64,000 nt of DNA from Gemmatimonadota bacterium (GTDB taxonomy: Bacteria > JAAXHH01), in assembly GCA_009837395.1 (NCBI GenBank), contig VXTP01000030.1, positions 207,211-271,210 on the forward strand. Reading direction: 5' to 3'. Position numbers and translations under genes: made by a program. Positions 1-64,000 of the stretch are shown piece by piece; the first letter of the stretch is position 1, and every line of letters begins with the position of its first letter. The notes under the pieces were generated by a model that saw nothing but the letters and a program-made list of their open reading frames with translations, was not told the DNA's origin and did no database searches.

Positions 1-414
1 CTCCAGGTCCCAGGTGCTGTAGATCGATCCCCCGCGGCCGGGCGGATCGCTCTCGGTGCGCTGGTTCTCCATCTCGCACAGGTAGTATTTGATCGCGGGT
101 ATGCCCGCTTCCGCGGCCTGGCGCACCATGTTGCAGACCAGCTCGATTTCCTTGTCGCCCTCTTCATAGTTGCCCAGCATGTAGTTGGGCACCTGGCCGC
201 CGTCCACGTTGAACTGGGCGATTGGAAGCGCCACCATCTCCATCTCGATCCCAAACCGGGCGCACTTCTCCTTCTTCGCCGCCAGTTCCTCCACGTCCCA
301 GCCGTATTCCCGGTGGAAGGTGATGTTGTTCTCGTTCTTGTTGAAAACGCCGTGACGGGCGAGATACTCGAGGTCTTCGTCCGCCGTGCTGAACTGCTGG
401 GTGCCGACGTGCAT
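1..414 (-). CDS. Mannonate dehydratase-like TIM-barrel protein (3' part outside window)
   Basis: The visible 138 residues begin MHVGTQQFSTADEDLEYLAR and include HREYGWDVEEL and a run ending in EAGIPAIKYYLCEMENQRTE. This pattern of an N-terminal barrel strand, then 'GI..IKYY' resembles UxuA-type mannonate dehydratases and related xylose-isomerase-like sugar-acid enzymes. The start is supported by GGAGG five bases upstream of the ATG. It is the last visible gene of a minus-strand run with the amidohydrolase (30 bp upstream) and the molybdoenzyme. The C-terminal half, with the metal ligands, lies beyond position 1, so substrate and activity cannot be judged. Role in uronate or sugar-acid breakdown is inference. 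Confidence 0.7.
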   Translation of the reverse strand, partial: MHVGTQQFSTADEDLEYLARHGVFNKNENNITFHREYGWDVEELAAKKEKCARFGIEMEMVALPIAQFNVDGGQVPNYMLGNYEEGDKEIELVCNMVRQAAEAGIPAIKYYLCEMENQRTESDPPGRGGSIYSTWDLE

Positions 415-444
415 GGAATCCTCCGTGTTATGTAAACTTGCGGT

Positions 445-1557
445 TCAGGATACGCCCAATATGCGCGCGGCGGTACCGCCCATGATCGCGGCCAGGTCCG
501 CCTCGCTCAAGAAATCCGCGTACTTATCGATCCAGTCCCGGGACTGGCGGTAGGTACAGAACCGGTTCTGGAAAGGCATGTCCGTGCCCCACAGCAGCCG
601 GTCCGCTCCTATACGGCCGGCCATCTCCTCCAGCGCGGCCCAGACCTCGCGGTAGGGATAGTCGAACAGATCGCCGATCCGCACGGGAAAGCACACTTCC
701 AGGCTGAGGTTGGGGTTTTCGAAGGGTCTCCACAGGCCGTCCGGCAGAACCAGGCGGTCGCCGCCTGTGAACATGCGCCAGGGGAAACCGTGGGTGATGC
801 TGCAGACCGTGTCCGGGTACCGGTCCATCCAGTCCATGAGCACGCCGAGTTCGCCTAAGTACCCCTGCGTGAGGTCGGCATGGTAGCCGAGGACGGGTCC
901 GGCGCCGAGGGTGAAGAAAACCGGGACGTTCAACGCGGTCACGGCGTCCCAGAACGGCTGGTAGGCGCCGCGGCTCCACGGCTGCCCGCTCCCGCGGTAG
1001 GCCAGCGAGGCATTGAACTTGACCGCGTGCAGGTCGTGAACCCGAACGGCCCGTTCGATCTCTTCGATCACCCGGTCCGTTTCCGCGGCGATGCGCCACT
1101 CGTCCACGGGCGCCATGGAGTACAGGCGGCCGGGAAAGGCGGCGACGCACGCGGCCTGGAACGCGCCGTCGCGGCCCAGCATGGGATTGGTATGGAGCAG
1201 GGCGGCGTCCACGCCCACGTAGTCCATCTCGGCGATCAGGTCGCCGGGGGTGTACTCGAGGTTGCGCAGGTGGGGCGGGTAGAACTGCTTGGTGTAGTCT
1301 TCGCCGTCGATCGTCCACACCACGCGGCCGTGGGTTCGATCGACGCGGAAATCCACGTCGGGGAGCGTGGACCAGTCGCCGGGCGCCGCTGGCGCGATCG
1401 CCTCCGACGAAGCGGGAGCCCGGTCCCGGACGCGCCAGGCCGGCTGGTGATGGACCGCGTGCTCGGCCTGCATCCACCGCAGATGGTCCCGGGCGTGGAC
1501 GTACCCGGCTTTCGCGTCTCCCGGCGGAAAGCAGTACGCATGGGAATCGATGATCAT
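445..1557 (-). CDS. Amidohydrolase family 2 protein with altered HxH motif
   Basis: This 370-residue protein has the length and strand order of amidohydrolase-2 (PF04909-like) TIM-barrel hydrolases or decarboxylases. It starts MIIDSHAYCF, ends the barrel with LLWGTDMPFQNRF (the conserved C-terminal Asp), and has SITHGFPWRM, where a metal-binding His is expected. The usual N-terminal DxHxH metal motif reads DSHAYCF, so the second His is replaced by Tyr; the enzyme may bind its metal differently. It lies 18 bp downstream of the molybdoenzyme gene and 30 bp before the mannonate-dehydratase-like gene, suggesting one operon. Substrate unknown. No strong ribosome-binding site is visible; the start is chosen from the canonical MIIDSH opening. 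Confidence 0.75.
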   Translation of the reverse strand: MIIDSHAYCFPPGDAKAGYVHARDHLRWMQAEHAVHHQPAWRVRDRAPASSEAIAPAAPGDWSTLPDVDFRVDRTHGRVVWTIDGEDYTKQFYPPHLRNLEYTPGDLIAEMDYVGVDAALLHTNPMLGRDGAFQAACVAAFPGRLYSMAPVDEWRIAAETDRVIEEIERAVRVHDLHAVKFNASLAYRGSGQPWSRGAYQPFWDAVTALNVPVFFTLGAGPVLGYHADLTQGYLGELGVLMDWMDRYPDTVCSITHGFPWRMFTGGDRLVLPDGLWRPFENPNLSLEVCFPVRIGDLFDYPYREVWAALEEMAGRIGADRLLWGTDMPFQNRFCTYRQSRDWIDKYADFLSEADLAAIMGGTAARILGVS

Positions 1558-1575
1558 GGATCGGGAAACGGTTCC

Positions 1576-2757
1576 CTAGCTTTCGAAGGTCCGTATCGTA
1601 CGGGTTACCTGGCCGTTGCTCTCCCAGTAGGTCTTCTTGCCGGCCAGGTAGGGGTCGTCCGGCGCCGGTTGCATCGTCCCGGCCGCCGTTATGCCCCGCG
1701 ACGTGATCGTATGCTCGCCGGGGGACGGGCGGTCCCAGTCCAGCCGCCAGAACTTCCAGGCGTACTCGGCGTCCGCTCCCTCGATGATCTCCGCCGTCTG
1801 CCAGGGACCGTCGTCGATGCGCACCTGCACCTCCCTGAGCGGTTCGCCCCAGACCGCGCCGTAGATCCGGTGAAGGGGACCGACCCGGGTGACCCGCGCC
1901 GTGACAGAGTTGATGCGGCCCTTGCCCACGGACTCCTGGCGCCACACGGTCTCTCCGTTGTGGGTCTCTTCGCGGATCGTGACGTAATCCCGCGAGATGA
2001 ACCGCCCCATGTACCGGGTGGTGCGCACCTCGATGCGCTTCAGCCACTTCACCTGGGTAATCCCGTACCAGCCGGGCACGATGAGTCGCAGGGGATAACC
2101 GTGCTTCGGCGGCAGCGTCTGGCCGTTCACCTCGTAGCACAGCAGGATGTCCGGGTCCATGGCCTGCGCCATGGTCAGCGAACGGGCGAAGTTCTGCTTC
2201 ATGGTCAGCGGTTCGCTGCGGCGGGGGGTGATGACCTCCTCCCCCTCGTCGTGCCCGAAGAAAACCACCTCCATGCCATTGTCCCACATCCCCGCCCGTT
2301 CCAGGATCGGCGCCAGCGGCGTACCGGTCCACCGGGCGTTGAACACGCCGCCGCGGAAGACGGGAACGCCCCGGTTGCCCGAGCATTCGAGGGTGAAGTC
2401 CAGGTCTCTGCGCGGCATGGATTTGATCTCGTCCAGGCTCAGGTTGAGCCTCTGTCTCACCGCGCCCGTGATTTCGAGACTGTAGGTATCACCGTCGACA
2501 GTCGGTTCCGGGTAGTGGCTGGCCGAGAAGAACTGGTCCACGGGCGTAATCCAGGATTCCAGGCCGTTCCAGTCCAGCAGCACGAAATCCGGGCTTCGGG
2601 GCGGCCCGAATTCGTCGATCCAGTTTACGGGGGTTTCGTCCCTTGCCAGTTGGTCCAACTGGGCCAGCACGTGGGAAGGCAGCAGCGTCATGCCGGCTGT
2701 CGCGATCCCTCCCTTGATCAGCACGTCTCTGCGGGACAGGTTGGTTCTACCAGCCAT
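1576..2757 (-). CDS. Tat-exported sulfite oxidase-type molybdopterin oxidoreductase
   Basis: The 393-residue protein opens with a twin-arginine signal (LSRRDVLIKGG followed by a short hydrophobic stretch and SHVLAQ), so it should be exported folded with its cofactor. The molybdopterin domain has DFTLECSGNRG, whose Cys is the expected Mo ligand, and the family signature HGYPLRLIVPGWYG followed by VKWLKRIEV. The C-terminal third (about residues 270-385) matches the Mo-co dimerisation fold, with RVTRVGPLHRIYGAVWGE. It resembles SoxC/sulfite oxidases rather than nitrate reductases; no haem-binding CxxCH motif is present, so an electron acceptor must be separate. Start supported by GGAGG eight bases upstream. 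The tungstate/molybdate-type transporter at 11981-13863 could supply metal (inference). Confidence 0.85.
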   Translation of the reverse strand: MAGRTNLSRRDVLIKGGIATAGMTLLPSHVLAQLDQLARDETPVNWIDEFGPPRSPDFVLLDWNGLESWITPVDQFFSASHYPEPTVDGDTYSLEITGAVRQRLNLSLDEIKSMPRRDLDFTLECSGNRGVPVFRGGVFNARWTGTPLAPILERAGMWDNGMEVVFFGHDEGEEVITPRRSEPLTMKQNFARSLTMAQAMDPDILLCYEVNGQTLPPKHGYPLRLIVPGWYGITQVKWLKRIEVRTTRYMGRFISRDYVTIREETHNGETVWRQESVGKGRINSVTARVTRVGPLHRIYGAVWGEPLREVQVRIDDGPWQTAEIIEGADAEYAWKFWRLDWDRPSPGEHTITSRGITAAGTMQPAPDDPYLAGKKTYWESNGQVTRTIRTFES

Positions 2758-2901
2758 GTGCGTATCCTCCCGGCTTACCCGGATTCAGTTGCTTCGATTC
2801 GGACTATTCAGAAAGATTGCGATGGGGATTTCGGTGATCGGTTCTATGATACATAAGGTGGGCGGAACAGATCAAGGGCTATGTTTAGATCAATGCCTAT
2901 G

Positions 2902-2930
2902 TTGACAAGGCCATTCCTTCCCGGTAAAAT
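2902..2930 (+). promoter_or_regulatory. Sigma70-like promoter for the sialidase-like gene
   Basis: TTGACA (2902-2907) and TAAAAT (2925-2930) are separated by 17 bases, close to the housekeeping consensus. Transcription would start near 2937, leaving a leader of about 50 bases before the ATG at 2987, with GGAG ten bases before that ATG. Confidence 0.65.
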
Positions 2931-2986
2931 CGATATTCAATCCCACACACCGCCTGTCCATCTCATCCTCCCGGAGCTTTTGAAAA

Positions 2987-4141
2987 ATGAACCAACAGCT
3001 CGCCGACGACTACCTCGTTCTGGCCTCATCGCCCGATCCGGAGAAGGTGTACGCCGGTTCGCCCTCGATCACCCGGATGGACTCCGGACGCCTGCTGGCC
3101 AGTTACGAGTGGTTTCGTCCCAGCCCGCTCAAGGAAGCCGTGCCGGACCAGACCGAAGTGCTGATCAGCGACGACGACGGCGCCACGTGGACCCTCGCGG
3201 CTAACCTGGACTTCATCTGGGCGACGATCTGGTCTTACGAAGACGATGCCTACCTCATCGGCAACCGCCGGAGGAGCCGGGATATCGTCATCGGCCGTTC
3301 CCGCGACGGCGGCGCCAACTGGGAGGGACCCGTCACCCTCTTCGAGGGCAGGCACCACTGTGCGCCCACGCCTGTGTTGATCCACAACGGCCACGCCTAC
3401 CGCGCCTTCGAGACCTGCGACGCGCCCAGCCGCTTCGACTGGAAGTCCCTGGTGGTGGCCGGCGACCTGTCGCGCGACCTGCTCGATCCGGCGGCCTGGC
3501 GCATGTCCAACCACGTCCGGTTCCCGGGCATCCCGGACGTGCTTTCGCAACGCAGGTACCCGGAAAGCGGGGAGGACAAGGTTCCTGCCGACAGTTTCCT
3601 GGAAGGCAACATCGTACGGGTGGACGGCGAGATCCGGATGATCATGCGCACGATCGTCGACGGCCACACGACGTCGAGCCTGGCCTCCATCGGACGAGTC
3701 GAAGACGACGGCAAGACCCTGGACTACCGGTTCGTCCAGTTCCACCCCATGCCGGGCGCCCAGTGCAAGTTCCAGATCGTCCACGACGAGAAAGACGGCC
3801 TGTACTGGACGACCGTGACCCTGTCCACCAACCCTTGGCAGAACCGGGAACCCCTTCGCCGCATCGGTTTCAGCGGTCCCCCGGGCAACGAGCGACGCAT
3901 CCTTATGCTCATGTACAGCGTGGACGCGCTCAACTGGTTCCAGGCCGGCTGCGTGGCCATGAGCAGGAGCATGATGGAGTCCTTCAGCTACGCCTCGCAG
4001 GCCATCTCCGGAGACGATCTCCTGGTCGTCGCCCGTACCGCCCGCGGCGGCAGGAACCAGCACGACACCAACCTGATCACCCTCCACCGGGTGAAGGACT
4101 TTCGCGAATTGGCCCTGGATCTGCGGCCCGTGGACGTGTAG
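2987..4141 (+). CDS. BNR-repeat sialidase-like protein
   Basis: This 384-residue protein has two Asp-boxes, SDDDGATW (near residue 64) and SRDGGANW (near residue 104), characteristic of six-bladed beta-propeller sialidases/neuraminidases, spaced by one blade. It has an early SITRMDSGRLL strand as in exo-sialidase-like proteins. No signal peptide is visible, so it appears cytoplasmic, unlike typical secreted sialidases. It is a single-gene unit behind its own promoter, divergent from the molybdoenzyme operon. I cannot identify the Arg triad with certainty, so a non-sialidase glycan-binding or hydrolytic role remains possible. GGAG lies ten bases upstream of the ATG. Confidence 0.7.
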   Translation: MNQQLADDYLVLASSPDPEKVYAGSPSITRMDSGRLLASYEWFRPSPLKEAVPDQTEVLISDDDGATWTLAANLDFIWATIWSYEDDAYLIGNRRRSRDIVIGRSRDGGANWEGPVTLFEGRHHCAPTPVLIHNGHAYRAFETCDAPSRFDWKSLVVAGDLSRDLLDPAAWRMSNHVRFPGIPDVLSQRRYPESGEDKVPADSFLEGNIVRVDGEIRMIMRTIVDGHTTSSLASIGRVEDDGKTLDYRFVQFHPMPGAQCKFQIVHDEKDGLYWTTVTLSTNPWQNREPLRRIGFSGPPGNERRILMLMYSVDALNWFQAGCVAMSRSMMESFSYASQAISGDDLLVVARTARGGRNQHDTNLITLHRVKDFRELALDLRPVDV

Positions 4142-4166
4142 CCCGGTGATTCTCCTCGAATTATGG

Positions 4167-4220
4167 TTGACGAACATCGAAACAGACTTTATCATATGAC
4201 CATAGACATGACCATAGTCA
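4167..4220 (+). promoter_or_regulatory. Promoter and operator of the VapBC-like module
   Basis: TTGACG (4167-4172) and TATCAT (4190-4195) are 17 bases apart. Directly downstream, ATGACCATAG occurs twice (4196-4205 and 4208-4217) with a 12-base period, and the second copy completes the palindrome TGACCATAGTCA (4209-4220). This arrangement is typical of autoregulated antitoxin operators, where the antitoxin or complex covers the start of transcription. Confidence 0.6.
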
Positions 4221-4242
4221 TTTAATACCCTCCGAGGACCAC

Positions 4243-4473
4243 ATGCCGACAATCTCAAAAAGCAAGCTCAAGGCCAACATGCTCCAGGTCTTCAGGGAAA
4301 TCGAGGAATCGGGCGAGGAGTTAATCGTGACACACAACCGGCGTCCCGTGCTGCGTATTCGGCCCATTGGAACAAAGCAACCGGTTGACAGGGTGTTCGA
4401 GAAACTACGGGGGAAAGTCGTCTACCACGAGGACATCAACACGCCCACCACCGATGAATGGGATGAAGCGTAA
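4243..4473 (+). CDS. Phd/YefM-type antitoxin
   Basis: The 76-residue protein has the Phd/YefM beginning (MPTISKSKLKANMLQVFREI), followed by EELIVTHNRRPVLRIRPI, the beta strand expected at the end of the DNA-binding dimerisation domain. The acidic C-terminus (DINTPTTDEWDEA) would wrap the toxin. It is followed immediately by the PIN-domain toxin, with the antitoxin TAA and toxin ATG sharing one base (TAATG). GAGG lies five bases before the start. Role: neutralises the toxin and, with it, probably represses the operon at the repeats at 4196-4220. Confidence 0.88.
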   Translation: MPTISKSKLKANMLQVFREIEESGEELIVTHNRRPVLRIRPIGTKQPVDRVFEKLRGKVVYHEDINTPTTDEWDEA

Positions 4474-4853
4474 TGGTCGTACTGGATACGTCCTCACTGG
4501 TATTCTGGACGCTGGATCCCGGCCGCCTGTCCAAGACCGCCGAACAGGCCATCGCACAGGCTGACCGCGTAGGCGTCAGTTCGATATCGATCTGGGAGAT
4601 CGGGATCAAAGTGGAGCGGGGCGGGCTTGTACTGCCACTTTCCGGCGGGGAATACCTGGAAAACCTGGAGCAAACCAGTCGGGTGGAGATACTGCCCGTG
4701 GATCTGAGTACATGGATCAGGAATCTGCAACTGGATTGGAATCACCGGGATCCTGTGGACCGGACGATCGTTGCCACGGCTTCTCTACACAACTGCCCGC
4801 TGGTGACTTCGGACAACGTGCTCCGCAGTTTCTACGAGAAGGCTATCTGGTAG
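4473..4853 (+). CDS. VapC-like PIN-domain ribonuclease toxin
   Basis: This 126-residue protein has the PIN-domain acidic residues in order: VLDTSSLVFW (first Asp), SISIWEIGIK (Glu), and later RDPVDRTIVATA plus LVTSDNVL (C-terminal Asp pair). These match type II toxins of the VapC family that cut RNA with magnesium; the variant paired with Phd-type antitoxins often has this 'SxxSxWEI' helix. It is translationally coupled to the antitoxin by a one-base overlap. Its stop lies only two bases from the stop of hepT on the other strand, so the two toxin genes converge. Confidence 0.88.
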   Translation: MVVLDTSSLVFWTLDPGRLSKTAEQAIAQADRVGVSSISIWEIGIKVERGGLVLPLSGGEYLENLEQTSRVEILPVDLSTWIRNLQLDWNHRDPVDRTIVATASLHNCPLVTSDNVLRSFYEKAIW

Positions 4854-4855
4854 GG

Positions 4856-5212
4856 TTACTTCAGAGGTGGATCTGTATCGGGTTTGACTAACGATGCAAT
4901 TAGAGAAATCAGTCCAGGCAAGTCCTCCTGTACTGTTCTCCATAAAATATCCAGGTTTATATCGAAGTAGGCATGGACAAGTCGATTTCGCATTCCAATG
5001 ATTCGCTGCCAAGGAATTTGGTCATTACAACGACGAGTCGGTTCCGTTATCTGGTTCGCGGCCTCACCCACAATCTCTATATCCTTTACCAACGCAAGGA
5101 CGAGTTTGCGATCGGTGTCCAAGTCACCACGCTCGCATCCTTTAACGAACTCAACCGCTTCCCGTGCGGCGTCCAACATGTGCCTGAATCGGATCTCGTC
5201 ATCCTTGCACAT
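4856..5212 (-). CDS. hepT: HepT-like ribonuclease toxin (DUF86)
   Basis: The 118-residue protein is all helical in appearance and carries RNRLVHAYFDI near residue 82, matching the RX4HXY active-site motif of HepT toxins. KDIEIVGEAANQI is the other conserved family helix. In the characterised MntA/HepT system, the antitoxin adds AMP to the Tyr of this motif; the Tyr is present. The start overlaps the 3' end of mntA by 14 bases, so the antitoxin is translated first. Codon use and base composition in 4850-5740 are visibly richer in A+T than the surroundings, consistent with acquisition by transfer. Confidence 0.88.
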   Translation of the reverse strand: MCKDDEIRFRHMLDAAREAVEFVKGCERGDLDTDRKLVLALVKDIEIVGEAANQITEPTRRCNDQIPWQRIIGMRNRLVHAYFDINLDILWRTVQEDLPGLISLIASLVKPDTDPPLK

Positions 5213-5504
5213 ACTGATCCTCCGCCATATCGAGGACTTCCTTACGAAAATACCGACTCAAATCCTCCGGTGTTCTCAGATCCACCTTTCGCCCGCCAAA
5301 TAGTTCGGATAGCTCAATCTCCATACCTGCCACACCCAGGAGGCCGGGAGCGTATCCGGGTGTAAACTCGACCAATACGTCGATGTCGCTTTCAGAATCG
5401 AAATCGGTCCGCAGCGCAGAGCCAAAGATCGCGAACCGACGGATCTTGTGCGTTTGGCAAAAAGCAGCGAGTTCTGTCTCAGGGATAGATATCTGCGCGT
5501 TCAT
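5199..5504 (-). CDS. mntA: MntA-like nucleotidyltransferase antitoxin
   Basis: The 101-residue protein has the minimal nucleotidyltransferase signature: FAIFGSALRTDF followed by SDIDVLVEF, i.e. GS with two Asp for magnesium, and the third acidic residue in KVDLRT. In characterised MntA/HepT pairs, this protein AMPylates and silences HepT. It is the upstream gene of the pair and overlaps it by 14 bases. It faces the VapBC module tail to tail. The 240 bases upstream (5505-5744) hold no gene that I can support and are A+T-rich; a promoter is expected there. Confidence 0.88.
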   Translation of the reverse strand: MNAQISIPETELAAFCQTHKIRRFAIFGSALRTDFDSESDIDVLVEFTPGYAPGLLGVAGMEIELSELFGGRKVDLRTPEDLSRYFRKEVLDMAEDQYVQG

Positions 5505-5744
5505 CGTAAAACCCTATTTTGTCGAAATCAGAACCAACAGTTTCTGGTGACAAGGCACATCGCATCTTCACCCACCAACTTCATGGCGGTCTACACTTTT
5601 AAGCTGAAGTGATGGATGTAAACGACAAAACAGTCCCGCAGTTCCTGGTGTTTGTACATGCCAGATGGATTAATAAGATAAGCAGATAGCGGTTCAATGA
5701 CAAGTTGGCTGATGACGGGAAATCTAGGTAACACCCTACTCGCC

Positions 5745-6305
5745 TCACCCCGGCGGCGGCGCCACGTGTTCCAGCCCGAACGCTTCCCGCAGGCGGTCCA
5801 TTTCCCCATTCAGTACATCAGGATCGGACGTATCGGCGGGCATGCGCCGAAGCAACCGGTCGGAAGCCTCGAAGAAGCGGTCCAGTCCCGCGGGCGTGCA
5901 GATCAGCATAATGCGTGCCGGATCATCACCGTCGTTCCAGAACGAATGGGGTTTCCATCCGGGAACCGTGACCATCTCTCCTGCTTCGAGCACGAAGGCG
6001 CTTTCGTGGAGGAACTGGAAGGTCAGGGCGCCTTTGACGACCAGGAACATCTCGATGAAGGCATGCCGGGTGAATACGGGCGGCGGGCTGTGGGGAGGTT
6101 CGACGGCCTCGATGACCGTGACGCGATCCTCCGTGGCGGAACCCGGGGTCATGACCCGTACGTTCTGGCCCATGAGCGTCCTGAGCCAGGGGCCTCCGGG
6201 ACTTGCTGTGCCTCCGGGACTTGTTGTGCCTCCAGGACCACCGATACCTCCGGGATTTCCGGAACTACCAAGACCACCGGGGCTTCCGTTGCCGTCGCCG
6301 ATCAT
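5745..6305 (-). CDS. Cupin-domain protein with Gly-Pro-rich N-terminus
   Basis: The 186-residue protein has a single cupin (about residues 60-150): the stretch FTRHAFIEMFLVVKGAL, then EAGEMVTVPGWKPHSFWN, where His and Glu would bind metal. The ATG at 6305 overlaps the stop of the upstream large lipoprotein gene as ATGA, so I prefer it over the longer reading frame that runs inside that gene. The first 40 residues are a low-complexity tail (PGG repeats) encoded by 18-bp tandem repeats. Function unknown; many such small cupins bind small molecules or act as isomerases. Coupling suggests co-expression with the pseudo-peptidase/permease. Confidence 0.75.
   Translation of the reverse strand: MIGDGNGSPGGLGSSGNPGGIGGPGGTTSPGGTASPGGPWLRTLMGQNVRVMTPGSATEDRVTVIEAVEPPHSPPPVFTRHAFIEMFLVVKGALTFQFLHESAFVLEAGEMVTVPGWKPHSFWNDGDDPARIMLICTPAGLDRFFEASDRLLRRMPADTSDPDVLNGEMDRLREAFGLEHVAPPPG
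6193..6264. repeat. 18-bp tandem repeat, 4 units, in cupin gene
   Basis: Units begin CCTCCGGGACTTG at 6193 and 6211, with two diverged units at 6229 and 6247. In the gene they encode PGG-containing six-residue units in the N-terminal tail, outside the cupin fold. Confidence 0.85.
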
Positions 6306-9300
6306 GTGGATACCTGTCCCGCGCCTTCCGCACCACCCGCGACAGCTTCGCCCGTCGTTGCCGCGATCATCTCCCGCCCTTCGTCCGCGTAGACCGTCTT
6401 GACCTCCTGGTCCACGGTGCGCCATACCAGGAACTGCTTACGCAAAACGTTCAGGAAACGCCGGTTGAGGCGCTGCCATGAGTCCACGTCGCCGCTCAGG
6501 CGGTAGATGTGCACCCACACCGCGTACAGGTCGTGTTCTTCCTCGGCGGGGGTCGCGTGCAGGGACACGCGTTGGCTGACTCCCGTGTCGTAAGGCGCCA
6601 GCCAGGTCTTCATGCTGATTTCGTAGGTGGACGCGTCCGAAACGGCACCGGCCGCCCGTTCCTGGTCCGGACCGGCGCTGGCAGCCTGGTCGACCGGCCG
6701 GCCGGCTTCCGAAGCAATACCATTCTTCCCGGTCAGCGCCACCTCGTCGGTCATGAAGCTGCCCAGGGTGCTCTCGCCGTACGACTCGAAGAACCGCGTC
6801 AGGTAGGCGCAAAGGCCGAGTGTCTCCTTCCGGCTGATGGTGAAGGGGAACTCGAAACGCCAGTCGTCTCCCTCGGGCTCGGGGAATGACCACTGCCGGT
6901 TGACGTCCGGTACGGCCATCTGGGAGGCCTGGCGCGCGGGGTAGATCGTCGACAGCATGACCACTGCCATGACCATGGCCGTGGAGGCCACGGCGGAGAG
7001 GGACGAGTAGTTCAGCGTGAGTCCCGCGAGCAACTGGTACTCCGTGATGCCCCGGGCCACGGTCTGGCCGATGAGGTAGCCGGACATGCCCCCGATGACG
7101 GCGTACATGGCCGCCTCCGCCATGAAGAGCGCGCCGATATGGGCCGGCGCCAGGCCCACGGCGCTGTATACCCCGATCTCGCTGAAGCGCTCGTAGACGG
7201 CGTTCATCATGGTATTCAGGATGATGAGGGCGGCGACGACCATGGGGATGAACAGGTTGCCCAGGCCGGACAGGGAACTCAGGGACATGGCGCTGTGCAC
7301 GGCGACCTCGCCGTCCACGGAGGCCACCACGGGGATCCCCAGGCGCTGCATGAAACGGTCCAGGCGGGCTTCGGCCGCTTCATCCGTCGGGAACCTAACC
7401 GCCACGGACCGCAGGCTTCCGCCGAGGTCGTTCACGTAGGCCTGCGGCGCGAGGATCAGGTTCGCCGCCGGCAGGTGCTCGAACCGGACCATTTCCACCG
7501 GTTCTTCCTCGTAATCCATCAGGGCGATTTCCGTAAGCAGATCTCGGCCGGTCGCCGTGTAATCGACGGGGGTGAGCGGTTCGCCGTCCAGGTCGGTGAT
7601 CCGGTCCATCACGGCCGAATCGAATATGCCGATGACCGTAAAGGGCTTGCCGAAGATGCGGATCTCCCGCGGCCCGCCGCCCCCTTCCGCTATCACTGGC
7701 CCGCCATCCCCGTCCGTCATCCCCAAGTCACCTTCCGCCATGCCCAGAAGCCGCACCATTTCGGTGGGTATGATACACACGTCGCGCTCGTCGCCTTCGA
7801 ACCACCGGCCCGACACCAGGGCCCGGTCCAGCCCGCTGACCACCCGCTCGTCCGGCATCACGCCCAGGATGCCCGAAGCGTAGGTGGAATGGATGGCCCC
7901 GTCGGCCCCGGCATGCTCCGCCTTGATATAGGTTTTCACCCCGGGCGAGGCGCCGGCGTACCAGGACCTCGGCACGATGGTGATGCCCCGGTCCTCGGCC
8001 TCGGTCGACCCGAATTCGGAACGCACGTACTGGTGCGTCTGCTTCTGGAGCGGCGCCCAGTTGGGGTTCCGGACGAGGAAACCCGTGTAGGCGGCCTCGG
8101 TGTCGGTGCTCACCTTCTGGATCCGGAGAAAGGTCTGCACGGAAGTGAAGGAAAGCACGGTGAAGACCAGCAAAACCAGCGTGGCGCAGGTCAGCAGCGT
8201 ACGGGCCTTGCGCTTGCGCATGTTGCCGATGCCGAGGGCGAAGGCCGTGCCCAGGGCGCTCGAGCGCCGTACGTCGGTGGTCTGGACGCTGTGGGCGTGC
8301 TGCCGGACCTCCCGCATGGTCTGGCTGAACCGCTGGGAGATGAGCCAGATGACCACGGCGGCGAGTACAAAGGTCATGAAGGCGAGGAGGACGATGTCGG
8401 GCGCCGTGGTGATCTGGAAGGCCGGGTGGGTGAAGCGCAGCACCCCGTACGCCGCGAGGAAGATGCCGGCCGTGGCGCCGATGCGCTTGTAGATATTGGC
8501 GAAACCGAAGAGCAGCCGCTCGAGGGCGTAGGCGAAGGGGATCACCAGCACCATGTAGAAAAGCACGCCCTCCACGACGTCGTTGGCGGTTCCCGTCGCG
8601 TCGGGGTAGGCCCTGGACTCGTATCCCCACGCGGCGCGGGCGTACTTGATGAACCGGTCCCACTGCAGGGCCTGCCGGGCCGTTTCGGCCAGGTCCAGCA
8701 GGCGGCCGGACTCGCGGTGGAAATCGTCCAGCCGGGTGTTGTTGACGCCCACGGACCTGAGCGCGCCGATCCGCGCCTCGTCCAGGTGCCACATGTCGCG
8801 CGCCACCTGGTAGGAAGTAAGGGGAATGGCGCCGATACCCGAATCGAATCCGACCCCCTCGGGGTTCGCTTCGTCGGCATTGGTCAGGATCAGGCGGCGG
8901 CCGAACAGGCCGGTGGACATGGTGACCTTGAACCGGCTGTCGGGCGGCGTGAAGACGACGGCCGTGTCCTCCTCGTAGGAAAAACCCGTGGTCCAGCCGG
9001 CTTCCTGGAAGGTTATGCCCCATTCCAGGGGAGGATTGCCCGATTCGTCCAGCACCACGGCCTCGTTGAGCCGCGTCAGGAACCGGGGGTCCACCAGGTC
9101 GTAGAGGTTGGTCGCGTCGGACCGGAAGACCACCGTGGGTTTTTCCTTGTCCACCCAGTCCATCGTGATTTCGAGCGGGTAGGCGCCTTCGCCGTAGGGA
9201 CCCCGGTCCGGCGCATAGATGATTTCCCCCGTCTCGGGGTCCATGACAAAGCCTTCCGTCGGGTAGGTCCGGGCTGCCTCCAGCGCGGTGCTCTCGGCCA

Positions 9301-10984
9301 CGCCGGTGCTGTCGGCCACGACGAAGATCTCGTTCTTCACCCCGCTGATGGTCTTGTTGTAGCGGCGGAAACGGACCACGGCCCCGGGCTTGGGCTTGCT
9401 CGGGATGTAGTCTTCCCGGGGATCGAATTCGACCACCCGGATGCGGCCCCGCACGAACCGGTCTTCGAGCTGCATCTTGAAGTCCGGAAAGAGCATGGCG
9501 TCGCTGACAGCCCGGCCGAACAGTTCCGTGAGCAGAACGGTCTGGGTGTACACGTTGCGGATATTCACCCGGTCGATTTCGTCGAGGGGGGTGTCCACGT
9601 ACTCCCGCACGTCGAAAACGGTGGCGAAGGTAAGGGCGGGGAACCCCGTCCAGAAGACCAGCTCCGCGTCGAGGGCGATGTTGCCCGCGGGGAAGAACTC
9701 CGAGCTCAGGATACCCTGAGAAGGCGTGATGACGTTCATCAACGCGTCGTTCGGGAAAAAGCCGCGCCGGATCACTTCGTCCGCGTACCCCATGAAGGTA
9801 CGGCCGAAGGGCGTGAAGAACCTTTGTTTCTCGAAGGAGTTCCCGGCGAAGAGGATGCCTGCGTAGGCGACCCCGATCTGGTCCCGGGCGCTGGAGAGAT
9901 CGATGCCGGCGAAGAGCTTCATGTCGATCGGTTCTTCGAGCTGATCCGCGAAATAGGCCGTCTTGCGCGTATGGCGATTCGTGAAGTCGTCCACGCCGCT
10001 CAGGGACAGGAAATGTCCCGAGGTCGCCAGGAAATACACGGAGCGGGCCGGCGGGTGGGCGGCGAAGTACCGGGCGATCTCCAGAAGCGCGGCCACGCCC
10101 GAGGCCTGGTTCGCGCCGGGAGACACCGCCGGCACGGGCGACATGGAGTCGTAGTAGGACTCGAGTACGATGACCTCGTCCTTCAGGACCGGGTGGGTGC
10201 CCGTGATCTTACCCAGGACGTTGTAGGCGGGAAGGCGTTTCCAAGTCATGCGGCCCTTTGCCCGGACGGTCAGGGGGCCGTTTTCTTCAAGGTATGCGAC
10301 GAGGGGCCGGGCCTCTTCCTTCGCCATCCAGAATCGGGGGAAATCCACCGGGACCTGCAGGTACTTCTCCTCGCCGTCCACCCGCGTGGTGTTGTCGGGT
10401 TCCACGAAGATCACGGCGCCGGCGCCGAGCTGGGCGGCCCGCTGCCAGTTGACGCCGGAATTGAAATCCATCAGGAAGACGGCGCCGGTGGGATCGATGC
10501 CGTTGAAGTCCTCCCATTCGCCGTTGCCCACGTAGTACAGCTTTCCGGTGATCCCGCCCGGCGGCGTCGTGGAGGTGCGGACCAGATTGGGCCACACGGC
10601 GTGTATGGGGATCGTCCGGAATGCCTGGGCCGCGTCGTCGAGGACGGTCAGTTCGCCGCCCTCGTCATGGGGGACGGAGGCGACGAACTCCTCCAGTTCC
10701 ACGTCTTCCAGGCCCATCTCCCGCATGCGGCCGGCCAGGTAGTGGGCCGCTTCGGTGGCGCCCGGGTATCCGGCCACCCGCGAGCCGAAGGACACCAGGT
10801 CGGTGATGGTCTGCCGGATCCGCACCGAATCGACCACGGCGGCCACCTGGCCGTCGCCGATGGGTTCGGCCAGGTACGCCACGCGCTCGCGGACGCCCGA
10901 CGTCTGGCACGCGGAGACCGCGAACAGTGTGAGCAGCAGGACCAGGCCGGCAAGGTGGCCGTAATGGGTTCGTTTAAGGTGCAA
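6302..10984 (-). CDS. Lipoprotein fusing degenerate M28 peptidase domain to FtsX-type permease
   Basis: The 1560-residue protein starts at a TTG chosen because it gives a complete lipoprotein signal (VSAC, Cys26). Residues about 50-480 have the M28 aminopeptidase layout with a PA-like insert, but the zinc sites are lost: SYYDS replaces GHxDS, GANQASG replaces GADDxASG, and TSGHFLSL replaces the EE motif; only IDLS keeps its Asp. Residues about 815-945 contain several membrane helices and an FtsX/MacB first helix (ATLVLLVFTVLSF), then a MacB-type extracytoplasmic domain, then three helices near 1245-1350 with NTMMNAVYERFSEIGVYSA, the FtsX signature, and a soluble C-terminal tail. No ABC ATPase lies beside it. 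Probable envelope mechanotransmission protein; the partner ATPase is unknown. Confidence 0.75.
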   Translation of the reverse strand: MHLKRTHYGHLAGLVLLLTLFAVSACQTSGVRERVAYLAEPIGDGQVAAVVDSVRIRQTITDLVSFGSRVAGYPGATEAAHYLAGRMREMGLEDVELEEFVASVPHDEGGELTVLDDAAQAFRTIPIHAVWPNLVRTSTTPPGGITGKLYYVGNGEWEDFNGIDPTGAVFLMDFNSGVNWQRAAQLGAGAVIFVEPDNTTRVDGEEKYLQVPVDFPRFWMAKEEARPLVAYLEENGPLTVRAKGRMTWKRLPAYNVLGKITGTHPVLKDEVIVLESYYDSMSPVPAVSPGANQASGVAALLEIARYFAAHPPARSVYFLATSGHFLSLSGVDDFTNRHTRKTAYFADQLEEPIDMKLFAGIDLSSARDQIGVAYAGILFAGNSFEKQRFFTPFGRTFMGYADEVIRRGFFPNDALMNVITPSQGILSSEFFPAGNIALDAELVFWTGFPALTFATVFDVREYVDTPLDEIDRVNIRNVYTQTVLLTELFGRAVSDAMLFPDFKMQLEDRFVRGRIRVVEFDPREDYIPSKPKPGAVVRFRRYNKTISGVKNEIFVVADSTGVAESTALEAARTYPTEGFVMDPETGEIIYAPDRGPYGEGAYPLEITMDWVDKEKPTVVFRSDATNLYDLVDPRFLTRLNEAVVLDESGNPPLEWGITFQEAGWTTGFSYEEDTAVVFTPPDSRFKVTMSTGLFGRRLILTNADEANPEGVGFDSGIGAIPLTSYQVARDMWHLDEARIGALRSVGVNNTRLDDFHRESGRLLDLAETARQALQWDRFIKYARAAWGYESRAYPDATGTANDVVEGVLFYMVLVIPFAYALERLLFGFANIYKRIGATAGIFLAAYGVLRFTHPAFQITTAPDIVLLAFMTFVLAAVVIWLISQRFSQTMREVRQHAHSVQTTDVRRSSALGTAFALGIGNMRKRKARTLLTCATLVLLVFTVLSFTSVQTFLRIQKVSTDTEAAYTGFLVRNPNWAPLQKQTHQYVRSEFGSTEAEDRGITIVPRSWYAGASPGVKTYIKAEHAGADGAIHSTYASGILGVMPDERVVSGLDRALVSGRWFEGDERDVCIIPTEMVRLLGMAEGDLGMTDGDGGPVIAEGGGGPREIRIFGKPFTVIGIFDSAVMDRITDLDGEPLTPVDYTATGRDLLTEIALMDYEEEPVEMVRFEHLPAANLILAPQAYVNDLGGSLRSVAVRFPTDEAAEARLDRFMQRLGIPVVASVDGEVAVHSAMSLSSLSGLGNLFIPMVVAALIILNTMMNAVYERFSEIGVYSAVGLAPAHIGALFMAEAAMYAVIGGMSGYLIGQTVARGITEYQLLAGLTLNYSSLSAVASTAMVMAVVMLSTIYPARQASQMAVPDVNRQWSFPEPEGDDWRFEFPFTISRKETLGLCAYLTRFFESYGESTLGSFMTDEVALTGKNGIASEAGRPVDQAASAGPDQERAAGAVSDASTYEISMKTWLAPYDTGVSQRVSLHATPAEEEHDLYAVWVHIYRLSGDVDSWQRLNRRFLNVLRKQFLVWRTVDQEVKTVYADEGREMIAATTGEAVAGGAEGAGQVST

Positions 10985-11052
10985 GTAATCTTTTCCCAGG
11001 TTGGGTGTGGGGATACATCCGCTCGATCCGGGTCAAACCTACTTAGCCCGCG

Positions 11053-11958
11053 CTAAACCTTCCACTTACGCCGCATCTCCTCCATGGAAACGGTCTTCCC
11101 CTCGGTCCACGCGTAATGGGCAACGGGGTTTTCTCCGACCCACCGGTGGTCCACGGGTTCGCTGGCCAGCTGGTAGCGGGTATCGGTGCTGATGCGGTAC
11201 CGGTTCGACGTGTTGTTGACGGACCCGTGCATGGTGTACATGCCGAGGACGATCACGTCGCCCATGCTGAATTCGCTCGTCTGCCACTGGCCCCCGTACT
11301 GGTCGACCATCTCGATGGGCTCGTTGGTGAAGTGGCCCGTCACGTGGTCCCGGTCCACGTCCATCTGGCCGTAGGTCTCCTTGACGGCCTCGAACTGGTG
11401 GGAGCCGGCCAGGATGACCAGGGGGCCCATGTCGAAGGTCACGTCGTCCAGGGGGGTCCACACGGTATACAGGTTCGGCGTGCCCCGGCCCATGTAGACC
11501 ATGTCGTAATGCGCCCCGGTATTGTCGCCCGGGCCCACGGCCCTGAGCCACTTGTAGTCGAAAGTGAGGACGGGGCCGCCCAGGAACCGCTCGAAGAACC
11601 CCATGATTTCGGGGGAATTGACCACGGCGAGGAACTCGTCCGTGTGCGTCACGCGCTTGGCGCCGCCGAAGAAGGCGCCCCGCTTGCCCGGCGCAGCCAC
11701 CCCCAGGTCGAGGGGATAGCCCGGATCGATCTGGTCGTTTGCCTGGAGGTTCTCCAGCACGACCCTGCGCGCTTCGGCGACCTTATCCGGATCGTGGAGG
11801 CCGCGGATGAGCAGGTAGCCGTCTTCGGCCATGCGTTCCCGAAGCGCTTCCGCGTCGTCCAGCAGTTCGTTCGCTTCCCGGAGCGTGGACAGGTATTTCC
11901 CGTCCATCAGCAACTCGTCCTTGCCCATGACCAGGCTTGATGGTTCCCGGGTGGTCAT
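11053..11958 (-). CDS. Phytanoyl-CoA dioxygenase family protein (canonical HxD)
   Basis: This 301-residue protein belongs to the PhyH-like Fe(II)/2-oxoglutarate oxygenases. The metal triad is visible: GAHYDMVYMG (His and Asp) and TMHGSVNNTSNRYRIS (distal His and the Arg that binds 2-oxoglutarate). DMGPLVILAGSHQ is the typical strand before the distal His. The ATG at 11958 has GGAGGA a few bases upstream, so I reject the longer frame that starts at 12063 inside the ABC ATPase gene. It lies 22 bp downstream of the ATPase gene in the same direction. Substrate unknown; such enzymes are numerous in this type of genome. Confidence 0.85.
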   Translation of the reverse strand: MTTREPSSLVMGKDELLMDGKYLSTLREANELLDDAEALRERMAEDGYLLIRGLHDPDKVAEARRVVLENLQANDQIDPGYPLDLGVAAPGKRGAFFGGAKRVTHTDEFLAVVNSPEIMGFFERFLGGPVLTFDYKWLRAVGPGDNTGAHYDMVYMGRGTPNLYTVWTPLDDVTFDMGPLVILAGSHQFEAVKETYGQMDVDRDHVTGHFTNEPIEMVDQYGGQWQTSEFSMGDVIVLGMYTMHGSVNNTSNRYRISTDTRYQLASEPVDHRWVGENPVAHYAWTEGKTVSMEEMRRKWKV

Positions 11959-11980
11959 TGGTTCCTCCGTGGTTGGTCGT

Positions 11981-13171
11981 TCATGAAGCCCGTACGGCCG
12001 AGGCGTCGATGGCGGCATGCACCGTATCCCCGACGGTGATGCCCATACCGGCGAAAGACGCACGGGCCACGTGGACGGTCAGTCGAAGGCCGGACGGCGC
12101 ATCGGCGCGCGGGCCGACGTCCATGTGCGGACCAGACGCCGCGTCCGAGTTCGGGCCAGCCTCCGCATCCAGGTGCGGGCCGGCGTCCACGTCCAGGCGT
12201 ATGCGGTCTCCGTCCACCGCCGCGGCGGTCACGACGCCCGTGAGCGTATTCGCGGCGTCCGGCGTGCGCGGCGGCCTTGCCGGCGGCCTCGCCGGCGGCC
12301 TTGCCAGCCGGATTTCCTGCGAAGAGATGACGATGTGGGCCGGTCCGCGCGCGGTCGTGTCCGATCGCAGGGTCACACCGCCGTCCAGTTTTACGACCGG
12401 ACCGTCGGCAGATTCCTCGATGCGGCCCCTGAAGACGTTCTCCGGTCCCTTCTCGAGCATCCGCCCGTCGCGCATGGTCAGCACTTCGTCGGCGATGCGA
12501 TAGGCCTGGTCGTACTGGTGTGTCGAAAGCACGACGGTCATGCGCCGCTGGCGGCACGTCTCCGCGAGAATCGCCTCGATCTGCTTCCCGTGCGCCGCGT
12601 CCACGCTGGCCGTGGGCTCGTCGAGCAGCAGGACGTCGGGGTCCGTGACCAGGGCCCGGGCGAGTCCCGCGCGCTGCGCTTCCCCGCCCGACAGGCTGTG
12701 GGCGGGACGGTGGGCGAATTGCCGGAGGCCCACCTTGTCCAGCATGCCGGTCACGCGTGCTTCGATGGCCTCCTTCGCCATGCCGCGGAACCGCAGGCCG
12801 GACGCCACGTTATCGAATACGGTGGACCGGAACAGGTACACGTGCTGCATGAGCAGCGTGACGCGGCGGCGGTACTGCCGGCAGCGGCCCGGATCGGCCC
12901 CGTTCACGGGCCGGCCTTCGAAGAGGATCCGGCCCTCCTGCGGCAGGGTCAGCAGGGCGAGTATGTTCAACAGCGTGGTCTTGCCCGATCCGTTCGACCC
13001 GTAGACGGCATAGGTCTTACCGGCGTACAGGGCGAGGTTTTCGACATGCAGATGAAACCCGGAACCGTACCGGTGCGCCAGGTGCTCGCCCACGATAATC
13101 GGACCGGCCGTCATCGGACCGGCCGTCATCGGATCGGCCGCTATCGGATCGGCCGTCATCGGATCGGCCAT
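11981..13171 (-). CDS. tupC: Tungstate/molybdate-type ABC transporter ATP-binding protein with TOBE-like tail
   Basis: The 396-residue protein has Walker A GSNGSGKTT, signature SLSGGEAQRAGLARAL, Walker B VLLLDEPTASVD and the switch His in VVLSTHQYDQA. The C-terminal 90 residues (GLRLTVHVARASFAGMGITV) fit a TOBE/molybdate-binding-like regulatory domain. The start ATG shares one base with the stop of the permease gene (TGATG). Three repetitive insertions are present: an N-terminal MADPMTADPIAADPMTAG tail (15-bp repeats), ARPPARPPARPP before the TOBE region (12-bp repeats) and a DxxGPxxD-rich stretch. These are outside the nucleotide-binding core. The gene symbol rests on the TupB-like partner. 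Confidence 0.8.
   Translation of the reverse strand: MADPMTADPIAADPMTAGPMTAGPIIVGEHLAHRYGSGFHLHVENLALYAGKTYAVYGSNGSGKTTLLNILALLTLPQEGRILFEGRPVNGADPGRCRQYRRRVTLLMQHVYLFRSTVFDNVASGLRFRGMAKEAIEARVTGMLDKVGLRQFAHRPAHSLSGGEAQRAGLARALVTDPDVLLLDEPTASVDAAHGKQIEAILAETCRQRRMTVVLSTHQYDQAYRIADEVLTMRDGRMLEKGPENVFRGRIEESADGPVVKLDGGVTLRSDTTARGPAHIVISSQEIRLARPPARPPARPPRTPDAANTLTGVVTAAAVDGDRIRLDVDAGPHLDAEAGPNSDAASGPHMDVGPRADAPSGLRLTVHVARASFAGMGITVGDTVHAAIDASAVRAS
12270..12305. repeat. 12-bp tandem repeat, 3 units, in ABC ATPase gene
   Basis: The unit GGCGGCCTTGCC occurs at 12270, 12282 (one mismatch) and 12294. In the gene it encodes the ARPP repeats of the linker between ATPase core and C-terminal domain. 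Confidence 0.85.
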
Positions 13172-13172
13172 C
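13098..13172. repeat. 15-bp tandem repeat, 5 units, at start of ABC ATPase gene
   Basis: Five units of ATCGGACCGGCCGTC, with few mismatches, span the start codon of the ATPase gene and encode its MTAGP/MTADP-type N-terminal tail. The last unit overlaps the stop of the upstream permease gene. Confidence 0.9.
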
Positions 13173-13863
13173 AGTCGTCGAACCCCTGCAGCCAGTGAAA
13201 GAGAATGTTCGCGCCGAACGCCGTGAGCAGCAGGATGATCCCGAGGGCGATGGCCAGGCCGAACTCCCCCTTGTTGCTCTCCAGGGCAATCGCCGTCGTC
13301 ATGGTCCGCGTGCTTCCCTTGATGTTGCCGCCCAGCATCATGGCCGCGCCCACCTCGGCGATGACCCGTCCGAAGGCGGCTACCACCGCCGCCATGATGC
13401 CGAACCGGGCCTCCGAAATGAGGGTGCGGGCGGTCTGGGCCGTCGTCGCGCCCAGCGTAAGGGCCGTCTCCGAGATCCGGGAATCCACGGCACGAAAGGC
13501 CGAGAGGGTGAAGGCGGCCACGATGGGCAGGGCGAGGAGCGTCTCGCCGATGATCATGGCGCCCGGTGTATACAGCAGTTCCATGAAGCCGAGGGGGCCG
13601 CGCCGGGAGATCAGGGAGTAGACGAAGAGGCCGATCACCACGGTCGGCATGGCCAGCAGCGTATTGAGCACCGTGGTCACGAACCGCTGGCCCCGGAACC
13701 GGCGGGTGGCGAGCAGGTAGCCCGCGGGCAGTCCCATCACGGAAGCCACCAGGATCGCGGACACCGCGACGAACACGGAAACGCCGACGATGGTATACAC
13801 GCCGGATTCGCCCGATATCAGCAGGCGGACCGCTTCCTGTAATCCATTGTACAGGTATTCCAT
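13171..13863 (-). CDS. tupB: Tungstate-type ABC transporter permease
   Basis: The 230-residue protein has five or six hydrophobic helices and the ABC permease coupling motif in SETALTLGATTAQTARTLI. The run FGRVIAEVGAAMMLGGNIKG followed by TRTMTTAIAL is the hallmark of TupB/WtpB-like tungstate (and some molybdate) permeases. It is the first gene of a minus-strand unit with the ATPase. No periplasmic binding protein (TupA/ModA) is encoded in the window, which is unusual because tupA normally precedes tupB. The 238 bases upstream are a divergent spacer with no gene. Confidence 0.8.
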   Translation of the reverse strand: MEYLYNGLQEAVRLLISGESGVYTIVGVSVFVAVSAILVASVMGLPAGYLLATRRFRGQRFVTTVLNTLLAMPTVVIGLFVYSLISRRGPLGFMELLYTPGAMIIGETLLALPIVAAFTLSAFRAVDSRISETALTLGATTAQTARTLISEARFGIMAAVVAAFGRVIAEVGAAMMLGGNIKGSTRTMTTAIALESNKGEFGLAIALGIILLLTAFGANILFHWLQGFDD

Positions 13864-13934
13864 AACCCCTATGAAACAACAAAACGGCCCGGCGAATCAA
13901 CAGGTTTTTGCCCCGTGAGAGCGACCGAAATACG

Positions 13935-13963
13935 TTGACAGAATCCCCGGTGGACCTTAGGTT
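13935..13963 (+). promoter_or_regulatory. Possible promoter for the oligopeptide-type permease genes
   Basis: A perfect TTGACA (13935-13940) is followed after 17 bases by TAGGTT (13958-13963), a weak -10 element. Transcription would begin about 130 bases before the ATG at 14102. Confidence 0.4.
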
Positions 13964-14101
13964 GTCTGGCATCCAGCGGAGCCGGACTCCGTTGGCGCCG
14001 CGGCCAGTCGGACGGGCTCGCCCCACCAGGCAGTTTCCTCATCCCTCGAATCGCGGTATCGCAAGTGATTCTCCTGCACAAGCAAAGGATCAGACGATCG
14101 G

Positions 14102-15412
14102 ATGCCCGTTATAGGGATCATTGGCGTCCTGTGGCTGCTGCTCGTCCTGTCGGCGGGATACTGGGGTAACCGGCGAAAACTGGACGCGACGTTCGTCAAG
14201 GGCGTCCAGACGCTGATCACCATCGTCGCCCTGGCCGTCGCGGCGCCGCAGCTCGGCGTGTTCAATACCGCCCTCGCGACGCTTTGGCTCCTCCTGTTCG
14301 TCGCCGCTTCCACCCTGTTGCGGCGTTTTCGCGTGCCGAACCTGGCCGCGCGGGCCATCGCCCTGGCGGCCGTGAGCCTGGCGCTGTGGGGCACCGACTC
14401 CCAGAACGTCATGCTGATCCGCACGCTGATCATGCTTGCGGTCACCAGCATTTTCCTCCTCGGACTGAACCTGGGCTTCCGGTACCTGGTCCGCCGCATA
14501 CTCTGGATCTTCCCCGTACTCTTCGCCGTCTCGGTCATCACCTTCTCCATCATGCACGCCGTGCCCGGCGGTCCCTTCGACGCGGGCGGCGAGACAGGCG
14601 GCATTCCGCTGACGCCCGAGGTCCGCGCCAACCTGATGCGGAAGTACAACCTCGACCAGCCGCTGCACATCCAGTACATCTCCTGGGTAAGCAACGTCGT
14701 GCGGGGCGACTTCGGCTACTCCTTCCAGCACCAGAGCAAGACCTGCCAGGAGCTCATCGCCCAGGCCTGGCCCGTCTCCGTCCACCTGGGCAGCATGGCT
14801 CTGATCGTGGCCCTCACCGGCGGACTGCTGCTGGGCATTCTCGCGGCGGTATACCAGAACACCTGGATCGATTACGTCGCCTCGCTCACGGCGGTATTCA
14901 GCATCGTCACGCCCAGTTTCGTCGTCGCCGTCGGGTTGACCGTCGTCTTTTCCCTGTGGCTGCACCTCTTCGAAACGGGGGGCTGGAATTCGCCCAAGGA
15001 CTGGGTCATGCCGGTGATCGCCCTGTCGCTCGGAGACATGGCGGTGGTGGCGAGGTATACCCGGTCGAACATGATCGAGGCCATCCGGGCCGACTACGTG
15101 CGCACCGCCCGGGCCAAGGGCCTCACCGAGTTCTCGGTCGTGGTGGTGCACGTGTTCAAGAACGCCCTGATCCCCCTGTTGACCATCGCGGGACCGATGA
15201 TGGCGAACCTGATCACGGGGTCCTTCTTCATCGAGACGATCTTCCGGATCCCCGGCCTGGGACGGTACTTCACCACGAGCGTGTTCGCCCGGGACTACCC
15301 CATGATCATGTCCACGGCCCTGCTCTGGTCGTCGCTCATCGTCGTGATCTACGTCATCACGGACCTCATGTACGCGCTGGTGGACCCCCGCATCCGGTAT
15401 AGGAAGGATTAG
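14102..15412 (+). CDS. Oligopeptide-type ABC permease (DppB-like) with extra N-terminal helices
   Basis: The 436-residue protein is about 110 residues longer than normal DppB/OppB. Residues about 1-125 form an added module with some four hydrophobic helices. The permease proper starts at FRYLVRRILWIFPVLFAVSV, with the family motif MHAVPGGPF, and the coupling region DYVRTARAKGL (EAA loop) and RIPGLGRYF near the end. The next gene encodes the DppC-like partner two bases downstream. No substrate-binding protein or ATPase follows, so they must be encoded elsewhere. Substrate is probably peptides or oligosaccharides (family knowledge), not determinable here. Confidence 0.85.
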   Translation: MPVIGIIGVLWLLLVLSAGYWGNRRKLDATFVKGVQTLITIVALAVAAPQLGVFNTALATLWLLLFVAASTLLRRFRVPNLAARAIALAAVSLALWGTDSQNVMLIRTLIMLAVTSIFLLGLNLGFRYLVRRILWIFPVLFAVSVITFSIMHAVPGGPFDAGGETGGIPLTPEVRANLMRKYNLDQPLHIQYISWVSNVVRGDFGYSFQHQSKTCQELIAQAWPVSVHLGSMALIVALTGGLLLGILAAVYQNTWIDYVASLTAVFSIVTPSFVVAVGLTVVFSLWLHLFETGGWNSPKDWVMPVIALSLGDMAVVARYTRSNMIEAIRADYVRTARAKGLTEFSVVVVHVFKNALIPLLTIAGPMMANLITGSFFIETIFRIPGLGRYFTTSVFARDYPMIMSTALLWSSLIVVIYVITDLMYALVDPRIRYRKD

Positions 15413-15414
15413 GC

Positions 15415-16701
15415 ATGGATCCGATCGGCACAACGGGCGAAGTCGGCATCGTCTGGGTCCTCGGCGCGATCCTGGGATGGAGCTGGGACACCATGATCCT
15501 CGAGGTGGGGCGGATCGCCCTGGCGATCCAGCTGGTGCTCTACCTGCCACGCATGTACCGCCTGGGACACCGGGACGAAACCGGAAGATGGGCGTCCTTC
15601 TGCCACACGGTGGTCCAGCGCAAATCCTACTTCGCGGCCGCGGGCGCCGTCGCCCTGCTCGCGGCGTGGTGGCTCCTCGGCCCCTGGATGGGCCAGTACC
15701 CCTACGGCACGGAGGACATCCCCGAAAGCCTGTCGGAATCCATGAGCTGGGACGGTCTGGAGCCCTTCTTCTCCTGGGCGGGACAGATCTTCCGTGTCGC
15801 GCTGGCCACGGAGTTCACCCTGCTCTGGCCGCGGGCCTACCGGTATTTCAAAAAACACGACAGCGGGCTCTGGGCGGACGCCACGCGGCGTTTCTCCCGC
15901 AACAAGCTCTCCCTGGTGGGACTCTTCCTGGTGCTGCTGCTGAGCAACACGGCGCTGCTCGCGCCCTGGATCGCGCCCCTGCACTACACCAAGCAGAACT
16001 TCCTGGTCGCCTGGCAGGAACCGTCGTGGATGTTTCCCTTCGGCACGGACGGCCTGGGCCGCGACCTCTTCAGCCGGGTCATCTACGGCGCGGAGATCTC
16101 CATGACGGTGGGCGTCCTCGTGCAGGCCATCATCTTCGCCATCGGCGTGCCCCTGGGCGCCCTGGCGGGATACGCCGGCGGCCGCGTGGACAGCGTCATC
16201 ATGCGGGGGGTCGACATCATGTCGGCCTTTCCCGGCCTGCTCTTCATCATCCTGATCATGTCGTGGCTGGGCGCCGGGCTTTTCAACATCTTCGTCGCCA
16301 TCGGGGTGACCGGATGGGTAGGGGTATGCCGTCTCCTGAGGGGGCAGATTCTGTCTTTGAAGGAAAAGGAGTTCGTCCGGGCGGCCAAGGCCATGGGCGG
16401 CAGCCACCTGCGCATCGTCATCACCCACATCCTGCCGAACAGCCTGACGCCGCTGATCGTGGCCCTCGCCCTGGGCATCCCGTCGGCCATCTTCGCCGAG
16501 GCCGGCCTGAGCTTCATCGGCATCGGCATCAGCCCGCCCACGCCGAGCTGGGGCCAGATGGTCGGCGAGAACGCCAACTACATCCGGTCCTACTGGCACC
16601 TGGCGACTTTTCCCGCCATCATGATCGCCCTCACGATGCTCGGATTCCAGCTGATGGGCGACGGACTCCGGGACGCCCTCGACCCCAAGATGAACGAGTA
16701 G
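15415..16701 (+). CDS. Oligopeptide-type ABC permease (DppC-like) with extra N-terminal region
   Basis: The 428-residue protein is about 130 residues longer than usual DppC/OppC. The first 150 residues contain three hydrophobic segments and PYGTEDIPES. The DppC core begins at RFSRNKLSLVGLFLVLLLSN, includes FGTDGLGRDLFSRVIYGA (a family hallmark) and the coupling loop KEFVRAAKAMGGSHLRIV, and ends SWGQMVGE...GDGLRDALDPK. It forms a pair with the preceding permease (two-base gap). Both partners carry extensions, suggesting an extra membrane module between them. Confidence 0.85.
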   Translation: MDPIGTTGEVGIVWVLGAILGWSWDTMILEVGRIALAIQLVLYLPRMYRLGHRDETGRWASFCHTVVQRKSYFAAAGAVALLAAWWLLGPWMGQYPYGTEDIPESLSESMSWDGLEPFFSWAGQIFRVALATEFTLLWPRAYRYFKKHDSGLWADATRRFSRNKLSLVGLFLVLLLSNTALLAPWIAPLHYTKQNFLVAWQEPSWMFPFGTDGLGRDLFSRVIYGAEISMTVGVLVQAIIFAIGVPLGALAGYAGGRVDSVIMRGVDIMSAFPGLLFIILIMSWLGAGLFNIFVAIGVTGWVGVCRLLRGQILSLKEKEFVRAAKAMGGSHLRIVITHILPNSLTPLIVALALGIPSAIFAEAGLSFIGIGISPPTPSWGQMVGENANYIRSYWHLATFPAIMIALTMLGFQLMGDGLRDALDPKMNE

Positions 16702-16783
16702 GACGCCTCGTGGAAGGGCGCGGCGACGGACGCGTAAACGGAAAGGCAACAGGCGCGTTCGCGAAAAAAAGTGGCCTTGGGAC

Positions 16784-16811
16784 TTGACAGCGCGACATAA
16801 ACCCGTATATT
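16784..16811 (+). promoter_or_regulatory. Sigma70-like promoter of rho
   Basis: A perfect TTGACA (16784-16789) and TATATT (16806-16811) are 16 bases apart. The elements lie in a local A+T-rich patch. Predicted transcription starts near 16818, giving a leader of about 400 bases. Confidence 0.65.
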
Positions 16812-16938
16812 TACCCGTGTCGCCGACTCGGCGGCAACCCGAACCTTGCACGTTCCCCTGATTGATTCCTCATTGGAAAGCCGATTCTTCCTTAGATCAA
16901 GATTCATGACGGCCGGTACCGCATTCTACGGGATTACC

Positions 16939-16978
16939 CCATCACCAAGGCAAGTTGCGTTTGCCCGTACCCTGATGG
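16939..16978 (+). promoter_or_regulatory. Nested hairpin in rho leader
   Basis: CCATCA (16939-16944) pairs with TGATGG (16973-16978), and inside it GGCAA (16949-16953) pairs with TTGCC (16961-16965). No T-run follows, so it is not an intrinsic terminator; it may be a structural element of the leader. Confidence 0.35.
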
Positions 16979-17225
16979 CATAACCAGAACCAGCACAGCC
17001 GCGCGTCTCCAGACGCGGCACGCCCGGGCCCGACTTCCGGAAACGACCCGTTCGCAAGCCGACGTTTCCGCCGCACACCATGTCCACAACCCAGTCTGAC
17101 TTCAAATACACTCCCCACGACGCGTCGCGGGAATCGGCGCCTTAGGGAACGCCCGGACGGCGGGCGTTCACGGGAGTTCACCGAACGTTTCTGCAACCGA
17201 ACGTTTTTTACAAAGGGAAGGAAGC

Positions 17226-18476
17226 ATGCACATTCTGGAACTCAAGACAAAGACCCTGCCGGACCTGTACTCCATCGCCCAGGAGCTCGACCTGCAGAGC
17301 TACACGGGCCTGCGGAAACAGGAACTGATTTTCAGCATTCTCCAGGCACAGACGGAGAAGGAAGGCGTGATCTTCGGGGAGGGTGTACTCGAGGTACTGC
17401 CGGACAACCGCTGCGGGTTTCTCCGGTCGCCGGACTACAGCTACCTGCACGGCCCCGACGACATCTACGTGGCGCCGTCCCAGGTCAAGCGCTTCGACCT
17501 GCGCACCGGCGACACCATCTCGGGACAGATCCGGCCGCCCAAGGACGGGGAGCGCTTCTTCGCGCTGCTCAGGGTGGACACGGTCAACTTCGACAACCCC
17601 GAGGCGAGCAAGGAACGGACGCTCTTCGACAACCTGACGCCCATCTACCCGCTGGAGCGCTTCCAGCTCGAATACATGAAGGACAAGCTGCCGACGCGGG
17701 TCATGGACCTGCTGACGCCGATCGGCAAGGGGCAGCGCGGGCTGATCGTGTCGCCGCCGAAGGCCGGAAAGACCATGCTGCTGCAGGAGATCGCCAACGC
17801 CATCACTGACAATCACCCCGAGGTGGTGCTCATGGTCCTGCTCATCGACGAGCGGCCGGAAGAGGTGACCGACATGGAACGGTCGGTCAAGGGCGAGGTG
17901 ATCAGTTCCACCTTCGACGAACCGCCGGAGCGTCACGTGGCGGTCTCGGATATGGTCCTCGAGAAGGCCAAGCGGCTGGTGGAACACGGCCGGGACGTGG
18001 TCATCCTGCTCGACAGCATCACGCGCCTGGCGCGGGCCCACAACGCGGTGACGCCCCACAGCGGCAAGATCCTGTCCGGCGGTATCGACGCCAACGCGCT
18101 GCAGAAGCCGCGGCGTTTCTTCGGCGCGGCGCGGAACATCGAGGAAGGCGGGAGCCTGACCATCGTGGCCACGGCGCTGATCGAGACCGGCAGCCGGATG
18201 GACGAAGGCATCTTCGAGGAATTCAAGGGCACGGGCAACATGGAACTGGAGCTCAGCCGCAAGCTGGCGAACCGCTGGATCTTCCCGGCGATCGACCTGA
18301 GCGCGTCGTCCACCCGCAAGGCCGAACTCCTCCTGGAACCGGATATTCTGGGCAAGGTGAAGATCCTGCGGAAGTTCCTGGACGGCCTGGGACCCGTGGA
18401 AGCCATGGAACTGATGACCGAGCGCCTCTCGCGGACGCCGACGAACGTGAATTTCCTCAAGTCCATGAACGAGTAG
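17226..18476 (+). CDS. rho: Transcription termination factor Rho
   Basis: The 416-residue protein is full length (E. coli Rho has 419). The N-terminal cold-shock-like RNA-binding domain includes [19 protein letters not shown], the primary RNA site. The motor domain has Walker A in [11 protein letters not shown], Walker B in [14 protein letters not shown], the Q-loop in [14 protein letters not shown] and the arginine finger region in [11 protein letters not shown]. It acts as a hexameric RNA helicase that ends transcription. GGAAGG precedes the ATG. Unlike many genomes, no ribosomal protein L31 gene follows; instead a small Cys protein lies convergent. Confidence 0.98.
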
Positions 18477-18499
18477 CGGAGCGCGCGTCAGCTCGAGCT

Positions 18500-18518
18500 G
18501 AGGGCCGGCCAGGCCCTC
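18500..18518. terminator. Hairpin after rho
   Basis: GAGGGCC (18500-18506) pairs perfectly with GGCCCTC (18512-18518) across a five-base loop, 24 bases after the rho stop and 40 bases from the end of the convergent gene. No T-run on either strand, so it may be only a 3'-end stabilising hairpin. Confidence 0.35.
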
Positions 18519-18557
18519 GCGGTTCCGGCGGGCGTATCGCCGCCGGATGCCGCCCTT

Positions 18558-18836
18558 TCACTTCAGCCGCTTGTAGAATTCCCTGAACTTCCGTTCCGAC
18601 TCCGCCTTCTGCACCGGCGTCATGGCCTGGTAGAATCCGCAGTCGTTCGCGAAGGAGGGCGAGAGGGAGCTTCGCCTCGGGACCTTGTAGGCCTCGAACT
18701 TGAAGGTATAGATCTCGCAGGTCACCTCGTCCCCGTGCATGCCGGGCATGACGTGGACGCAGTCGGTGCAGTCGCGCCGCGTTTCCCCCAGGTGGCCGTG
18801 TGTCCGGATGTGCATGATCGACTTCAGCTTGCTCAT
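18558..18836 (-). CDS. Small four-cysteine protein of unknown function
   Basis: The 92-residue protein begins MSKLKSIMHIRTHGHLG and has CTDC, a third Cys in EVTCEIYTF and a fourth in NDCGFYQ, which together could bind zinc or an iron-sulfur cluster. The C-terminus is a charged helix (KAESERKFREFYKRLK). I choose the ATG at 18836 because GGAGG lies seven bases upstream; an ATG at 18842 is too close to it and the longest frame begins inside the neighbouring promoter region. It is divergent from the MFS gene (102-base spacer) and convergent with rho. I do not recognise the family. Confidence 0.6.
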   Translation of the reverse strand: MSKLKSIMHIRTHGHLGETRRDCTDCVHVMPGMHGDEVTCEIYTFKFEAYKVPRRSSLSPSFANDCGFYQAMTPVQKAESERKFREFYKRLK

Positions 18837-18937
18837 CAGCATGCCTCCTGTAACCTCTCCAACCCCAGTCTTACCATCAAAGTGATTAACCGAAGGGTAT
18901 ACGGACCACCCGCCCTTGTCAACCGCAGGTCTGGCCC

Positions 18938-20218
18938 GTGACGACAAAAACAGGTTCGGCCCTCTCGTACACCCGGCTGCTCAGGGAGAACCGGACCTAC
19001 CGGTTCGTCTGGCTGTCGCAGGTCGTATCCAACGCGGGGGACTGGTTCAATACCATCGCCGTGCTGGGCCTGACCCTCGCCCTGACCGGCTCCGGCCTCG
19101 CCCTGGGCATCGTCACGATCTGCCAGATGCTGCCCCCCTTCCTGATGACCCCGCTGGCCGGCGTCGTCGCCGAGCGGTACGACCGCAAGCGGGTGATGAT
19201 CACCGCCGATATCCTCCGGGCCGGCGTCGCCCTGGGATTCCTGCTGGTCGAAACGGCGGACGACGTCTGGATGCTGTACCTCTTCATGGCGCTGCTGTCC
19301 GGCCTGCAGCCCTTCTTCGACGTGACGCGCACGGCCGCGCTGCCGAGCATCGCCCGTGGCAAGGCGCTGCTCGCGGCCAATGCGCTGTCCAGCACGACCT
19401 GGGCCGCCATGCTGACCATCGGCTCTGCCGTGGGCGGCCTGGTGGCCGATCACCTGGGCCGGTCCGCCGCTTTCCAGCTGAATGCCTTCAGTTTCCTGGT
19501 GTCGGCGGTTTTCGTGGCCCGGATCGCCATTCCCGCCGCGTCCGGGGCGGGACAGCCGGTACGGTTCCTCTCGGATTTCCTTGAGGGCATGAAGTACATC
19601 GGCCGCGACCGGCCGACACGGGTCTACCTGCCGGGCAAGGCCACCTGGGGACTCGCCGGGGGCGGCGCCGTGCTGCTCTACGCCGTGTTCGGGGGACAGG
19701 TCTACCGCGCGGGCGACACGGGCATCGCCATCCTGTACACGGCCCGCGGAATCGGCACGCTCCTGGGCGCCGTGTTTATCAAGTTCTTCGACACGATCCG
19801 GCTGGGGCAGTTGAGGACGGGCATCCTGGTCGGACTCATCGGCTACGGCGCCTTCTTCATCCTGTTCTCGCAGGCCCCGTCCATCTGGCTGGCCGCGGTC
19901 TGCATCATCCTCGCCGCCGCGGGCAGCATGGTGATGTGGGTCTATTCTTCGCTGGGGCTTCAACTCGTGGTGGACGAAGACTACCGCGGGAGGGTGTTCG
20001 CCGCGGACCACGGCCTGTTCACCCTGGCGTTCTCCATTTCGACCCTGGGGACGGGCCTGCTGCTGGACGCCCTGGCGGCCCGCCTGGTGGCCTTCATGGC
20101 GGGGGCGGCCGGCATCGTGATCGTCGTCGCCTGGTACCTCTTCGCCCGCCGCATTCCCTTGGGCGGAATCCATCCCGGCCAGGATGACGGCCAGGGAGGA
20201 GACGGCCAGGACGGCTAA
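18938..20218 (+). CDS. MFS transporter (MFS_3/EntS-like)
   Basis: The 426-residue protein has twelve probable membrane helices and the family opening RTYRFVWLSQVVSNAGDWF, typical of the EntS/MFS_3 branch of drug or siderophore exporters. The loop 2-3 motif is ERYDRKRVMI, corresponding to the MFS GxxxDRxGRR motif. It begins with GTG at 18938, with AGGT a short distance upstream. The last residues are low-complexity (DDGQGGDGQDG). Substrate unknown; no binding protein or regulator lies beside it. Confidence 0.85.
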   Translation: MTTKTGSALSYTRLLRENRTYRFVWLSQVVSNAGDWFNTIAVLGLTLALTGSGLALGIVTICQMLPPFLMTPLAGVVAERYDRKRVMITADILRAGVALGFLLVETADDVWMLYLFMALLSGLQPFFDVTRTAALPSIARGKALLAANALSSTTWAAMLTIGSAVGGLVADHLGRSAAFQLNAFSFLVSAVFVARIAIPAASGAGQPVRFLSDFLEGMKYIGRDRPTRVYLPGKATWGLAGGGAVLLYAVFGGQVYRAGDTGIAILYTARGIGTLLGAVFIKFFDTIRLGQLRTGILVGLIGYGAFFILFSQAPSIWLAAVCIILAAAGSMVMWVYSSLGLQLVVDEDYRGRVFAADHGLFTLAFSISTLGTGLLLDALAARLVAFMAGAAGIVIVVAWYLFARRIPLGGIHPGQDDGQGGDGQDG

Positions 20219-20281
20219 CGCCTCACGTGGTATCCATCCCGAACGGGTAGACGGCAAGGACGGCTAGCGCCTCACGTGGTA
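20208..20281. repeat. 25-bp direct repeat spanning both convergent stop codons
   Basis: AGGACGGCTA-CGCCTCACGTGGTA occurs at 20208-20232 and 20257-20281 with one mismatch, 49 bases apart. The first copy contains the TAA of the MFS gene; the second contains the stop of the minus-strand gene ending at 20264. The duplication therefore joins the ends of two unrelated genes. Confidence 0.8.
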
Positions 20282-21142
20282 GCGTTCGAGCCGTTCGAAG
20301 TCTTCGATGTTCTGGTCCACGAAGGCCTTGATCTTGAGGTGTCCGTCCCGGAGTTCCAGGCCGTCCAGGGTCTTGGGAATGAAGAAGAAAACCCGCTGGA
20401 AGAACCCCGCCACGCCCCGCTTCCTTCCCGACAGGCCCTCGAAGTCGGTGTACCGCGCCCATTGCAGTTCGTCGTGCAATGCCAGCTTCACCAGGTAACT
20501 CGTCCGGGAACCTCCGTCATCGAAATACGAGGTCTCGGCGCCGTGGACGATCACATCGGCGTTCAGGATGTCCCGGTCGAAACGGAACGTGTAGTTCATG
20601 TCGTAGAGCGCGCGGATATGGACCAGGAAATCGCCTGACCGGGCGGCGTCGGGGCTGAAGAAGAGGTACGAGACGTGGTGAAGCGGGAAGGTGAGCCCCA
20701 GGGAAAACCCCTGCTTCAGGGCTTCGTCGATCGCCTCCCCGCCGGCGTAGAGCGGCAGGTTTCGTTCGGCGATCCACCGGGCCAGCACCACGTTGACCCG
20801 CAACAGCGTGAGCGTATCCTGTTCCGCGGCGGTAAACATGTCGATTACGTCCGCCCCGTTCAACCGGAGGGCCGTGGAATCGCCGGCGAAGGCCCGCAGA
20901 CCCGGGGGAACGGGCTGCGGTTCGCGCTGTTCCAGTCCGGCCAGGAAGGCGTCCAGGTGGGGTGTGTCCGGTTCGAAGGCCTTCAGATCTCCCGGAGGAG
21001 CAAGGGCCAGCCAGGCGGCGCTTAGCCACGCGAGCGGGAGCGCCCTGGCGCTTAGCCACGCGAGCGGGAGCGCCCTGGTCCTTAGCCACGCGAGCAGGAG
21101 CGCCTTTTTGTAACCTCCACACCCTCGGAATGCGCTCCGCAT
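20264..21142 (-). CDS. Secreted protein of unknown function with repeat-built signal sequence
   Basis: The 292-residue protein begins with a hydrophobic N-terminus made of ten-residue repeats: LLAWLRTRA, LPLAWLSARA, LPLAWLSAAW, ended by ALAPP. This looks like a signal peptide or anchor lengthened by duplication of a 30-bp unit. The mature part is mixed alpha/beta without motifs that I recognise; LHHVSYLFFSPDAARSG and RVFFFIPKTLDGLEL are its most distinctive segments. AGGGGA lies eight bases before the ATG. It converges with the MFS gene and precedes nothing on the same strand within 120 bases. Possibly a periplasmic or surface protein. Confidence 0.6.
   Translation of the reverse strand: MRSAFRGCGGYKKALLLAWLRTRALPLAWLSARALPLAWLSAAWLALAPPGDLKAFEPDTPHLDAFLAGLEQREPQPVPPGLRAFAGDSTALRLNGADVIDMFTAAEQDTLTLLRVNVVLARWIAERNLPLYAGGEAIDEALKQGFSLGLTFPLHHVSYLFFSPDAARSGDFLVHIRALYDMNYTFRFDRDILNADVIVHGAETSYFDDGGSRTSYLVKLALHDELQWARYTDFEGLSGRKRGVAGFFQRVFFFIPKTLDGLELRDGHLKIKAFVDQNIEDFERLERYHVRR
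21021..21104. repeat. 30-bp tandem repeat, 2.8 units, in signal-sequence region
   Basis: The unit starting CTTAGCCACGCGAGCGGGAG occurs at 21021, 21051 and 21081 (last copy partial), almost identical each time. It encodes the repeated ALPLAWLSAR segment of the secreted protein. Confidence 0.95.
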
Positions 21143-21177
21143 GCCGATTTCCCCTGAAGTCCGTGGTTCGGCCGGTC

Positions 21178-21867
21178 TTACTGCACCCGCTCTATAGTCA
21201 GTTTCTCCAGCACGATATCGAAAAGGGGACGGTCGCTCCTCGTCTGCACCCGGCCGATGGCGTTTACCACTTCCTGGCCCTTCATGACCTGGCCGAAGAT
21301 GGTATAGCCACCGTCCAGGAAGGACTTCGGACCGTGGGTGATGAAGAACTGGCTGCCCGCGGTATCCGGCGATCCCGCGTTGGCCATGGCCAGCCGGCCC
21401 GGACGGTCGAAGCGCAGCGAACCCCGGATTTCGCCCTTGATTTCATATCCCGGTCCGCCCTGTCCCGTACCGGTGGGATCGCCGCCCTGGATCATGAAGT
21501 TGGCAATGACCCGGTGGAAGAGCGTCCCGTCGTAGTACGGACGCTTTACTTCCCGCCCGGTTTTGGGGTCCTTGAAGGCCCGGGTGCCCTCGGCAAGCCC
21601 GATGAAGTTATCCACGGTGGCGGGCGCCAGCCGGTCGAAGAGCTTGCAGATGATGACGCCCATGTTGGTCTGGAACACGGCGTAGGTCCCCGGCCCCAGG
21701 GCCTGGGAGGCCAGTTCGCCGGTCTCCGACTGCGCCGCGTCGTTCGACTGGACGGGCGGATTCGCGGCGTCAGTCGACCCAATGGACCGATTCGCCGCGG
21801 CCCCGGCGGACCAGGCGACGAGTCCCGCCAGCGCGGCGGTTATCGCGGTGATGCGTATCCTTCTCAT
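21178..21867 (-). CDS. Exported cyclophilin-type peptidyl-prolyl isomerase (second of pair)
   Basis: The 229-residue protein has a signal peptide (residues 1-24, ending AGAAA) and a short low-complexity spacer, then a cyclophilin domain: PYYDGTLFHRVIANFMIQGG (catalytic Arg in FHR), the GxGGPGYEIKGE loop, LAMANAGSPDTAGSQFFI and DGGYTIFGQVMKGQEV. It catalyses prolyl isomerisation during folding in the envelope. It starts three bases after the stop of the other cyclophilin gene, so the two are probably co-translated. The W residue that binds cyclosporin in eukaryotic forms is absent here (D/F region), as in many bacterial enzymes. Confidence 0.93.
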   Translation of the reverse strand: MRRIRITAITAALAGLVAWSAGAAANRSIGSTDAANPPVQSNDAAQSETGELASQALGPGTYAVFQTNMGVIICKLFDRLAPATVDNFIGLAEGTRAFKDPKTGREVKRPYYDGTLFHRVIANFMIQGGDPTGTGQGGPGYEIKGEIRGSLRFDRPGRLAMANAGSPDTAGSQFFITHGPKSFLDGGYTIFGQVMKGQEVVNAIGRVQTRSDRPLFDIVLEKLTIERVQ

Positions 21868-21870
21868 CCT

Positions 21871-22488
21871 TTACTCGCCCTCCCCTCTGACCACGGTCAC
21901 TTTGACGATGCTGACCTCTTCAATGGGCCGCGACTGGTTCGCGGGCACCTCCGAAATGGCGTCGGCCACTTCCTGACCCTCCACGACCTGGCCGAAGATG
22001 GTATGAACCATGTCGAGATGGGGCGTAGGCGCCACCGTGATGAAGATCTGTCCGCCGTTGGTGTTGGGGCCGCGATGCGCCATGGCCAGGCGGCCGGGCT
22101 GGTCGAAACGCAGTTCCTCGCGCAACTCGTCATCGAACACGAATCCGGGGCTGCCCATGCCGGTACCGGCCGGATCGCCGGTCTGGATCATGAAGTTCGG
22201 AATGACCCGGTGGAAGATCACGCCGTCATAGTAAGGCGTGCCGGACTTGGTCTCGCCGGTTACCGGGTGGATCCACTCCCGCGTGCCTTCGGCCAGGCTC
22301 GAGATGATGTCCACGGTCATGGGCGTCTTGTCGGGGTACAGTTCGCATTTTATGGTGCCCAGGGTGGTTTCGATGATCAACATGTTTGCGGGTTCTCCGC
22401 TGGTTTCGGGTTGGTCGGACGATTCGCCGCAGGACGCGGCCAGGAACAGCACGAGTAATGCGGACTTAAACAGGCCCGGAATGCGCAT
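21871..22488 (-). CDS. Lipoprotein cyclophilin-type peptidyl-prolyl isomerase (first of pair)
   Basis: The 205-residue protein begins at the ATG at 22488, supported by GGAGG and by a complete lipoprotein signal (LFLAASC). A longer frame upstream is rejected because it destroys the signal. The cyclophilin domain includes PYYDGVIFHRVIPNFMIQTG, LAMAHRGPNTNGGQIFI and MVHTIFGQVVEGQEV, with the catalytic FHR. It is membrane anchored, while the following isomerase (3-base gap) appears soluble in the periplasm. The pair probably acts in envelope protein folding. Confidence 0.93.
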   Translation of the reverse strand: MRIPGLFKSALLVLFLAASCGESSDQPETSGEPANMLIIETTLGTIKCELYPDKTPMTVDIISSLAEGTREWIHPVTGETKSGTPYYDGVIFHRVIPNFMIQTGDPAGTGMGSPGFVFDDELREELRFDQPGRLAMAHRGPNTNGGQIFITVAPTPHLDMVHTIFGQVVEGQEVADAISEVPANQSRPIEEVSIVKVTVVRGEGE

Positions 22489-22544
22489 CTTACGCCTCCA
22501 CTGACTTGGAATGATGGTCTGACCCCGGCTTCTCTTTCCAGGGT

Positions 22545-24419
22545 TCAGACCGCGGTATGCCCCGCATCCGGCCGGCCGGCGCTGGGCGCGGACTGCCGTT
22601 TGCGGTATGGCAGTCGGTGACTCTTCCGATACTCCCACTGGAGCCGGTGATTCTCCTTCTCCGTCGATATGAAATCCCAGGGAAGCGACTGCAGGTCCGC
22701 CATGTCTCCGAGATAGCGCGAGGTATCCATCCCCAGCTCCGCCGCGGCGCGTTTCCAGTCGCCGTCCCGCCGCGCGGTCTCCATCAGGAATCCACTCAGT
22801 TCCCGGCCGCCGCGGGACAGGATGGCCTCGAAATAGGCGGACTTAAGGCTCTCGTGCTTGACGTCCACCCCCGCCGTGCCGCGCAGGGCTTTCTGAATGC
22901 GGTTCAACTTGCGCTTGACCTCTTTGGGAGACGCCATGGGACTCCACTGGAAGGGCGTTAACGCTTTCGGCACGAAGGGGTTAATGCTCAACCGCAGCCG
23001 CCCGCCCGGTTCCCCACACTCCCGCTGCAGGCGGGCAAGCCGGCGCGTCATCTCGATGAGTTCCTCGATGTCCGCGTCGGTCTCCGTCGGCAGGCCGACC
23101 ATGTAGTACACCTTGAGGTGCTTGATGCCCTTCTCCAGAATCCTTCGTGCGCCGGTCAGGATTTCTTCCGAAGATATGGGCTTGTTGATCGCCTTGCGAA
23201 GCCTTTCCGACCCGGCCTCGGGCGCGATGGTCATGGTACGCAGCCCCGTCTTCAGCATCAGCCGAAGCAGGCTGTCCGGGACCAGGTCGACCCGTACCGA
23301 CGAAACGCCCACGCGGAGACCGGTTTCTTCCAGGCCCGCACAGAGTTCGTCGAGGTGGGGATAGTCGCACATGGCCGAGCTGACCAGGCCCACGGCCTTC
23401 AGCCCCTCCTTGCCGTCACGCGCCAGGGACGCGTTCTTGGACCGGATGACTTCGAGTATGGTGTCCGGCTTCAGGGCGCGGAACTTCGGATAGACGTAAC
23501 TCACGGCACAGAAACGGCACCGGCGGGGACACCCCCGGGAGATCTCGATGAGCAGCATGTCGCCGAACTCGGTGTCGGGCGTAAGGACGGCGGAATGGGC
23601 GGGATAGTCCTCGAAATCGCGCACCTGCTGCTTGGCGATCCGTTCGACGGGCGCGCTTTCCGCTTCGGCCGCCGAGGCATCGCATCCGGTGTCCGGGGCA
23701 TCGCTACCGGTGTCCGGGGCATCGCTACCGGTGTCCGGGGCATCGCATTCGAAATCGGCATTTGAGGCCATCCCGGCATCCGTGACCGCCCCAATTGCCG
23801 GCGCCCCCTCCCGCTCACCCGGGGAAGCGGTCTGCAGAGAAGGCACATACATGCCCGCCAGCGACATGGTACGGGCAAGATGCTGTTCCCGGTCCAGTCC
23901 CTGGTCCGCGAGGTAGCGGTCTGTGTAGGCGTAAGCCGCCTCTTCGCCGTCGCCTATGACCATCACGTCGGCAAAATCCGCCAGGGGCTCCGGGTTGATG
24001 TAGGTAATCGCGCCTCCGATCAGCACGATCGGATCGAAGCGCGTCCGGTCTTCCGCGAGCACCGGCACGCGGGCGAGTTCCAGGATGCGGACCAGGTTGG
24101 GATAGTCGTTTTCGAAGGAGACGGAGAAGGCCACGATGTCGCATGAACCGAGCGGAAGCCCGGATTCGAGCGTAACCAGCGGTTTGCGGGACCTGGACAG
24201 GGCTTCCAGGCCGGAAGGTTCCGGGAGAAAGGCGCGTTCGCAGACGACGTCGTCCCGTTCGTTGAGGTGACGGTACATGGTCTGGAACCCCAGGTTCGAC
24301 ATGCCCAGGTAGTAGGTATTGGGATATACCAGGGCGATTCGAACGGCCTTGCCGCCCGGATTCTTGTATATGGTCCCCCGCTCGCGGGCGAGGGTCTCCG
24401 CCAGGAATTGTCCGAACAT
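22545..24419 (-). CDS. Radical SAM protein, TIGR03960-like, with N-terminal cobalamin-binding-like domain
   Basis: The 624-residue protein starts with a Rossmann-like domain as in B12-binding radical SAM enzymes (IALVYPNTYYLGMSNLGFQT, IVLIGGAITYINPE, VIGDGEEAA). The radical SAM cluster motif is SRGCPRRCRFCAVS (CxxxCxxC). EAGSERLRKAINKPI and YYMVGLPTETDADIEEL are the usual barrel motifs after it. Between the domains is an insert of three SDAPDTG repeats, encoded by 21-bp tandem repeats, placed in a linker. The C-terminus resembles the TIGR03960 family of unknown function. GGAAGGG precedes the ATG. Substrate is unknown. Confidence 0.85.
   Translation of the reverse strand: MFGQFLAETLARERGTIYKNPGGKAVRIALVYPNTYYLGMSNLGFQTMYRHLNERDDVVCERAFLPEPSGLEALSRSRKPLVTLESGLPLGSCDIVAFSVSFENDYPNLVRILELARVPVLAEDRTRFDPIVLIGGAITYINPEPLADFADVMVIGDGEEAAYAYTDRYLADQGLDREQHLARTMSLAGMYVPSLQTASPGEREGAPAIGAVTDAGMASNADFECDAPDTGSDAPDTGSDAPDTGCDASAAEAESAPVERIAKQQVRDFEDYPAHSAVLTPDTEFGDMLLIEISRGCPRRCRFCAVSYVYPKFRALKPDTILEVIRSKNASLARDGKEGLKAVGLVSSAMCDYPHLDELCAGLEETGLRVGVSSVRVDLVPDSLLRLMLKTGLRTMTIAPEAGSERLRKAINKPISSEEILTGARRILEKGIKHLKVYYMVGLPTETDADIEELIEMTRRLARLQRECGEPGGRLRLSINPFVPKALTPFQWSPMASPKEVKRKLNRIQKALRGTAGVDVKHESLKSAYFEAILSRGGRELSGFLMETARRDGDWKRAAAELGMDTSRYLGDMADLQSLPWDFISTEKENHRLQWEYRKSHRLPYRKRQSAPSAGRPDAGHTAV
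23677..23751. repeat. 21-bp tandem repeat, about 3.5 units, in radical SAM gene
   Basis: The unit begins GCATCG and ends CCGGTGTCCGGG; copies start at 23677, 23698 and 23719, with a partial copy at 23740. The second and third copies are identical. It encodes the SDAPDTG linker repeats. Confidence 0.92.
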
Positions 24420-24586
24420 GCACCCTTCCGAAACGCTGATCGGCCCCGTGGTCCCGCTTCCGCGGCCGCACCGGTCCGATCGTCCGTGTCACCATCCGCT
24501 ATGGACGGCCAAAATACAGTCCCGGGACCCGTGTGTCAAGGCTCGCGCCGGGGCAGGCACCGCGGCTTTGACGGTGCGGGATAGGC

Positions 24587-24615
24587 TTGACACGCCGTGT
24601 TCCCGCGGTTAGTTT
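24587..24615 (+). promoter_or_regulatory. Probable promoter for the PorD-like gene
   Basis: TTGACA (24587-24592) and TAGTTT (24610-24615) are 17 bases apart. Predicted start near 24622 leaves a leader of about 40 bases before the ATG at 24665. Confidence 0.5.
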
Positions 24616-24664
24616 TCCGACAAACGACGGCTGTAACGGCACCCCGTATACCGGGAGCATGGGC

Positions 24665-25588
24665 ATGGATGCGATGAACCACCGCAAGACCCGGAATCGA
24701 ACGTGGATAACGGCCGGCGTACTGGCGCTCTGCCTGCTGGTGATTCCACCGCAGGACGCCCGCGGGCAACAGGTGAGAGCCGACGTCATGGCGCACCTGG
24801 AAGCCCTGCCCGTCCTGCACCGCGAGCAGATGGCGGACTTCGGCCTTACGCTCGCCGACTACATCGAAGAATGGGACTGGCTGGAAGAGGACCTTCCCGA
24901 GCCGGTGCACGTGGGCATCGAAGCCATTCTGGCCTTTATGGGCAGCGCGGTAAAGACCCAGTACGGTTCGCGCCTGACCGTGTACAGCGGAACGGACCTG
25001 AAATACCTGGACCGGTGGTGGTTTTTCGAGTACGAACGGGAAGACTATCTGCAACATGACGACCAGCAGTTCAACGCCTTGACGTGGCTGATCGACTACT
25101 ACGTGCACATCATGATCGGACACGCGCTGGACAAGTACACGGAGTTCGGCGGTCAGAGCCATTTCCAGCGGGCCAATGCCATCGCGCTGGACGGCCGGTT
25201 CAGCCGCGAATTCCAGCGGGGGTGGGACGAACGGCTCGACCTGATCGACGGGATTCTGGCCGAAGACTACAAGCCCTACCGCCTGGTCCGGAACCGGTAT
25301 TACCGGGGGCTGGCGGCGCAAAAGGATAACAAGCTGGTGGAGGCCCGCACCCTCTGCCGCGAGGCCGTGGATTTAATGGCGGAAATCCACGAGAAGAACC
25401 CGAGAGACAAGTGGCTGAGTGAGTTCCTGAACGCCCACTACCTGCAGCTGGCGGATGTTTTCAGCGCGGAATCACCTACCGAAGTGCCCGATGCGGAATC
25501 ATCCAGGGAAGCCTACGACTTGCTCATCAAGATCGATCCCACGCACCGGTCGACCTACGAAGAGCATGCGGAGCAGGTGGGAAGTTGA
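24665..25588 (+). CDS. PorD/DUF4835-like secreted protein
   Basis: The 307-residue protein has a signal peptide (TWITAGVLALCLLVIPPQ then ARG). The body resembles DUF4835 (PorD of type IX secretion in Bacteroidota): a beta-rich N-terminal half followed by NALTWLIDYYVHIMIGHALD, EFGGQSHFQRANAIA, a GWD...LIDGIL helix and RNRYYRGLAAQ, i.e. the order seen in that family. The ATG at 24665 has GGGAG seven bases upstream; an ATG at 24659 is too close to it. The match is by motif order only and not verified by search. No other por/gld genes are visible here. Confidence 0.6.
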   Translation: MDAMNHRKTRNRTWITAGVLALCLLVIPPQDARGQQVRADVMAHLEALPVLHREQMADFGLTLADYIEEWDWLEEDLPEPVHVGIEAILAFMGSAVKTQYGSRLTVYSGTDLKYLDRWWFFEYEREDYLQHDDQQFNALTWLIDYYVHIMIGHALDKYTEFGGQSHFQRANAIALDGRFSREFQRGWDERLDLIDGILAEDYKPYRLVRNRYYRGLAAQKDNKLVEARTLCREAVDLMAEIHEKNPRDKWLSEFLNAHYLQLADVFSAESPTEVPDAESSREAYDLLIKIDPTHRSTYEEHAEQVGS

Positions 25589-25598
25589 AGCGGAACGT

Positions 25599-25757
25599 TC
25601 AGTCTCCGCGGCGGTACTTCGCGGACCGGGCGGACCATCTCCGTGACCTGTTCCGCTGAAACCGGCTGCGGCCACAGGTAGGACACCGCCACTTGCGCTG
25701 CTTGTGAAAGCTGCGCTTTTCCTCGATCATCTTTCGGTCGCAACGGTTGCAACGCAT
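25599..25757 (-). CDS. 52-residue zinc-ribbon protein
   Basis: On the minus strand a short frame encodes MRCNRCDRKMIEEKRSF, then KWRCPTCGRSRF and a basic tail. The two CxxC pairs (Cys3/Cys6 and Cys25/Cys28) fit a minimal zinc ribbon, and the basic tail suggests nucleic acid or ribosome binding. Third codon positions are mostly G or C, as in other genes here. No clear ribosome-binding site is visible, so it could be leaderless or spurious. It lies between two plus-strand genes. Confidence 0.45.
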   Translation of the reverse strand: MRCNRCDRKMIEEKRSFHKQRKWRCPTCGRSRFQRNRSRRWSARSAKYRRGD

Positions 25758-25783
25758 GGGTATCGGAACTGGGAAGAGAGTTT

Positions 25784-26620
25784 ATGAAAAACGTATCTGG
25801 CAGGACCGGCAGGACCGGCAGGTCCGGCAGGTCCGGCACACTCAATAGCCTGATTCCGGGCTTCATGATAGTACTGGCGGCACTTCTCGGCGCCCCCACG
25901 GCCCACGGATCCGAAGACGATCCGGCGATCTGGCGCAAGATGGTGCGCGCATCGACCACCGTGCACGATGTTTTCCTTTCGCGTACGCCCCAGATCGTGA
26001 TCTACGGCAACGGCCTCGTCGTGTTCCGGGACGACGATGCCCAGGCACTGCACCGCTACGTCCGATTGGAAGGTGAAGAAGTACCCGGACTGTACCTCGT
26101 CATGCAGACTACCTTCGGCGTGTCGAGCCTGACCAACGAATGGCTCGATAACGAATTGACCTACGCCAGAAGCATACAGGAGCCCTATCGCGACAACAAC
26201 GACAAGGTGACCATCTGGATCGGCATGCACTCCCCGCCGAGCCTGCACACCTACTCGCCCGCGCTGCTCAAGGCCCGTTCCGTCAACGACGTGATCGCGC
26301 CGGCGTGGAACGCCATGTACAAGTTCAACCTCTTCCTCGCCGGGTTCACCCATCCGAGGGCCGAACCCTACGTCCCCGACCGCGTCGAGATCGCCGTGCA
26401 GCATCTCCCCCGGTACATGGCGGACCAATCCGGTGAAGCCGTGGACTGGCCGCTGGATTCGATCGACCTGGCCGAGGTGAAGGGGAAGCGCCCGCGGGGA
26501 TACCGCACGCTCACCGGATCATCGGCCCGCGAAGCCTACGGGCTGCTGACCGGAAACCAGGTGATCCGCTCCGGCGATCAGCTGTACCTCGTCTGGGTGC
26601 GCCCGGTCCTGCTGCCCTGA
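25784..26620 (+). CDS. Secreted protein of unknown function
   Basis: The 278-residue protein has an N-terminal basic GRTGRTGRSGRSG tail, a hydrophobic segment (LIPGFMIVLAALLGAPTAHG) and then a mature domain. The tail is encoded by 9-bp tandem repeats and lies before the signal-peptide core. The mature part has VFLSRTPQIVIYGNGLVVFR and NAMYKFNLFLAGFTHP; I recognise no family. The Gly/Arg tail is unusual for an n-region but still positively charged. The neighbouring sugar ABC operon converges on it (20 bases between ends). Confidence 0.6.
   Translation: MKNVSGRTGRTGRSGRSGTLNSLIPGFMIVLAALLGAPTAHGSEDDPAIWRKMVRASTTVHDVFLSRTPQIVIYGNGLVVFRDDDAQALHRYVRLEGEEVPGLYLVMQTTFGVSSLTNEWLDNELTYARSIQEPYRDNNDKVTIWIGMHSPPSLHTYSPALLKARSVNDVIAPAWNAMYKFNLFLAGFTHPRAEPYVPDRVEIAVQHLPRYMADQSGEAVDWPLDSIDLAEVKGKRPRGYRTLTGSSAREAYGLLTGNQVIRSGDQLYLVWVRPVLLP
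25799..25838. repeat. 9-bp tandem repeat, about 4.4 units, before signal peptide
   Basis: GGCAGGACC occurs twice and GGCAGGTCC twice in succession, encoding alternating Gly-Arg-Thr and Gly-Arg-Ser of the N-terminal tail. Confidence 0.9.
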
Positions 26621-26640
26621 TTTAACGCCTCCCTTAACCC

Positions 26641-27474
26641 CTATCCCTTCACCGCCCCCAATGCCAATCCCCTGACCATGTACCGCTGCACGAAGGCGAA
26701 CACGGCCAGCGCCGGAAGCAGCGCCAGTGTGGCGCCGGCCATCATGCGGCCCCAGTGAACGTCGTACTTGCTGATGAAGTTGTACAGGCCCACGGGCAGG
26801 GTGAAGGTGGATTCCGAGTTCAGGAACATCACCGCGAAGAGCAGTTCGTTCCAGGCGCCGATGAAGGCGAAGAGAAAGGTGGCGATCAGCCCGGGACGGG
26901 CCAGCGGCACGGCCACGCGCAGGATCGCCCCCATGCGGTTGCACCCGTCCACCATGGCGGCCTCTTCGAGTTCCGATGGGACGCCCGCGAAGAAGCCCTG
27001 CATCATGAGCGTGCAGAAGGGGATGTTCAGCACGGTATATACGATCATCAGGCTGTAGAGCGTATCGAGCAGGCCAAGTATCCGGAAGATGATGAAGAGC
27101 GGGACGATGAGCACTACCACGGGCATCATCTGGGTCGCCAGGAAGACCAGGAGGGTGACCTGGCGTCCCCGGAACCGGTAGCGTGCCAGGGCGTAGCCTC
27201 CCAGCACGGACACGGTGAGCGTGCAGGCCGAGGCCAGGCTGGCGACCGTGAGGCTGTTGGAGAAGAACCGGGGGATGTCGGTGCGCAGGAAGACCTCGGC
27301 GTAGTGTTCCAGCGTCGGCGCTGACGGGAAATACCGCAGGGGCCACACGAAGAGGTCCTGCGCCGGCGTAAGGGAAGTCGCCACCATCCAGTACACGGGA
27401 AAAACGGCGAAGGCGAAAAACGCGCACAGTCCGGTGAACTGAACCAGCCGGCGCATTGGATGCATGCGGATCAT
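26641..27474 (-). CDS. Sugar ABC transporter permease (MalG-like)
   Basis: The 277-residue protein has six probable helices and the EAA coupling loop ELEEAAMVDGCNRMGAILRV, as in carbohydrate uptake type I (CUT1) permeases of the MalG/UgpE group. FPVYWMVATSLTP near the N-terminus and LPVGLYNFI after helix five also fit. It is the last gene of a minus-strand cluster of arabinofuranosidase, two binding proteins and two permeases. No ATPase is in the cluster; CUT1 systems often share one elsewhere. Confidence 0.92.
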   Translation of the reverse strand: MIRMHPMRRLVQFTGLCAFFAFAVFPVYWMVATSLTPAQDLFVWPLRYFPSAPTLEHYAEVFLRTDIPRFFSNSLTVASLASACTLTVSVLGGYALARYRFRGRQVTLLVFLATQMMPVVVLIVPLFIIFRILGLLDTLYSLMIVYTVLNIPFCTLMMQGFFAGVPSELEEAAMVDGCNRMGAILRVAVPLARPGLIATFLFAFIGAWNELLFAVMFLNSESTFTLPVGLYNFISKYDVHWGRMMAGATLALLPALAVFAFVQRYMVRGLALGAVKG

Positions 27475-27497
27475 CGTCTATGCCTCATATGGCGGCC

Positions 27498-28379
27498 TCA
27501 TATGGCGGCCTCGTCGCCGTAGAACCGGGTGACGCGGAGGAATACGGCGGTGAAGGCCAGGGAGACCACGGTCAGCGCCACGCCCAGGGCGGCCGAATAC
27601 CCGAAATCCAGGCCCAGGAAGGCCTTCTGGAACACGTAGAGCGCCAGGGTGCGGGAAGCCCCGGCCGGACCGCCCCCGGTCATGACCCAGATCAGGTCCG
27701 CCCAGTTGAAGATCCAGATCGCCCGGAGCAGAATGGTAATGACGATGGCCGGTTTCACCATGGGAGCGGTGACGCGCCAGAAGGACTGCCAGGCCGTGGC
27801 GCCGTCCATGTCGGCCGCTTCGTACAGGCTCGGCGGGATGGCCTGCAGGGCGGCGTAGAGCATGACGGCGAAGAAGGTGACCCCGAACCAGATATTTGCG
27901 AGCACGCAGGAGAGGAGCGCCGTCTCCTCGCGGGACAGGAACCCGACTTTCTGTTCCAACAGTCCGGCCCGGATGAGCAGGTCGTTGACCAGCCCGAATT
28001 CCCCGTTCAGCAGCCAGGCCCAGATAATGGCGATCAGGAAGCCCGATACCGCCCACGGCGCGAAGACGATGGCCTGGAAGATCCCCCGGCCCCTGAACCG
28101 CGCGCTGTTGAGCAGCAGCGCCAGGCAGAAGCCGAGCAGGAACTGGAAGCACAGCGATACGACCACCCAGACCACGGAGTTCCACAGGCTCCGCCAGAAG
28201 TACTCGTCCCCGAGCATAATGGCGTACTGGTCCAATCCGACGAAGGGCGTATTGAGGGGATCCATGAGCTGGTATTCCCGCAGAGACAGCAGGAACACCG
28301 TGGCCATGGGGTAGAACAGGAATCCCGCGATGAGCAGGTAGGCCGGCGCCAGGAGCAGGTAGGGATCGGCCTTCTTCAT
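27498..28379 (-). CDS. Sugar ABC transporter permease (MalF/UgpA-like)
   Basis: The 293-residue protein is the CUT1 partner permease: YLLLAPAYLLIAGFLFYPM at the N-terminus, and the EAA loop SLYEAADMDGATAWQSFWRV. It starts inside the stop of the binding-protein gene (ATGA overlap at 28376-28379), so the two are translationally coupled. It is followed by the MalG-like gene after 23 bases, a spacer that contains a short direct repeat of CATATGGCGGCCT. Transports an oligosaccharide, most likely arabinose-containing given the gene context. Confidence 0.92.
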   Translation of the reverse strand: MKKADPYLLLAPAYLLIAGFLFYPMATVFLLSLREYQLMDPLNTPFVGLDQYAIMLGDEYFWRSLWNSVVWVVVSLCFQFLLGFCLALLLNSARFRGRGIFQAIVFAPWAVSGFLIAIIWAWLLNGEFGLVNDLLIRAGLLEQKVGFLSREETALLSCVLANIWFGVTFFAVMLYAALQAIPPSLYEAADMDGATAWQSFWRVTAPMVKPAIVITILLRAIWIFNWADLIWVMTGGGPAGASRTLALYVFQKAFLGLDFGYSAALGVALTVVSLAFTAVFLRVTRFYGDEAAI

Positions 28380-29746
28380 GGCTCGAGGGGTTGCCGGGGC
28401 GGCCGGGGCGTATCGGGACCGTGGCGTTCCACGTAACGCTGCTGGGCCCGGCCCAGGAAGCCGGCCAGCCGGTCGAGTGTTTCCCGCGGCGACTGCCGGC
28501 CGAGGAGCATCTTCTGCTGTTCCTCGGTGACCAGCACCTCGATGAATTCACCCATTTCGGGCAGGTAGCTCGGGTACCAGTTCTGTAGCAGCCTCGTATC
28601 GGTGGCCATGTCCATGAACGGGCGCAGGAACCCCTGGCCGAAGTAGGGGTCGTCCATGCCCTGATTCACCGTCGGCAGCACGCTCGCGTCCTTGCTGTAG
28701 GCGATGAGCTGCTCCGGCGACATCATCCATTCGTAGAACGCCAGGGCGCCGTCGGGGTTCTTCGCCTCCCTGGAAATCGACAGGATCCAGATATCGTTGG
28801 AGGCCACGTGGGCCCGGGGTCCGGCGGGCATGGGCGCCGTGACCAGGGTCGATTCGTCCATGCCGTGATCCAGGCAGGTGCGCACCACTTCCGGGTCCTG
28901 CTCGATGCAGCCGCAGATCCCGGACCAGAATCCCTGCACCAGTTCGTTGTATCCCCAGTTCACCGCGTCCGCCGGCGCCAGCCCGTCCCGGTAGAGATCG
29001 TTCCAGTAGGCCAGCCCTTCCACGTGTTCCGGGCTGTTGATGATGCAGTGCTGGTCCCCGTCGAACCATTCGTTCGTACCGGAGAACTCCTCCAGGATGG
29101 GCCACCAGGTCCAGAAGCCCCCACGGGCTCCGCGCAGGGCGTAGCCGTAACGGCCCCGGTCCCGGTCGGTGATCTGCTCCAGCAACGCGCGCCAGCCGGC
29201 CCGCGTCGCCGCGGGTTCCAGTCCCTGCTCGTCCAGCCACCGGCGACGGTAGAACATGGCCCGCGTCGTCAGCTCCAGGGGCAGGCCGTAGACCCGGCCT
29301 TCCTCGATGGCCGTACTGCTCTCGCACCGGAGCAGCGCCGTCCGCGTGAAGGCGTCGCGGTGGGGCCAGAATGCATACCAGGACGTCAGGTCCTCGATGG
29401 CGCCCATGGCCCGGAACTCGGCCATCCACTGGCCCGTCGCCGTAATCACGTCGGGCGGGTTGCCGCCGGCGATCATGGTGAGCAGCTTGGCGTGGCCCTG
29501 GTCCCACGGCACGGGCATCACTTCCACGCGCAGATCGTCCCGCAAGGCCATGAAGCGGTCGACCTGGCGGGCGAGGGCCTGGTTCTTCACTTCGCCCATC
29601 GGACTGAAGACCGTGACGGTCCGGCGGTCGTCCCCACCTCCGCAGCCCAGCACGGCCGCGCCCGCGGCGGCGGTTCCGCCGAGCCGCAGCATATCGCGGC
29701 GGGTGAGTTTACGGATTCTCCTGAGGGGTCTGGCGTGATGAGGCAT
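28376..29746 (-). CDS. Sugar ABC transporter solute-binding protein (copy 2)
   Basis: The 456-residue protein has a twin-arginine-like N-terminus (KLTRRDMLRLGG) running into a lipobox (AVLGC), so it is exported and lipid anchored. The mature part has the family 1 binding-protein order: VTVFSPM near the start, VEVMPVPWDQGHAKLLTMI and RYGYALRGARGGFW in the middle, NIWILS and EEQQKMLLGRQSPRETLDR at the C-terminus. The same blocks occur in the adjacent upstream gene, so the two arose by tandem duplication and have diverged mainly in the N-terminal half. It is coupled to the MalF-like permease gene. Confidence 0.9.
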   Translation of the reverse strand: MPHHARPLRRIRKLTRRDMLRLGGTAAAGAAVLGCGGGDDRRTVTVFSPMGEVKNQALARQVDRFMALRDDLRVEVMPVPWDQGHAKLLTMIAGGNPPDVITATGQWMAEFRAMGAIEDLTSWYAFWPHRDAFTRTALLRCESSTAIEEGRVYGLPLELTTRAMFYRRRWLDEQGLEPAATRAGWRALLEQITDRDRGRYGYALRGARGGFWTWWPILEEFSGTNEWFDGDQHCIINSPEHVEGLAYWNDLYRDGLAPADAVNWGYNELVQGFWSGICGCIEQDPEVVRTCLDHGMDESTLVTAPMPAGPRAHVASNDIWILSISREAKNPDGALAFYEWMMSPEQLIAYSKDASVLPTVNQGMDDPYFGQGFLRPFMDMATDTRLLQNWYPSYLPEMGEFIEVLVTEEQQKMLLGRQSPRETLDRLAGFLGRAQQRYVERHGPDTPRPPRQPLEP

Positions 29747-29831
29747 CGTGTGTGTTTCTCAACAGCGAATCGGCCGCTTGCGCGGGCCAGCGCGCTGTCC
29801 GCACTGTCGTTTGGCGTGGATTATTGACGCG

Positions 29832-31223
29832 CTATGCCGGCGGCCTCGGCGTATCCGGCCCGTACCGGTCCACGTATTTCTTCTGCGCCCGGGTCATGAA
29901 GTCGGCCAGCCGGTCGAGCGTCTCCCGGGGAGACTGCCGCTTCAGCAGCATCTTCTGTTGTTCCTCGGTCACCCGCACCTCCAGAAACTCCCCCATCTCC
30001 GGCAGGTAGTTGGGATACCAGTTCTGCAGGATGGCCGGATCCGTAACCATTTCCACGAAAGACCGGTAGAGACCCTGCCCGAAGGCGGGGTCCTCCATCG
30101 CACTGGCGAAGGGCGGGATCATGTTGACGTCCCTGCAGTACCGGAGCCGCTGCTCGGGCGCCATCAGCCAGCCGAGGAACGTCCAGGCTTCGTCCTTGTT
30201 GGGGGAGGCCGACGACATGGATGTATACCCCCCGTCGGACAGGGCCACGCGGGCCCTGGGACCGGCGGGCATGACCGTGATGGCGAGGCGGTCCTCGTCC
30301 AGGCCGTGCTCCAGGCAGGTCCGGACGACCTCCGGGTCCTGCTCCATCGTGCCGCAGAGCCCCGACCAGAACCCCTGCACCAGTTCGTTGAAACCCCAGT
30401 TCAGCGAGTCGGGCGGCGCGAGGCCGTCCTGGTAGAGGTCGTTCCAGTAGGACAGGCCCGCCACGTGGTCCGGACTGTTGATGATGCACCGGTGGTCTTC
30501 GTCGAACCAGGCGTTCGACCCGGCGAATTCCTGGGCGATGGCCCACCACGACCAGAAACCGCCCCGGGCCCCCCGGAGCGCGTAACCGTAACGCTGGCGG
30601 GACGGGTCCGTGATCCGCTCGAGTAGCGCGCGCCACTCCTCGCGCGTCTCCGCCGGCGCCAGGCCGTGTTCGTCTAGCCACTCGGTGCGGTAGAACATGG
30701 AACGGACGGCCACCTCCGTGGGCAGGCCGAATACCTGGTCCCCGTCGAAGGCCATGGTCGCCCGGGTCAGCCTTTTCACCTGTTCTGAATAGCCCTGGAG
30801 ATGGGGCCAGTCCCGCACCCACGGTCCGAGGTCCTCGAGGGCGCCCATAGCCCGGAACTCGGTCACCCACCAGCTGGGAATGGTCATGACATCGGGCGGC
30901 GCGCCGCCCAGGATGGCGGTGAGGTATTTCGAATGGGCCTGGTCCCAGGGCACCTTGATGTGCTCGATCCGGATCCCGGGATGGATCTCCATGAACTCCG
31001 CGATGAGCGGTTCCAGAGACCGGTGTTTCTCCAGCGTCTGGGCCGTCATGAAGCGCACGGTCGTCCGGTCAGCCTGGCCCGTCTGGCCCGCCCCGTCGTC
31101 ACCGCCTCCGCCGCAACCGGTCACGGCCGCGCCGAGCAGGGCACTGCCTCCGAGCAGGGCGCCACCGCCGATTTTAAGGGCTTCGCGGCGGGTCAGTTTC
31201 CGTGGTTTGGCAGATGCGGTCAT
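29832..31223 (-). CDS. Sugar ABC transporter solute-binding protein (copy 1)
   Basis: The 463-residue protein begins KLTRREALKIGGG, a twin-arginine-like signal, and has a lipobox ending GAAVTGC. Like its paralogue downstream it contains VPWDQAHSKYLTAILGG, RYGYALRGARGGFW, NELVQGFWSGLCG and EEQQKMLLKRQSPRETLDR. It lies 85 bases upstream of copy 2. Two binding proteins on one permease pair would widen the range of sugars imported, if both are expressed. A function for arabino-oligosaccharides is inferred from the arabinofuranosidase gene upstream. Confidence 0.9.
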   Translation of the reverse strand: MTASAKPRKLTRREALKIGGGALLGGSALLGAAVTGCGGGGDDGAGQTGQADRTTVRFMTAQTLEKHRSLEPLIAEFMEIHPGIRIEHIKVPWDQAHSKYLTAILGGAPPDVMTIPSWWVTEFRAMGALEDLGPWVRDWPHLQGYSEQVKRLTRATMAFDGDQVFGLPTEVAVRSMFYRTEWLDEHGLAPAETREEWRALLERITDPSRQRYGYALRGARGGFWSWWAIAQEFAGSNAWFDEDHRCIINSPDHVAGLSYWNDLYQDGLAPPDSLNWGFNELVQGFWSGLCGTMEQDPEVVRTCLEHGLDEDRLAITVMPAGPRARVALSDGGYTSMSSASPNKDEAWTFLGWLMAPEQRLRYCRDVNMIPPFASAMEDPAFGQGLYRSFVEMVTDPAILQNWYPNYLPEMGEFLEVRVTEEQQKMLLKRQSPRETLDRLADFMTRAQKKYVDRYGPDTPRPPA

Positions 31224-31277
31224 GGGATGGATGGAACTTCGATGCGGCTGTCACGGAAGTCGTGGCGCCGAAGGGTC

Positions 31278-31336
31278 GCGGCCCGGGCGGCGCGGTAAGG
31301 GCGGTGGCAGCGGCCCGGGCGGCGCGGTAAGGGCGG
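31278..31336. repeat. 27-bp direct repeat in spacer before binding-protein gene
   Basis: Two identical 27-base copies (31278-31304 and 31310-31336), each with GCGGCCCGGGCGGC and GGTAAGGGCGG, are separated by five bases. They lie in the spacer between the arabinofuranosidase and binding-protein genes, just past the arabinofuranosidase stop. No coding role. Confidence 0.9.
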
Positions 31337-31342
31337 CGCGGC

Positions 31343-32842
31343 CTACCACTCCTCGAGTTCGAAGGTCATCGCCGCGAAGGACAGCGGGGGAAGAAAACAC
31401 TGGCACCTGCCCCCGGCGACCTTGATCTCCCGGTAGGGCTGCTTACCGACCAGGTCGGGTTGCTCGAATGAATTGGCCGCCTTCGGGTCCTGGCCTCCGG
31501 TGAGTATCTCTGCGCTGACCAGCGATTCGATCGACCGGTCTTCGAGCACGATACGCAGGGGCACGTCGGTGTCCGTGCTGCGGTTCGTGACGAAGACGTG
31601 CAGTTTACGGTCATGCTGGATCATGGCGGCGTCGATGAAGTTCACCCGCCCGTAGCTTTCGCTCATGTAACCCGCGCCGTCCACGAAGGTCCGGAGCGAC
31701 GTGCCTTCCTGCCGCCCCGCGTACATGGTGAAGGGGTGGTAAATGGACTGTACGAGCAGGTCGTCTCCCCGGGTAATCAGCGGGGCGATGACGTTGACGA
31801 TCTGGGCGATGTTCGCGATGCGGACCGAGTCGGCGTGGCGCACGAAGCTGTTCAGGAAACCGGACACGACGAGGGCGTCTTCGAGATTGTAGACCTCTTC
31901 CACCAGGTGCGGCGCGAATTTGCCCTCTCCGTCCGTCTCGCGGTTCTTGTACCAGACATTCCATTCGTCGAAGCACAGGTACGTGCGCTTGTTGCTCCGG
32001 CGCCTGGCCTGGACGAAACGGCACACCGCGTCCATCTCCTCGATCTGCCGGTCGATGGAGTTCGTGACCGCCAGGTAGTCCGGCGTATCGTCCTTCGGGT
32101 TGCCCACGTAACGATGCAGGCTGATGTAGTCGGCGTAATCGCCCAGGTAGTCGAGGACCTGCCGGTCCCATTCCATGTAGGTGTCGAACATGTCCACGGA
32201 GCAGGAACCGCAGGCGACCAGTTCGATCCGCCGGTCCGCGTCCTTCATCATCTTCGCGGCCTGCTGGGCCCGGATCGCGTACTGGTCCGCCGGCACGTGC
32301 CCGAGCTGCCAGTGGCCGTCCATCTCGTTGCCCAGGCACCACAGGGCGACGTCGTAGGGCATCTCCTCCCCGTTGCCCACCCGGATGTCGGCGAAGTTTG
32401 TGCCCGCGGGACAGTTGCAGTACTCGACCCAGTTCCGGGCTTCCTCGGGCGAGCCCGTGCCGAGGTTGACCGTGAGCATGGGCCGCCAGTTCATTTTACG
32501 GCACAGCCGGATGAACTCGTCGGTGCCGAACGCGTTCGGCTCGATACTCTGCCAGGCGAGTTCGCGCACGGTGGGACGCAGCGTCTGCGGGCCCACGCCG
32601 TCCATCCAGTGGTAGCCGGACACGAAGTTTCCGCCGGGATACCGCATGACGGTCATGGACTGATGTTTCATCGCATCCATGACGTCCGTGCGGAACCCGT
32701 CCTCGTCCGCGTGACTGCAGTCCGGGTCGAACACGCCCTCATAGACGGCCCTGCCGATGTGCTCCAGGAATCCGCCGAAGATCCTCGGATCGACCGGTGC
32801 GATCTGGAATTTCGTGTGGGCGTATAGTGTCGTCTGTCGCAT
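31343..32842 (-). CDS. abfA: Alpha-L-arabinofuranosidase (GH51)
   Basis: The 499-residue protein fits GH51: it opens IDPRIFGGFLEHIGRAVYEG-like (PVDPRIFGGFLEHIGRAVYE), has MRYPGGNFVSGYHW, the acid/base motif WCLGNEMDGHW and the nucleophile motif LCFDEWNVWY. The C-terminal beta domain ends FLPPLSFAAMTFELE. No signal peptide, so it acts in the cytoplasm on imported arabino-oligosaccharides. It is the first gene of the ABC transport cluster to its left, giving a coherent arabinan/arabinoxylan-oligosaccharide use unit. The start has no strong Shine-Dalgarno but the N-terminus matches the family. Confidence 0.95.
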   Translation of the reverse strand: MRQTTLYAHTKFQIAPVDPRIFGGFLEHIGRAVYEGVFDPDCSHADEDGFRTDVMDAMKHQSMTVMRYPGGNFVSGYHWMDGVGPQTLRPTVRELAWQSIEPNAFGTDEFIRLCRKMNWRPMLTVNLGTGSPEEARNWVEYCNCPAGTNFADIRVGNGEEMPYDVALWCLGNEMDGHWQLGHVPADQYAIRAQQAAKMMKDADRRIELVACGSCSVDMFDTYMEWDRQVLDYLGDYADYISLHRYVGNPKDDTPDYLAVTNSIDRQIEEMDAVCRFVQARRRSNKRTYLCFDEWNVWYKNRETDGEGKFAPHLVEEVYNLEDALVVSGFLNSFVRHADSVRIANIAQIVNVIAPLITRGDDLLVQSIYHPFTMYAGRQEGTSLRTFVDGAGYMSESYGRVNFIDAAMIQHDRKLHVFVTNRSTDTDVPLRIVLEDRSIESLVSAEILTGGQDPKAANSFEQPDLVGKQPYREIKVAGGRCQCFLPPLSFAAMTFELEEW

Positions 32843-32862
32843 GCGGCCCGCGTTCCCTTCGG

Positions 32863-32907
32863 GTTTACACTACCTGGCTTTACGCCACCTGGCTTTACGC
32901 CACCTGG
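32863..32907. repeat. 15-bp tandem repeat, 3 units, at RNase HIII 3' end
   Basis: CTTTACGCCACCTGG occurs at 32878 and 32893, with a diverged copy at 32863. The last copy covers the stop codon of the RNase HIII gene (32895-32897); the others lie just beyond it. Confidence 0.88.
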
Positions 32908-33926
32908 GCCGTGGTCTTGTAGTGCATCTTGGCCACGGAAGGCAGCTTGTCCACGCCATGCCGTTCGACGTATTTCCTTCCGGCGGCGACGACCGGCGCG
33001 CCCGCGCCCTTGGGCAGGGTAAGGCCGGCCTCAACCGACAGTCTTTCCAGGTATTCCAGGAACCGGTCCCGGGCGAGAATGGACGCTGCGGCGACAGCCA
33101 GGTACCGCTCTCCCCGGTGTTCCTGGATCAGTTCGATCTCACGGCCCTTTTTCATGAGCCGGGATCGAATGTAGCTTTCGTTGCCGAACTGATCCGTCAC
33201 GGCCAGAGGGCACGGGGCGCTTTCCAGCAAACTCTCGATGGTGCGGGCGTGTCCCCAGGCCAGGAGATGGTTGAGATTCCTGCCTTCTCGCCGGAACTCC
33301 TCGTACAGCGTGTTGTACCGTTCCGGCGGTATGATCACCTCGCGGTATTTCCCGACGCAGATCCGCCTGATCTCGGCCGCCAGCTTGCGGCAGGTGGCGT
33401 CGCCCAGCTTCTTGGAATCCCGGATGCCCAGGGTCACCAGTTGTTTCCGGGTCCCGGTTTCGACCAGGACGCCGCCCACCACCAGCGGACCGAAATAATC
33501 GCCCTTGCCGGACTCGTCCGTCCCGATGTGGGGAAGGGGAAGCTTCCGGGTCCCGGCGCCGCCGGATCCATTGCCGCCGCCGGATCCATTGCCGCCGCCG
33601 GATCCATTGCCGCCGCCGGATCCATTGCCGCCGCCGGATCCATCGCCGCCCGCTTCAACGGGCTCCTCCAGGAAGGGCGACAGCACGTGCAGGATCACCT
33701 GGAGGAGATGATCCGCCTTGCCCTGGATCATCAGGGTGCCTTTCCGGTACTGCTTGAGGACCAGCTTTTCCCCTTCGTCCTCGAATGCCAGTACCCAGTC
33801 GCACCAGTCTTCGGTCCTGCGCTCCGTCGGGCCAAGGTTTTCCAGGGCCTCGAGGATCCCGCGCCGCGTGCCGGCGTCGGCGATATCGTATCTACGGGAT
33901 ACGGGTTCCGGTTTGCCTCGGTTCAT
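32895..33926 (-). CDS. rnhC: Ribonuclease HIII with natural Gly-Ser-Asn linker
   Basis: The 343-residue protein has the N-terminal substrate-binding (TBP-like) domain of RNase HIII, ending KADHLLQVILHVLSPFLEE, then the catalytic domain starting GTDESGKGDYFGP, with the catalytic DES and KGD. Further motifs are IRDSKKL, AVTDQFG and AAASILARDRFL. It removes RNA from RNA/DNA hybrids. Between the domains is a linker of five GGNGSG-type units encoded by exact 18-bp repeats. I choose the ATG at 33926 (GGAAAG nine bases upstream); the frame stays open to a GTG at 34010, overlapping thyX by 17 bases. Confidence 0.93.
   Translation of the reverse strand: MNRGKPEPVSRRYDIADAGTRRGILEALENLGPTERRTEDWCDWVLAFEDEGEKLVLKQYRKGTLMIQGKADHLLQVILHVLSPFLEEPVEAGGDGSGGGNGSGGGNGSGGGNGSGGGNGSGGAGTRKLPLPHIGTDESGKGDYFGPLVVGGVLVETGTRKQLVTLGIRDSKKLGDATCRKLAAEIRRICVGKYREVIIPPERYNTLYEEFRREGRNLNHLLAWGHARTIESLLESAPCPLAVTDQFGNESYIRSRLMKKGREIELIQEHRGERYLAVAAASILARDRFLEYLERLSVEAGLTLPKGAGAPVVAAGRKYVERHGVDKLPSVAKMHYKTTAQVA
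33558..33647. repeat. 18-bp tandem repeat, 5 units, in RNase HIII linker
   Basis: GCCGCCGGATCCATTGCC is repeated four times without change and a fifth time with one mismatch. It encodes the Gly-Ser-Gly-Gly-Gly-Asn-type flexible linker between the two RNase HIII domains. Confidence 0.97.
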
Positions 33927-33993
33927 CGGTAACTGCTTTCCGGTCATGCCCGGCCGCTCGCTGCCGGGCGTCCGGTCATCGACCCGCCTGACG

Positions 33994-35094
33994 CTAGGCG
34001 GGATCGTCACCGGACCGCCACGGAACCGGCATGTTCAGCTTATGCAGCTTGGCTTCGAGCTCGTCCCGCTCCCGGCTGCGGCGCAGCTTGCCCGACTTTG
34101 AAATGTACCGGTATTCCACCAGTAGGTCGTTGACTTTTCCGTTATCGCCCGCCTGGATCGCCCGGATGATCTCCCAATCGAGGTGGGTCAGCTGCATCGC
34201 GTTCACGCTGTAGTCCTGAAAGGCCTGCCAGGCGATGGGACACCAGACCGACACGATGCGGTGTCCGATCAGATGGGCGTACTGGCGGATCTCCCACTGG
34301 GCGTGTTCATCCATGCGCAGCAGGAGGAACCGCAGCAGGTTCAGGAGATTCACCTTCCAGTAGGCTTCCGTGTAGGTGGACAGGGGCAGGTCCTTTCGGG
34401 CCTGTTCCCGGGCGATGCCGGCCTCGATACGTTCTTCGTAACGGGTCCGGGCGGCCTCCTGGAGTTCCCGTTCCTTCTCGGAGAAATAGGCGCCCCGTTC
34501 GGTATCGACGAAGCCGCCGCTGCCCTGCCGGTTGCCCTCCGCCTGGAACCGCCAGGCATCAGGTGACGTGGTCTGTGTCGCGTCGATCGCCAACGAGTAG
34601 CGGGTGCTGTACTCGTTGACCGAAGCCGTCCGGTGCCGGATCCACTGCCGCCAGCAATCCATGGGCACACGAAGGTGGAACTTGATGTCGCACATCTCGA
34701 AGGGGGTGGTGTGCTGATGCCGCATGAGATAGCGGATCAGCCCCCGGTCCTGGTGCACCTGGCGGGTACCGGCGCCGTAGGACACGCGCGCGGCCTGCAC
34801 GATGGAATGATCGCTGCCCATGTAGTCCACGACGCGGACGAACCCGTCGTCGAGCACCTTGAAGGGATGACCCAGGATCTCGTCCAGTTCGGGCACTACC
34901 GGACGGTCGAGATGTTGCGCTTCGGTCTGTTCGGGTACTTCGGGTTCTTCGGACACGGCATCCCGCAGTTTTGAGGCGTGGTTTTCCAGGGGAAATCCGG
35001 CGTCCGTTCCGGGTTGCACACCGGCATTCACCACACCGACATTCACCACGGAAATGGACTTGGGGACGTTAACCGGGGCATGCAGGACTGTCAA
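33994..35094 (-). CDS. thyX: Flavin-dependent thymidylate synthase
   Basis: ThyX makes dTMP from dUMP using FAD, NADPH and methylene-tetrahydrofolate. The signature RHRTASVNEYSTRY is intact. FKVLDDGFVRVVDYMGSDHS marks the start of the conserved domain, about 75 residues into the frame. The N-terminal tail is poorly conserved-looking (VVNVGVVNAGV, from 15-bp repeats at 35025-35054). The annotated start is a TTG at 35094, but TTGACA there could equally be a -35 box with TAACGT 17 bases on; translation may begin at one of the GTG codons further in. Overlaps the longest RNase HIII frame by 17 bases. Confidence 0.93.
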   Translation of the reverse strand: MTVLHAPVNVPKSISVVNVGVVNAGVQPGTDAGFPLENHASKLRDAVSEEPEVPEQTEAQHLDRPVVPELDEILGHPFKVLDDGFVRVVDYMGSDHSIVQAARVSYGAGTRQVHQDRGLIRYLMRHQHTTPFEMCDIKFHLRVPMDCWRQWIRHRTASVNEYSTRYSLAIDATQTTSPDAWRFQAEGNRQGSGGFVDTERGAYFSEKERELQEAARTRYEERIEAGIAREQARKDLPLSTYTEAYWKVNLLNLLRFLLLRMDEHAQWEIRQYAHLIGHRIVSVWCPIAWQAFQDYSVNAMQLTHLDWEIIRAIQAGDNGKVNDLLVEYRYISKSGKLRRSRERDELEAKLHKLNMPVPWRSGDDPA

Positions 35095-35231
35095 GGCATT
35101 TTGTGGCCTTCGGCGCGGGGATTCAGATCGATGTTTTTATCGTTGCGCCGCGCATCTGCCGGGCTATCTTCTGTTGCTTAAGCACCCGTTATCAATAACC
35201 AAATTGCTGCTCCGGCAGGGAGGGTTTCTCC

Positions 35232-36119
35232 ATGCCCGAATCGCCTCCTTTCTCCACCATGAGCGAAGAGGAACAGTACCTGTACGACCTGCAGGGCTTT
35301 CTTCACGTGCGAGGTTTCCTGGACGGGGACGAAGTACAGGCAATGAACGCGGCCCTCGACGCCAATCCCGACCGGCTCGGTTCCTACGACGGACCCAACG
35401 AACTCAGCGGCGACTGGAAGGGCAGGCCCTTCGAAGGCAAGTACGCCCCCTTTCGCCACTACGAGGGGATGCTCACCTGGCCGCAGCCCTGGTGCCAGCC
35501 CTTCCGCGACCTCCTTGCCCATCCGAAGATCATACCCTATCTCAATACCCTCTTCGGCCGCGGCTGGAAGCTCGACCACGGTGTCGATGTGCTGGTCGCC
35601 GAAGCGGGTTGCGAGGGACTCAAGATCCACGGATCGGGTAACGCGACCTTCAACGGATCCCGCTACTACCACTATCACAACGGCCGCATGCGCTCGGGCC
35701 TCATCGTGTGCCAGTTCGCCCTGGCGGACGTGGACCCCGGCGCGGGCGGGCTCTGCGTCATCCCGGGCAGCCACAAGGCCAACTTTCCCTGCCCGGAGGA
35801 CATCCTGACCTGGGAGGCCGACCAGGACCTGGTCCATCACATCGTACAGAAGGCGGGCGACCTGGTGATCTTCAACGAGGCCACCGCCCACGGCACACTG
35901 CCCTGGCATGGCAAGCACGACCGGCGGGTCGCCCTGTACCGGTATACGCCCAAGTACCTGCACTACGCCGGCGGCATCTACGAAACCAACCTGCCCGAAT
36001 GGACCGCGGAGCTCACCGAGGCGCAGCGCGCCGTGCTGGAACCGCCTTACATCTATCACCACCCCATCGTGGAAGACGACGGCGAAACCGTCGTGCGACC
36101 GCGGAGAGAGGGCGAGTGA
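35232..36119 (+). CDS. PhyH-like dioxygenase with HNG in place of HxD
   Basis: The 295-residue protein is a PhyH/phytanoyl-CoA dioxygenase relative: DLQGFLHVRGFLDGDEV opens the fold, CVIPGSHKANFPCP is the family strand, and FNEATAHGTLPW carries the distal His. Where the first PhyH enzyme in this window has HYD, this one has YHYHNGRMRSG, so the Asp ligand is missing or replaced by Gly (HNG). Fe/2OG halogenases of the SyrB2/WelO5 type also have Ala or Gly there. GGAGGG lies eight bases before the ATG. Function unknown; a non-redox or altered oxygenase role is possible. Confidence 0.78.
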   Translation: MPESPPFSTMSEEEQYLYDLQGFLHVRGFLDGDEVQAMNAALDANPDRLGSYDGPNELSGDWKGRPFEGKYAPFRHYEGMLTWPQPWCQPFRDLLAHPKIIPYLNTLFGRGWKLDHGVDVLVAEAGCEGLKIHGSGNATFNGSRYYHYHNGRMRSGLIVCQFALADVDPGAGGLCVIPGSHKANFPCPEDILTWEADQDLVHHIVQKAGDLVIFNEATAHGTLPWHGKHDRRVALYRYTPKYLHYAGGIYETNLPEWTAELTEAQRAVLEPPYIYHHPIVEDDGETVVRPRREGE

Positions 36120-36157
36120 GGATTGCGGGGCGAGATCAGGATTAAAAAATTCGACCA

Positions 36158-36263
36158 ATATGTAATGTAAGACTGCAATTGAGGCAGCGGAGATTCCGTT
36201 TCAGTCGCACTTGCTGATCAAGTCAAAGTTGACAGAGTGTGAACTGTGGTTTACATTACGTAT
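36158..36263 (+). promoter_or_regulatory. Promoter and inverted-repeat operator of HigBA-type module
   Basis: TTGACA (36229-36234) and TACATT (36252-36257) are 17 bases apart. An inverted repeat, ATATGTAATGTAA at 36158-36170 and TTACATTACGTAT at 36251-36263 (12 of 13 positions pair), has its right arm over the -10 element. The predicted transcription start is almost at the toxin ATG (36262), so the message may be leaderless. Confidence 0.55.
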
Positions 36264-36558
36264 GATTGAGATAGTAGAAAGTGCCGTATTCAAGCGATGG
36301 GTCCGGGGCCTGCTTGACCGCGGCGCGGTTGCCCGCATCAACGCACGGTTGCGAAACATCTCACTGGGTAATGCAGGGGATGTCAGACCGGTGGGACACG
36401 GTCTGTTAGAGATAAGAACACACCATGGACCGGGCTATCGGATCTATGTCCTTCGCGAAGGAATGCGGATGATCGTACTCTGTGCCGGCGATAAAGACAG
36501 TCAAAGGCGGGATATTGCGACCGCCGTCAGGCTTGCGAAGGAATGGAGGCAGACATGA
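36262..36558 (+). CDS. RelE/HigB-type toxin (TIGR02683-like)
   Basis: The 98-residue protein has the RelE-superfamily order of the 'addiction module killer protein' family: SAVFKRWVRGLLDRGAVARI, then GDVRPVGHGLLEIRTHHGPGYRIYV and a C-terminal VLCAGDKDSQRRDIATAV, where GDK.SQ..DI is the conserved end. Such toxins cut mRNA on the ribosome. The ATG at 36262 is preferred over an upstream ATG at 36211, because the family starts here (MIEI). The gene is toxin-first, followed by its antitoxin through an ATGA overlap. Confidence 0.88.
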   Translation: MIEIVESAVFKRWVRGLLDRGAVARINARLRNISLGNAGDVRPVGHGLLEIRTHHGPGYRIYVLREGMRMIVLCAGDKDSQRRDIATAVRLAKEWRQT

Positions 36559-36842
36559 GCGAAGCATTCGCAAAATGGGACGTTACGGAGCATCTGCACA
36601 GCCCGGAAGACGCACGTCTCTACCTGGAAGCATGCGCGAAAGAGGATCCAGGAGATGGCAGTCTCATTCGAGCCGCGTTGAACGATATCGCCCGGTCGGG
36701 GAACATGACCTGGCTCGCCCGTGAGACAGGAATGAGCCGGGAAGGTCTATACAAAGCCCTGTCAAAAAAAGGCAATCCCGCATTCGCCACGGTGCTACGT
36801 ATCGTACGTGCCCTGGGTCTCCAGGTGCGGTTTACGTCGTGA
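36555..36842 (+). CDS. HigA-type antitoxin (TIGR02684-like)
   Basis: The 95-residue protein opens AKWDVTEHLHSPEDARLYLEA, the family N-terminus, and has a helix-turn-helix (MTWLARETGMSREGLYKALS) for operator binding. It neutralises the toxin encoded upstream and probably represses at the inverted repeat 36158-36263. The start ATG at 36555 overlaps the toxin stop (ATGA) and has GGAGG five bases upstream. The next gene, an SDR dehydrogenase, starts 19 bases later but is unlikely to be part of the module functionally. Confidence 0.88.
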   Translation: MSEAFAKWDVTEHLHSPEDARLYLEACAKEDPGDGSLIRAALNDIARSGNMTWLARETGMSREGLYKALSKKGNPAFATVLRIVRALGLQVRFTS

Positions 36843-36861
36843 TCCATTCAGAAGGTATTTA

Positions 36862-37713
36862 ATGTACAACCTCCACGGGAAAACCGCCCTGGTCACCGGC
36901 GCGGGCGGGGAACGAGGCATCGGCCGGGCCGTCGCCACGCGACTCGCGAAAGAAGGCGCCGACGTCATTGTCAGCGACCGGGTCGCGAATCCCTATCCCG
37001 GCGACTCGACAGAATGGCAGGGGCTGCACTCCGTGGTCAGTGAGATCGAAGCGGCGGGACGCAGCGCAGAGGCCATCCTGGCCGACGTCTCGCAGGCCGA
37101 CCAGGTGGAACGGCTCGTATCCGGCGGGATCGATCGGTTCGGCCGCATCGACATCCTCGTGAACGGCGCCGGCTCCCTGCCGGGCAAGGACCGCGTGCTC
37201 GTCGTCGACATGGAAGAGGAAGCCTGGGACAAGGAGATGAACGTCAACGCCAAGGGCGTATTCCTCATGTGCCGGGCCGCGGCGCGCCACATGATCGAAC
37301 GGGGAGAGGGCGGCAAGATCATCAATATCGCCTCCACGTCGGGCAAAATCGGGCGGAAGCGGTTCTCGGCCTACTGCGCGTCCAAGGCGGCCATCATCCG
37401 GTTCACCCAGGCCCTGGCGCAGGAACTCGGTCCCCACGGGATCAACGTCAACTCGGTGTCGCCTACCGCGGTCGATACGGAACGCCTGGGATTCATCGAA
37501 GAGGCCGTATCCGACGGCGCCGTCCAGGGTACATCGTGGAAAAACAGCGAGGCCCACCGGACGTTCATCCAGGAGAAGGCCGGGATTTCACCCCTGGGAC
37601 GAGTGGCACGGAGCGAAGACGTGGCGCAAACGGTCGCCTTCCTGGCCTCACCGGAGTCCGACTACCTCACGGCCGTGGACCTGGTAGTGGCGGGCGGCGC
37701 GGAGATCTTCTGA
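36862..37713 (+). CDS. SDR family oxidoreductase (first of pair)
   Basis: The 283-residue protein is a classical short-chain dehydrogenase: VTGAGGERGIGRAVA (NAD(P)-binding Gly motif), NGAGSLP in place of NNAG, and the active site SxnK tetrad in IASTSGK and YCASKAAIIRF. The C-terminus GRVARSEDVAQTVAFLASPE is typical. The ATG at 36862 has AAGG upstream; an earlier ATG at 36808 lies in the antitoxin gene. It overlaps the second SDR gene by one base (TGATG), so both probably act in one pathway, such as sugar-acid oxidation. Confidence 0.9.
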   Translation: MYNLHGKTALVTGAGGERGIGRAVATRLAKEGADVIVSDRVANPYPGDSTEWQGLHSVVSEIEAAGRSAEAILADVSQADQVERLVSGGIDRFGRIDILVNGAGSLPGKDRVLVVDMEEEAWDKEMNVNAKGVFLMCRAAARHMIERGEGGKIINIASTSGKIGRKRFSAYCASKAAIIRFTQALAQELGPHGINVNSVSPTAVDTERLGFIEEAVSDGAVQGTSWKNSEAHRTFIQEKAGISPLGRVARSEDVAQTVAFLASPESDYLTAVDLVVAGGAEIF

Positions 37714-38555
37714 TGACCCCTCGTAAACCCCGCCTGGACGGCAAGGTGGCCGTCGTGACGGGCGCGGGCACGCAAAGCGACGTGGCGGGCACCGGGCAGG
37801 CGACCGCCGTGCTCCTGGCCCGGGAAGGCGCGAAGGTGCTGCTGGCGGACCGAAGCGCGGAGAACGCCGGAAGGACGCTGGCCGTCATCGAGGAAGAAGG
37901 GGGTACGGCGTCGGTCTTCGCCGGGGACGTGACCCGGTCGGCAGACTGCCGGGTCATGGCCGAAACCGCGGCGGACCGGTACGGCGGACTGCACATCCTC
38001 TTCAACAACGTGGGGCTCAGCTATCCCGGCACAGTGGTGGACGTGCGCGAGGAGCACTGGGACGAGATCATGGCGGTGAACCTCAAGGCCATGATGCTCG
38101 CGAGCCGGTTCGCCATACCGTTGATGATGGATTCCGGCGGCGGATCCATTATCAACGTGGCGTCCATCGACGGATTCCGGAGCGGATGGTCGTACAACGT
38201 CGCCTACGAAACCTCCAAGGGAGGGGTCATTGCCCTGACGATCAACATGGCGGTACAGCACGGCAGGGACGGGATCCGCGTGAACTGCATCGCTCCGGGG
38301 CACCTGCACGGGTCTTTCACCGCCGGGCTGTCGGATGCGCACCGGGAACTCCGTTGGCGTTCCACACCGCTCGGCACCGAGGGCACGGCCTGGGACGTGG
38401 CCCACGCGGCCGTTTTCCTGGCCGGCGACGAATCTCGCTGGATCACGGGGATCACGCTCCCGGTCGATGCGGGCTCCTCCATCGCGCTGCCCCTATCGGT
38501 CCTGCCCAGGGACGAAGGCGGAATCCTCCCCGACGCCAAAAGTGCCCGATACTGA
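37713..38555 (+). CDS. SDR family oxidoreductase (second of pair)
   Basis: The 280-residue protein has VTGAGTQSDVAGTGQATAVL as the cofactor loop (an extended Gly motif), FNNVGLSYPG, and the active site in VASIDGF and YETSKGGVIAL. It is translationally coupled to the first SDR gene (TGATG). It ends ALPLSVLPRDEGG after the usual GITLPVDAG loop. Two dissimilar SDR enzymes in tandem may act on successive alcohol positions of one substrate; this is inference. Confidence 0.9.
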   Translation: MTPRKPRLDGKVAVVTGAGTQSDVAGTGQATAVLLAREGAKVLLADRSAENAGRTLAVIEEEGGTASVFAGDVTRSADCRVMAETAADRYGGLHILFNNVGLSYPGTVVDVREEHWDEIMAVNLKAMMLASRFAIPLMMDSGGGSIINVASIDGFRSGWSYNVAYETSKGGVIALTINMAVQHGRDGIRVNCIAPGHLHGSFTAGLSDAHRELRWRSTPLGTEGTAWDVAHAAVFLAGDESRWITGITLPVDAGSSIALPLSVLPRDEGGILPDAKSARY

Positions 38556-38605
38556 CCTTAAACCGTCCTTTAACCGTCTCCCGGTTGGAAATACCTGACA
38601 ACACA

Positions 38606-38650
38606 AAGCCGATCCACCCCGTCCGATTGTTGAACGGGGAGAACCGGCTT
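38606..38650. terminator. Bidirectional hairpin between convergent genes
   Basis: AAGCCG (38606-38611) pairs with CGGCTT (38645-38650) and, inside, CCCCGT (38617-38622) with ACGGGG (38634-38639). It lies between the SDR gene and the convergent lipoprotein gene. There is no T-run, so intrinsic termination is not certain. Confidence 0.4.
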
Positions 38651-38694
38651 CATGGTAATTCATTGCCAATGGCGGTCCGGTCGACGGGACCGTG

Positions 38695-39552
38695 TCAAGG
38701 CCTATGGGGCTTCATGCGGGGCTGCTTACGGGACGAACGTTCTTTCTCCGGCGGTGGTGGAGGTGGCGGCTTCACCTCGCGCGGTTCGTCCCTCGGTGGC
38801 GGCGGTGGAGGCCTGTCGGGTGGCCGGTTATCCTTCGGAGGGGACGGCGCCACGATCGGCGGTTCATCCTTGGGTGTCGAAGGACTGACCGGTCGCCGGT
38901 CATCCCGTCGTGGCGGAGGTTTCGCCGTCGGCCGGTTGTCCCGTCGAGGCGATCGATAGACGGTCGGCCGGTCATACGGCCGGCGGGGCCGGTACACGGT
39001 CGGCCGACCGTAAGACGAACGGGGTCGAAAGACGGTTGGCCAGCTCTCCCCTTGATGGGGTATTACAAAGTTTGACAGGTCATCCGAATGCCTGATCGCA
39101 ATTGCGTCGATCCTGAGCGTGTACGCTTCGTTACTCCGGTCCGCGTCCGTTTTCTCGCCGGAAAAAAACCGGGCCACGTTTTCGAGTTCGGAATACAGGG
39201 AGACTTCCTCTCTGGTGACCTCCGCTTTGACGATTAGCAGCCTGTTCGCCCCGATTTGCGATGCTCTCAGGCGCAACTTATTGACGAGGGCCTCCTTCGA
39301 CGTCCCCGTGACGTGAATGGCCGCGACGCGGATGTAGGAGCCGGGTCCCAGTTCAGACATGTTGAAGATGGTCTCCACGTCGAAGTACCCGACCGATGGA
39401 AACGCGCCTGGGCTGTCCAGCCAGATCACCGTCGTTTCCGATCCGTCTGACGGGTCAGTACGGCGCGAGTCGCCGGGCCCGCCTGAACCGAGCTGGCTGT
39501 AAGACGAGCATCCGGCGAAAATCATGGCAAATGCGAATACCAGACAGCGCAT
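38695..39552 (-). CDS. Lipoprotein with Pro/Arg-rich repetitive tail
   Basis: The 285-residue protein has a lipoprotein signal (FAMIFAGC, Cys15). Residues about 35-160 form a small folded domain with VIWLDSPGAFPSVGYFDVET and YTLRIDAIAIR. The C-terminal 125 residues are disordered: three units of RPTVYRPRRPYD type (36-bp repeats at about 38935-39043) followed by Pro runs. It is likely anchored in the outer membrane with the tail reaching through the periplasm or outside. GGAGG lies seven bases before the ATG. I do not recognise the folded domain. Confidence 0.65.
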   Translation of the reverse strand: MRCLVFAFAMIFAGCSSYSQLGSGGPGDSRRTDPSDGSETTVIWLDSPGAFPSVGYFDVETIFNMSELGPGSYIRVAAIHVTGTSKEALVNKLRLRASQIGANRLLIVKAEVTREEVSLYSELENVARFFSGEKTDADRSNEAYTLRIDAIAIRHSDDLSNFVIPHQGESWPTVFRPRSSYGRPTVYRPRRPYDRPTVYRSPRRDNRPTAKPPPRRDDRRPVSPSTPKDEPPIVAPSPPKDNRPPDRPPPPPPRDEPREVKPPPPPPPEKERSSRKQPRMKPHRP

Positions 39553-39720
39553 TGTAGACCTCCTGCCTTCGGAGTCGCGGAATAGGCAGTATCGGAATCT
39601 GGGATTACCGAGAATGAGTCGCTGTATGATTGTAATGTACTAACTATTTGCCAAACAGGAAACAACTTCTGTTGGAGGCCAGGCGTCCGGAGACTGGGTG
39701 GCAGTGACCTTCGCCTGCCT

Positions 39721-41394
39721 TCATTCCGGCACGTAGGCTTTGGGCGCCATGGCGTCGATATCGGTGGCCACGTCGACGACGACCGGTCCGTCCGCGGCAA
39801 GCGCTTCTTCGAGCGCCGGCCGGATCAGCTCCGGGTCCTCCACGCGTATTCCATTGCATCCCATGGACTTAGCCACTCCGGCAAAATCGATGTCCTCGAA
39901 TACCCACAGGTCGTCCGACCCCTGATCCCGCCTACCGCTCGCATCTTCGAAAGCGTCCCGGCACTGGTTGAAGGACCGGTTGTTGTTGATCACCGTGACG
40001 GTGTTGATCCCGAATCGGGCGGCCGTCTCGAGTTCCCCGAGATGGTACCAGAATCCGCCGTCGCCGGTGAAGCAGATGACGGGACGGTCCGGCGCCGCGC
40101 ACTTGGCGCCCATGGCCGCGGGGAAGGCCCAGCCCAGGGACCCGGCGCAGCGGAGATAGGTCTGTCCCGGCTCCGTGATCTCGATCATGGCGCCCGTCCA
40201 CATGCCGGCGTGGCCCGTGTCCGACAGGAGTATAGCGTCGGACGGTAGAAACTCAGTGATTTCACGGCAAAGCCGCTCGGGGCGGATGGGCACGGCGCCG
40301 GATCCGAGCAATCCGTCGAACTCGGTCCGCCACCGGTCGACGAGCACACGCACGCGCTCCGTCCATGCCATCCGGTCCGGGACCGGAGCCACGGCCTCGA
40401 TGAGGCGTTCCAGTGTCGCCTTCGCGTCACCCTGGATGGCGACTTCGGCCGGATAGTTGCGGCCGATCTGGGCGGGGTCCACGTCGATCTGTATAGACGG
40501 CGTTCCCTGCCGGGGAATTTGCCAGAAGTGGCTGACCTGCCCGCCCGTATGGCTGCCCACGAAGACCACGAGGTCCGCCTCCGAGACGATCTCGTTGGCG
40601 CACTTACGGGAGTAGGTGCCCACCACGCCTGCGGAAAGCGGGTTATTCTCCGGTATGGTACCCTTGGCATTCAGGGACGTCGCTACTGGGATGGAGAGCT
40701 TCTCCGCCAGCCGGACTACTTCGGCCTGTGCGCCCGATGCGGTAACACCTCCGCCCGCGACCAGCACAGGTCGTTCCGATTGCGTGATGCGTTGCGCAGC
40801 CTCCGCGACTCGCCCGGGCTCCGGTTCGGGACGGAAAGCCGGATACCGGGCAAAGGACGCCTCCACGGTCAAATCGGCATCGAGCTTCGACCCCGCCGCG
40901 AGATCGCCGGACAGGCCCAGAAAGTCCAGGTGGACCGGACGGGGCGCGCCCGTGGTGGCCTCGCGGAAGGCCTGGCGCAGCAGGAAGGGGATCTGTTCCA
41001 CGCTGTCCACGTAGGCATTGAACTTGGTGACCGGATCGTAGAGGGGGCGGTGGTCGACCTCCTGGTAGGCTTGTCGGTAGAGGTAGTGGGGCATCCAGCG
41101 GCCCGTGACGGCGATGACCGGCGAACACGCGAGCCAGGCGTCCTGGAGTCCGGCGGCGAGATTGGCCGCGCCCACGGACTGCGCCATGGCGATGCCGGGA
41201 CCGTGGGCGACCCGCGCGTAACCGTCGGCCATGTACGCGGCGGCCTTCTCGGAATGGCACCGAATCCGCCGGATGCCCAGTTTCTCCATCTCCACCAAGG
41301 CGCCGTCCAGGACGTAGGGAACGTGGAAGACGGCCCGGATCCCGTAGCCGCGCAGCATCTCGGCGATGTACCGGTAGCCGGTCATTTCAGGCAT
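39721..41394 (-). CDS. Thiamine-pyrophosphate enzyme (acetolactate synthase-like)
   Basis: The 557-residue protein has the three-domain ThDP fold: the N-terminal PYR domain with HSEKAAAYMADGYARV (catalytic Glu in HxEKAA), the central domain with AGGGVTASG, and the C-terminal PP domain with the ThDP motif GDGGFWYHLGELETAARFGIN then NNN. It resembles acetolactate synthase/benzoylformate decarboxylase-type enzymes that act on 2-oxo acids. No regulatory subunit gene is adjacent, so a catabolic 2-oxo-acid role is more likely than branched-chain synthesis (inference). GAGG lies seven bases before the ATG. Confidence 0.88.
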   Translation of the reverse strand: MPEMTGYRYIAEMLRGYGIRAVFHVPYVLDGALVEMEKLGIRRIRCHSEKAAAYMADGYARVAHGPGIAMAQSVGAANLAAGLQDAWLACSPVIAVTGRWMPHYLYRQAYQEVDHRPLYDPVTKFNAYVDSVEQIPFLLRQAFREATTGAPRPVHLDFLGLSGDLAAGSKLDADLTVEASFARYPAFRPEPEPGRVAEAAQRITQSERPVLVAGGGVTASGAQAEVVRLAEKLSIPVATSLNAKGTIPENNPLSAGVVGTYSRKCANEIVSEADLVVFVGSHTGGQVSHFWQIPRQGTPSIQIDVDPAQIGRNYPAEVAIQGDAKATLERLIEAVAPVPDRMAWTERVRVLVDRWRTEFDGLLGSGAVPIRPERLCREITEFLPSDAILLSDTGHAGMWTGAMIEITEPGQTYLRCAGSLGWAFPAAMGAKCAAPDRPVICFTGDGGFWYHLGELETAARFGINTVTVINNNRSFNQCRDAFEDASGRRDQGSDDLWVFEDIDFAGVAKSMGCNGIRVEDPELIRPALEEALAADGPVVVDVATDIDAMAPKAYVPE

Positions 41395-41520
41395 AGGGTT
41401 CCTCAGTCAGGTGTTTTATGGTAAGATTGGCCTGAGGCGTTACACCGCGGATCTCTTGTCACTGCGGATCTTTCGCCACATGTGACCCAACGCAGTAGAG
41501 GATTCAGACGGTGGATTGGC

Positions 41521-41558
41521 ACAAACAAAAACAGGGGCGGTCTAAGGAACCGCCCCTG
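41521..41558 (-). terminator. Intrinsic terminator of tRNA-fMet
   Basis: On the minus strand, a perfect 10-bp stem (CAGGGGCGGT with ACCGCCCCTG, 41532-41541 and 41549-41558) with a seven-base loop is followed by TTTTTGTTTGT. It starts 12 bases past the tRNA 3' end. Confidence 0.92.
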
Positions 41559-41569
41559 ATCGACCAAAG

Positions 41570-41643
<74 letters not shown>

Positions 41644-41656
41644 TCGTCTATCCAAT

Positions 41657-41684
41657 AAAATACGGTATTCGCGGTCTCTGTCAA
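41657..41684 (-). promoter_or_regulatory. Promoter of tRNA-fMet
   Basis: On the minus strand, TTGACA (41684-41679) and TATTTT (41662-41657) are 16 bases apart. Transcription would begin near 41650, seven bases before the tRNA. The -35 element overlaps the stop of the oxidoreductase gene. Confidence 0.7.
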
Positions 41685-42715
41685 CTGCTTTTTGCCGAAT
41701 GCGGCACATCCGTCATCGCCGATCCATCGGTGATGCCGCACCCCGCGTAGAGGGTGCGCTGCACCGCCATATCGTGGTCCAGGGTGTAGTCCGGTTCCTT
41801 CGCGCCGGATATACAGGCCGCGAGTTCGGTCAGCAGTGAAGGCGGCCCCGGCTGCGTGGGAACGGTCACCTCCTGCCATCCTGCCGCATAGTCTTCGAAG
41901 TCATCCGCCAGCGATAGTGTCAGGTTGTTCGAACCGATCGGCGTGTGGATGGCCGTGCCCTTCGTGCCGTACAACTCGATGCGCCGGGTCAGCCCGCTCT
42001 CCACGTGCATGGACGCGGTGTCGATCGTGCCCAGGCCGCCGCCGTCGAACCGGTGGACGACCACCGCGTTGTCGACGTGTTTCCGTTCGCCGTAAAACTG
42101 CCCGAACGTGGCGTCCACCTGCCGCGGCTTGCCCATGAACGTCACCATGATGTCGACCAGGTGACCGGCCATTTCGAAATAGAGGGATCCCTTGTACCGG
42201 TCGAGTTCCTCCACCAGCCGGGCGTGGTAACCCATGGGCTTCGGGATGTGCCCCCTGAAGTAGAATAGATCGCCCAGCGCGCCAGCCCTGGAGAGCCGGA
42301 TCATTTCGGCGATCACCGGGTTGTACCGCCACATGTAGGCCATCTGAAGGTGCAGATGCTTGTGCCGCGCCGTGTCGTGCAACCGCTCGAGCCGGGCCAT
42401 GTTCACGCCCGCCGGCTTTTCGAGCAGCACGTGCTTGTCCGCTGCCAGTGCCCGTTCGGCGTAGTCCAGGTTCTCCGAGACGCGGCCCTCGCAGATGATC
42501 GCTTCCGCATCGCTGTCCAACGCCTGCTCGATGGAATCGAAGACGGGGATGTCCGGTAGATCTGCCGCCCAGTCGCCCAGCTTCGAATTCCGGATCGCGG
42601 GATCCGGCTCGTAGGCGCCGACGAGCTGAAATTCATCGGGCCGGCTCGCGGCATCACGGATATGCATGACGGTGTGGCTGTGCCAGAGGCCCAGGTACGC
42701 GAATTTCAGGGGCAT
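41681..42715 (-). CDS. Gfo/Idh/MocA family oxidoreductase
   Basis: The 344-residue protein has a Rossmann N-terminal domain with FAYLGLWHSH (NAD loop, not the usual GxGxxG), AIICEGRVSENLDYA and the conserved VLLEKPAGVNMARLE (EKP). The C-terminal domain has AYMWRYNPVIAEMI and GYHARLVEELDR. Such enzymes oxidise or reduce sugars and related polyols with NAD(P). The ATG at 42715 is preferred over 42757 because of AAGGAA upstream and the family start (MPLKFAYLG). Ends three bases into the tRNA promoter. Substrate unknown. Confidence 0.9.
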   Translation of the reverse strand: MPLKFAYLGLWHSHTVMHIRDAASRPDEFQLVGAYEPDPAIRNSKLGDWAADLPDIPVFDSIEQALDSDAEAIICEGRVSENLDYAERALAADKHVLLEKPAGVNMARLERLHDTARHKHLHLQMAYMWRYNPVIAEMIRLSRAGALGDLFYFRGHIPKPMGYHARLVEELDRYKGSLYFEMAGHLVDIMVTFMGKPRQVDATFGQFYGERKHVDNAVVVHRFDGGGLGTIDTASMHVESGLTRRIELYGTKGTAIHTPIGSNNLTLSLADDFEDYAAGWQEVTVPTQPGPPSLLTELAACISGAKEPDYTLDHDMAVQRTLYAGCGITDGSAMTDVPHSAKSS

Positions 42716-42912
42716 CGGGGGTTCCTTTCGGTGGTCGGAAGGAATGGGTCGGCGCAATACAGAAAACCGGAAATGTACACGGCCGTTCTTCCTAACAGGG
42801 GGTGCTTGCGAAAGAGTATGTTCCGGAACAAAAAGTTAGGCGTGCCCCGAGGGTCTGTCAAGTCACCATAAAACCGTTGACAGGCGTGTCTGCCGGATCA
42901 ACTTACCCGTCC

Positions 42913-43779
42913 ATGCCCACTGATCTCTTCGTATTCGTCCTGCTGTCCGCCGTCCTGCACGCCACGTGGAATTTCGTCGCCCGGCGCAGCTCGGGGAATC
43001 TGACCGTCTTCTGGTGGTCCCTCTGGATCAGCTGCCTGTTCCTGCTGCCCTTCGTGGCGATCGTGGCATCGGGAATGGGCCCCGTGGGATTCCTGGCCAT
43101 GCTGGAAGCCGGATGGTTCTTCGTGCTCGCCACGGGCGTCATCCATACGTTCTACTTCCTGTTCCTGGCCCGGGCGTACGAACACGGCGAGATCTCCCTG
43201 GTCTACCCCATCGCCCGGGGATCGGGCATTGGACTCACGGGTTTCCTCGGATGGCTGCTGCTGGGCGAGGAACTGACGCCGATGGGGGTGGCCGGCATCG
43301 GCCTGATCTGTATCGGGATTCTGTTGATGGGCGTATCGGTCTTCCGGCACACGAGGGCCGTCAACCGCGGATTCGCATCCGCCCTGGTGGTGGGCGCCAC
43401 GATCGTGAGCTACTCCCTCGTCGACAAGGTGGGCGTGAGTATCGTCCATCCCGTCGTATACATCTTCGGCATGTTTTTTTTGAGCGCACTGTTCGCCACG
43501 CCCTTCGTCGCGGTCCGTCACCTGGGGATCCGGTGGAGCGGATTCGCGGAGACCTGGAGGCCCGCGGCGCTGATCGGCATCGGATCCACCGCCGCCTACC
43601 TGATGATCCTCTTCGCCATGACCGTGGGGCAGGTGGGCTACATCGTCGCGCTGCGGGAGTTCGCCGTGGTGCTCGGCGCGGTGCTGGGATTCGTCTTTCT
43701 CAAGGAACGCATCACCCCGCTGAAGGTGGGTTCGGTGGTGATGATCGTCACCGGACTCGTCTTCATCAAATTCGGTTGA
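42913..43779 (+). CDS. EamA/DMT family transporter
   Basis: The 288-residue protein has ten probable membrane helices and two EamA repeats: HATWNFVARRSSGNLTVFWW in the first, LLLGEELTPMGVAGIGLI closing it, and VFLKERITPLKVGSVVMIV closing the second. The ATG at 42913 is the first that fits the family N-terminus; the open frame upstream (from 42802) is in the spacer and not homologous-looking. Exports or imports small metabolites. No strong Shine-Dalgarno is visible. Confidence 0.88.
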   Translation: MPTDLFVFVLLSAVLHATWNFVARRSSGNLTVFWWSLWISCLFLLPFVAIVASGMGPVGFLAMLEAGWFFVLATGVIHTFYFLFLARAYEHGEISLVYPIARGSGIGLTGFLGWLLLGEELTPMGVAGIGLICIGILLMGVSVFRHTRAVNRGFASALVVGATIVSYSLVDKVGVSIVHPVVYIFGMFFLSALFATPFVAVRHLGIRWSGFAETWRPAALIGIGSTAAYLMILFAMTVGQVGYIVALREFAVVLGAVLGFVFLKERITPLKVGSVVMIVTGLVFIKFG

Positions 43780-43900
43780 AGCATGATGGGAAATAGCGCG
43801 TAACGCGCCTTGCTTTCGTGGGCCGAAATGACTACATTGCCTAGCGATTCATTTCGTGATCCGATCATGACCCGACCCGCCCTCGCGCTTCGCTGCTGCC

Positions 43901-43940
43901 GCAGGATATACGCCGCTGTCGCGGGATATACGCCGCTGTC
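43901..43940. repeat. 20-bp tandem repeat, 2 units, upstream of PhoX-like gene
   Basis: Two copies of the 20-base unit GC(A/G)GGATATACGCCGCTGTC, with one difference, lie 30 bases before the start of the PhoX-like gene, in the spacer. Confidence 0.9.
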
Positions 43941-43971
43941 GCCAGAAAATCAATAAAGGAGATCCACGAAC

Positions 43972-45384
43972 GTGTCCCGTCTGAACCGACGTTCCTTCAT
44001 ACGAAACACCGCCATATCCGTTGGCGCGCTGACCGTCGGCGGCACGGCGCTGCAGGGCCTGATCGCCCGGCGCGCACGGGCCATGGTCGGCGGGTACGCC
44101 CACTTAGTCGCGCCTCGCGGGGAAGGGGGATACGGACCCCTTTCCCCCGTGCCCTCGCAGAACACAGGGGAAACCATGCTCGAACTGCCGCAGGGTTTCT
44201 CCTATACCGTTTTCGGCAAGAAAGGCGGCCTCATGTCGGACGGCCATCCCACGCCGGCCGCCCACGACGGCATGGCCGCCTTTGACGCGGGCGGGATGGT
44301 CCGGCTCCTGCGGAACCACGAGATCAACACGGGCAAACCGGTGGAAGCCATCGGCAACCGGGACGCGGCCTACGATCCCACGGCCCCCGGCGGCGTCACC
44401 ACGCTCATCGTCGATCCCACAACGCGCGAACTGGTCCGCGATTTCGTCAGCGTGGGCGGGACGCTCCACAACTGCGCCGGCGGCCCCACGCCCTGGGGAT
44501 CCTGGATCACCTGTGAAGAGACTACGATGGGCACGGACCGGTTCTTCAGTGCGCGCTGGCTCCAGTACCTGGGTGGTTACGACAAGGAGCACGGGTACTG
44601 CTTCGAAGTGCCGGCGGACGCCGAGGAGAGCGTGGCGGCCGAACCCCTGACCGGCATGGGACGGTTCGTCCACGAGGCCATCGCAGTCGATCCAGCTACC
44701 GGTATCGTGTACGAGACCGAAGACAACAATCCGAGCGGGTTCTTCCAGTACATCCCCGATCACCCCGGCGAGCTCGCCCGGGGAGGACGCCTGCGCATGC
44801 TCGCGGTCAAGGATCGGCCCGGATATGACACGCGCGATGGCCAGACCATGGGCACCTCCCTGCCCGTTACCTGGGTCGAGATCGAAGACCCCGATCCCGC
44901 CGGGGCCGGTCTGGACGAGCACATGGTATACCAGGAGGGGGCCGACAAGGGCGGCGCCGCCTTCGACCGCCTGGAAGGGTGCTGGCACGGCAACGGACGC
45001 ATCTTCTTCACCGCGACTACCGGGGGCGACGAAGGCCTCGGACAGGTATGGGAATACCGCCCCGAAAGTGACGACGAAGGCGTGCTGACGCTCCTGTTCG
45101 AATCGCCCGACGCCTCGCTCATGGCCGCGCCCGACAACGTCTGCGTGAGTCCGCGCGGCGGCCTGATCGTGTGCGAGGACTACCGAAACGGGATACAGCA
45201 CATCCGGGGCCTGACTAGCGACGGCCGCGTGTTCGACGTGGCCCGGGACGTGGCCGGCATCGCCTACCGGGGTGAATTCGCCGGGGCGACCTTCAGTCCG
45301 GACGGCGAGACGCTCTTCGTCAACATGCAGCGGCCCGGGCTGACCTACGCCATCTGGGGCCCCTGGCACAAAGGCGCGGTCTAG
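43972..45384 (+). CDS. PhoX-like (DUF839) Tat-exported phosphatase
   Basis: The 470-residue protein begins with a twin-arginine signal (LNRRSFIRNTAISVGALTVG). The PhoX/DUF839 family block TLHNCAGGPTPWGSWITCEE is present, followed by GRFVHEAIAVDPATGIVYE, metal-binding region EDNNPSGFFQYIP and GCWHGNGRIFFTATTGGDEG. PhoX enzymes are monomeric, calcium- and iron-dependent alkaline phosphatases in the periplasm. It starts with GTG at 43972, with AAAGGAG ten bases upstream. Other DUF839 members have unknown roles, so phosphatase activity is probable, not shown. Confidence 0.85.
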   Translation: MSRLNRRSFIRNTAISVGALTVGGTALQGLIARRARAMVGGYAHLVAPRGEGGYGPLSPVPSQNTGETMLELPQGFSYTVFGKKGGLMSDGHPTPAAHDGMAAFDAGGMVRLLRNHEINTGKPVEAIGNRDAAYDPTAPGGVTTLIVDPTTRELVRDFVSVGGTLHNCAGGPTPWGSWITCEETTMGTDRFFSARWLQYLGGYDKEHGYCFEVPADAEESVAAEPLTGMGRFVHEAIAVDPATGIVYETEDNNPSGFFQYIPDHPGELARGGRLRMLAVKDRPGYDTRDGQTMGTSLPVTWVEIEDPDPAGAGLDEHMVYQEGADKGGAAFDRLEGCWHGNGRIFFTATTGGDEGLGQVWEYRPESDDEGVLTLLFESPDASLMAAPDNVCVSPRGGLIVCEDYRNGIQHIRGLTSDGRVFDVARDVAGIAYRGEFAGATFSPDGETLFVNMQRPGLTYAIWGPWHKGAV

Positions 45385-45420
45385 GGACCGTGGCGACATA
45401 GCATCCTCCGGGGAGTACGA

Positions 45421-46203
45421 TTGTTTTCCAGGGAAATCAGCGCATTCAGAGATCGGCTCGCCGGCGGTGAACTGTGTCTCGGTCCCGCCGTGACCTTCAT
45501 CGATCCGGCCGTGACCGAGGCCCTGTGCGATTCAGCCGACTTCATCTGGATCGACACAGAGCACACTGCGATGAACCTGGAGTCGGTCACGAAGCATCTG
45601 ATGGCTGCGCGCGCGGGGGGCACCGCCGCGCTGGTCCGCGTGCCTTCGAGCGCCATAGGGCACGTCAAACCTATCCTGGACGCCGGCGCGCCCGGGATCG
45701 TCGTCCCACAGGTCCGTTCCGCCGCCGAGGTGCGAGGCGTGGTCGACGCCTGTCGATACCCGCCCGTGGGAGACCGGGGCTTCGGACCCCATCGCCCGTC
45801 GAACTACGGACGGGCGTTTGCTGATTTCGACGCCTATGTCGACGACATGAACCGGGACCTCTTCGTCTCGGTCCAGATCGAGCATGTAGAGGCCTACCGT
45901 GAACTGGAGGCCATCGCCGCCATACCCGGCCTGGACAGCCTGGTCATCGGGCCCGTGGACCTGAGCGGATCCATGGGCACCCTGGGGCGGCTCGAAGACG
46001 ACGAGATCGTGGCCGCCATGGAGCGGATCATCGACGTGGGACACGAAGCGGGTCTCTCCATCGGTATGGGCATGGGATCGCAGTACGCCTTCGGCCGCCG
46101 CTGGAGCAACCGGGGCGTCGACTGGATACAGGTCGATTGCGACTACAGCTACCTAATCAGTGGATTCGAACGGGTCGCCGCCGGCGTCCGCGGCGACGAT
46201 TAG
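45421..46203 (+). CDS. HpcH/HpaI-type aldolase (first)
   Basis: The 260-residue protein is a metal-dependent class II aldolase of the HpaI/2-dehydro-3-deoxyglucarate aldolase group: DFIWIDTEHTAMNLESV (near residue 41), ILDAGAPGIVVPQVRSAAE, the metal/substrate strand VSVQIEHVEAYREL and LVIGPVDLSGSMG. It splits 2-oxo-hydroxy acids to pyruvate and an aldehyde. The start is TTG at 45421, with GGGGAG four bases upstream. The dehydrogenase reading frame that follows is in the same frame and begins 24 bases after the stop. Confidence 0.9.
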   Translation: MFSREISAFRDRLAGGELCLGPAVTFIDPAVTEALCDSADFIWIDTEHTAMNLESVTKHLMAARAGGTAALVRVPSSAIGHVKPILDAGAPGIVVPQVRSAAEVRGVVDACRYPPVGDRGFGPHRPSNYGRAFADFDAYVDDMNRDLFVSVQIEHVEAYRELEAIAAIPGLDSLVIGPVDLSGSMGTLGRLEDDEIVAAMERIIDVGHEAGLSIGMGMGSQYAFGRRWSNRGVDWIQVDCDYSYLISGFERVAAGVRGDD

Positions 46204-46227
46204 GCACGCCTTCAGAAAGGCATCGGA

Positions 46228-47364
46228 CTGGCTACCGATTCCCGCCGGACTTCATCGGAAGATCAACTCTACGTCCTGCGTACGGCGCCCGAACCGCTTG
46301 CGAACTTCTGTACAGCGGCGATGGTTGCGGCGGGACTTTCACGGGCGGACGCCAGGCTGACGGCGGACGTCCTGATACGCACCGACATGCGCGGGATCTT
46401 CACCCACGGCACGGTCGCGTTGCGGCGTTACGTGCAATTGATGCGCGACGGCGGGATCGACGTGGGCGCGGTACCGGAAATCACGGACGACGGTCCCGCC
46501 TGGGCACGGATCGACGCTCGCCGGGCCGTGGGTATGGTGGCCTCGCACTACGGCATGACGGTGGCCATGGAAAAGGCCGCACGCTGTGGGATCGGCATGG
46601 CCACGGTACGACGGAGCAACCATTTCGGCGCGGCCTCGGCCTACACGATCATGGCCGTCGAGCACGGGGATGGGTCCCAGACTGGAGCGGACCGGCCCCT
46701 GATCGGCGTCGCCATGAGCAATACCGACGTGGTCATGAACATTCCTGGCGGACGCGGCGCCGCCATCGGCAACAACCCGTTTTCCTACGCCGTCCCGGCC
46801 CGGTCCCAGCCGCCCATCGTGCTGGACATCGCCATGAGCACCGTGGCGGGAGGCAAGGTGGCCTCGTACCAGGCCCGCGGCGAACCGCTCCCGGAAGGAT
46901 GGCTCACCGACGCGGATGGCCTGCCCACGACGGATCCCGGCGTATTCACCGTCACCGGCGCCTTGACGCCTTTCAGTGCGCACAAGGGTTATGGCCTGGC
47001 ATTGCTGGTGGAATCCCTGTCCGGGGTGCTTGCCGGCGCGGGGGTCACTACGGACATCCTGTCCTGGTCCAAGGTCTCGGACGATACCTGCGACGAGGGA
47101 CACACCTTCATGGCCATCGACGTGGGCGCCATGATGCCGCTGGACGACTACTACGACCGCATCGACGAGCTTATCCGCCGCATGCGGGAAGCGCCGAAGG
47201 CGGCTGGCGTGGAACGTACCTATGTGCCCGGGGAGATGGAACTCGACAGCGAAGCGGTCTCCCGGCGCGAGGGCGTGCCGCTCACGCGCATGGCCGCCGA
47301 AAACCTGGCGGGGCTGGCCGACGATACCGGCCTGTCGGACAGTCTGCCCTTCGATTGGCCGTGA
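46228..47364 (+). CDS. Ldh-type (malate/lactate/ureidoglycolate) dehydrogenase, non-canonical start
   Basis: The 378-residue protein belongs to the Ldh_2 family of NAD(P)-dependent 2-oxo-acid reductases: MRGIFTHGTVALRRYV, CGIGMATVRRSNHFGAASAY, IGNNPFSYAVP and the loop HKGYGLALLVESLSG. The family's N-terminus (EPLANFCTAAMVAAGLSRAD) lies upstream of the first ATG at 46321, so translation must begin earlier. Between the preceding stop (46201-46203) and this ATG there is no in-frame ATG, GTG or TTG. CTG at 46228 has AAAGG seven bases upstream, and I use it. An ATC at 46222 or a shortened protein is the alternative. Confidence 0.78.
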   Translation: MATDSRRTSSEDQLYVLRTAPEPLANFCTAAMVAAGLSRADARLTADVLIRTDMRGIFTHGTVALRRYVQLMRDGGIDVGAVPEITDDGPAWARIDARRAVGMVASHYGMTVAMEKAARCGIGMATVRRSNHFGAASAYTIMAVEHGDGSQTGADRPLIGVAMSNTDVVMNIPGGRGAAIGNNPFSYAVPARSQPPIVLDIAMSTVAGGKVASYQARGEPLPEGWLTDADGLPTTDPGVFTVTGALTPFSAHKGYGLALLVESLSGVLAGAGVTTDILSWSKVSDDTCDEGHTFMAIDVGAMMPLDDYYDRIDELIRRMREAPKAAGVERTYVPGEMELDSEAVSRREGVPLTRMAAENLAGLADDTGLSDSLPFDWP

Positions 47365-47374
47365 CGCAGCGAGC

Positions 47375-47450
47375 GTCCGAGACGTACAGGCCGCCGAGAC
47401 GCACTGGCCTTCAATGACGCTCTGACCAGCCGAGACGCATCGGCCTTCAA
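47375..47450. repeat. 22-bp repeats in spacer after dehydrogenase
   Basis: GCCGAGACGCA-TGGCCTTCAA-type units occur at 47393-47414 and 47429-47450 (two differences), with a partial copy at 47375-47392. They fill the spacer between the dehydrogenase and the second aldolase gene; no coding role. Confidence 0.8.
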
Positions 47451-47467
47451 ATACACAGGAGCAAGCA

Positions 47468-48358
47468 ATGCCCACCGTAAACCGTGCTGTCGAACAGCTC
47501 AAGCGGGGCCAGCCCATTTACTATGGCGGCGCCGGCGAACTGAGCTACGAAAAGGGCGTCGAAGCCTCCGGGAGATGGGAAGACTACCTCGTCGTCGAAA
47601 TGGAGCACGGCCTCTTCGACCTGCCGAGTCTCAAGGCTTTCATGACCGGGCTGGCGGACGGCGGACCCGCGCCTACCGGGCACCTGACACCCTGCATCAT
47701 CGTCACGCTGCCCACGAACGGCACCAGCGAGGCTGTCATGCGGGCGAACGCCTGGATGGTCAAGCAACTTCTGGCGCTGGGCGTCCACGGGCTCCTACTG
47801 TGTCACGCGGAGACGCCGGACGCCGTGTGCGCCTTCGTGGAAGCGGCCCGCTACCCCTTCCAGACCCGGGGCGTGGGCGCGGACCTCGGAGTGGGCCAGC
47901 GCGGCTCGGGCGGCCAGGGCTTCGCCGCGCGCACCTGGGGTCTCCCCGTGCAGGAATACGTACAGCGGGCCGACGTCTGGCCCCTGAACCCGGAAGGGGA
48001 GTTGATGCTCGGCCTCAAGATCGAGAACCAGCGCGCCCTGGCCAACGTCGACGAGAGCCTCGCGGTGCCCGGCATCGCCTTCGCCGAGTGGGGCCCGGGC
48101 GACCTGGGCATGTCCTTCGGGTACCCAGACGGTCACGATCCGCCCTACCCGCCGGAGATGATCGCCGCGCGAACCGCGGTGCTGAAGGCCTGCAAGGCCA
48201 ACGGCGTCGCCTTCCTGGACGGGGCGAATCCCGAAAACGTGACCGACCGGATCGACGAGGGCGTGATGGTCTCGGGCTGCAGCCGGGAGGCGGCCGAAAT
48301 CGGTAAGCGCCATACAGGGCGCGACGCGAAGAACCCTTCGGGCATCGGCAGCGCATGA
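47468..48358 (+). CDS. HpcH/HpaI-type aldolase (second)
   Basis: The 296-residue protein is a divergent HpaI/citrate lyase-fold aldolase: EDYLVVEMEHGLFDLPSLKA (catalytic His/Glu strand), GVHGLLLCHAETPDAVCAFV, LMLGLKIENQRALANVDE (metal Glu) and AFAEWGPGDLGMSFG. It is longer than the first aldolase and not its close paralogue. CAGGAG lies seven bases before the ATG. Its last codons overlap the next gene as ATGA, so the two are translated together. Confidence 0.87.
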   Translation: MPTVNRAVEQLKRGQPIYYGGAGELSYEKGVEASGRWEDYLVVEMEHGLFDLPSLKAFMTGLADGGPAPTGHLTPCIIVTLPTNGTSEAVMRANAWMVKQLLALGVHGLLLCHAETPDAVCAFVEAARYPFQTRGVGADLGVGQRGSGGQGFAARTWGLPVQEYVQRADVWPLNPEGELMLGLKIENQRALANVDESLAVPGIAFAEWGPGDLGMSFGYPDGHDPPYPPEMIAARTAVLKACKANGVAFLDGANPENVTDRIDEGVMVSGCSREAAEIGKRHTGRDAKNPSGIGSA

Positions 48359-49029
48359 CGACCTTCACCGTGTACTTCGCCGGCGATCTCTTCGACCACA
48401 AGCACCTCGCCGGAAACGAGCTCCTGGCCGGGGCCGTCGATCGCCGGTCCGGGGGGCGTTACGCCTGCGTCCTGCCCCAGGACCTTGAACAGGCCACGGG
48501 GCGGATGGTCGACATACGGAACCAGGACCTCATGCAGGTGATGGCCTGCGACCTGGGTCTTTTCAACTTCGACGGGACGGACCTGGACTCGGGCACGGTG
48601 GTGGAGTTCATGATGGCCAAGATGCTCGATATCCCTTCCGTCCTCCTCCGTTCCGATTTCCGGGCGTCGGGCGACCAGGAACGGGAAGGCGACGACTGGA
48701 ACCTGATGTGTTCCTTCTATCCCCGGTCGCGGAAGGTCCAGTTCAACGCCATGGCGTGGTACCAGGAAGCACGTCGGGACCGCGGCCCGGGAGACGGTGC
48801 ACCGGCGGCCGACTGGACCGACCGGCTCTACAACCGGATGGCGGACGCCGTCATCGAAGCACTGGACGCGGTACGAACCGAACCCTCCGCCTTCGGCGGC
48901 GACGAAGCACGAATCAACACCGTCTACGCATGGGCGGCGCGGTTTCCGGGCAGCGGGTTCGACAACCTGTGCGGACGCGGGTTCGTGGAGAAAACCATAG
49001 AGGAAAAGCGCCGCAAGGGACTGTTGTAA
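48355..49029 (+). CDS. Nucleoside 2-deoxyribosyltransferase-like protein
   Basis: The 224-residue protein has the family N-terminus TVYFAGDLFDHKHLAGN and the DGTDLDSGTVVEFMMAKMLD segment, where the Asp residues and the Glu of the EF motif are expected in the active site. Relatives move deoxyribose between bases or hydrolyse nucleotides. Coupling to an aldolase by ATGA suggests a catabolic role, perhaps in using modified nucleosides or sugar bases; this is inference. The C-terminal third (TRTEPSAFGGDEARINTVYA-like) is not typical and may be lineage-specific. Confidence 0.75.
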   Translation: MTTFTVYFAGDLFDHKHLAGNELLAGAVDRRSGGRYACVLPQDLEQATGRMVDIRNQDLMQVMACDLGLFNFDGTDLDSGTVVEFMMAKMLDIPSVLLRSDFRASGDQEREGDDWNLMCSFYPRSRKVQFNAMAWYQEARRDRGPGDGAPAADWTDRLYNRMADAVIEALDAVRTEPSAFGGDEARINTVYAWAARFPGSGFDNLCGRGFVEKTIEEKRRKGLL

Positions 49030-49088
49030 ACCGGGCATCAAGCCGCAGCCAGGCCGGACCTTGATCCAATAAGAAAAGGGAGCGCGAA

Positions 49089-50177
49089 ATGATCGACTAT
49101 GGCATGTTCCTCATGCCTGTGCACGACCCGACCAAGCCGCCGGGGCAGTGCTACGACGAAGACATGGAACTGCTGGTGCGTTCGGAGGAGCTCGGGTTCA
49201 GCGAGTTCTGGATCGGCGAGCACCACTCGTCGAGCTACGAGAACATCGTCATGCCCGAGATCTTCATCGGCAAGGCCCTGGGGCTGACCAGCCGCATGCG
49301 GCTCGGCGCCGCGCCCGTTTGCCTGCCCTACCACCATCCCGCCCACGTGGCCGGCCGCCTGGCCTTCCTCGATCATCTCTCCCACGGCAGGTTGAACATC
49401 TGCTTCGGTCCCGGCGCGATACCGACCGATTTGGAGATGTTCGGCATCCGGCCCGAGGACTCCGGCGCCATGGTGGGCGAGGCGATCCAGATGATCATGA
49501 CGCTGTGGACCACCGATCCTCCGTATGATATCAACGGCCGATTCTGGCAGGTGCACGTGGGCCGGGAAGTCCGGGAGGACCTGGGCGTCGGCGTCTACCT
49601 CAAACCTCTGCAGAAACCCCACCCGCCGCTGTCCGTGCCCGTGATCATGCGGGATTCGGCCGGGACCCGCATCGCGGGCCAGAAGGGCTATTCTCCCTTC
49701 AGCCACCACATGGTCGCCTCGAACGTGCTGGCGAACCACTGGGAGACCTACGCAAGCGGCGCGCAATCCGCCGGACAGGAGCCGGACCGGCGCAATTGGA
49801 AGATCTCCCGCAACATCTTCGTGGCGGAGACGACAAAAGAAGCCCGTGAAATGGCGCGGAACAATTCGCTGGGCAAATGCCTGGAATACATCATGAAGCT
49901 CACGGACCTGGGACCGGGGCGGGCGTTCTGGAAACGGGACCTGGACATGCCCGACTCCGAATGCACCCTGGACTACATGATGGACGAGCAGGTCATCGCC
50001 GGCGATCCCGACGAATGCGTGCGGCAATTGCACCGCATGATGGAGGAGACGGGCGAATTCGGCATGTTCATCATGACCGCCCACGACTGGGACGACCGGG
50101 AGGCCTGGATCAACAGCCTGGAACTGTTCGCGAAAGAAGTCATGCCGAGGTTCAACCGGTCGCTCGGTTACGCCTGA
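49089..50177 (+). CDS. LLM class flavin-dependent oxidoreductase (first)
   Basis: The 362-residue protein is a bacterial luciferase-like monooxygenase: MIDYGMFLMPVHDPTKPPG, ELGFSEFWIGEHHSSSYEN, MRLGAAPVCLPYHHPAHVA and LSHGRLNICFGPGAIPTDLE are the barrel strands of this family. It uses FMNH2, supplied by a separate reductase that is not visible here. GGGAG lies seven bases before the ATG. A paralogue follows after 161 bases (the ATG at 50339), so the two arose by duplication. Confidence 0.93.
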   Translation: MIDYGMFLMPVHDPTKPPGQCYDEDMELLVRSEELGFSEFWIGEHHSSSYENIVMPEIFIGKALGLTSRMRLGAAPVCLPYHHPAHVAGRLAFLDHLSHGRLNICFGPGAIPTDLEMFGIRPEDSGAMVGEAIQMIMTLWTTDPPYDINGRFWQVHVGREVREDLGVGVYLKPLQKPHPPLSVPVIMRDSAGTRIAGQKGYSPFSHHMVASNVLANHWETYASGAQSAGQEPDRRNWKISRNIFVAETTKEAREMARNNSLGKCLEYIMKLTDLGPGRAFWKRDLDMPDSECTLDYMMDEQVIAGDPDECVRQLHRMMEETGEFGMFIMTAHDWDDREAWINSLELFAKEVMPRFNRSLGYA

Positions 50178-50215
50178 GTCTGCCGGATAGTTTTCAAAAG
50201 GGACGGGCGCGGGCC

Positions 50216-50297
50216 AGTGTATACCAAGGGTTAGTGTAATCCGCGGGTTAAGTGTATACCGCGGGCGAAGCATATACCGCGGGCAAGTGTATACAAT
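50216..50297. repeat. About 18-bp imperfect repeats containing GTATAC in spacer
   Basis: Units such as GTGTATACC, GTGTATACCGCGGGCGAA and CATATACCGCGGGCAA follow one another, about 4.5 copies, each with the palindrome GTATAC or ATATAC. They lie between the two flavin oxidoreductase genes, ending just before the leader of the second. They could be operator sites or simple duplications. Confidence 0.75.
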
Positions 50298-50338
50298 GTA
50301 GACACATCGTAGATCTAAACCACATATCGGAGCCCAAT

Positions 50339-51403
50339 ATGAACTACGGCATGTTCATCATGCCCTTCCACGACCCGGTGAAGCCGGCGGCGCAGTGCCA
50401 CGACGAGGACCTGGAGCTCATCGTGCGCTGCGAAGAACTGGGTTTTACCGAGTTCTGGATCGGCGAGCACCATACCATGAAGTACGAGAACATCGTCCTG
50501 CCCGAGGCCTTCATCGGCAAGGCCCTGGCCATGACCCACTCCATCCGGCTCGGCACCGCTCCTACGTGCCTGCCCTATCATCACCCCGCCCACGTGGCCA
50601 GCCGGCTGGCCTTCATGGACCAGCTTTCCCATGGGCGGCTCAACCTGTGCTTCGGCCCGGGCAGCGTGACAACGGACCTTGAGCTCTACAAGATCGATCC
50701 GAAGCTCAACAGCGCCATGGCCGCCGAGTCGGCGGAGATGATCCTGCAGATCTGGAGCCAGGACCCGCCCTATCATCTGAAGGGCCGTTTCTGGGAGATC
50801 GACCTGGAAGAAAACGTGGACCGCGACACGCTGATCGGGTACATCCACAAGCCCCTGCAGCAGCCCCATCCGCCCATTTGCGCCCCGGGGATGAGCATGA
50901 ATTCCTCCACCATGAAGCTGGCGGGCGAGAAGGGCTGGTTTCCCATCAGCGCGAACATATCGCCGGGCAACGTCGTGGCCGACAACTGGCGGGTATACGA
51001 GCAGGCGGCCCTTGAATCCGGACGCACCCCCGACCGCAAGGACTGGCGCGTCTCCCGCAGCATCTTCCTCGCGGACAGCAACGAGGAAGCGGAGGCAAAA
51101 GTGCGCAACAATTCCCTGGGCCGGGGCTTCGAATACCTCGGCGGCCTCTTCGACCAGGGCCTGGGGCGGAAGATGCTCAAGCGGGACCCGGACATGCCCG
51201 ATTCGAAGTGCAACCTGGACTACCTGATGAAGGAACAGATCATCCACGGGGACGTGGACGAGGTCGTCCGACGGCTGAACCTGTTGCGGGAGGAGACCGG
51301 CGATTTCGGCACATTGATCCTCATGGGGTACGACTGGGACGACAAGGAATCCTGGCTCCGCAGCATGGACCTCTTCGTGCACGAAGTGATACCGCGCATG
51401 TAA
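50339..51403 (+). CDS. LLM class flavin-dependent oxidoreductase (second)
   Basis: The 354-residue protein closely resembles the preceding gene product: MNYGMFIMPFHDPVKP, ELGFTEFWIGEHHTMKYEN, IRLGTAPTCLPYHHPAHVAS and LSHGRLNLCFGPG. It differs in the loop after residue 150 (QDPPYHLKGRFWEID) and in the C-terminal cap, so substrates may differ. The ATG at 50339 is preferred over an upstream ATG at 50252 that lies in the repeat spacer; GGAG lies seven bases before it. Followed by the creatininase-like gene after 91 bases. Confidence 0.93.
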   Translation: MNYGMFIMPFHDPVKPAAQCHDEDLELIVRCEELGFTEFWIGEHHTMKYENIVLPEAFIGKALAMTHSIRLGTAPTCLPYHHPAHVASRLAFMDQLSHGRLNLCFGPGSVTTDLELYKIDPKLNSAMAAESAEMILQIWSQDPPYHLKGRFWEIDLEENVDRDTLIGYIHKPLQQPHPPICAPGMSMNSSTMKLAGEKGWFPISANISPGNVVADNWRVYEQAALESGRTPDRKDWRVSRSIFLADSNEEAEAKVRNNSLGRGFEYLGGLFDQGLGRKMLKRDPDMPDSKCNLDYLMKEQIIHGDVDEVVRRLNLLREETGDFGTLILMGYDWDDKESWLRSMDLFVHEVIPRM

Positions 51404-51494
51404 AACCGGGCACGGTCGCCGTGCCGCCAAAGCGACGCGTCGTGGCGTCCCGTCCGACCCGGACATCGGCCGCCGCACCGCCAAAGGAGCACAG

Positions 51495-52301
51495 ATGAGG
51501 GGTCCACGCCTGCCCTACCGCTACGATCACTACACCTGGGTCGAACTGAAGGAGAAGGTCGAGGACCAGCCCGCCGTCATTCTGCCCGTCGGGTCCACGG
51601 AGGACCACGGCTACCACATGCCCCTGGACGTGGACACCTTCCTGGTGAGCAGCGTGTGCGAAGGCGCCGCGAAGCTCATCCCGGACGAGGTGCTGATCCT
51701 GCCGGCCCTGCCCTACGGGTTCGAGGACCACCACATGGACTTCCCCGGGACGATCACGGTGCGGGACGACCACCTGCAGGACTTCGTCGTGGACATCACC
51801 CGGAGCGTGGCCCACCACGGCTTCCGGAAGATCCTCATCGTCAACGGTCACGGTTCCAACGCCACCATCCTGGAGACGGCTTCGCGGCGGACGGTCATCG
51901 AGACAGACGCCCACTGCGGGACGCTCAACTGGTGGAGCGTGGCCCAGTCCAAGCTCTGGGAGATCGGCGACTCCGAGCTCCAGTCCCACGCCGACGAGAT
52001 CGAGACCTCGGTCTACCGCTACCTCAACGACGACGCGATCCAGATGGACAAGGCGGTGCGGGAGGTGAAGATCCCCGTGTCCAAGTACTACTGGCGCGGC
52101 TGGATCCGCGGTAAGGGCGCATCGCCCCTGCGCATGATGGACCAGTGGTCCCGGATCTCCGATTCCGGCGTCATCGGCGACGCCACTGTCGCCACCGTGG
52201 AGAAGGGCGAGGAACTCTACCGCGCGGCCTCCGAAGAACTGGCCGGTCTGATCCAGGAATTCCGCGCCCTGCCCATCGAACCCCGGGTGGACCGGCACTG
52301 A
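51495..52301 (+). CDS. Creatininase family amidohydrolase
   Basis: The 268-residue protein has the creatininase metal motifs: ILPVGSTEDHGYHMPLDVD (Glu, His and Asp ligands), NGHGSNATILETASRR and SHADEIETS (His and Glu). Members hydrolyse creatinine-like lactams or, as in FAPy and mycofactocin pathways, related amides. AAAGGAG lies a few bases before the ATG. It closes the catabolic series that starts at 45421. Which cyclic amide it opens cannot be read from the sequence. Confidence 0.93.
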   Translation: MRGPRLPYRYDHYTWVELKEKVEDQPAVILPVGSTEDHGYHMPLDVDTFLVSSVCEGAAKLIPDEVLILPALPYGFEDHHMDFPGTITVRDDHLQDFVVDITRSVAHHGFRKILIVNGHGSNATILETASRRTVIETDAHCGTLNWWSVAQSKLWEIGDSELQSHADEIETSVYRYLNDDAIQMDKAVREVKIPVSKYYWRGWIRGKGASPLRMMDQWSRISDSGVIGDATVATVEKGEELYRAASEELAGLIQEFRALPIEPRVDRH

Positions 52302-52365
52302 CGTCATTGCGTTGGTTTGGCCAACCGGCCAACCCCTTGGAGCAGCCTTTCTGGAGTATCCATAC

Positions 52366-54438
52366 ATGAAACGCGCTGTACGCATCGCCGCACGATTCGG
52401 ACACGCCATCCTCCGTATGGTGAAGCAGCTGGCCCCGGATACCTGGACGAAGCGCTGTATCTACGTGGGGCTGGTCATGGCCGCCGGAGTCATTCTGGTC
52501 CTGGGCACCTGGCAGGGCGTGGCCACCTGGCTCGGCTGGCCGGCGATCGCCCTCTTGACCGCTGGCATTTTCTACTACACGTGGAAGGCCTTTTCGTGGT
52601 TGCGGGACCATCTGCTGTGGAAAGTCCGGAATCGCATCATCGTCGTTTTCCTCTTCGCCGGCATCGCGCCCCTGTGTATCGCCTCTTCGATCAGCATACT
52701 CGTCGGATGGCTCTGGATCGGGACCCTCGGTACCAACCTGGTCACCCGCCATATCGAAGAAACCGTCGACCGGCTCGATCACATACCGGTCGATATGCAA
52801 CTGGCCCTGCTGAGGACAGCTTCGGAAGACAGGCCGCCTTTCGCCGGAATCGTGGACGAGATCCTGCGGGACAATCCCGATCTTACCGGTCTGTCGATCA
52901 GCGTATTCGAGGATGGCCGGCCGTTGCTTGCATCGCCCCCCTTCGATACGCCGGAATCCCTCCCGGACTGGCTGCTTCGGGAAAACCATTTCGCCGAAGT
53001 GGTTTACGACAGCCTGGCCGACCGCCGGTCCGAAGGCCGGTCCGACGGCCGGTCCGACGGCCTTTCCGCGCTGTCCTTTCGCGCCGGCACCGCCATCGAC
53101 TTCCGTGGACGGAACCTGTACGTCCTCTCCTACAAGCCGCTGGGGGTAGATTACCGGAAGAAGATATGGGAAGAACTGGGCACGGAGGTCGCGTTTCGGT
53201 CCGGACCGGGCGATTACGAAGACGTCACCGTCTATGAGTCGGCACCTTCGGAAGTGGAAAGGTCCCAGTTGCCGATCTGGGGCGCGCTGCACGTGCCGTG
53301 GGCCGCCTCGTTCGCCGTCCGGTCCTGGAACCGTGGGGTGAATACCTTTGCGATCCTGGGCCTGGATCTTGATCCGGCACACATTTTCGAAGCGACCGTT
53401 ACCGGAGACATGCTGCTGTCCGGTTTTCCGCCGCTGTTTGCCGTAGTCATCGTTTTGTGCGCGGTATTCGTCTGCTTCGAGGTGATCTCCTTCATGATCG
53501 GGCTGCTCGTCTCACGGCGGATTACCACGGCGGTGCGCGGGCTGTATGAGGGTACGGAAGCCATTCGCGCCGGCAGGACGGACTTTCGCGTGGAAGAAAA
53601 GGCGCGGGATCAGCTTGGCGAACTCGGCCGCTCTTTCAACACCATGGCGCAGAGCATCGAGATGCTGATGGATGAAGAAAGGGAAAAGGAGCGGATCGAA
53701 ACGGAACTGTCCATGGCCCGGGAGGTGCAGGCCCGTTTCATACCCAACGTGCCGCCGCAGCGGGGTCCCCTCGAACTGGCCGGCGCCTGGATCCCCGCCC
53801 GCACGGTCAGCGGCGACTATTACGACTTCATCGAACACCGGGACCGGATGCTGGATATCGTGGTCGGCGACATCTCGGGAAAGGGCATATCGGCTGCGCT
53901 CATGATGGCCGGTCTGCAGGCCTCCTTGCGGTCCCAGGCGCTGGACCCCGCGCTGGAAGGAAGCCCGGACCGTCTGTCCAGGCTGATGTCCCGCCTCAAT
54001 GTCTACCTGTGCCACAGCACGGCGCCGGAGCGATTCGCCACGGTATTCATCTGCAGTTACCACATGGAGACGTCCCGGCTCAATTACTGCTGCGCCGGGC
54101 ACAATCCACCCCTGCTCCTGCGCAACGGCAGCGACGATGTCGCCCTGCTCGAAAGCGGCGGTTACCCGATCGGGTTGTTTCCGGAAGCGGAATACGAAGA
54201 TTCCGCCGTCAGCGTCGATCCGGGGGATCTCTTCGCGGTCTACACCGACGGCATCACGGATGCCCTCAATCGGGAGGATGAAGACTTCGGGGAAGCCCGC
54301 CTTCGCGGGGTCCTTTCGCGAAACCGCGAACGGTCCAGCGAGGAGATCCTGGAGCGGATCCTCGCCTCGGTCCGCGACTTCTCGCTCGGCGTGGAACAGT
54401 TCGACGACCAGACCGCCGTCATCGGCCGCGTGCGTTAG
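52366..54438 (+). CDS. HAMP-containing PP2C-type (SpoIIE) serine phosphatase
   Basis: The 690-residue membrane protein has three hydrophobic segments near residues 25-120, an extracytoplasmic domain (about 120-350), a further helix, then HAMP (SRRITTAVRGLYEGTEAIRA), a coiled coil (MDEEREKERIETELSMAREV) and the SpoIIE phosphatase: GDYYDF, VGDISGKGISAALMMA (metal Asp/Gly motif), AGHNPPLLL and YTDGITDALN. Such proteins act in partner-switching control of anti-anti-sigma factors. The extracytoplasmic part carries RSEGRSDGRSDG, from 12-bp repeats. The ATG at 52366 has GGAG ten bases upstream. No sigma or anti-sigma gene is visible nearby. Confidence 0.9.
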   Translation: MKRAVRIAARFGHAILRMVKQLAPDTWTKRCIYVGLVMAAGVILVLGTWQGVATWLGWPAIALLTAGIFYYTWKAFSWLRDHLLWKVRNRIIVVFLFAGIAPLCIASSISILVGWLWIGTLGTNLVTRHIEETVDRLDHIPVDMQLALLRTASEDRPPFAGIVDEILRDNPDLTGLSISVFEDGRPLLASPPFDTPESLPDWLLRENHFAEVVYDSLADRRSEGRSDGRSDGLSALSFRAGTAIDFRGRNLYVLSYKPLGVDYRKKIWEELGTEVAFRSGPGDYEDVTVYESAPSEVERSQLPIWGALHVPWAASFAVRSWNRGVNTFAILGLDLDPAHIFEATVTGDMLLSGFPPLFAVVIVLCAVFVCFEVISFMIGLLVSRRITTAVRGLYEGTEAIRAGRTDFRVEEKARDQLGELGRSFNTMAQSIEMLMDEEREKERIETELSMAREVQARFIPNVPPQRGPLELAGAWIPARTVSGDYYDFIEHRDRMLDIVVGDISGKGISAALMMAGLQASLRSQALDPALEGSPDRLSRLMSRLNVYLCHSTAPERFATVFICSYHMETSRLNYCCAGHNPPLLLRNGSDDVALLESGGYPIGLFPEAEYEDSAVSVDPGDLFAVYTDGITDALNREDEDFGEARLRGVLSRNRERSSEEILERILASVRDFSLGVEQFDDQTAVIGRVR
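53026..53061. repeat. 12-bp tandem repeat, 3 units, in phosphatase gene
   Basis: CGGTCCGAAGGC, CGGTCCGACGGC and CGGTCCGACGGC follow directly, encoding the RSEG/RSDG repeats in the extracytoplasmic domain. Confidence 0.92.
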
Positions 54439-57400
54439 AGCGGTCGATCGACCCGGGCCGCCAGGTCCGCTTCCTCCTCGACTTCGCCATCTGCCGTCTG
54501 GTCCGCTTCCCCCACGGCTTCGACGTCCACCTTCACCCCGTAGGCGTATTGCTCCAGCCGGCAGAACACGTTGACCAGACGCATCTGTTCCACGGTCCTG
54601 CACGGGGCCTCCAGCAACCGTGGATTGAGGATGACGATGGACAGGCACTGTGCCCGGGAGACGGCCACGTTGAGCCGGTTCCGGCTATACAGGAACTCCA
54701 TGTGCCTGGGCAGGTCCTCGGCCGTGGACGTCACCATGGAAACGAGCACGACGGGCGCCTCCTGCCCCTGGAACTTGTCCACCGTGCCCACGCGCGCGCC
54801 GTCGGGCAACGCCGACCGCAGGTGGTTGACCTGCACGTTGTAAGGCGAGACCACCAGGATGTCCGCTGCGGTCAGCGAACGGGTCCGGCCGCGGCCGTCC
54901 GCGAAGGACTGCCCCAGCAGTTCATCGTAGCAGGCCCTGACGACCTTGCCCTCCGCCTCGCTCTTCTGGGAACATCCCGCGTGATCCGCCGCGATCATGA
55001 CGATGCCCTCTTCGGGCAATTCCGTTTTTTCAAGCAACAGCCGGCGCTCCGCAGTTGCGGCATGGTTCTCCAGCCTTCCGTCGTAGAAGGCGCCGGAAAC
55101 GAACCGGCATATACTCGGCTTGAGGCGCCAGGTCGTCCCCAGGAAGATCCCGCGGTCGGCCGGAATGGTATCCTTGCCCTGCAGGAGGTATTCCAGGACC
55201 GACATGCCGGCCTCGCCCGGATGGGTGCCCTTCATGGGTTGGCCCAGCTGCATCTGGTCACCCACCAGGACGATGTTTTTGGTTGATGACGACATGCCCA
55301 CGACGTTGGCGGTCGACACCTGTCCCGCTTCGTCGATGAAGAGGTAGTCCAGGCAGTCGACGAGGTGTTCGTCGGAAAACAGCCACGCCGTCCCGGCGTA
55401 GAGGTCCGCGCCCGGTCCGATGTCCCCGGTTCTTTCGACGTTCGTTACGAACTCTCCTTTGTAGACGCTGTCCGGGTTGCCGCCGCTGCTCTTCTTGATG
55501 CCCCGGAACGACACGCCCCGGTCCCGCGCGACTTCAACGACCATGTCCAGCAGGTTGTGGATGGCCTGATGCGCATTGGACGTAATGCCGACTGTGTGCC
55601 CTCGCTCGATCAGCGCAACGATGAGATGACCACTCGTGTAGGTCTTGCCGGCGCCGGGCGGTCCCTGGATGAAGAGATAGCTGTCGTCGAGATGCGCCAC
55701 GGCATCCAGATAACCGTCTATTCCTTCGCGGCCGGGCTCGACGATCGGCGCGCCCGGGGTGCGGCCCTTGATCCGCGGGACCGCCCGGCGAAGCAGATCC
55801 ATGGCGGCCCGCGGGGTCTTCCCGTCCCGGATGAACCGCTCCGCGTGACGGTAGATCCCCGCCCTGATGACCTTCGCGTCTACCGGTCCACCGGGCCCGA
55901 TCGAAGCATTCGAAGGCAATGGCTGGACGCTCGGTCCCTGCCTGACCCGGACGATCCCTTTCGACTCGTCGATTTCCTGGATCGAACCGGCCCTGTCCAT
56001 GGTCTGCGCGTTCGCGACCTGGTCGCCGGTCTTGAGCTTGAAGTCCTGGGGCGGGAACCGGAAGGTATAAATGGTCGATCTCTTGACCTGGACGGGTGGA
56101 TCCCCCGACTTCTCCAATCCCCCCAGACACTCCACGTCCTCGATCAGTTCATCCGTCGTCTTGTCGCGGCGTTCGAAGGCGGCCCACCACTCTGGCTTGG
56201 CCTCCCGGTTGTGGAACTCCAGCAGGTCCGCGATGCGCCGGCCGTCTTCCGGTGGGTCCTCCTCGAAAATGCCCAACCTGCGCTGGTATTCCTCGTACTC
56301 GATCTCCCAGTCCTTGCGCCCGGGCGACGCCGGGGTTGCCGCAGCGGCCTCCCCGCCGCTATCGTCCCCGCCGCTTTCGCGTCCGCTGCTTTCGTGCCCG
56401 CCGTTTTCGTCCCCACCGAACCAGTACGCGCGAGCCGGACGGAGCGACACCAGCCAGTCGCGCAGCTTCCACGTAGATACGCAGTCTGCTTCGTTGTACT
56501 CGGCGATTTGTCGCAGGAGATCGTCCTCGCCGGTCTCCTGCCAGCGGTTGTATACGACGACGCTCTCCGCGGCCGTCGCCACCTCCCCGCTGCGCTGCAT
56601 GTAAAAAGTCTCGAGGTTCTTCAGCGAGTAGCGCGGCTCGGAGGTACGGATGCTCTCCCGCACGACCAGGTAGAGGTCGACGAACCGATTACGCCGCAGC
56701 AGGTTGTCGAGTTGCTCCTGGCAGGTTCCGTAGCGGCCCGCCAACCGTTTCAGGGCCGTGGTCTCGTAGTGGTTGTAGTGGTAGATATAGGCCGAAGGAT
56801 ACTGCCCCAGATGCACGTCCAGAAAGGCCATTAAATCCTCGAAGGCCTTCTTCTCCTGCCCGTGGTTATGGGCCCAGAAGGCCTTGAAGGACGGACGGTC
56901 ATCCGTAACGGTGACCGCTCCGAAGAGGTATTCCAGGCCGTTGGGATAGAGCGGATCGCCTTCCATGTCGAAGAACAGGTCGCCCCGGTCGGGCGCGGGC
57001 AGCCGCGACAGACCCTTCCCTTCGTCGTAGTCGAGCCGTTCCCACGCGTCCTTTCCCGTTTTAGCCTTCCCGTACTGCAACGCGGCCTGGGCGCGAAGCC
57101 GGGCAAGCCCCTCCTGATTCGTGTCGGCGATTTGCTTTTCGGCATCCAGTTGAGCGAGATCGGTCAACGTGTTGATGCCGGCGTTTCTCAGCGCGGCAAT
57201 CTGGGTCTTGCGGATATTGGCGACGCGGGACAGATGGTCGTCGTCCTCCCAGCGCCGGGCGCAGAGGTCGCGCCAGTGGCAGTACGTGCAATGGGCGCAG
57301 GGATCGGGATTCGTGTCGGCGGGAGGCCCGGCGGTCCATGACTCGAAGCGCCGGCGCGCCAGGGCATAATAGTAGTAGAAATCATCCACCCTGAAACACT

Positions 57401-57926
57401 GTTTCTTCCCGTCTCCCAGCAGCAGATACGTGAACTCGGGCCGCCGTTCCTGCAACCCTTCCAGCAGGTCGGCGTATACACAGAGTTGAATGAGGTAACC
57501 GGGCGCGACCTTCCTGCCGAGCTTGGTATCCAGCACCTCGTAGCTGTAGTCTCCGAGCGCGGATGGCCGGGGACAACGGACCAGGAAATCGGCATCTCCG
57601 CGCCAGGGCTCCCGGTGCAGCACAGCCTGGAAGATGACGTCCACGCCGGCTTCCATGGCCGACCGGGTCGCGTCCGCCCGGTCCTGAAGCGATCCGTCCC
57701 GGTCTATCTCGACAATATCCCGGCCTTCGGTCCGTAACCGTTCCAGGTAGGCCTTCTCGTGTTCCAGGCCCTTGCGCTGCAACAACCGCATGGTCTCATC
57801 GGACTCCGCCTTCTCGAGATCTTCCTCCAGGCTCCGCATATCGAGATAGGTCGCGTGGCGGCAGCCCAGGTAGTTCACCAGGTCCGTTGCGGAAAACCGG
57901 CAGCCTCCGTCCTCGGTTCTATGCAT
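54435..57926 (-). CDS. RecB-like nuclease fused to DNA2/NAM7-type helicase (TM0106-like)
   Basis: The 1163-residue protein starts with a RecB/Cas4-type nuclease (about residues 1-230): RGDADFLVRC, VLDTKLGRKV (ExK-like) and IQLCVYADLLEG, with cysteines CRHATYLD and CAHCTYCHWRDLCARRW that could hold an iron-sulfur cluster. A RNase H-like part follows (DLFFDMEGDPLY). The helicase half has Walker A in QGPPGAGKTYTSGHL, Walker B FIDEAGQ and motifs GDQMQLGQPM, DKFQGQEAPVVLVSMV and NVAVSRAQ. It resembles TM0106-family nuclease/helicases that process DNA ends. A Gly/Glu/Ser/Asp-rich linker comes from 15-bp repeats. Its stop overlaps the convergent phosphatase gene by four bases. Confidence 0.9.
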   Translation of the reverse strand: MHRTEDGGCRFSATDLVNYLGCRHATYLDMRSLEEDLEKAESDETMRLLQRKGLEHEKAYLERLRTEGRDIVEIDRDGSLQDRADATRSAMEAGVDVIFQAVLHREPWRGDADFLVRCPRPSALGDYSYEVLDTKLGRKVAPGYLIQLCVYADLLEGLQERRPEFTYLLLGDGKKQCFRVDDFYYYYALARRRFESWTAGPPADTNPDPCAHCTYCHWRDLCARRWEDDDHLSRVANIRKTQIAALRNAGINTLTDLAQLDAEKQIADTNQEGLARLRAQAALQYGKAKTGKDAWERLDYDEGKGLSRLPAPDRGDLFFDMEGDPLYPNGLEYLFGAVTVTDDRPSFKAFWAHNHGQEKKAFEDLMAFLDVHLGQYPSAYIYHYNHYETTALKRLAGRYGTCQEQLDNLLRRNRFVDLYLVVRESIRTSEPRYSLKNLETFYMQRSGEVATAAESVVVYNRWQETGEDDLLRQIAEYNEADCVSTWKLRDWLVSLRPARAYWFGGDENGGHESSGRESGGDDSGGEAAAATPASPGRKDWEIEYEEYQRRLGIFEEDPPEDGRRIADLLEFHNREAKPEWWAAFERRDKTTDELIEDVECLGGLEKSGDPPVQVKRSTIYTFRFPPQDFKLKTGDQVANAQTMDRAGSIQEIDESKGIVRVRQGPSVQPLPSNASIGPGGPVDAKVIRAGIYRHAERFIRDGKTPRAAMDLLRRAVPRIKGRTPGAPIVEPGREGIDGYLDAVAHLDDSYLFIQGPPGAGKTYTSGHLIVALIERGHTVGITSNAHQAIHNLLDMVVEVARDRGVSFRGIKKSSGGNPDSVYKGEFVTNVERTGDIGPGADLYAGTAWLFSDEHLVDCLDYLFIDEAGQVSTANVVGMSSSTKNIVLVGDQMQLGQPMKGTHPGEAGMSVLEYLLQGKDTIPADRGIFLGTTWRLKPSICRFVSGAFYDGRLENHAATAERRLLLEKTELPEEGIVMIAADHAGCSQKSEAEGKVVRACYDELLGQSFADGRGRTRSLTAADILVVSPYNVQVNHLRSALPDGARVGTVDKFQGQEAPVVLVSMVTSTAEDLPRHMEFLYSRNRLNVAVSRAQCLSIVILNPRLLEAPCRTVEQMRLVNVFCRLEQYAYGVKVDVEAVGEADQTADGEVEEEADLAARVDRPL
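56353..56412. repeat. 15-bp tandem repeat, 4 units, in helicase-fusion gene
   Basis: Four diverged units of CCGCCGCTATCGTCC type encode the linker GGDENGGHESSGRESGGDD in the nuclease/helicase protein, between the RNase H-like part and the helicase. Confidence 0.85.
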
Positions 57927-57966
57927 GGAAGGTTACGTCTCCCCTCGGTGATTGCAGGAATGCGAT

Positions 57967-58046
57967 CAACGCCGCGCGCCGCTACTCAACGCCGTTCGGC
58001 GCCACTCAACGCCGTGCGGCGCCACTCAACGCCGCGCGCCGCTCCA
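57967..58046. repeat. 20-bp tandem repeat, 4 units, between helicase and spermidine-synthase-like genes
   Basis: Units starting CAACGCCG at 57967, 57987, 58007 and 58027 each run 20 bases and end in CACT or CCA. The last units cover the stop codon and last residues (ARR) of the spermidine-synthase-like gene. The period is not a multiple of three because most of it is in the spacer. Confidence 0.9.
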
Positions 58047-60563
58047 CGCTGCCGTGCACGCCGCGACGACATAGCAGGCCGCCGCCGCCGTCACCGTGAG
58101 CACGACTCCCCACTGCATGGCGATGATCATGGCCAGCGGCGAGGCCAGAACGGAAGCGCAGCCGTTCACGCCCCAGGCCCAGGGTACCAGCGCGGAAGAC
58201 CGCGCCCCGAACCATCGCAGCCCCAGCGGGAAGGGCAGCCCCATGGCGAAGGCCAGGGGTGCGATGAAGACGAGCACCGCGGCGAGACGCAGTCCCAGCG
58301 GCCAGGCGCCTCCGAACAGCGCGAGGAGGATCATGCCCGTGAATACGGGTATGGCCAGGACCGCCGGCACCAGGGCGAGTCTGGCCAGCGAAACGCCGGG
58401 CAGCGCGGCGATGCGATTCGCCGCCAGGCTGCCCAGGCCCGAGCAAAGCAGAAAGGCCCCCACGGTGGCCGCGCCGCCGATCACGGGATCGCCCAGCAGG
58501 CGCTGGATGCCCGACAGAAAGGCGATTTCCAGCACCAGGTAGGCCAGCCCGATGGCCAGGAAGTACACGGCGGCGTTCGACCGTCCGGACGCCTTTCGGA
58601 TGTCGGAACGGAAAACGAAGGGCAGCAGTATCAATACCAGTCCCGCGCACGTAACGATGACGGCGGTGGACAGGACGAAAAGAAAAGCCAGTTCCGACCG
58701 CAGCAGCCACCCCGCTCCATAGGCCCTCCGGAAATCGGGCAGGGCGCCGAGCTTCCCGAAATTGCCGAAGAAGGGGCGGTCGTCGGTGGCCGGCCGGACT
58801 TCGAAGGGCCACTCGTCGAAGAACCGGGCGGTTTCGCCGGGGTCCCCGGACAACAGGCTGCGCATCACGTGGTACAGGTAGTCACCGTCTTCCCCCGGTG
58901 GTCCGGGGAGTTCGTCGGGACGGTTCAGTTCGCCGGCCGTTATCCCCTGGAAATATACCGGGGTGAGGTTCCGTTCCGCGGCCAAGTCCCGCAGCCGACG
59001 GATCTCCCCTGCCCGCCAGGGCCTTGGCCGGACCATGGTGCAGACGCCCAGGAAATCCCGGACCATGGCGATATGCACGCCGGGCCCGGCCGGACCGGCT
59101 GCCCCGGACGCCAATCCGGAACGGGCGGGCCTAGAGATCCCCGACTGTTCGAGGGCGGCGATGACCGTCGCCGCGATTTTCGCGTTGTCCCGGGGCGGCA
59201 GCTGTATCCCGCGGGACACGTGAAGTATGCCTTCCGGCGACAACCGCCGCAGGGCTACCGCCACACCCTCCACCGTCATGAGATGATCCTGGTTCAGTCC
59301 CTCCAGGCCGCCCGCGGCCGCCGACCAGGATTCCATGCCCGCCAGCTGGATGAGGTCGAAGGTATCTTGCGTCCCTTCGAGGAAGGCCCGGGATTCCACC
59401 GGATGAAGTGCGACGCCCGGCAGGTCGAAAACCATGCCGCCCTCGTCCTCCAGGGGTCCGGCCAGGAGGTCCGACAGCACCCGGTTCGACTGCACGACGT
59501 CGACCGTGGCCGCACCGTGCCGCCGGGCCAGCCAGATATTGCCGCCGCCGACCTCGTCCAGCAGCAGTACCCTGGGACTGGATGAAACCAGGCCATAGGG
59601 CAGGGCCATGAGCGTGCCGTCCAGCACCTCCGCCTGTTCCGGCCGGTCGATGCGCAACAGGGAGCCGGCACGGTGACCGTCCACGACGATCGACGCCATG
59701 GACGGTGGCACGCGCTCGTCCGTCATGAAGGCCATGTCGTGAAAGGCATCGCTGCCGAAGGCCTCCACGACCTCCGACGGGCCGACGGCGCGGACCAGCA
59801 GTTCGGCCTGTCCGTCCGCTTCGAGGCGGTTTACATAGGCCAGGTACTTGTCGTCGTCTACACGGATGTAAGGGGGATAAATCAACGCCAGCAACGCACC
59901 GGCAGGTACGGCAAGCACGGCGAGCACGGTCAGCACACGCGCGGAAACCGGTCCGGTGCTCACCGCCCGCCGGTCGCCTCGGTATGCCGCGGCCAGGACC
60001 ACGGCCCCGGTCACGTAGCCCAGCCATGCAGGATCCACGAAGTACATGACGATGGTCACGCCGACCGCGCCGGTCGCGCTGCCGATGAGGTTCGACGCGT
60101 AGACCGCGGTAAGCCGCTGGCCGGCGGACATCAGCGCCAGTCCGATGGCGGTGGCGCCCAGGGCGAAGGGGACGGTCAGCAGGGCCCAGTATCCGGCCCA
60201 CCAGGCCAGTTGCCCCACGACGAGGCCGGGCAGGAAACGGCCGGTCACGGGCAGGAGCTGCGCGGCCTGGAGCATGACGGGAATGGAGACGGCCGTGAGC
60301 AGGGCCAGTGCCGGAAGGGCCGTATGCCGGTGCCGCAGGAGGTAACCGCGCCACAGCGACAGGATGGCGCCGCTCATGCCGAAGCCGAGGAGCGCGATGG
60401 TGATGACGAGGAAGGCGAAATGGTACCAGCTCGCGTACTGCAGGACGCGTATGAGCCCTATTTCGAAGGCGATGACGCCGCAGGAAACCAGGCCGGCCGC
60501 CCGTACGAGATAACCCGCCGGAAAACCCCCGGGCGTATCCGCGTTTTCGGTCCGGGACGTCAC
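58026..60563 (-). CDS. Spermidine synthase-like membrane protein
   Basis: The 845-residue protein has about seven membrane helices at each end and a soluble spermidine-synthase-like domain in the middle (about residues 230-600). The cofactor loop reads VLLLDEVGGGNIWLARR, a degenerate form of the methylthioadenosine-binding Gly motif, so activity is uncertain. Later motifs are DTFDLIQLAGMESW and HLMTVEGVAVALRRLSPEG, also usual in this family. The GTG at 60563 overlaps the stop of pcm (GTGA). Such proteins with flanking helices occur in several phyla; the product is unknown. Confidence 0.78.
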   Translation of the reverse strand: MTSRTENADTPGGFPAGYLVRAAGLVSCGVIAFEIGLIRVLQYASWYHFAFLVITIALLGFGMSGAILSLWRGYLLRHRHTALPALALLTAVSIPVMLQAAQLLPVTGRFLPGLVVGQLAWWAGYWALLTVPFALGATAIGLALMSAGQRLTAVYASNLIGSATGAVGVTIVMYFVDPAWLGYVTGAVVLAAAYRGDRRAVSTGPVSARVLTVLAVLAVPAGALLALIYPPYIRVDDDKYLAYVNRLEADGQAELLVRAVGPSEVVEAFGSDAFHDMAFMTDERVPPSMASIVVDGHRAGSLLRIDRPEQAEVLDGTLMALPYGLVSSSPRVLLLDEVGGGNIWLARRHGAATVDVVQSNRVLSDLLAGPLEDEGGMVFDLPGVALHPVESRAFLEGTQDTFDLIQLAGMESWSAAAGGLEGLNQDHLMTVEGVAVALRRLSPEGILHVSRGIQLPPRDNAKIAATVIAALEQSGISRPARSGLASGAAGPAGPGVHIAMVRDFLGVCTMVRPRPWRAGEIRRLRDLAAERNLTPVYFQGITAGELNRPDELPGPPGEDGDYLYHVMRSLLSGDPGETARFFDEWPFEVRPATDDRPFFGNFGKLGALPDFRRAYGAGWLLRSELAFLFVLSTAVIVTCAGLVLILLPFVFRSDIRKASGRSNAAVYFLAIGLAYLVLEIAFLSGIQRLLGDPVIGGAATVGAFLLCSGLGSLAANRIAALPGVSLARLALVPAVLAIPVFTGMILLALFGGAWPLGLRLAAVLVFIAPLAFAMGLPFPLGLRWFGARSSALVPWAWGVNGCASVLASPLAMIIAMQWGVVLTVTAAAACYVVAACTAAWSGARR

Positions 60564-61447
60564 TGTTCGACCCGGCCGGTCATGGGCACGAAGCGAACGG
60601 GCATCACGGTGCGTGAGGTGCGCTCTCCGTCCGACGTCTTGCGGACGACGACGAGCCGCTGCACACCCGTCATCTCGCCGATGGGAATGACGATCCGCCC
60701 GCCCGGCTTGAGCTGAGACCACAGGAGCGGCGGCAGATGTCCGGCCGCGCAGGTGACGATGATGGCGTCGAAGGGTCCCGCCTCCGGCCAGCCGTAGTAA
60801 CCGTCGCCGTGTCGCGTCTGAACGGCGTCATACCCCTCCTCGGCGAGCAGCCCGCGGGCCCGGTCCACCAGGGGTTCGATGATCTCCATGGTATACACAT
60901 GCGGCGTGATGTGGGCAAGCACGGCGGCCTGGTAGCCCGAACCGGTTCCGATCTCCAGTACCTTCGAAGCCGGACCGATTTCGAGTAACTCGGTCATGTA
61001 CGCCACGATATAGGGCTGGGAGATGGTCTGCCCGAGCCCGATGGGCAGGGGCGTATCGTCGTAGGCGATGCGACGCGTCTGTTCGTGGACGAACACGTGG
61101 CGGGGCGCGTCCATCATGGCCCGGATTACGGCCCCGTCCGTGACCATGGGTGATTTGTCCAGGACCACCTCGACCATGCGTGCCCGTTCCCGCTGGCGCT
61201 CACCGACGGAGCGGGGCCGTGGAGGCGTCCAGGCCGAGTCGGCGGCCGCGGTGGACGTGGCCGGGGTGTTGGACGTGGCCGCGACCGGTGTACGCGGAAT
61301 GTCCGTCGTCCCCACCGGGTCTTCTACCCCGGGAAAACCGGTTTCATGATCCGCCGTCGAGGCCGAGGACTCAGGCTCAGCCGCACACGCCAACAACATG
61401 AATCCGCAAAGCAGCGTTGAAGTCAATAGACTGATCGCACCTGGCAT
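60560..61447 (-). CDS. pcm: Lipoprotein-anchored protein-L-isoaspartate O-methyltransferase
   Basis: The 295-residue protein has a lipoprotein signal (CGFMLLAC, Cys21), a disordered linker and then the PCM domain (about residues 90-295): MMDAPRHVFV, PLPIGLGQTISQPYIVAYM, KVLEIGTGSGYQAAVLA (SAM loop) and GGRIVIPIG. PCM methylates damaged aspartates for repair. An export signal on PCM is unusual but recurs in some lineages; SAM would not be available in the periplasm, so the cellular site is a puzzle. The longer frame upstream is rejected as it overlaps the enolase gene. GTGA overlap with the next gene. Confidence 0.85.
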   Translation of the reverse strand: MPGAISLLTSTLLCGFMLLACAAEPESSASTADHETGFPGVEDPVGTTDIPRTPVAATSNTPATSTAAADSAWTPPRPRSVGERQRERARMVEVVLDKSPMVTDGAVIRAMMDAPRHVFVHEQTRRIAYDDTPLPIGLGQTISQPYIVAYMTELLEIGPASKVLEIGTGSGYQAAVLAHITPHVYTMEIIEPLVDRARGLLAEEGYDAVQTRHGDGYYGWPEAGPFDAIIVTCAAGHLPPLLWSQLKPGGRIVIPIGEMTGVQRLVVVRKTSDGERTSRTVMPVRFVPMTGRVEQ

Positions 61448-61464
61448 ATGCTGTCGTCCCGGTT

Positions 61465-62589
61465 TCAGATATCGGAATAGGACCGGTCGTCCGGGTCGCG
61501 GCGCATGGTGCGGAGCCGCCAGGAGTCGGCCGTGTTGGCCGCGAGGCCTTCCTCCGAGATTTCGATGCCCAGTCCGGGCTCCTGCGGCAGCTCGACGAAA
61601 CCGTTCTTGAATACCAGGGGCCGGGTGAAGAGCGTATCGCCGCCACCACCGCCGTATTCCTGGATCAGGAAATTGGGCGTGCCGGCCATGGCCTGCAGGG
61701 ACGCGGCCACGCCCACCGGATCGGCGGCGGAGTGGGGCGCCAGGGCCACGTAGTGAACCTCGGCCAGGGCCGCGATCTTCTTCATCTCCAGGATCCCCCC
61801 GCAATGGCGCACGTCGGGCTGGAGAATCGCGGCGGCCTTCTTCTCCACCAGTTCCCGGAACCCCCAGCGGGTCGTGTTCCGCTCGCCGGTGGCGATGGGG
61901 ATGGTGGTGGAGCGGGTGATCTCGAGCAGGGCGTCGACGTTCTCCGGATGGGCGGGTTCCTCCACGAACATCGGCTTGAGAGGTTCCAGTTCCTTCAGCA
62001 GGCGTCTGGCCATGGCCGGACTGACCGCCCGGTGGAAATCCACGGCCACGTCGACTTCCGGTCCCACGGTGTCGCGGATCGCGGCGACGCGGGCGACGAT
62101 GCGCTCCATGGCCGCCGGCGTATCCACGTAACGCACCGGATCGGGGAACGGGGTGCACTTGAGCGCGGTGTATCCTTCCGCCACCCGTTCCCGGGCATGC
62201 TTCGCGTAGGCTTCCGGCGACGGGCCGCCGACGGATGCGTAGACCCGTACGCGATCCCGGCAGGAACCGCCCAGCAACCGCCATACCGGCATGTCCAGCG
62301 ACTTGCCGAGGATATCGAGACAGGCGTGCTCGATGCCGCTCAGCGCGGAGAGCAGGATGGGCATCTGGCGGCTGTAGCTCGATCTGAACAGTGTCTGCCA
62401 GTGGTCCTCGATCTGCCGCGGGTCGCGGCCGCGGAGGTAATCTTCCATGTCATGGACGGCCCGGGTGACCGTCCGGCCGTGCTCGTAGTTCATGGGCGAC
62501 CCGTAGCCCACGAGTTCCGAATCGGTATGTACCTTGAGCAGCAGGCCGCGCTGCTTCAAGGGAGTGACCTCGAACCGCGTGATCTTCAT
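61465..62589 (-). CDS. Enolase-superfamily enzyme (mandelate racemase/muconate lactonizing-like)
   Basis: The 374-residue protein has the capping domain and barrel of the family: ALSGIEHACLDILGKSLDMPV, GYTALKCTPFPDP (active-site Lys region), VDVAVDFHRAVSP (metal Asp), FVEEPAHPENVDALLEI (metal Glu), ATGERNTTRW (metal Glu) and PHSAADPVGVAAS. The His in DFHR and the His of APHS are typical of D-galactonate or gluconate dehydratases. It is the upstream neighbour of pcm (17-base gap). The substrate is probably a sugar acid; galactonate is a guess. Confidence 0.88.
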   Translation of the reverse strand: MKITRFEVTPLKQRGLLLKVHTDSELVGYGSPMNYEHGRTVTRAVHDMEDYLRGRDPRQIEDHWQTLFRSSYSRQMPILLSALSGIEHACLDILGKSLDMPVWRLLGGSCRDRVRVYASVGGPSPEAYAKHARERVAEGYTALKCTPFPDPVRYVDTPAAMERIVARVAAIRDTVGPEVDVAVDFHRAVSPAMARRLLKELEPLKPMFVEEPAHPENVDALLEITRSTTIPIATGERNTTRWGFRELVEKKAAAILQPDVRHCGGILEMKKIAALAEVHYVALAPHSAADPVGVAASLQAMAGTPNFLIQEYGGGGGDTLFTRPLVFKNGFVELPQEPGLGIEISEEGLAANTADSWRLRTMRRDPDDRSYSDI

Positions 62590-62624
62590 GGGTACAACCC
62601 ACTCCCGTCGTATCTACTATGTAT

Positions 62625-62676
62625 ACACGCCGACGGAACACGCCGACGGAACACACCGTCGGAACACACCGTCAGA
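62625..62676. repeat. 13-bp tandem repeat, 4 units, in spacer
   Basis: ACACGCCGACGGA occurs twice (62625, 62638), followed by ACACACCGTCGGA (62651) and ACACACCGTCAGA (62664). It lies between the enolase-superfamily gene and the end of the epimerase gene. Confidence 0.92.
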
Positions 62677-62690
62677 AACCCGCTGTCGCC

Positions 62691-63413
62691 TTATTCTGCC
62701 GCCACCGGCCGCCGGTAGAACCGCTGGGGGTTGGTCCGGGGTTCGTAGCCGAGGATGCGCCGGGCCTTGTCGATGGTGTACTTGCCCTGCTGCAGGTAGC
62801 TGCCCATGTTGAAGGCCTGGAAGTAGTCCGGCACCTCCTCGATCTCCATGGCCAGCCGGCAGGCCTCCACCAGGTCGTCGTAGACGATGGTGAAGGGCGG
62901 ATGGTCGGCGTTCCTGACCTGCTCTTCGGGCATGGGGCCCAGTCCGTTGAACTGGTAGCACACGGTGTGTATACGGTACTTGCGGGCGTAAATCTTGCAG
63001 ATCTCCATGGCCAGGTGCTTGGTGAGCATGTAGTAGGCCGTGCCCGGCGCCTGGGGCACGTCGCCGATGTCGTGGTCGTGGAGGTAGCCGGGGATGATGA
63101 TCTCCGGTCCCGTGTGAAGGACCTTCTCGATACCGAGCTCCGCCGCCGCCTTCATCACGTGCCAGGCGCCCCGGACGGACACGGCGAAACTCGCCACCGG
63201 GTCCTGCCGGACCACGGTCCAGTTCATGATCGCGTCCATGCCGTGGGCCGCTTCCAGCACCTGTCCGTAGTCGCCCATGTCCACGTGCATGATGGGCTTG
63301 CCGTGCGGATGGGGACGGATATCGGCCAGGCGCAGGTTGTAGTGTTGTTCCAGGCCGGGGATGATGAACGGCGCGATATTGCCGGAGGCGCCCAGGAGGA
63401 GGACGTTTTTCAT
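62691..63413 (-). CDS. NAD-dependent epimerase/dehydratase family protein
   Basis: The 240-residue protein is an extended SDR: KNVLLLGASGNIAPFII (NAD loop, GASGxI), MGDYGQVLEAAHGMDAIMNW, YYMLTKHLAMEICKIYARKY (the YxxxK site) and FNMGSYLQQGKYTIDKARRILGYEPR. The ATG at 63413 has GGAG eight bases upstream; the longer frame upstream lies in the aminotransferase gene in another frame and is rejected. It follows the aminotransferase gene by 17 bases. Probable sugar-nucleotide or sugar-acid role. Confidence 0.87.
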   Translation of the reverse strand: MKNVLLLGASGNIAPFIIPGLEQHYNLRLADIRPHPHGKPIMHVDMGDYGQVLEAAHGMDAIMNWTVVRQDPVASFAVSVRGAWHVMKAAAELGIEKVLHTGPEIIIPGYLHDHDIGDVPQAPGTAYYMLTKHLAMEICKIYARKYRIHTVCYQFNGLGPMPEEQVRNADHPPFTIVYDDLVEACRLAMEIEEVPDYFQAFNMGSYLQQGKYTIDKARRILGYEPRTNPQRFYRRPVAAE

Positions 63414-63430
63414 GGTTTTACTCCTTCTGT

Positions 63431-64000
63431 TCAATCCATTTTCGCGATCACGTCCCGCAGCACCTCTTCCGCCGACTCCAGGAGCCGGTCGATGTGGCCG
63501 TCCGTGTGCACGAGGGACAGGTAGATCTTCTCGTAGGGACTGACGAAAAGCCCCCGCTTGATCATCTCGACGCCGAAGACGAAGGCCTTCTCCTTGTCGG
63601 CGCGGAACATGGACCCGTAGTCGACGATCTCCCGTTCGTCGGTGAACAGCACCTGGAGCACGGGGCCTTCGCCGCCGACGAGCAGGGGGATCGAATGCCG
63701 CACGCCCATGGCCGTGATCTCCCGGGTGATGCGGTCGCCCATGGCAAAGAGCCGCTCGTAGGTCCCGGGACGTTCCAGCACGTCGAGGGTGGCCAGTCCG
63801 GCGACGGCGCCCACGGGATAGCCGTTGAAAGTGCCGGAAGCGATGACCCGCTTCGGATCGTCCGCCGGGCGCCAGCCGTTCATGACGTACATCACGTCGG
63901 CCCGTCCGCACATGGCGGCCAGGGGATAGCCACCGCTGATCGTCTTGCCATAGGTTGCCAGGTCGGCGGTCACGCCGTAGCGTTCCTGCGCCCCGCCCCG
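63431..64000 (-). CDS. Class III aminotransferase, glutamate-1-semialdehyde aminomutase-like (5' part outside window)
   Basis: The visible 189 residues start inside the protein. TADLATYGKTISGGYPLAAMC carries the PLP-binding Lys, and GTFNGYPVGAVAGLATLDVLE is the usual strand after it. FVFGVEMIKRGLFVSPYEKI and LVHTDGHIDRLLESAEEVL complete the C-terminal domain. This fits glutamate-1-semialdehyde aminomutases and related omega-aminotransferases. The frame is open to the end of the window, so the true start is not seen. In this context it may be a catabolic aminotransferase rather than a haem-pathway enzyme. Confidence 0.85.
   Translation of the reverse strand, partial: RGGAQERYGVTADLATYGKTISGGYPLAAMCGRADVMYVMNGWRPADDPKRVIASGTFNGYPVGAVAGLATLDVLERPGTYERLFAMGDRITREITAMGVRHSIPLLVGGEGPVLQVLFTDEREIVDYGSMFRADKEKAFVFGVEMIKRGLFVSPYEKIYLSLVHTDGHIDRLLESAEEVLRDVIAKMD

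What the first reader, a model, noticed from the sequence alone, without database searches (positions are those of the whole stretch)
6193..58046. Recurrent in-frame minisatellites inside unrelated genes
At least ten genes carry short tandem repeats of 9-36 bp: cupin (18 bp), ABC ATPase (15 and 12 bp), secreted protein (30 bp), radical SAM (21 bp), secreted protein (9 bp), RNase HIII (18 bp), lipoprotein (36 bp), phosphatase (12 bp), nuclease/helicase (15 bp), ThyX tail (15 bp). Inside genes the period is always a multiple of three; in spacers it is 13, 20, 22, or about 18 bp. The units differ in sequence, so this is local slippage, not a mobile repeat. It suggests a genome tolerant of replication slippage, with linkers and tails evolving by it and possibly differing between strains.
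Basis: partly seen in the sequence, partly recalled or inferred. Interest (0 to 1): 0.7.

Follow-up and report, generated by a model that had tools for sequence, protein, structure and literature searches.

The report
In-frame DNA repeats across one genus
In one genus of uncultured, probably sponge-associated bacteria, short stretches of DNA have repeatedly been copied head to tail, and inside genes nearly all surviving copies keep the reading frame, so protein linkers and ends differ between species, often by whole repeat units.

Summary
Tandem Repeats Finder (score >=50) gives 25 arrays in the window: 14 in called genes, all with periods divisible by three, and 11 in spacers, 3 of 11 so. Codon-order shuffles average 1.1 in genes; spacer shuffles 0.1-0.2. 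In 484 kb of this genome there are 119 arrays (24.6 per 100 kb), against 30 in 450 kb of controls (6.7) and 0-8.3 per 100 kb in four outgroup genomes. Eleven sibling species are held; copy numbers often differ by whole units (ABC ATPase: 9 of 9 anchored relatives by multiples of 15 bp). Most arrays lie in linkers, termini or signal peptides. Two of the 14 gene arrays are conserved protein sequence, and the ThyX one is probably not coding. The suggested cause fails: MutS and MutL are present with intact motifs, and MutS itself carries two arrays. One genetic correlate is loss of SbcCD (absent in 12 of 12 genus genomes, present in 4 of 4 outgroups), but that is one evolutionary event and hairpin data do not support it. 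Best reading: slippage-born minisatellites, unusually dense, filtered by reading frame. Known in kind; variation between strains untested.

The parts
6192..6238 (-). 18-bp x 2.6 array in the Gly/Pro-rich N-terminal extension of a cupin ORF (5745-6425); my gene caller starts the gene at 6173, so coding is likely but not certain
   Evidence: segment 9 aa shorter in G003
12118..12197 (-). 24-bp x 3.3 degenerate array between the ABC domain and the TOBE domain of an ABC ATPase
12269..12305 (-). 12-bp x 3.1 array (ARPP repeats) in the same linker; 9 of 9 anchored relatives differ by multiples of 3, 6 of 9 by multiples of 12
13098..13173 (-). 15-bp x 5.1 array at the N-terminus of the ABC ATPase, starting at its ATG; 9 of 9 anchored relatives differ by 0, 15, 30 or 60 bp
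20181..20210 (+). 15-bp x 1.9 array in the C-terminal tail of an MFS transporter; tail variable among relatives
21017..21104 (-). 30-bp x 2.9 array in the hydrophobic N-terminal region of a secreted protein; segment 50, 40 or 30 aa in this genome and six siblings, not in such steps in four more distant siblings
23672..23747 (-). 21-bp x 3.6 array in the linker between Radical_SAM_N2 (44-193) and Radical_SAM (291-457); linker hypervariable in the relatives, not in whole units
25799..25838 (+). 9-bp x 4.4 array (GRT/GRS repeats) at the N-terminus of a protein with no Pfam family
31130..31171 (-). 18-bp x 2.3 array in the signal peptide of a solute-binding protein (SBP_bac_1); length varies among relatives
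33557..33650 (-). 18-bp x 5.2, 98% matching array coding (GGGNGS)n ahead of the RNase_HII catalytic domain (162-367)
53007..53062 (+). 12-bp x 4.7 array in a SpoIIE-type phosphatase ahead of the HAMP domain; 4 of 4 anchored relatives differ by -24 or -36 bp
56350..56418 (-). 15-bp x 4.6 array between RNase_H_2 (317-493) and the helicase part of a nuclease-helicase
35017..35049 (-). 15-bp x 2.2 array in the 5' part of the ThyX ORF, probably upstream of the real start
27482..27512 (.). 13-bp x 2.4 spacer array; 5 of 8 non-zero length differences are multiples of 13
32864..32907 (.). 15-bp x 2.9 spacer array, variable among relatives
43891..43942 (.). 20-bp x 2.6 spacer array
57966..58042 (.). 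20-bp x 3.8 spacer array, not recognisable by eye in 2 of 2 anchored relatives
62625..62671 (.). 13-bp x 3.6 spacer array; the 2 anchored relatives are too poorly aligned for a clean comparison
2869..2903 (.). 18-bp x 1.9 spacer array
31285..31341 (.). 14-bp x 3.8 irregular spacer array
38966..39004 (.). 20-bp x 1.9 spacer array
47377..47409 (.). 17-bp x 1.9 spacer array
50208..50265 (.). 17-bp x 3.4 irregular spacer array

Best explanation
These are slippage- or duplication-born minisatellites. A segment of about 9-36 bp is duplicated head to tail (inferred: strand slippage or misaligned synthesis during replication or repair). Further misalignment between copies then adds or removes units (inferred from unit-sized differences between sibling species, which are shown for several arrays). 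In spacers arrays of any period are found. Inside genes nearly all have periods that keep the frame, and most lie where a protein should tolerate added residues: linkers between domains, N- and C-terminal tails and signal peptides; the filter by selection is inferred from this pattern. The lineage is rich in arrays (about 4 to 5 times the controls), and its indels per substitution are about twice those of one control genus. Mismatch repair is present, which is no contradiction, since loops of this size are generally outside its range (recalled). What makes this genus rich is not established.
For: Excess over codon-order, synonymous and dinucleotide shuffles. Frame: 56 of 60 in genes against 22 of 59 in spacers. 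Unit-step differences: ABC ATPase 9 of 9 anchored relatives, phosphatase 4 of 4, signal-peptide segment in steps of 10 aa in this genome and six siblings, RNase 6 of 9 multiples of 18 and 9 of 9 of 3, 13-bp spacer 5 of 8 non-zero differences. Units unrelated to each other. Of 31 gene arrays with score >=60 in 420 kb outside the window, 22 lie outside Pfam matches (one overlaps an edge by 6 residues), 3 are undecided (beyond the printed stretch of a domain matched in several stretches), 3 are in proteins without a family, and 3 lie inside a match. Density 24.6 per 100 kb against 6.7 in nine control stretches and 0-8.3 in four outgroups. Own against G003: 6 of 27 well-flanked 6-120-bp indels are recognisable tandem copies; at random positions about 0% are.
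Against: Turnover is only modestly raised: 25 tandem indels per 18953 substitutions in four non-overlapping sibling pairs (picked from the pairs run) against 5 per 9087 in two Sinorhizobium pairs that share one member, Fisher P = 0.08; all 6-120-bp indels 105 against 24, P = 0.0006. The share of indels that are tandem is no higher than in the control: 13-37% and 6% for own against G004 and G008, against 17-30% in Sinorhizobium. Several arrays (12118, 23672, 56350) differ between species by lengths that are not whole units. Half of the window's gene signal survives synonymous shuffling (7.0 of 14), so protein-level repetitiveness contributes. The birth of an array was not observed, and no tree was built to count events.
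Confidence: 0.85

Rival explanations
1. Loss of the SbcCD (Mre11-Rad50-like) nuclease on the stem of this genus lets structured or looped slippage intermediates survive, and this is why the genus, and not its sister genera, is full of minisatellites.
For: SbcD (TIGR00619) over the cut-off in 0 of 12 genus genomes and in 4 of 4 outgroups (two of the family, two of the order). Full-length SbcC-like matches (262-336 bits, below NCBI's cut-off) in 4 of 4 outgroups and in 0 of 12 genus genomes. Density of arrays with period >=9 is 22-39 per 100 kb in the genus samples and 0-8.3 in the outgroups. MutS, MutL, ExoVII, RecJ, RecA and the PolA 5'-nuclease are not missing from the genus in this way.
Against: One clade, so one event. 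On average the arrays have no more hairpin potential than GC-matched segments (mean z 0.11 in 176 gene arrays, -0.09 in 158 spacer arrays), although 16% and 24% fall in the lowest tenth of energies, which leaves room for a subset; inverted repeats are rarer in the genus than in outgroups and controls, not commoner. Caulobacter did not ring in the same SbcD search, so lacking SbcD is not peculiar to this genus; its repeat density was not measured. Outgroup G001, which has SbcCD, has many arrays of 7-8 bp.
Confidence: 0.12
2. Mismatch-repair loss (mutator lineage).
For: None found.
Against: MutS in 14 of 14 family genomes (short open frames of 407 and 514 aa in G012 and G003 were not followed up), MutL in 12 of 12 genus genomes; MutS GDFYE and Walker A and MutL DQHAAHERVLFE present in this genome (motif meanings recalled); arrays of period 5-8 nearly absent in the genus (3 in 1.28 Mb).
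Confidence: 0.03
3. The arrays are selected protein features (adjustable linkers, Gly-rich tails) rather than by-products of a mutational process.
For: The same linkers are repetitive in several siblings with different units (radical SAM, RNase, MutS); half of the gene signal is kept under synonymous shuffling.
Against: Spacer arrays are denser than gene arrays (60-155 against 14-23 per 100 kb) and cannot be protein features; DNA-level repetition exceeds what the protein needs (14 against 7.0).
Confidence: 0.1
4. Chance similarity or conserved protein motifs picked up by the repeat finder.
For: True of 2 of 14 window gene arrays (9286-9320, 58217-58256): no length change in 9 of 9 and 4 of 4 anchored relatives.
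Against: Shuffles and length variation for the other arrays.
Confidence: 0.03

Closest known systems
Bacterial intragenic VNTRs / minisatellites (e.g. those of M. tuberculosis)
   Same: Tandem units in genes, often in frame, with copy number differing between relatives. An in-frame bias of intragenic structural variants in M. tuberculosis pe/ppe genes (17 of 25) is reported in PMC12817950 (passages read).
   Different: Here housekeeping enzymes (RNase, ABC ATPase, radical SAM protein, MutS) are affected; variation is shown between species only; density over the sampled genome is high.
Small variable segments in E. coli, S. aureus, S. pyogenes (PMC2884548)
   Same: Frame-preserving intragenic variable segments (35-55% of microdiversity loci are intragenic and do not disturb the frame; passages read).
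   Different: There 2-4% of E. coli loci were minisatellites (units of 20 bp or more, 90% identity). My counts use other thresholds (13-37% of indels, and 17-30% in the Sinorhizobium controls), so the two cannot be set side by side.
Constant-size tandem repeats of Bacillus (PMC8161180)
   Same: Many tandem arrays of unrelated sequence in one genome; arrays with periods in multiples of three usually code for amino-acid repeats (outline and first part of the results read).
   Different: There two thirds of arrays have a period of 51-53 or 20-21 nt; here periods spread from 9 to 72 bp in this genome, commonest at 15 and 18.
Phase-variable contingency loci
   Same: Slippage at tandem repeats (general knowledge).
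   Different: Those typically have units that shift the frame; in-frame units here cannot switch a gene off by frameshift.

Membership tests
Minisatellite / VNTR | Head-to-tail copies of a unit of about 9-100 bp beyond chance | tested here: met
Minisatellite / VNTR | Copy number differs between related genomes in whole units | tested here: met
   between species for the ABC N-terminal, phosphatase, signal-peptide (in-group) and, in part, RNase and 13-bp spacer arrays; not met for 12118, 23672, 56350
Minisatellite / VNTR | Copy number differs between strains of one species | not testable with these tools
   one genome per species held
Mismatch-repair-deficient mutator | MutS or MutL absent or broken | tested here: not met
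Mobile or dispersed repeat family | Units share sequence across loci | tested here: not met
   2 of 1124 size-matched unit pairs >=80% identical; 118 distinct units in 119 arrays
Constant-size bacterial tandem repeats | One or two fixed periods | tested here: not met
   periods 9-72 in this genome
Phase-variable contingency locus | In-gene unit length not divisible by three | tested here: not met
   56 of 60 divisible by three
SbcCD-dependent repeat instability | SbcCD absent | tested here: met
   (0 of 12 genus genomes; not all first-look candidates were scored in several genomes)
SbcCD-dependent repeat instability | Arrays enriched in hairpin-forming sequence | tested here: not met
   mean z near zero, with 16% (gene) and 24% (spacer) in the lowest tenth
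SbcCD-dependent repeat instability | Independent SbcCD losses also gain arrays | not tested
   a search centred on another phylum was not accepted

The most novel reading that the evidence does not exclude
Loss of SbcCD at the base of this genus turned a genome with few arrays (partly of 7-8 bp, as in two of its outgroups) into one with abundant 9-36-bp minisatellites that now remodel linkers of housekeeping proteins, including the linker of MutS itself between its ATPase domain and its C-terminal part.
Probability: 0.1. Interest if true: 0.65.

Novelty: new member of a known kind. Interest (0 to 1): 0.33.

Why it matters
It gives a natural series (this genome and up to eleven siblings, same gene order in the stretches compared) of linker and signal-peptide lengths changing, often by whole repeat units, in housekeeping enzymes. 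That makes it possible to ask how linker length evolves and whether array density follows the loss of a particular DNA-repair nuclease. It also warns that length differences between proteins of this group can be tandem copies rather than annotation errors.

Tried and rejected
Missing mismatch repair: rejected. Loss of the PolA 5'-nuclease (found in 15 of 16 genomes, missing in sibling G012), RecJ (16 of 16), ExoVII (15 of 16, missing in outgroup G015), RecA (16 of 16): rejected as the difference between genus and outgroups; MutL is missing only in outgroups G013 and G014. Hairpin-driven slippage: array hairpin potential equals the GC-matched background on average. A shared mobile unit: rejected. 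Sinorhizobium sp. C101 as a control pair: no alignment in the stretch taken; the stretch still counts as a control for density. Test of the SbcCD idea in another phylum: not possible. Rows dropped: arrays of period under 5; arrays of period under 9 and, where stated; indels whose 20-bp flanks were under 70% identical (a 50% version is also printed there). One search failed to show the RNase linker in 6 of 9 relatives and the cupin segment in 4 of 8; re-read the RNase linker for 4 of 5 sought, and one search gives DNA lengths for 9. Gene calls come from my own codon-usage caller, so counts differ slightly between (14 gene, 11 spacer arrays in the window; 13 and 12). In one search, 11 of 20 requested stretches of this genome did not exist because the contigs were too short, so the sample leans to the larger contigs. 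Three of the nine control stretches (L194, L196, L197) are homologous to each other.
Full report
What the window is. The window lies in a 3.8-Mb, 47-contig genome. The nearest named relatives of its radical SAM protein are seven metagenome-assembled genomes labelled Candidatus Latescibacterota or Gemmatimonadetes (82-91% protein identity). A sponge setting is an inference from isolate names of some relatives and from a paper on sponge-associated Latescibacterota (PMC12993501, passages seen); no call gives this genome's source. Eleven other species of the same genus are held, with two more genomes of the family and two of the order. In the stretches I took, the siblings keep the window's gene order; for some siblings the stretch covers only part of the window (G006 8 kb, G011 20 kb, others 39-80 kb).

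Observation. TRF at score 50 gives 25 arrays in the window. The 14 in called genes all have periods divisible by three; of 11 in spacers, 3 do. In 20 shuffles of codon order the gene count averages 1.1 (maximum 3); in 20 shuffles of synonymous codons it averages 7.0 (maximum 10); spacer shuffles give 0.1-0.2. In 400 kb elsewhere in the genome, 42 gene arrays (38 divisible by three) and 44 spacer arrays compare with means of 4.7 (codon order) or 19.3 (synonymous) and 2.7-2.8 over 6 shuffles of each kind. So the excess is not confined to the window, which is about 1.7 times denser than the rest of the sample (39.1 against 22.4 per 100 kb).

Frame. In this genome 56 of 60 gene arrays and 22 of 59 spacer arrays have periods divisible by three (Fisher P = 3e-11); over the genus sample it is 176 of 188 and 67 of 166, but the genus rows include orthologous arrays and are not independent. 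Gene density is 14-23 and spacer density 60-155 per 100 kb in this genome. A general process filtered by frame and by tolerance of the protein would give this (inference).

Comparison with siblings. I anchored the flanks of each array in up to 11 siblings and aligned the proteins. The 15-bp array at the start of the ABC ATPase differs by +15, -15, 0, 0, -15, -30, -60, -60 and -60 bp in the 9 anchored siblings. The 12-bp phosphatase array differs by -24 or -36 in 4 of 4. The signal-peptide segment is 50, 40 or 30 aa long in this genome and six siblings; in four more distant siblings it is 28, 29, 23 and 43 aa, which does not fit. The RNase (GGGNGS)n linker differs by multiples of 3 in 9 of 9 and of 18 in 6 of 9. 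The 13-bp spacer array at 27482 differs by multiples of 13 in 5 of 8 non-zero cases. The arrays at 12118, 23672 and 56350 sit in hypervariable linkers where lengths are not whole units. The ThyX array varies by lengths not divisible by three and is probably upstream of the true start. The arrays at 9286 and 58217 never change length and are plain protein sequence.

Where in proteins. In the window the variable gene arrays lie at N- or C-termini, in signal peptides, or outside and between Pfam domains. In 420 kb elsewhere, of 31 arrays with score >=60 in 25 genes, 22 lie outside Pfam matches (one overlapping an edge by 6 residues), 3 are undecided because the domain matches in several stretches of which only the best is printed, 3 are in proteins with no family, and 3 are inside a match, one of them a MORN repeat protein.

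Is the genus unusual? For periods of 9 or more, density at score 50 is 39.1 (window), 22.4 (rest of own sample), 30.8 and 25.4 (siblings) per 100 kb, against 6.2, 2.7, 8.3 and 0 in the four outgroup genomes and 4.8 in five control stretches. With four Sinorhizobium stretches added, controls hold 30 arrays in 450 kb (6.7); the two small stretches L009 and L010 of distant phyla held none. The controls are few, mostly from plasmids, partly homologous to each other, and not a survey; outgroups G001, G013 and G014 have lower GC (0.51, 0.57, 0.48), G015 does not (0.63). Turnover between siblings is only modestly higher than in Sinorhizobium: tandem indels 25 per 18953 against 5 per 9087 substitutions (ratio 2.4, P = 0.08); all 6-120-bp indels ratio 2.1, P = 0.0006. 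The share of indels that are tandem copies is not higher than in Sinorhizobium (13-37% and 6% in two wider pairs, against 17-30%). E. coli K-12 against AVS0171 showed 0 indels of this size in 460 substitutions. So what stands out is the number of standing arrays and the overall indel rate, not the kind of indel.

Cause. Mismatch repair is present: MutS in 14 of 14 family genomes, MutL in 12 of 12 genus genomes, with key motifs in this genome. MutS here carries 27-bp and 9-bp arrays just after domain V (ends at residue 809). In the alignment segment of residues 801-871, this genome has 71 residues, G010, G005 and G007 56-62, G011, G006, G008 and G004 28-31, and the two outgroups G001 and G013 16; G002 is cut by a contig end, G009 is misaligned, and G003 and G012 were not fetched. 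RecA, RecJ, ExoVII and the PolA 5'-nuclease are found in this genome. The one difference between genus and outgroups among the eight gene families searched is SbcCD: no SbcD over the cut-off in 12 of 12 genus genomes (one weak 38-bit partial match in G002), present in 4 of 4 outgroups; no full-length SbcC in 12 of 12, full-length matches in 4 of 4 outgroups (all under NCBI's cut-off, which 1 of 14 control genomes passes). This is a single loss on a single branch, by parsimony. The arrays show no extra hairpin potential on average (a subset may: 24% of spacer arrays lie in the lowest tenth), and inverted repeats with arms of 10 or more are rarer in the genus (3.8 per 100 kb) than in outgroups (6.7-10.7) and controls (16.8). 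Three literature searches listed no paper whose title or start of abstract links SbcCD to this class of minisatellite; I opened none of the listed papers for this (one search showed 12 of 106). I therefore keep SbcCD loss as a lead, not as the explanation.

Relation to what is known. In-frame intragenic minisatellites and frame-preserving variable segments are known in bacteria: M. tuberculosis (PMC12817950, passages), E. coli and others (PMC2884548, passages), Bacillus (PMC8161180, outline and first part of the results). Two library searches that paired Latescibacterota with repeat terms showed no paper on tandem repeats in that phylum among the rows listed (15 of 1,435 and 8 of 2,619; listings only), so absence from print is not shown. 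The finding is a new, dense example of a known kind. What is untested is variation between strains.

Noticed in passing
L137:12366-15176 (own genome, contig C23): The mismatch-repair protein MutS carries two in-frame arrays (27 bp and 9 bp) in a Gly/Asp-rich stretch after domain V; the aligned segment has 71 residues here, 56-62 in three siblings, 28-31 in four and 16 in the two outgroups.
   Followed up: partly
genus genomes G000, G002-G012: SbcD and full-length SbcC are missing from 12 of 12 genomes of the genus but present in 4 of 4 outgroup genomes.
   Followed up: partly
L077, L127, L128, L164-L168 (G001); L131-L133, L157-L159 (G015): Two outgroup genomes carry 7-8-bp tandem arrays, mostly in spacers (12 and 9 arrays of period 5-8); the genus of the window has 3 in 1.28 Mb.
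   Followed up: no
own and sibling stretches, 1.28 Mb: Perfect inverted repeats with arms of 10 or more are rare in the genus (3.8 per 100 kb) compared with outgroups (6.7-10.7) and controls (16.8), perhaps because of few intrinsic terminators.
   Followed up: no
window 33557-33650: The RNase linker (GGGNGS)n resembles the flexible Gly/Ser linkers used in protein engineering (the comparison is from general knowledge).
   Followed up: no
window 13098-13173: Four of the five units of the ABC ATPase array hold an in-frame Met codon, so the array also multiplies possible start codons.
   Followed up: no
G002:C39:90805-92198: G002 has neighbouring weak partial matches to SbcD and SbcC (frames of 385 and 928 aa), possibly a different metallophosphatase-ATPase pair.
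   Followed up: no
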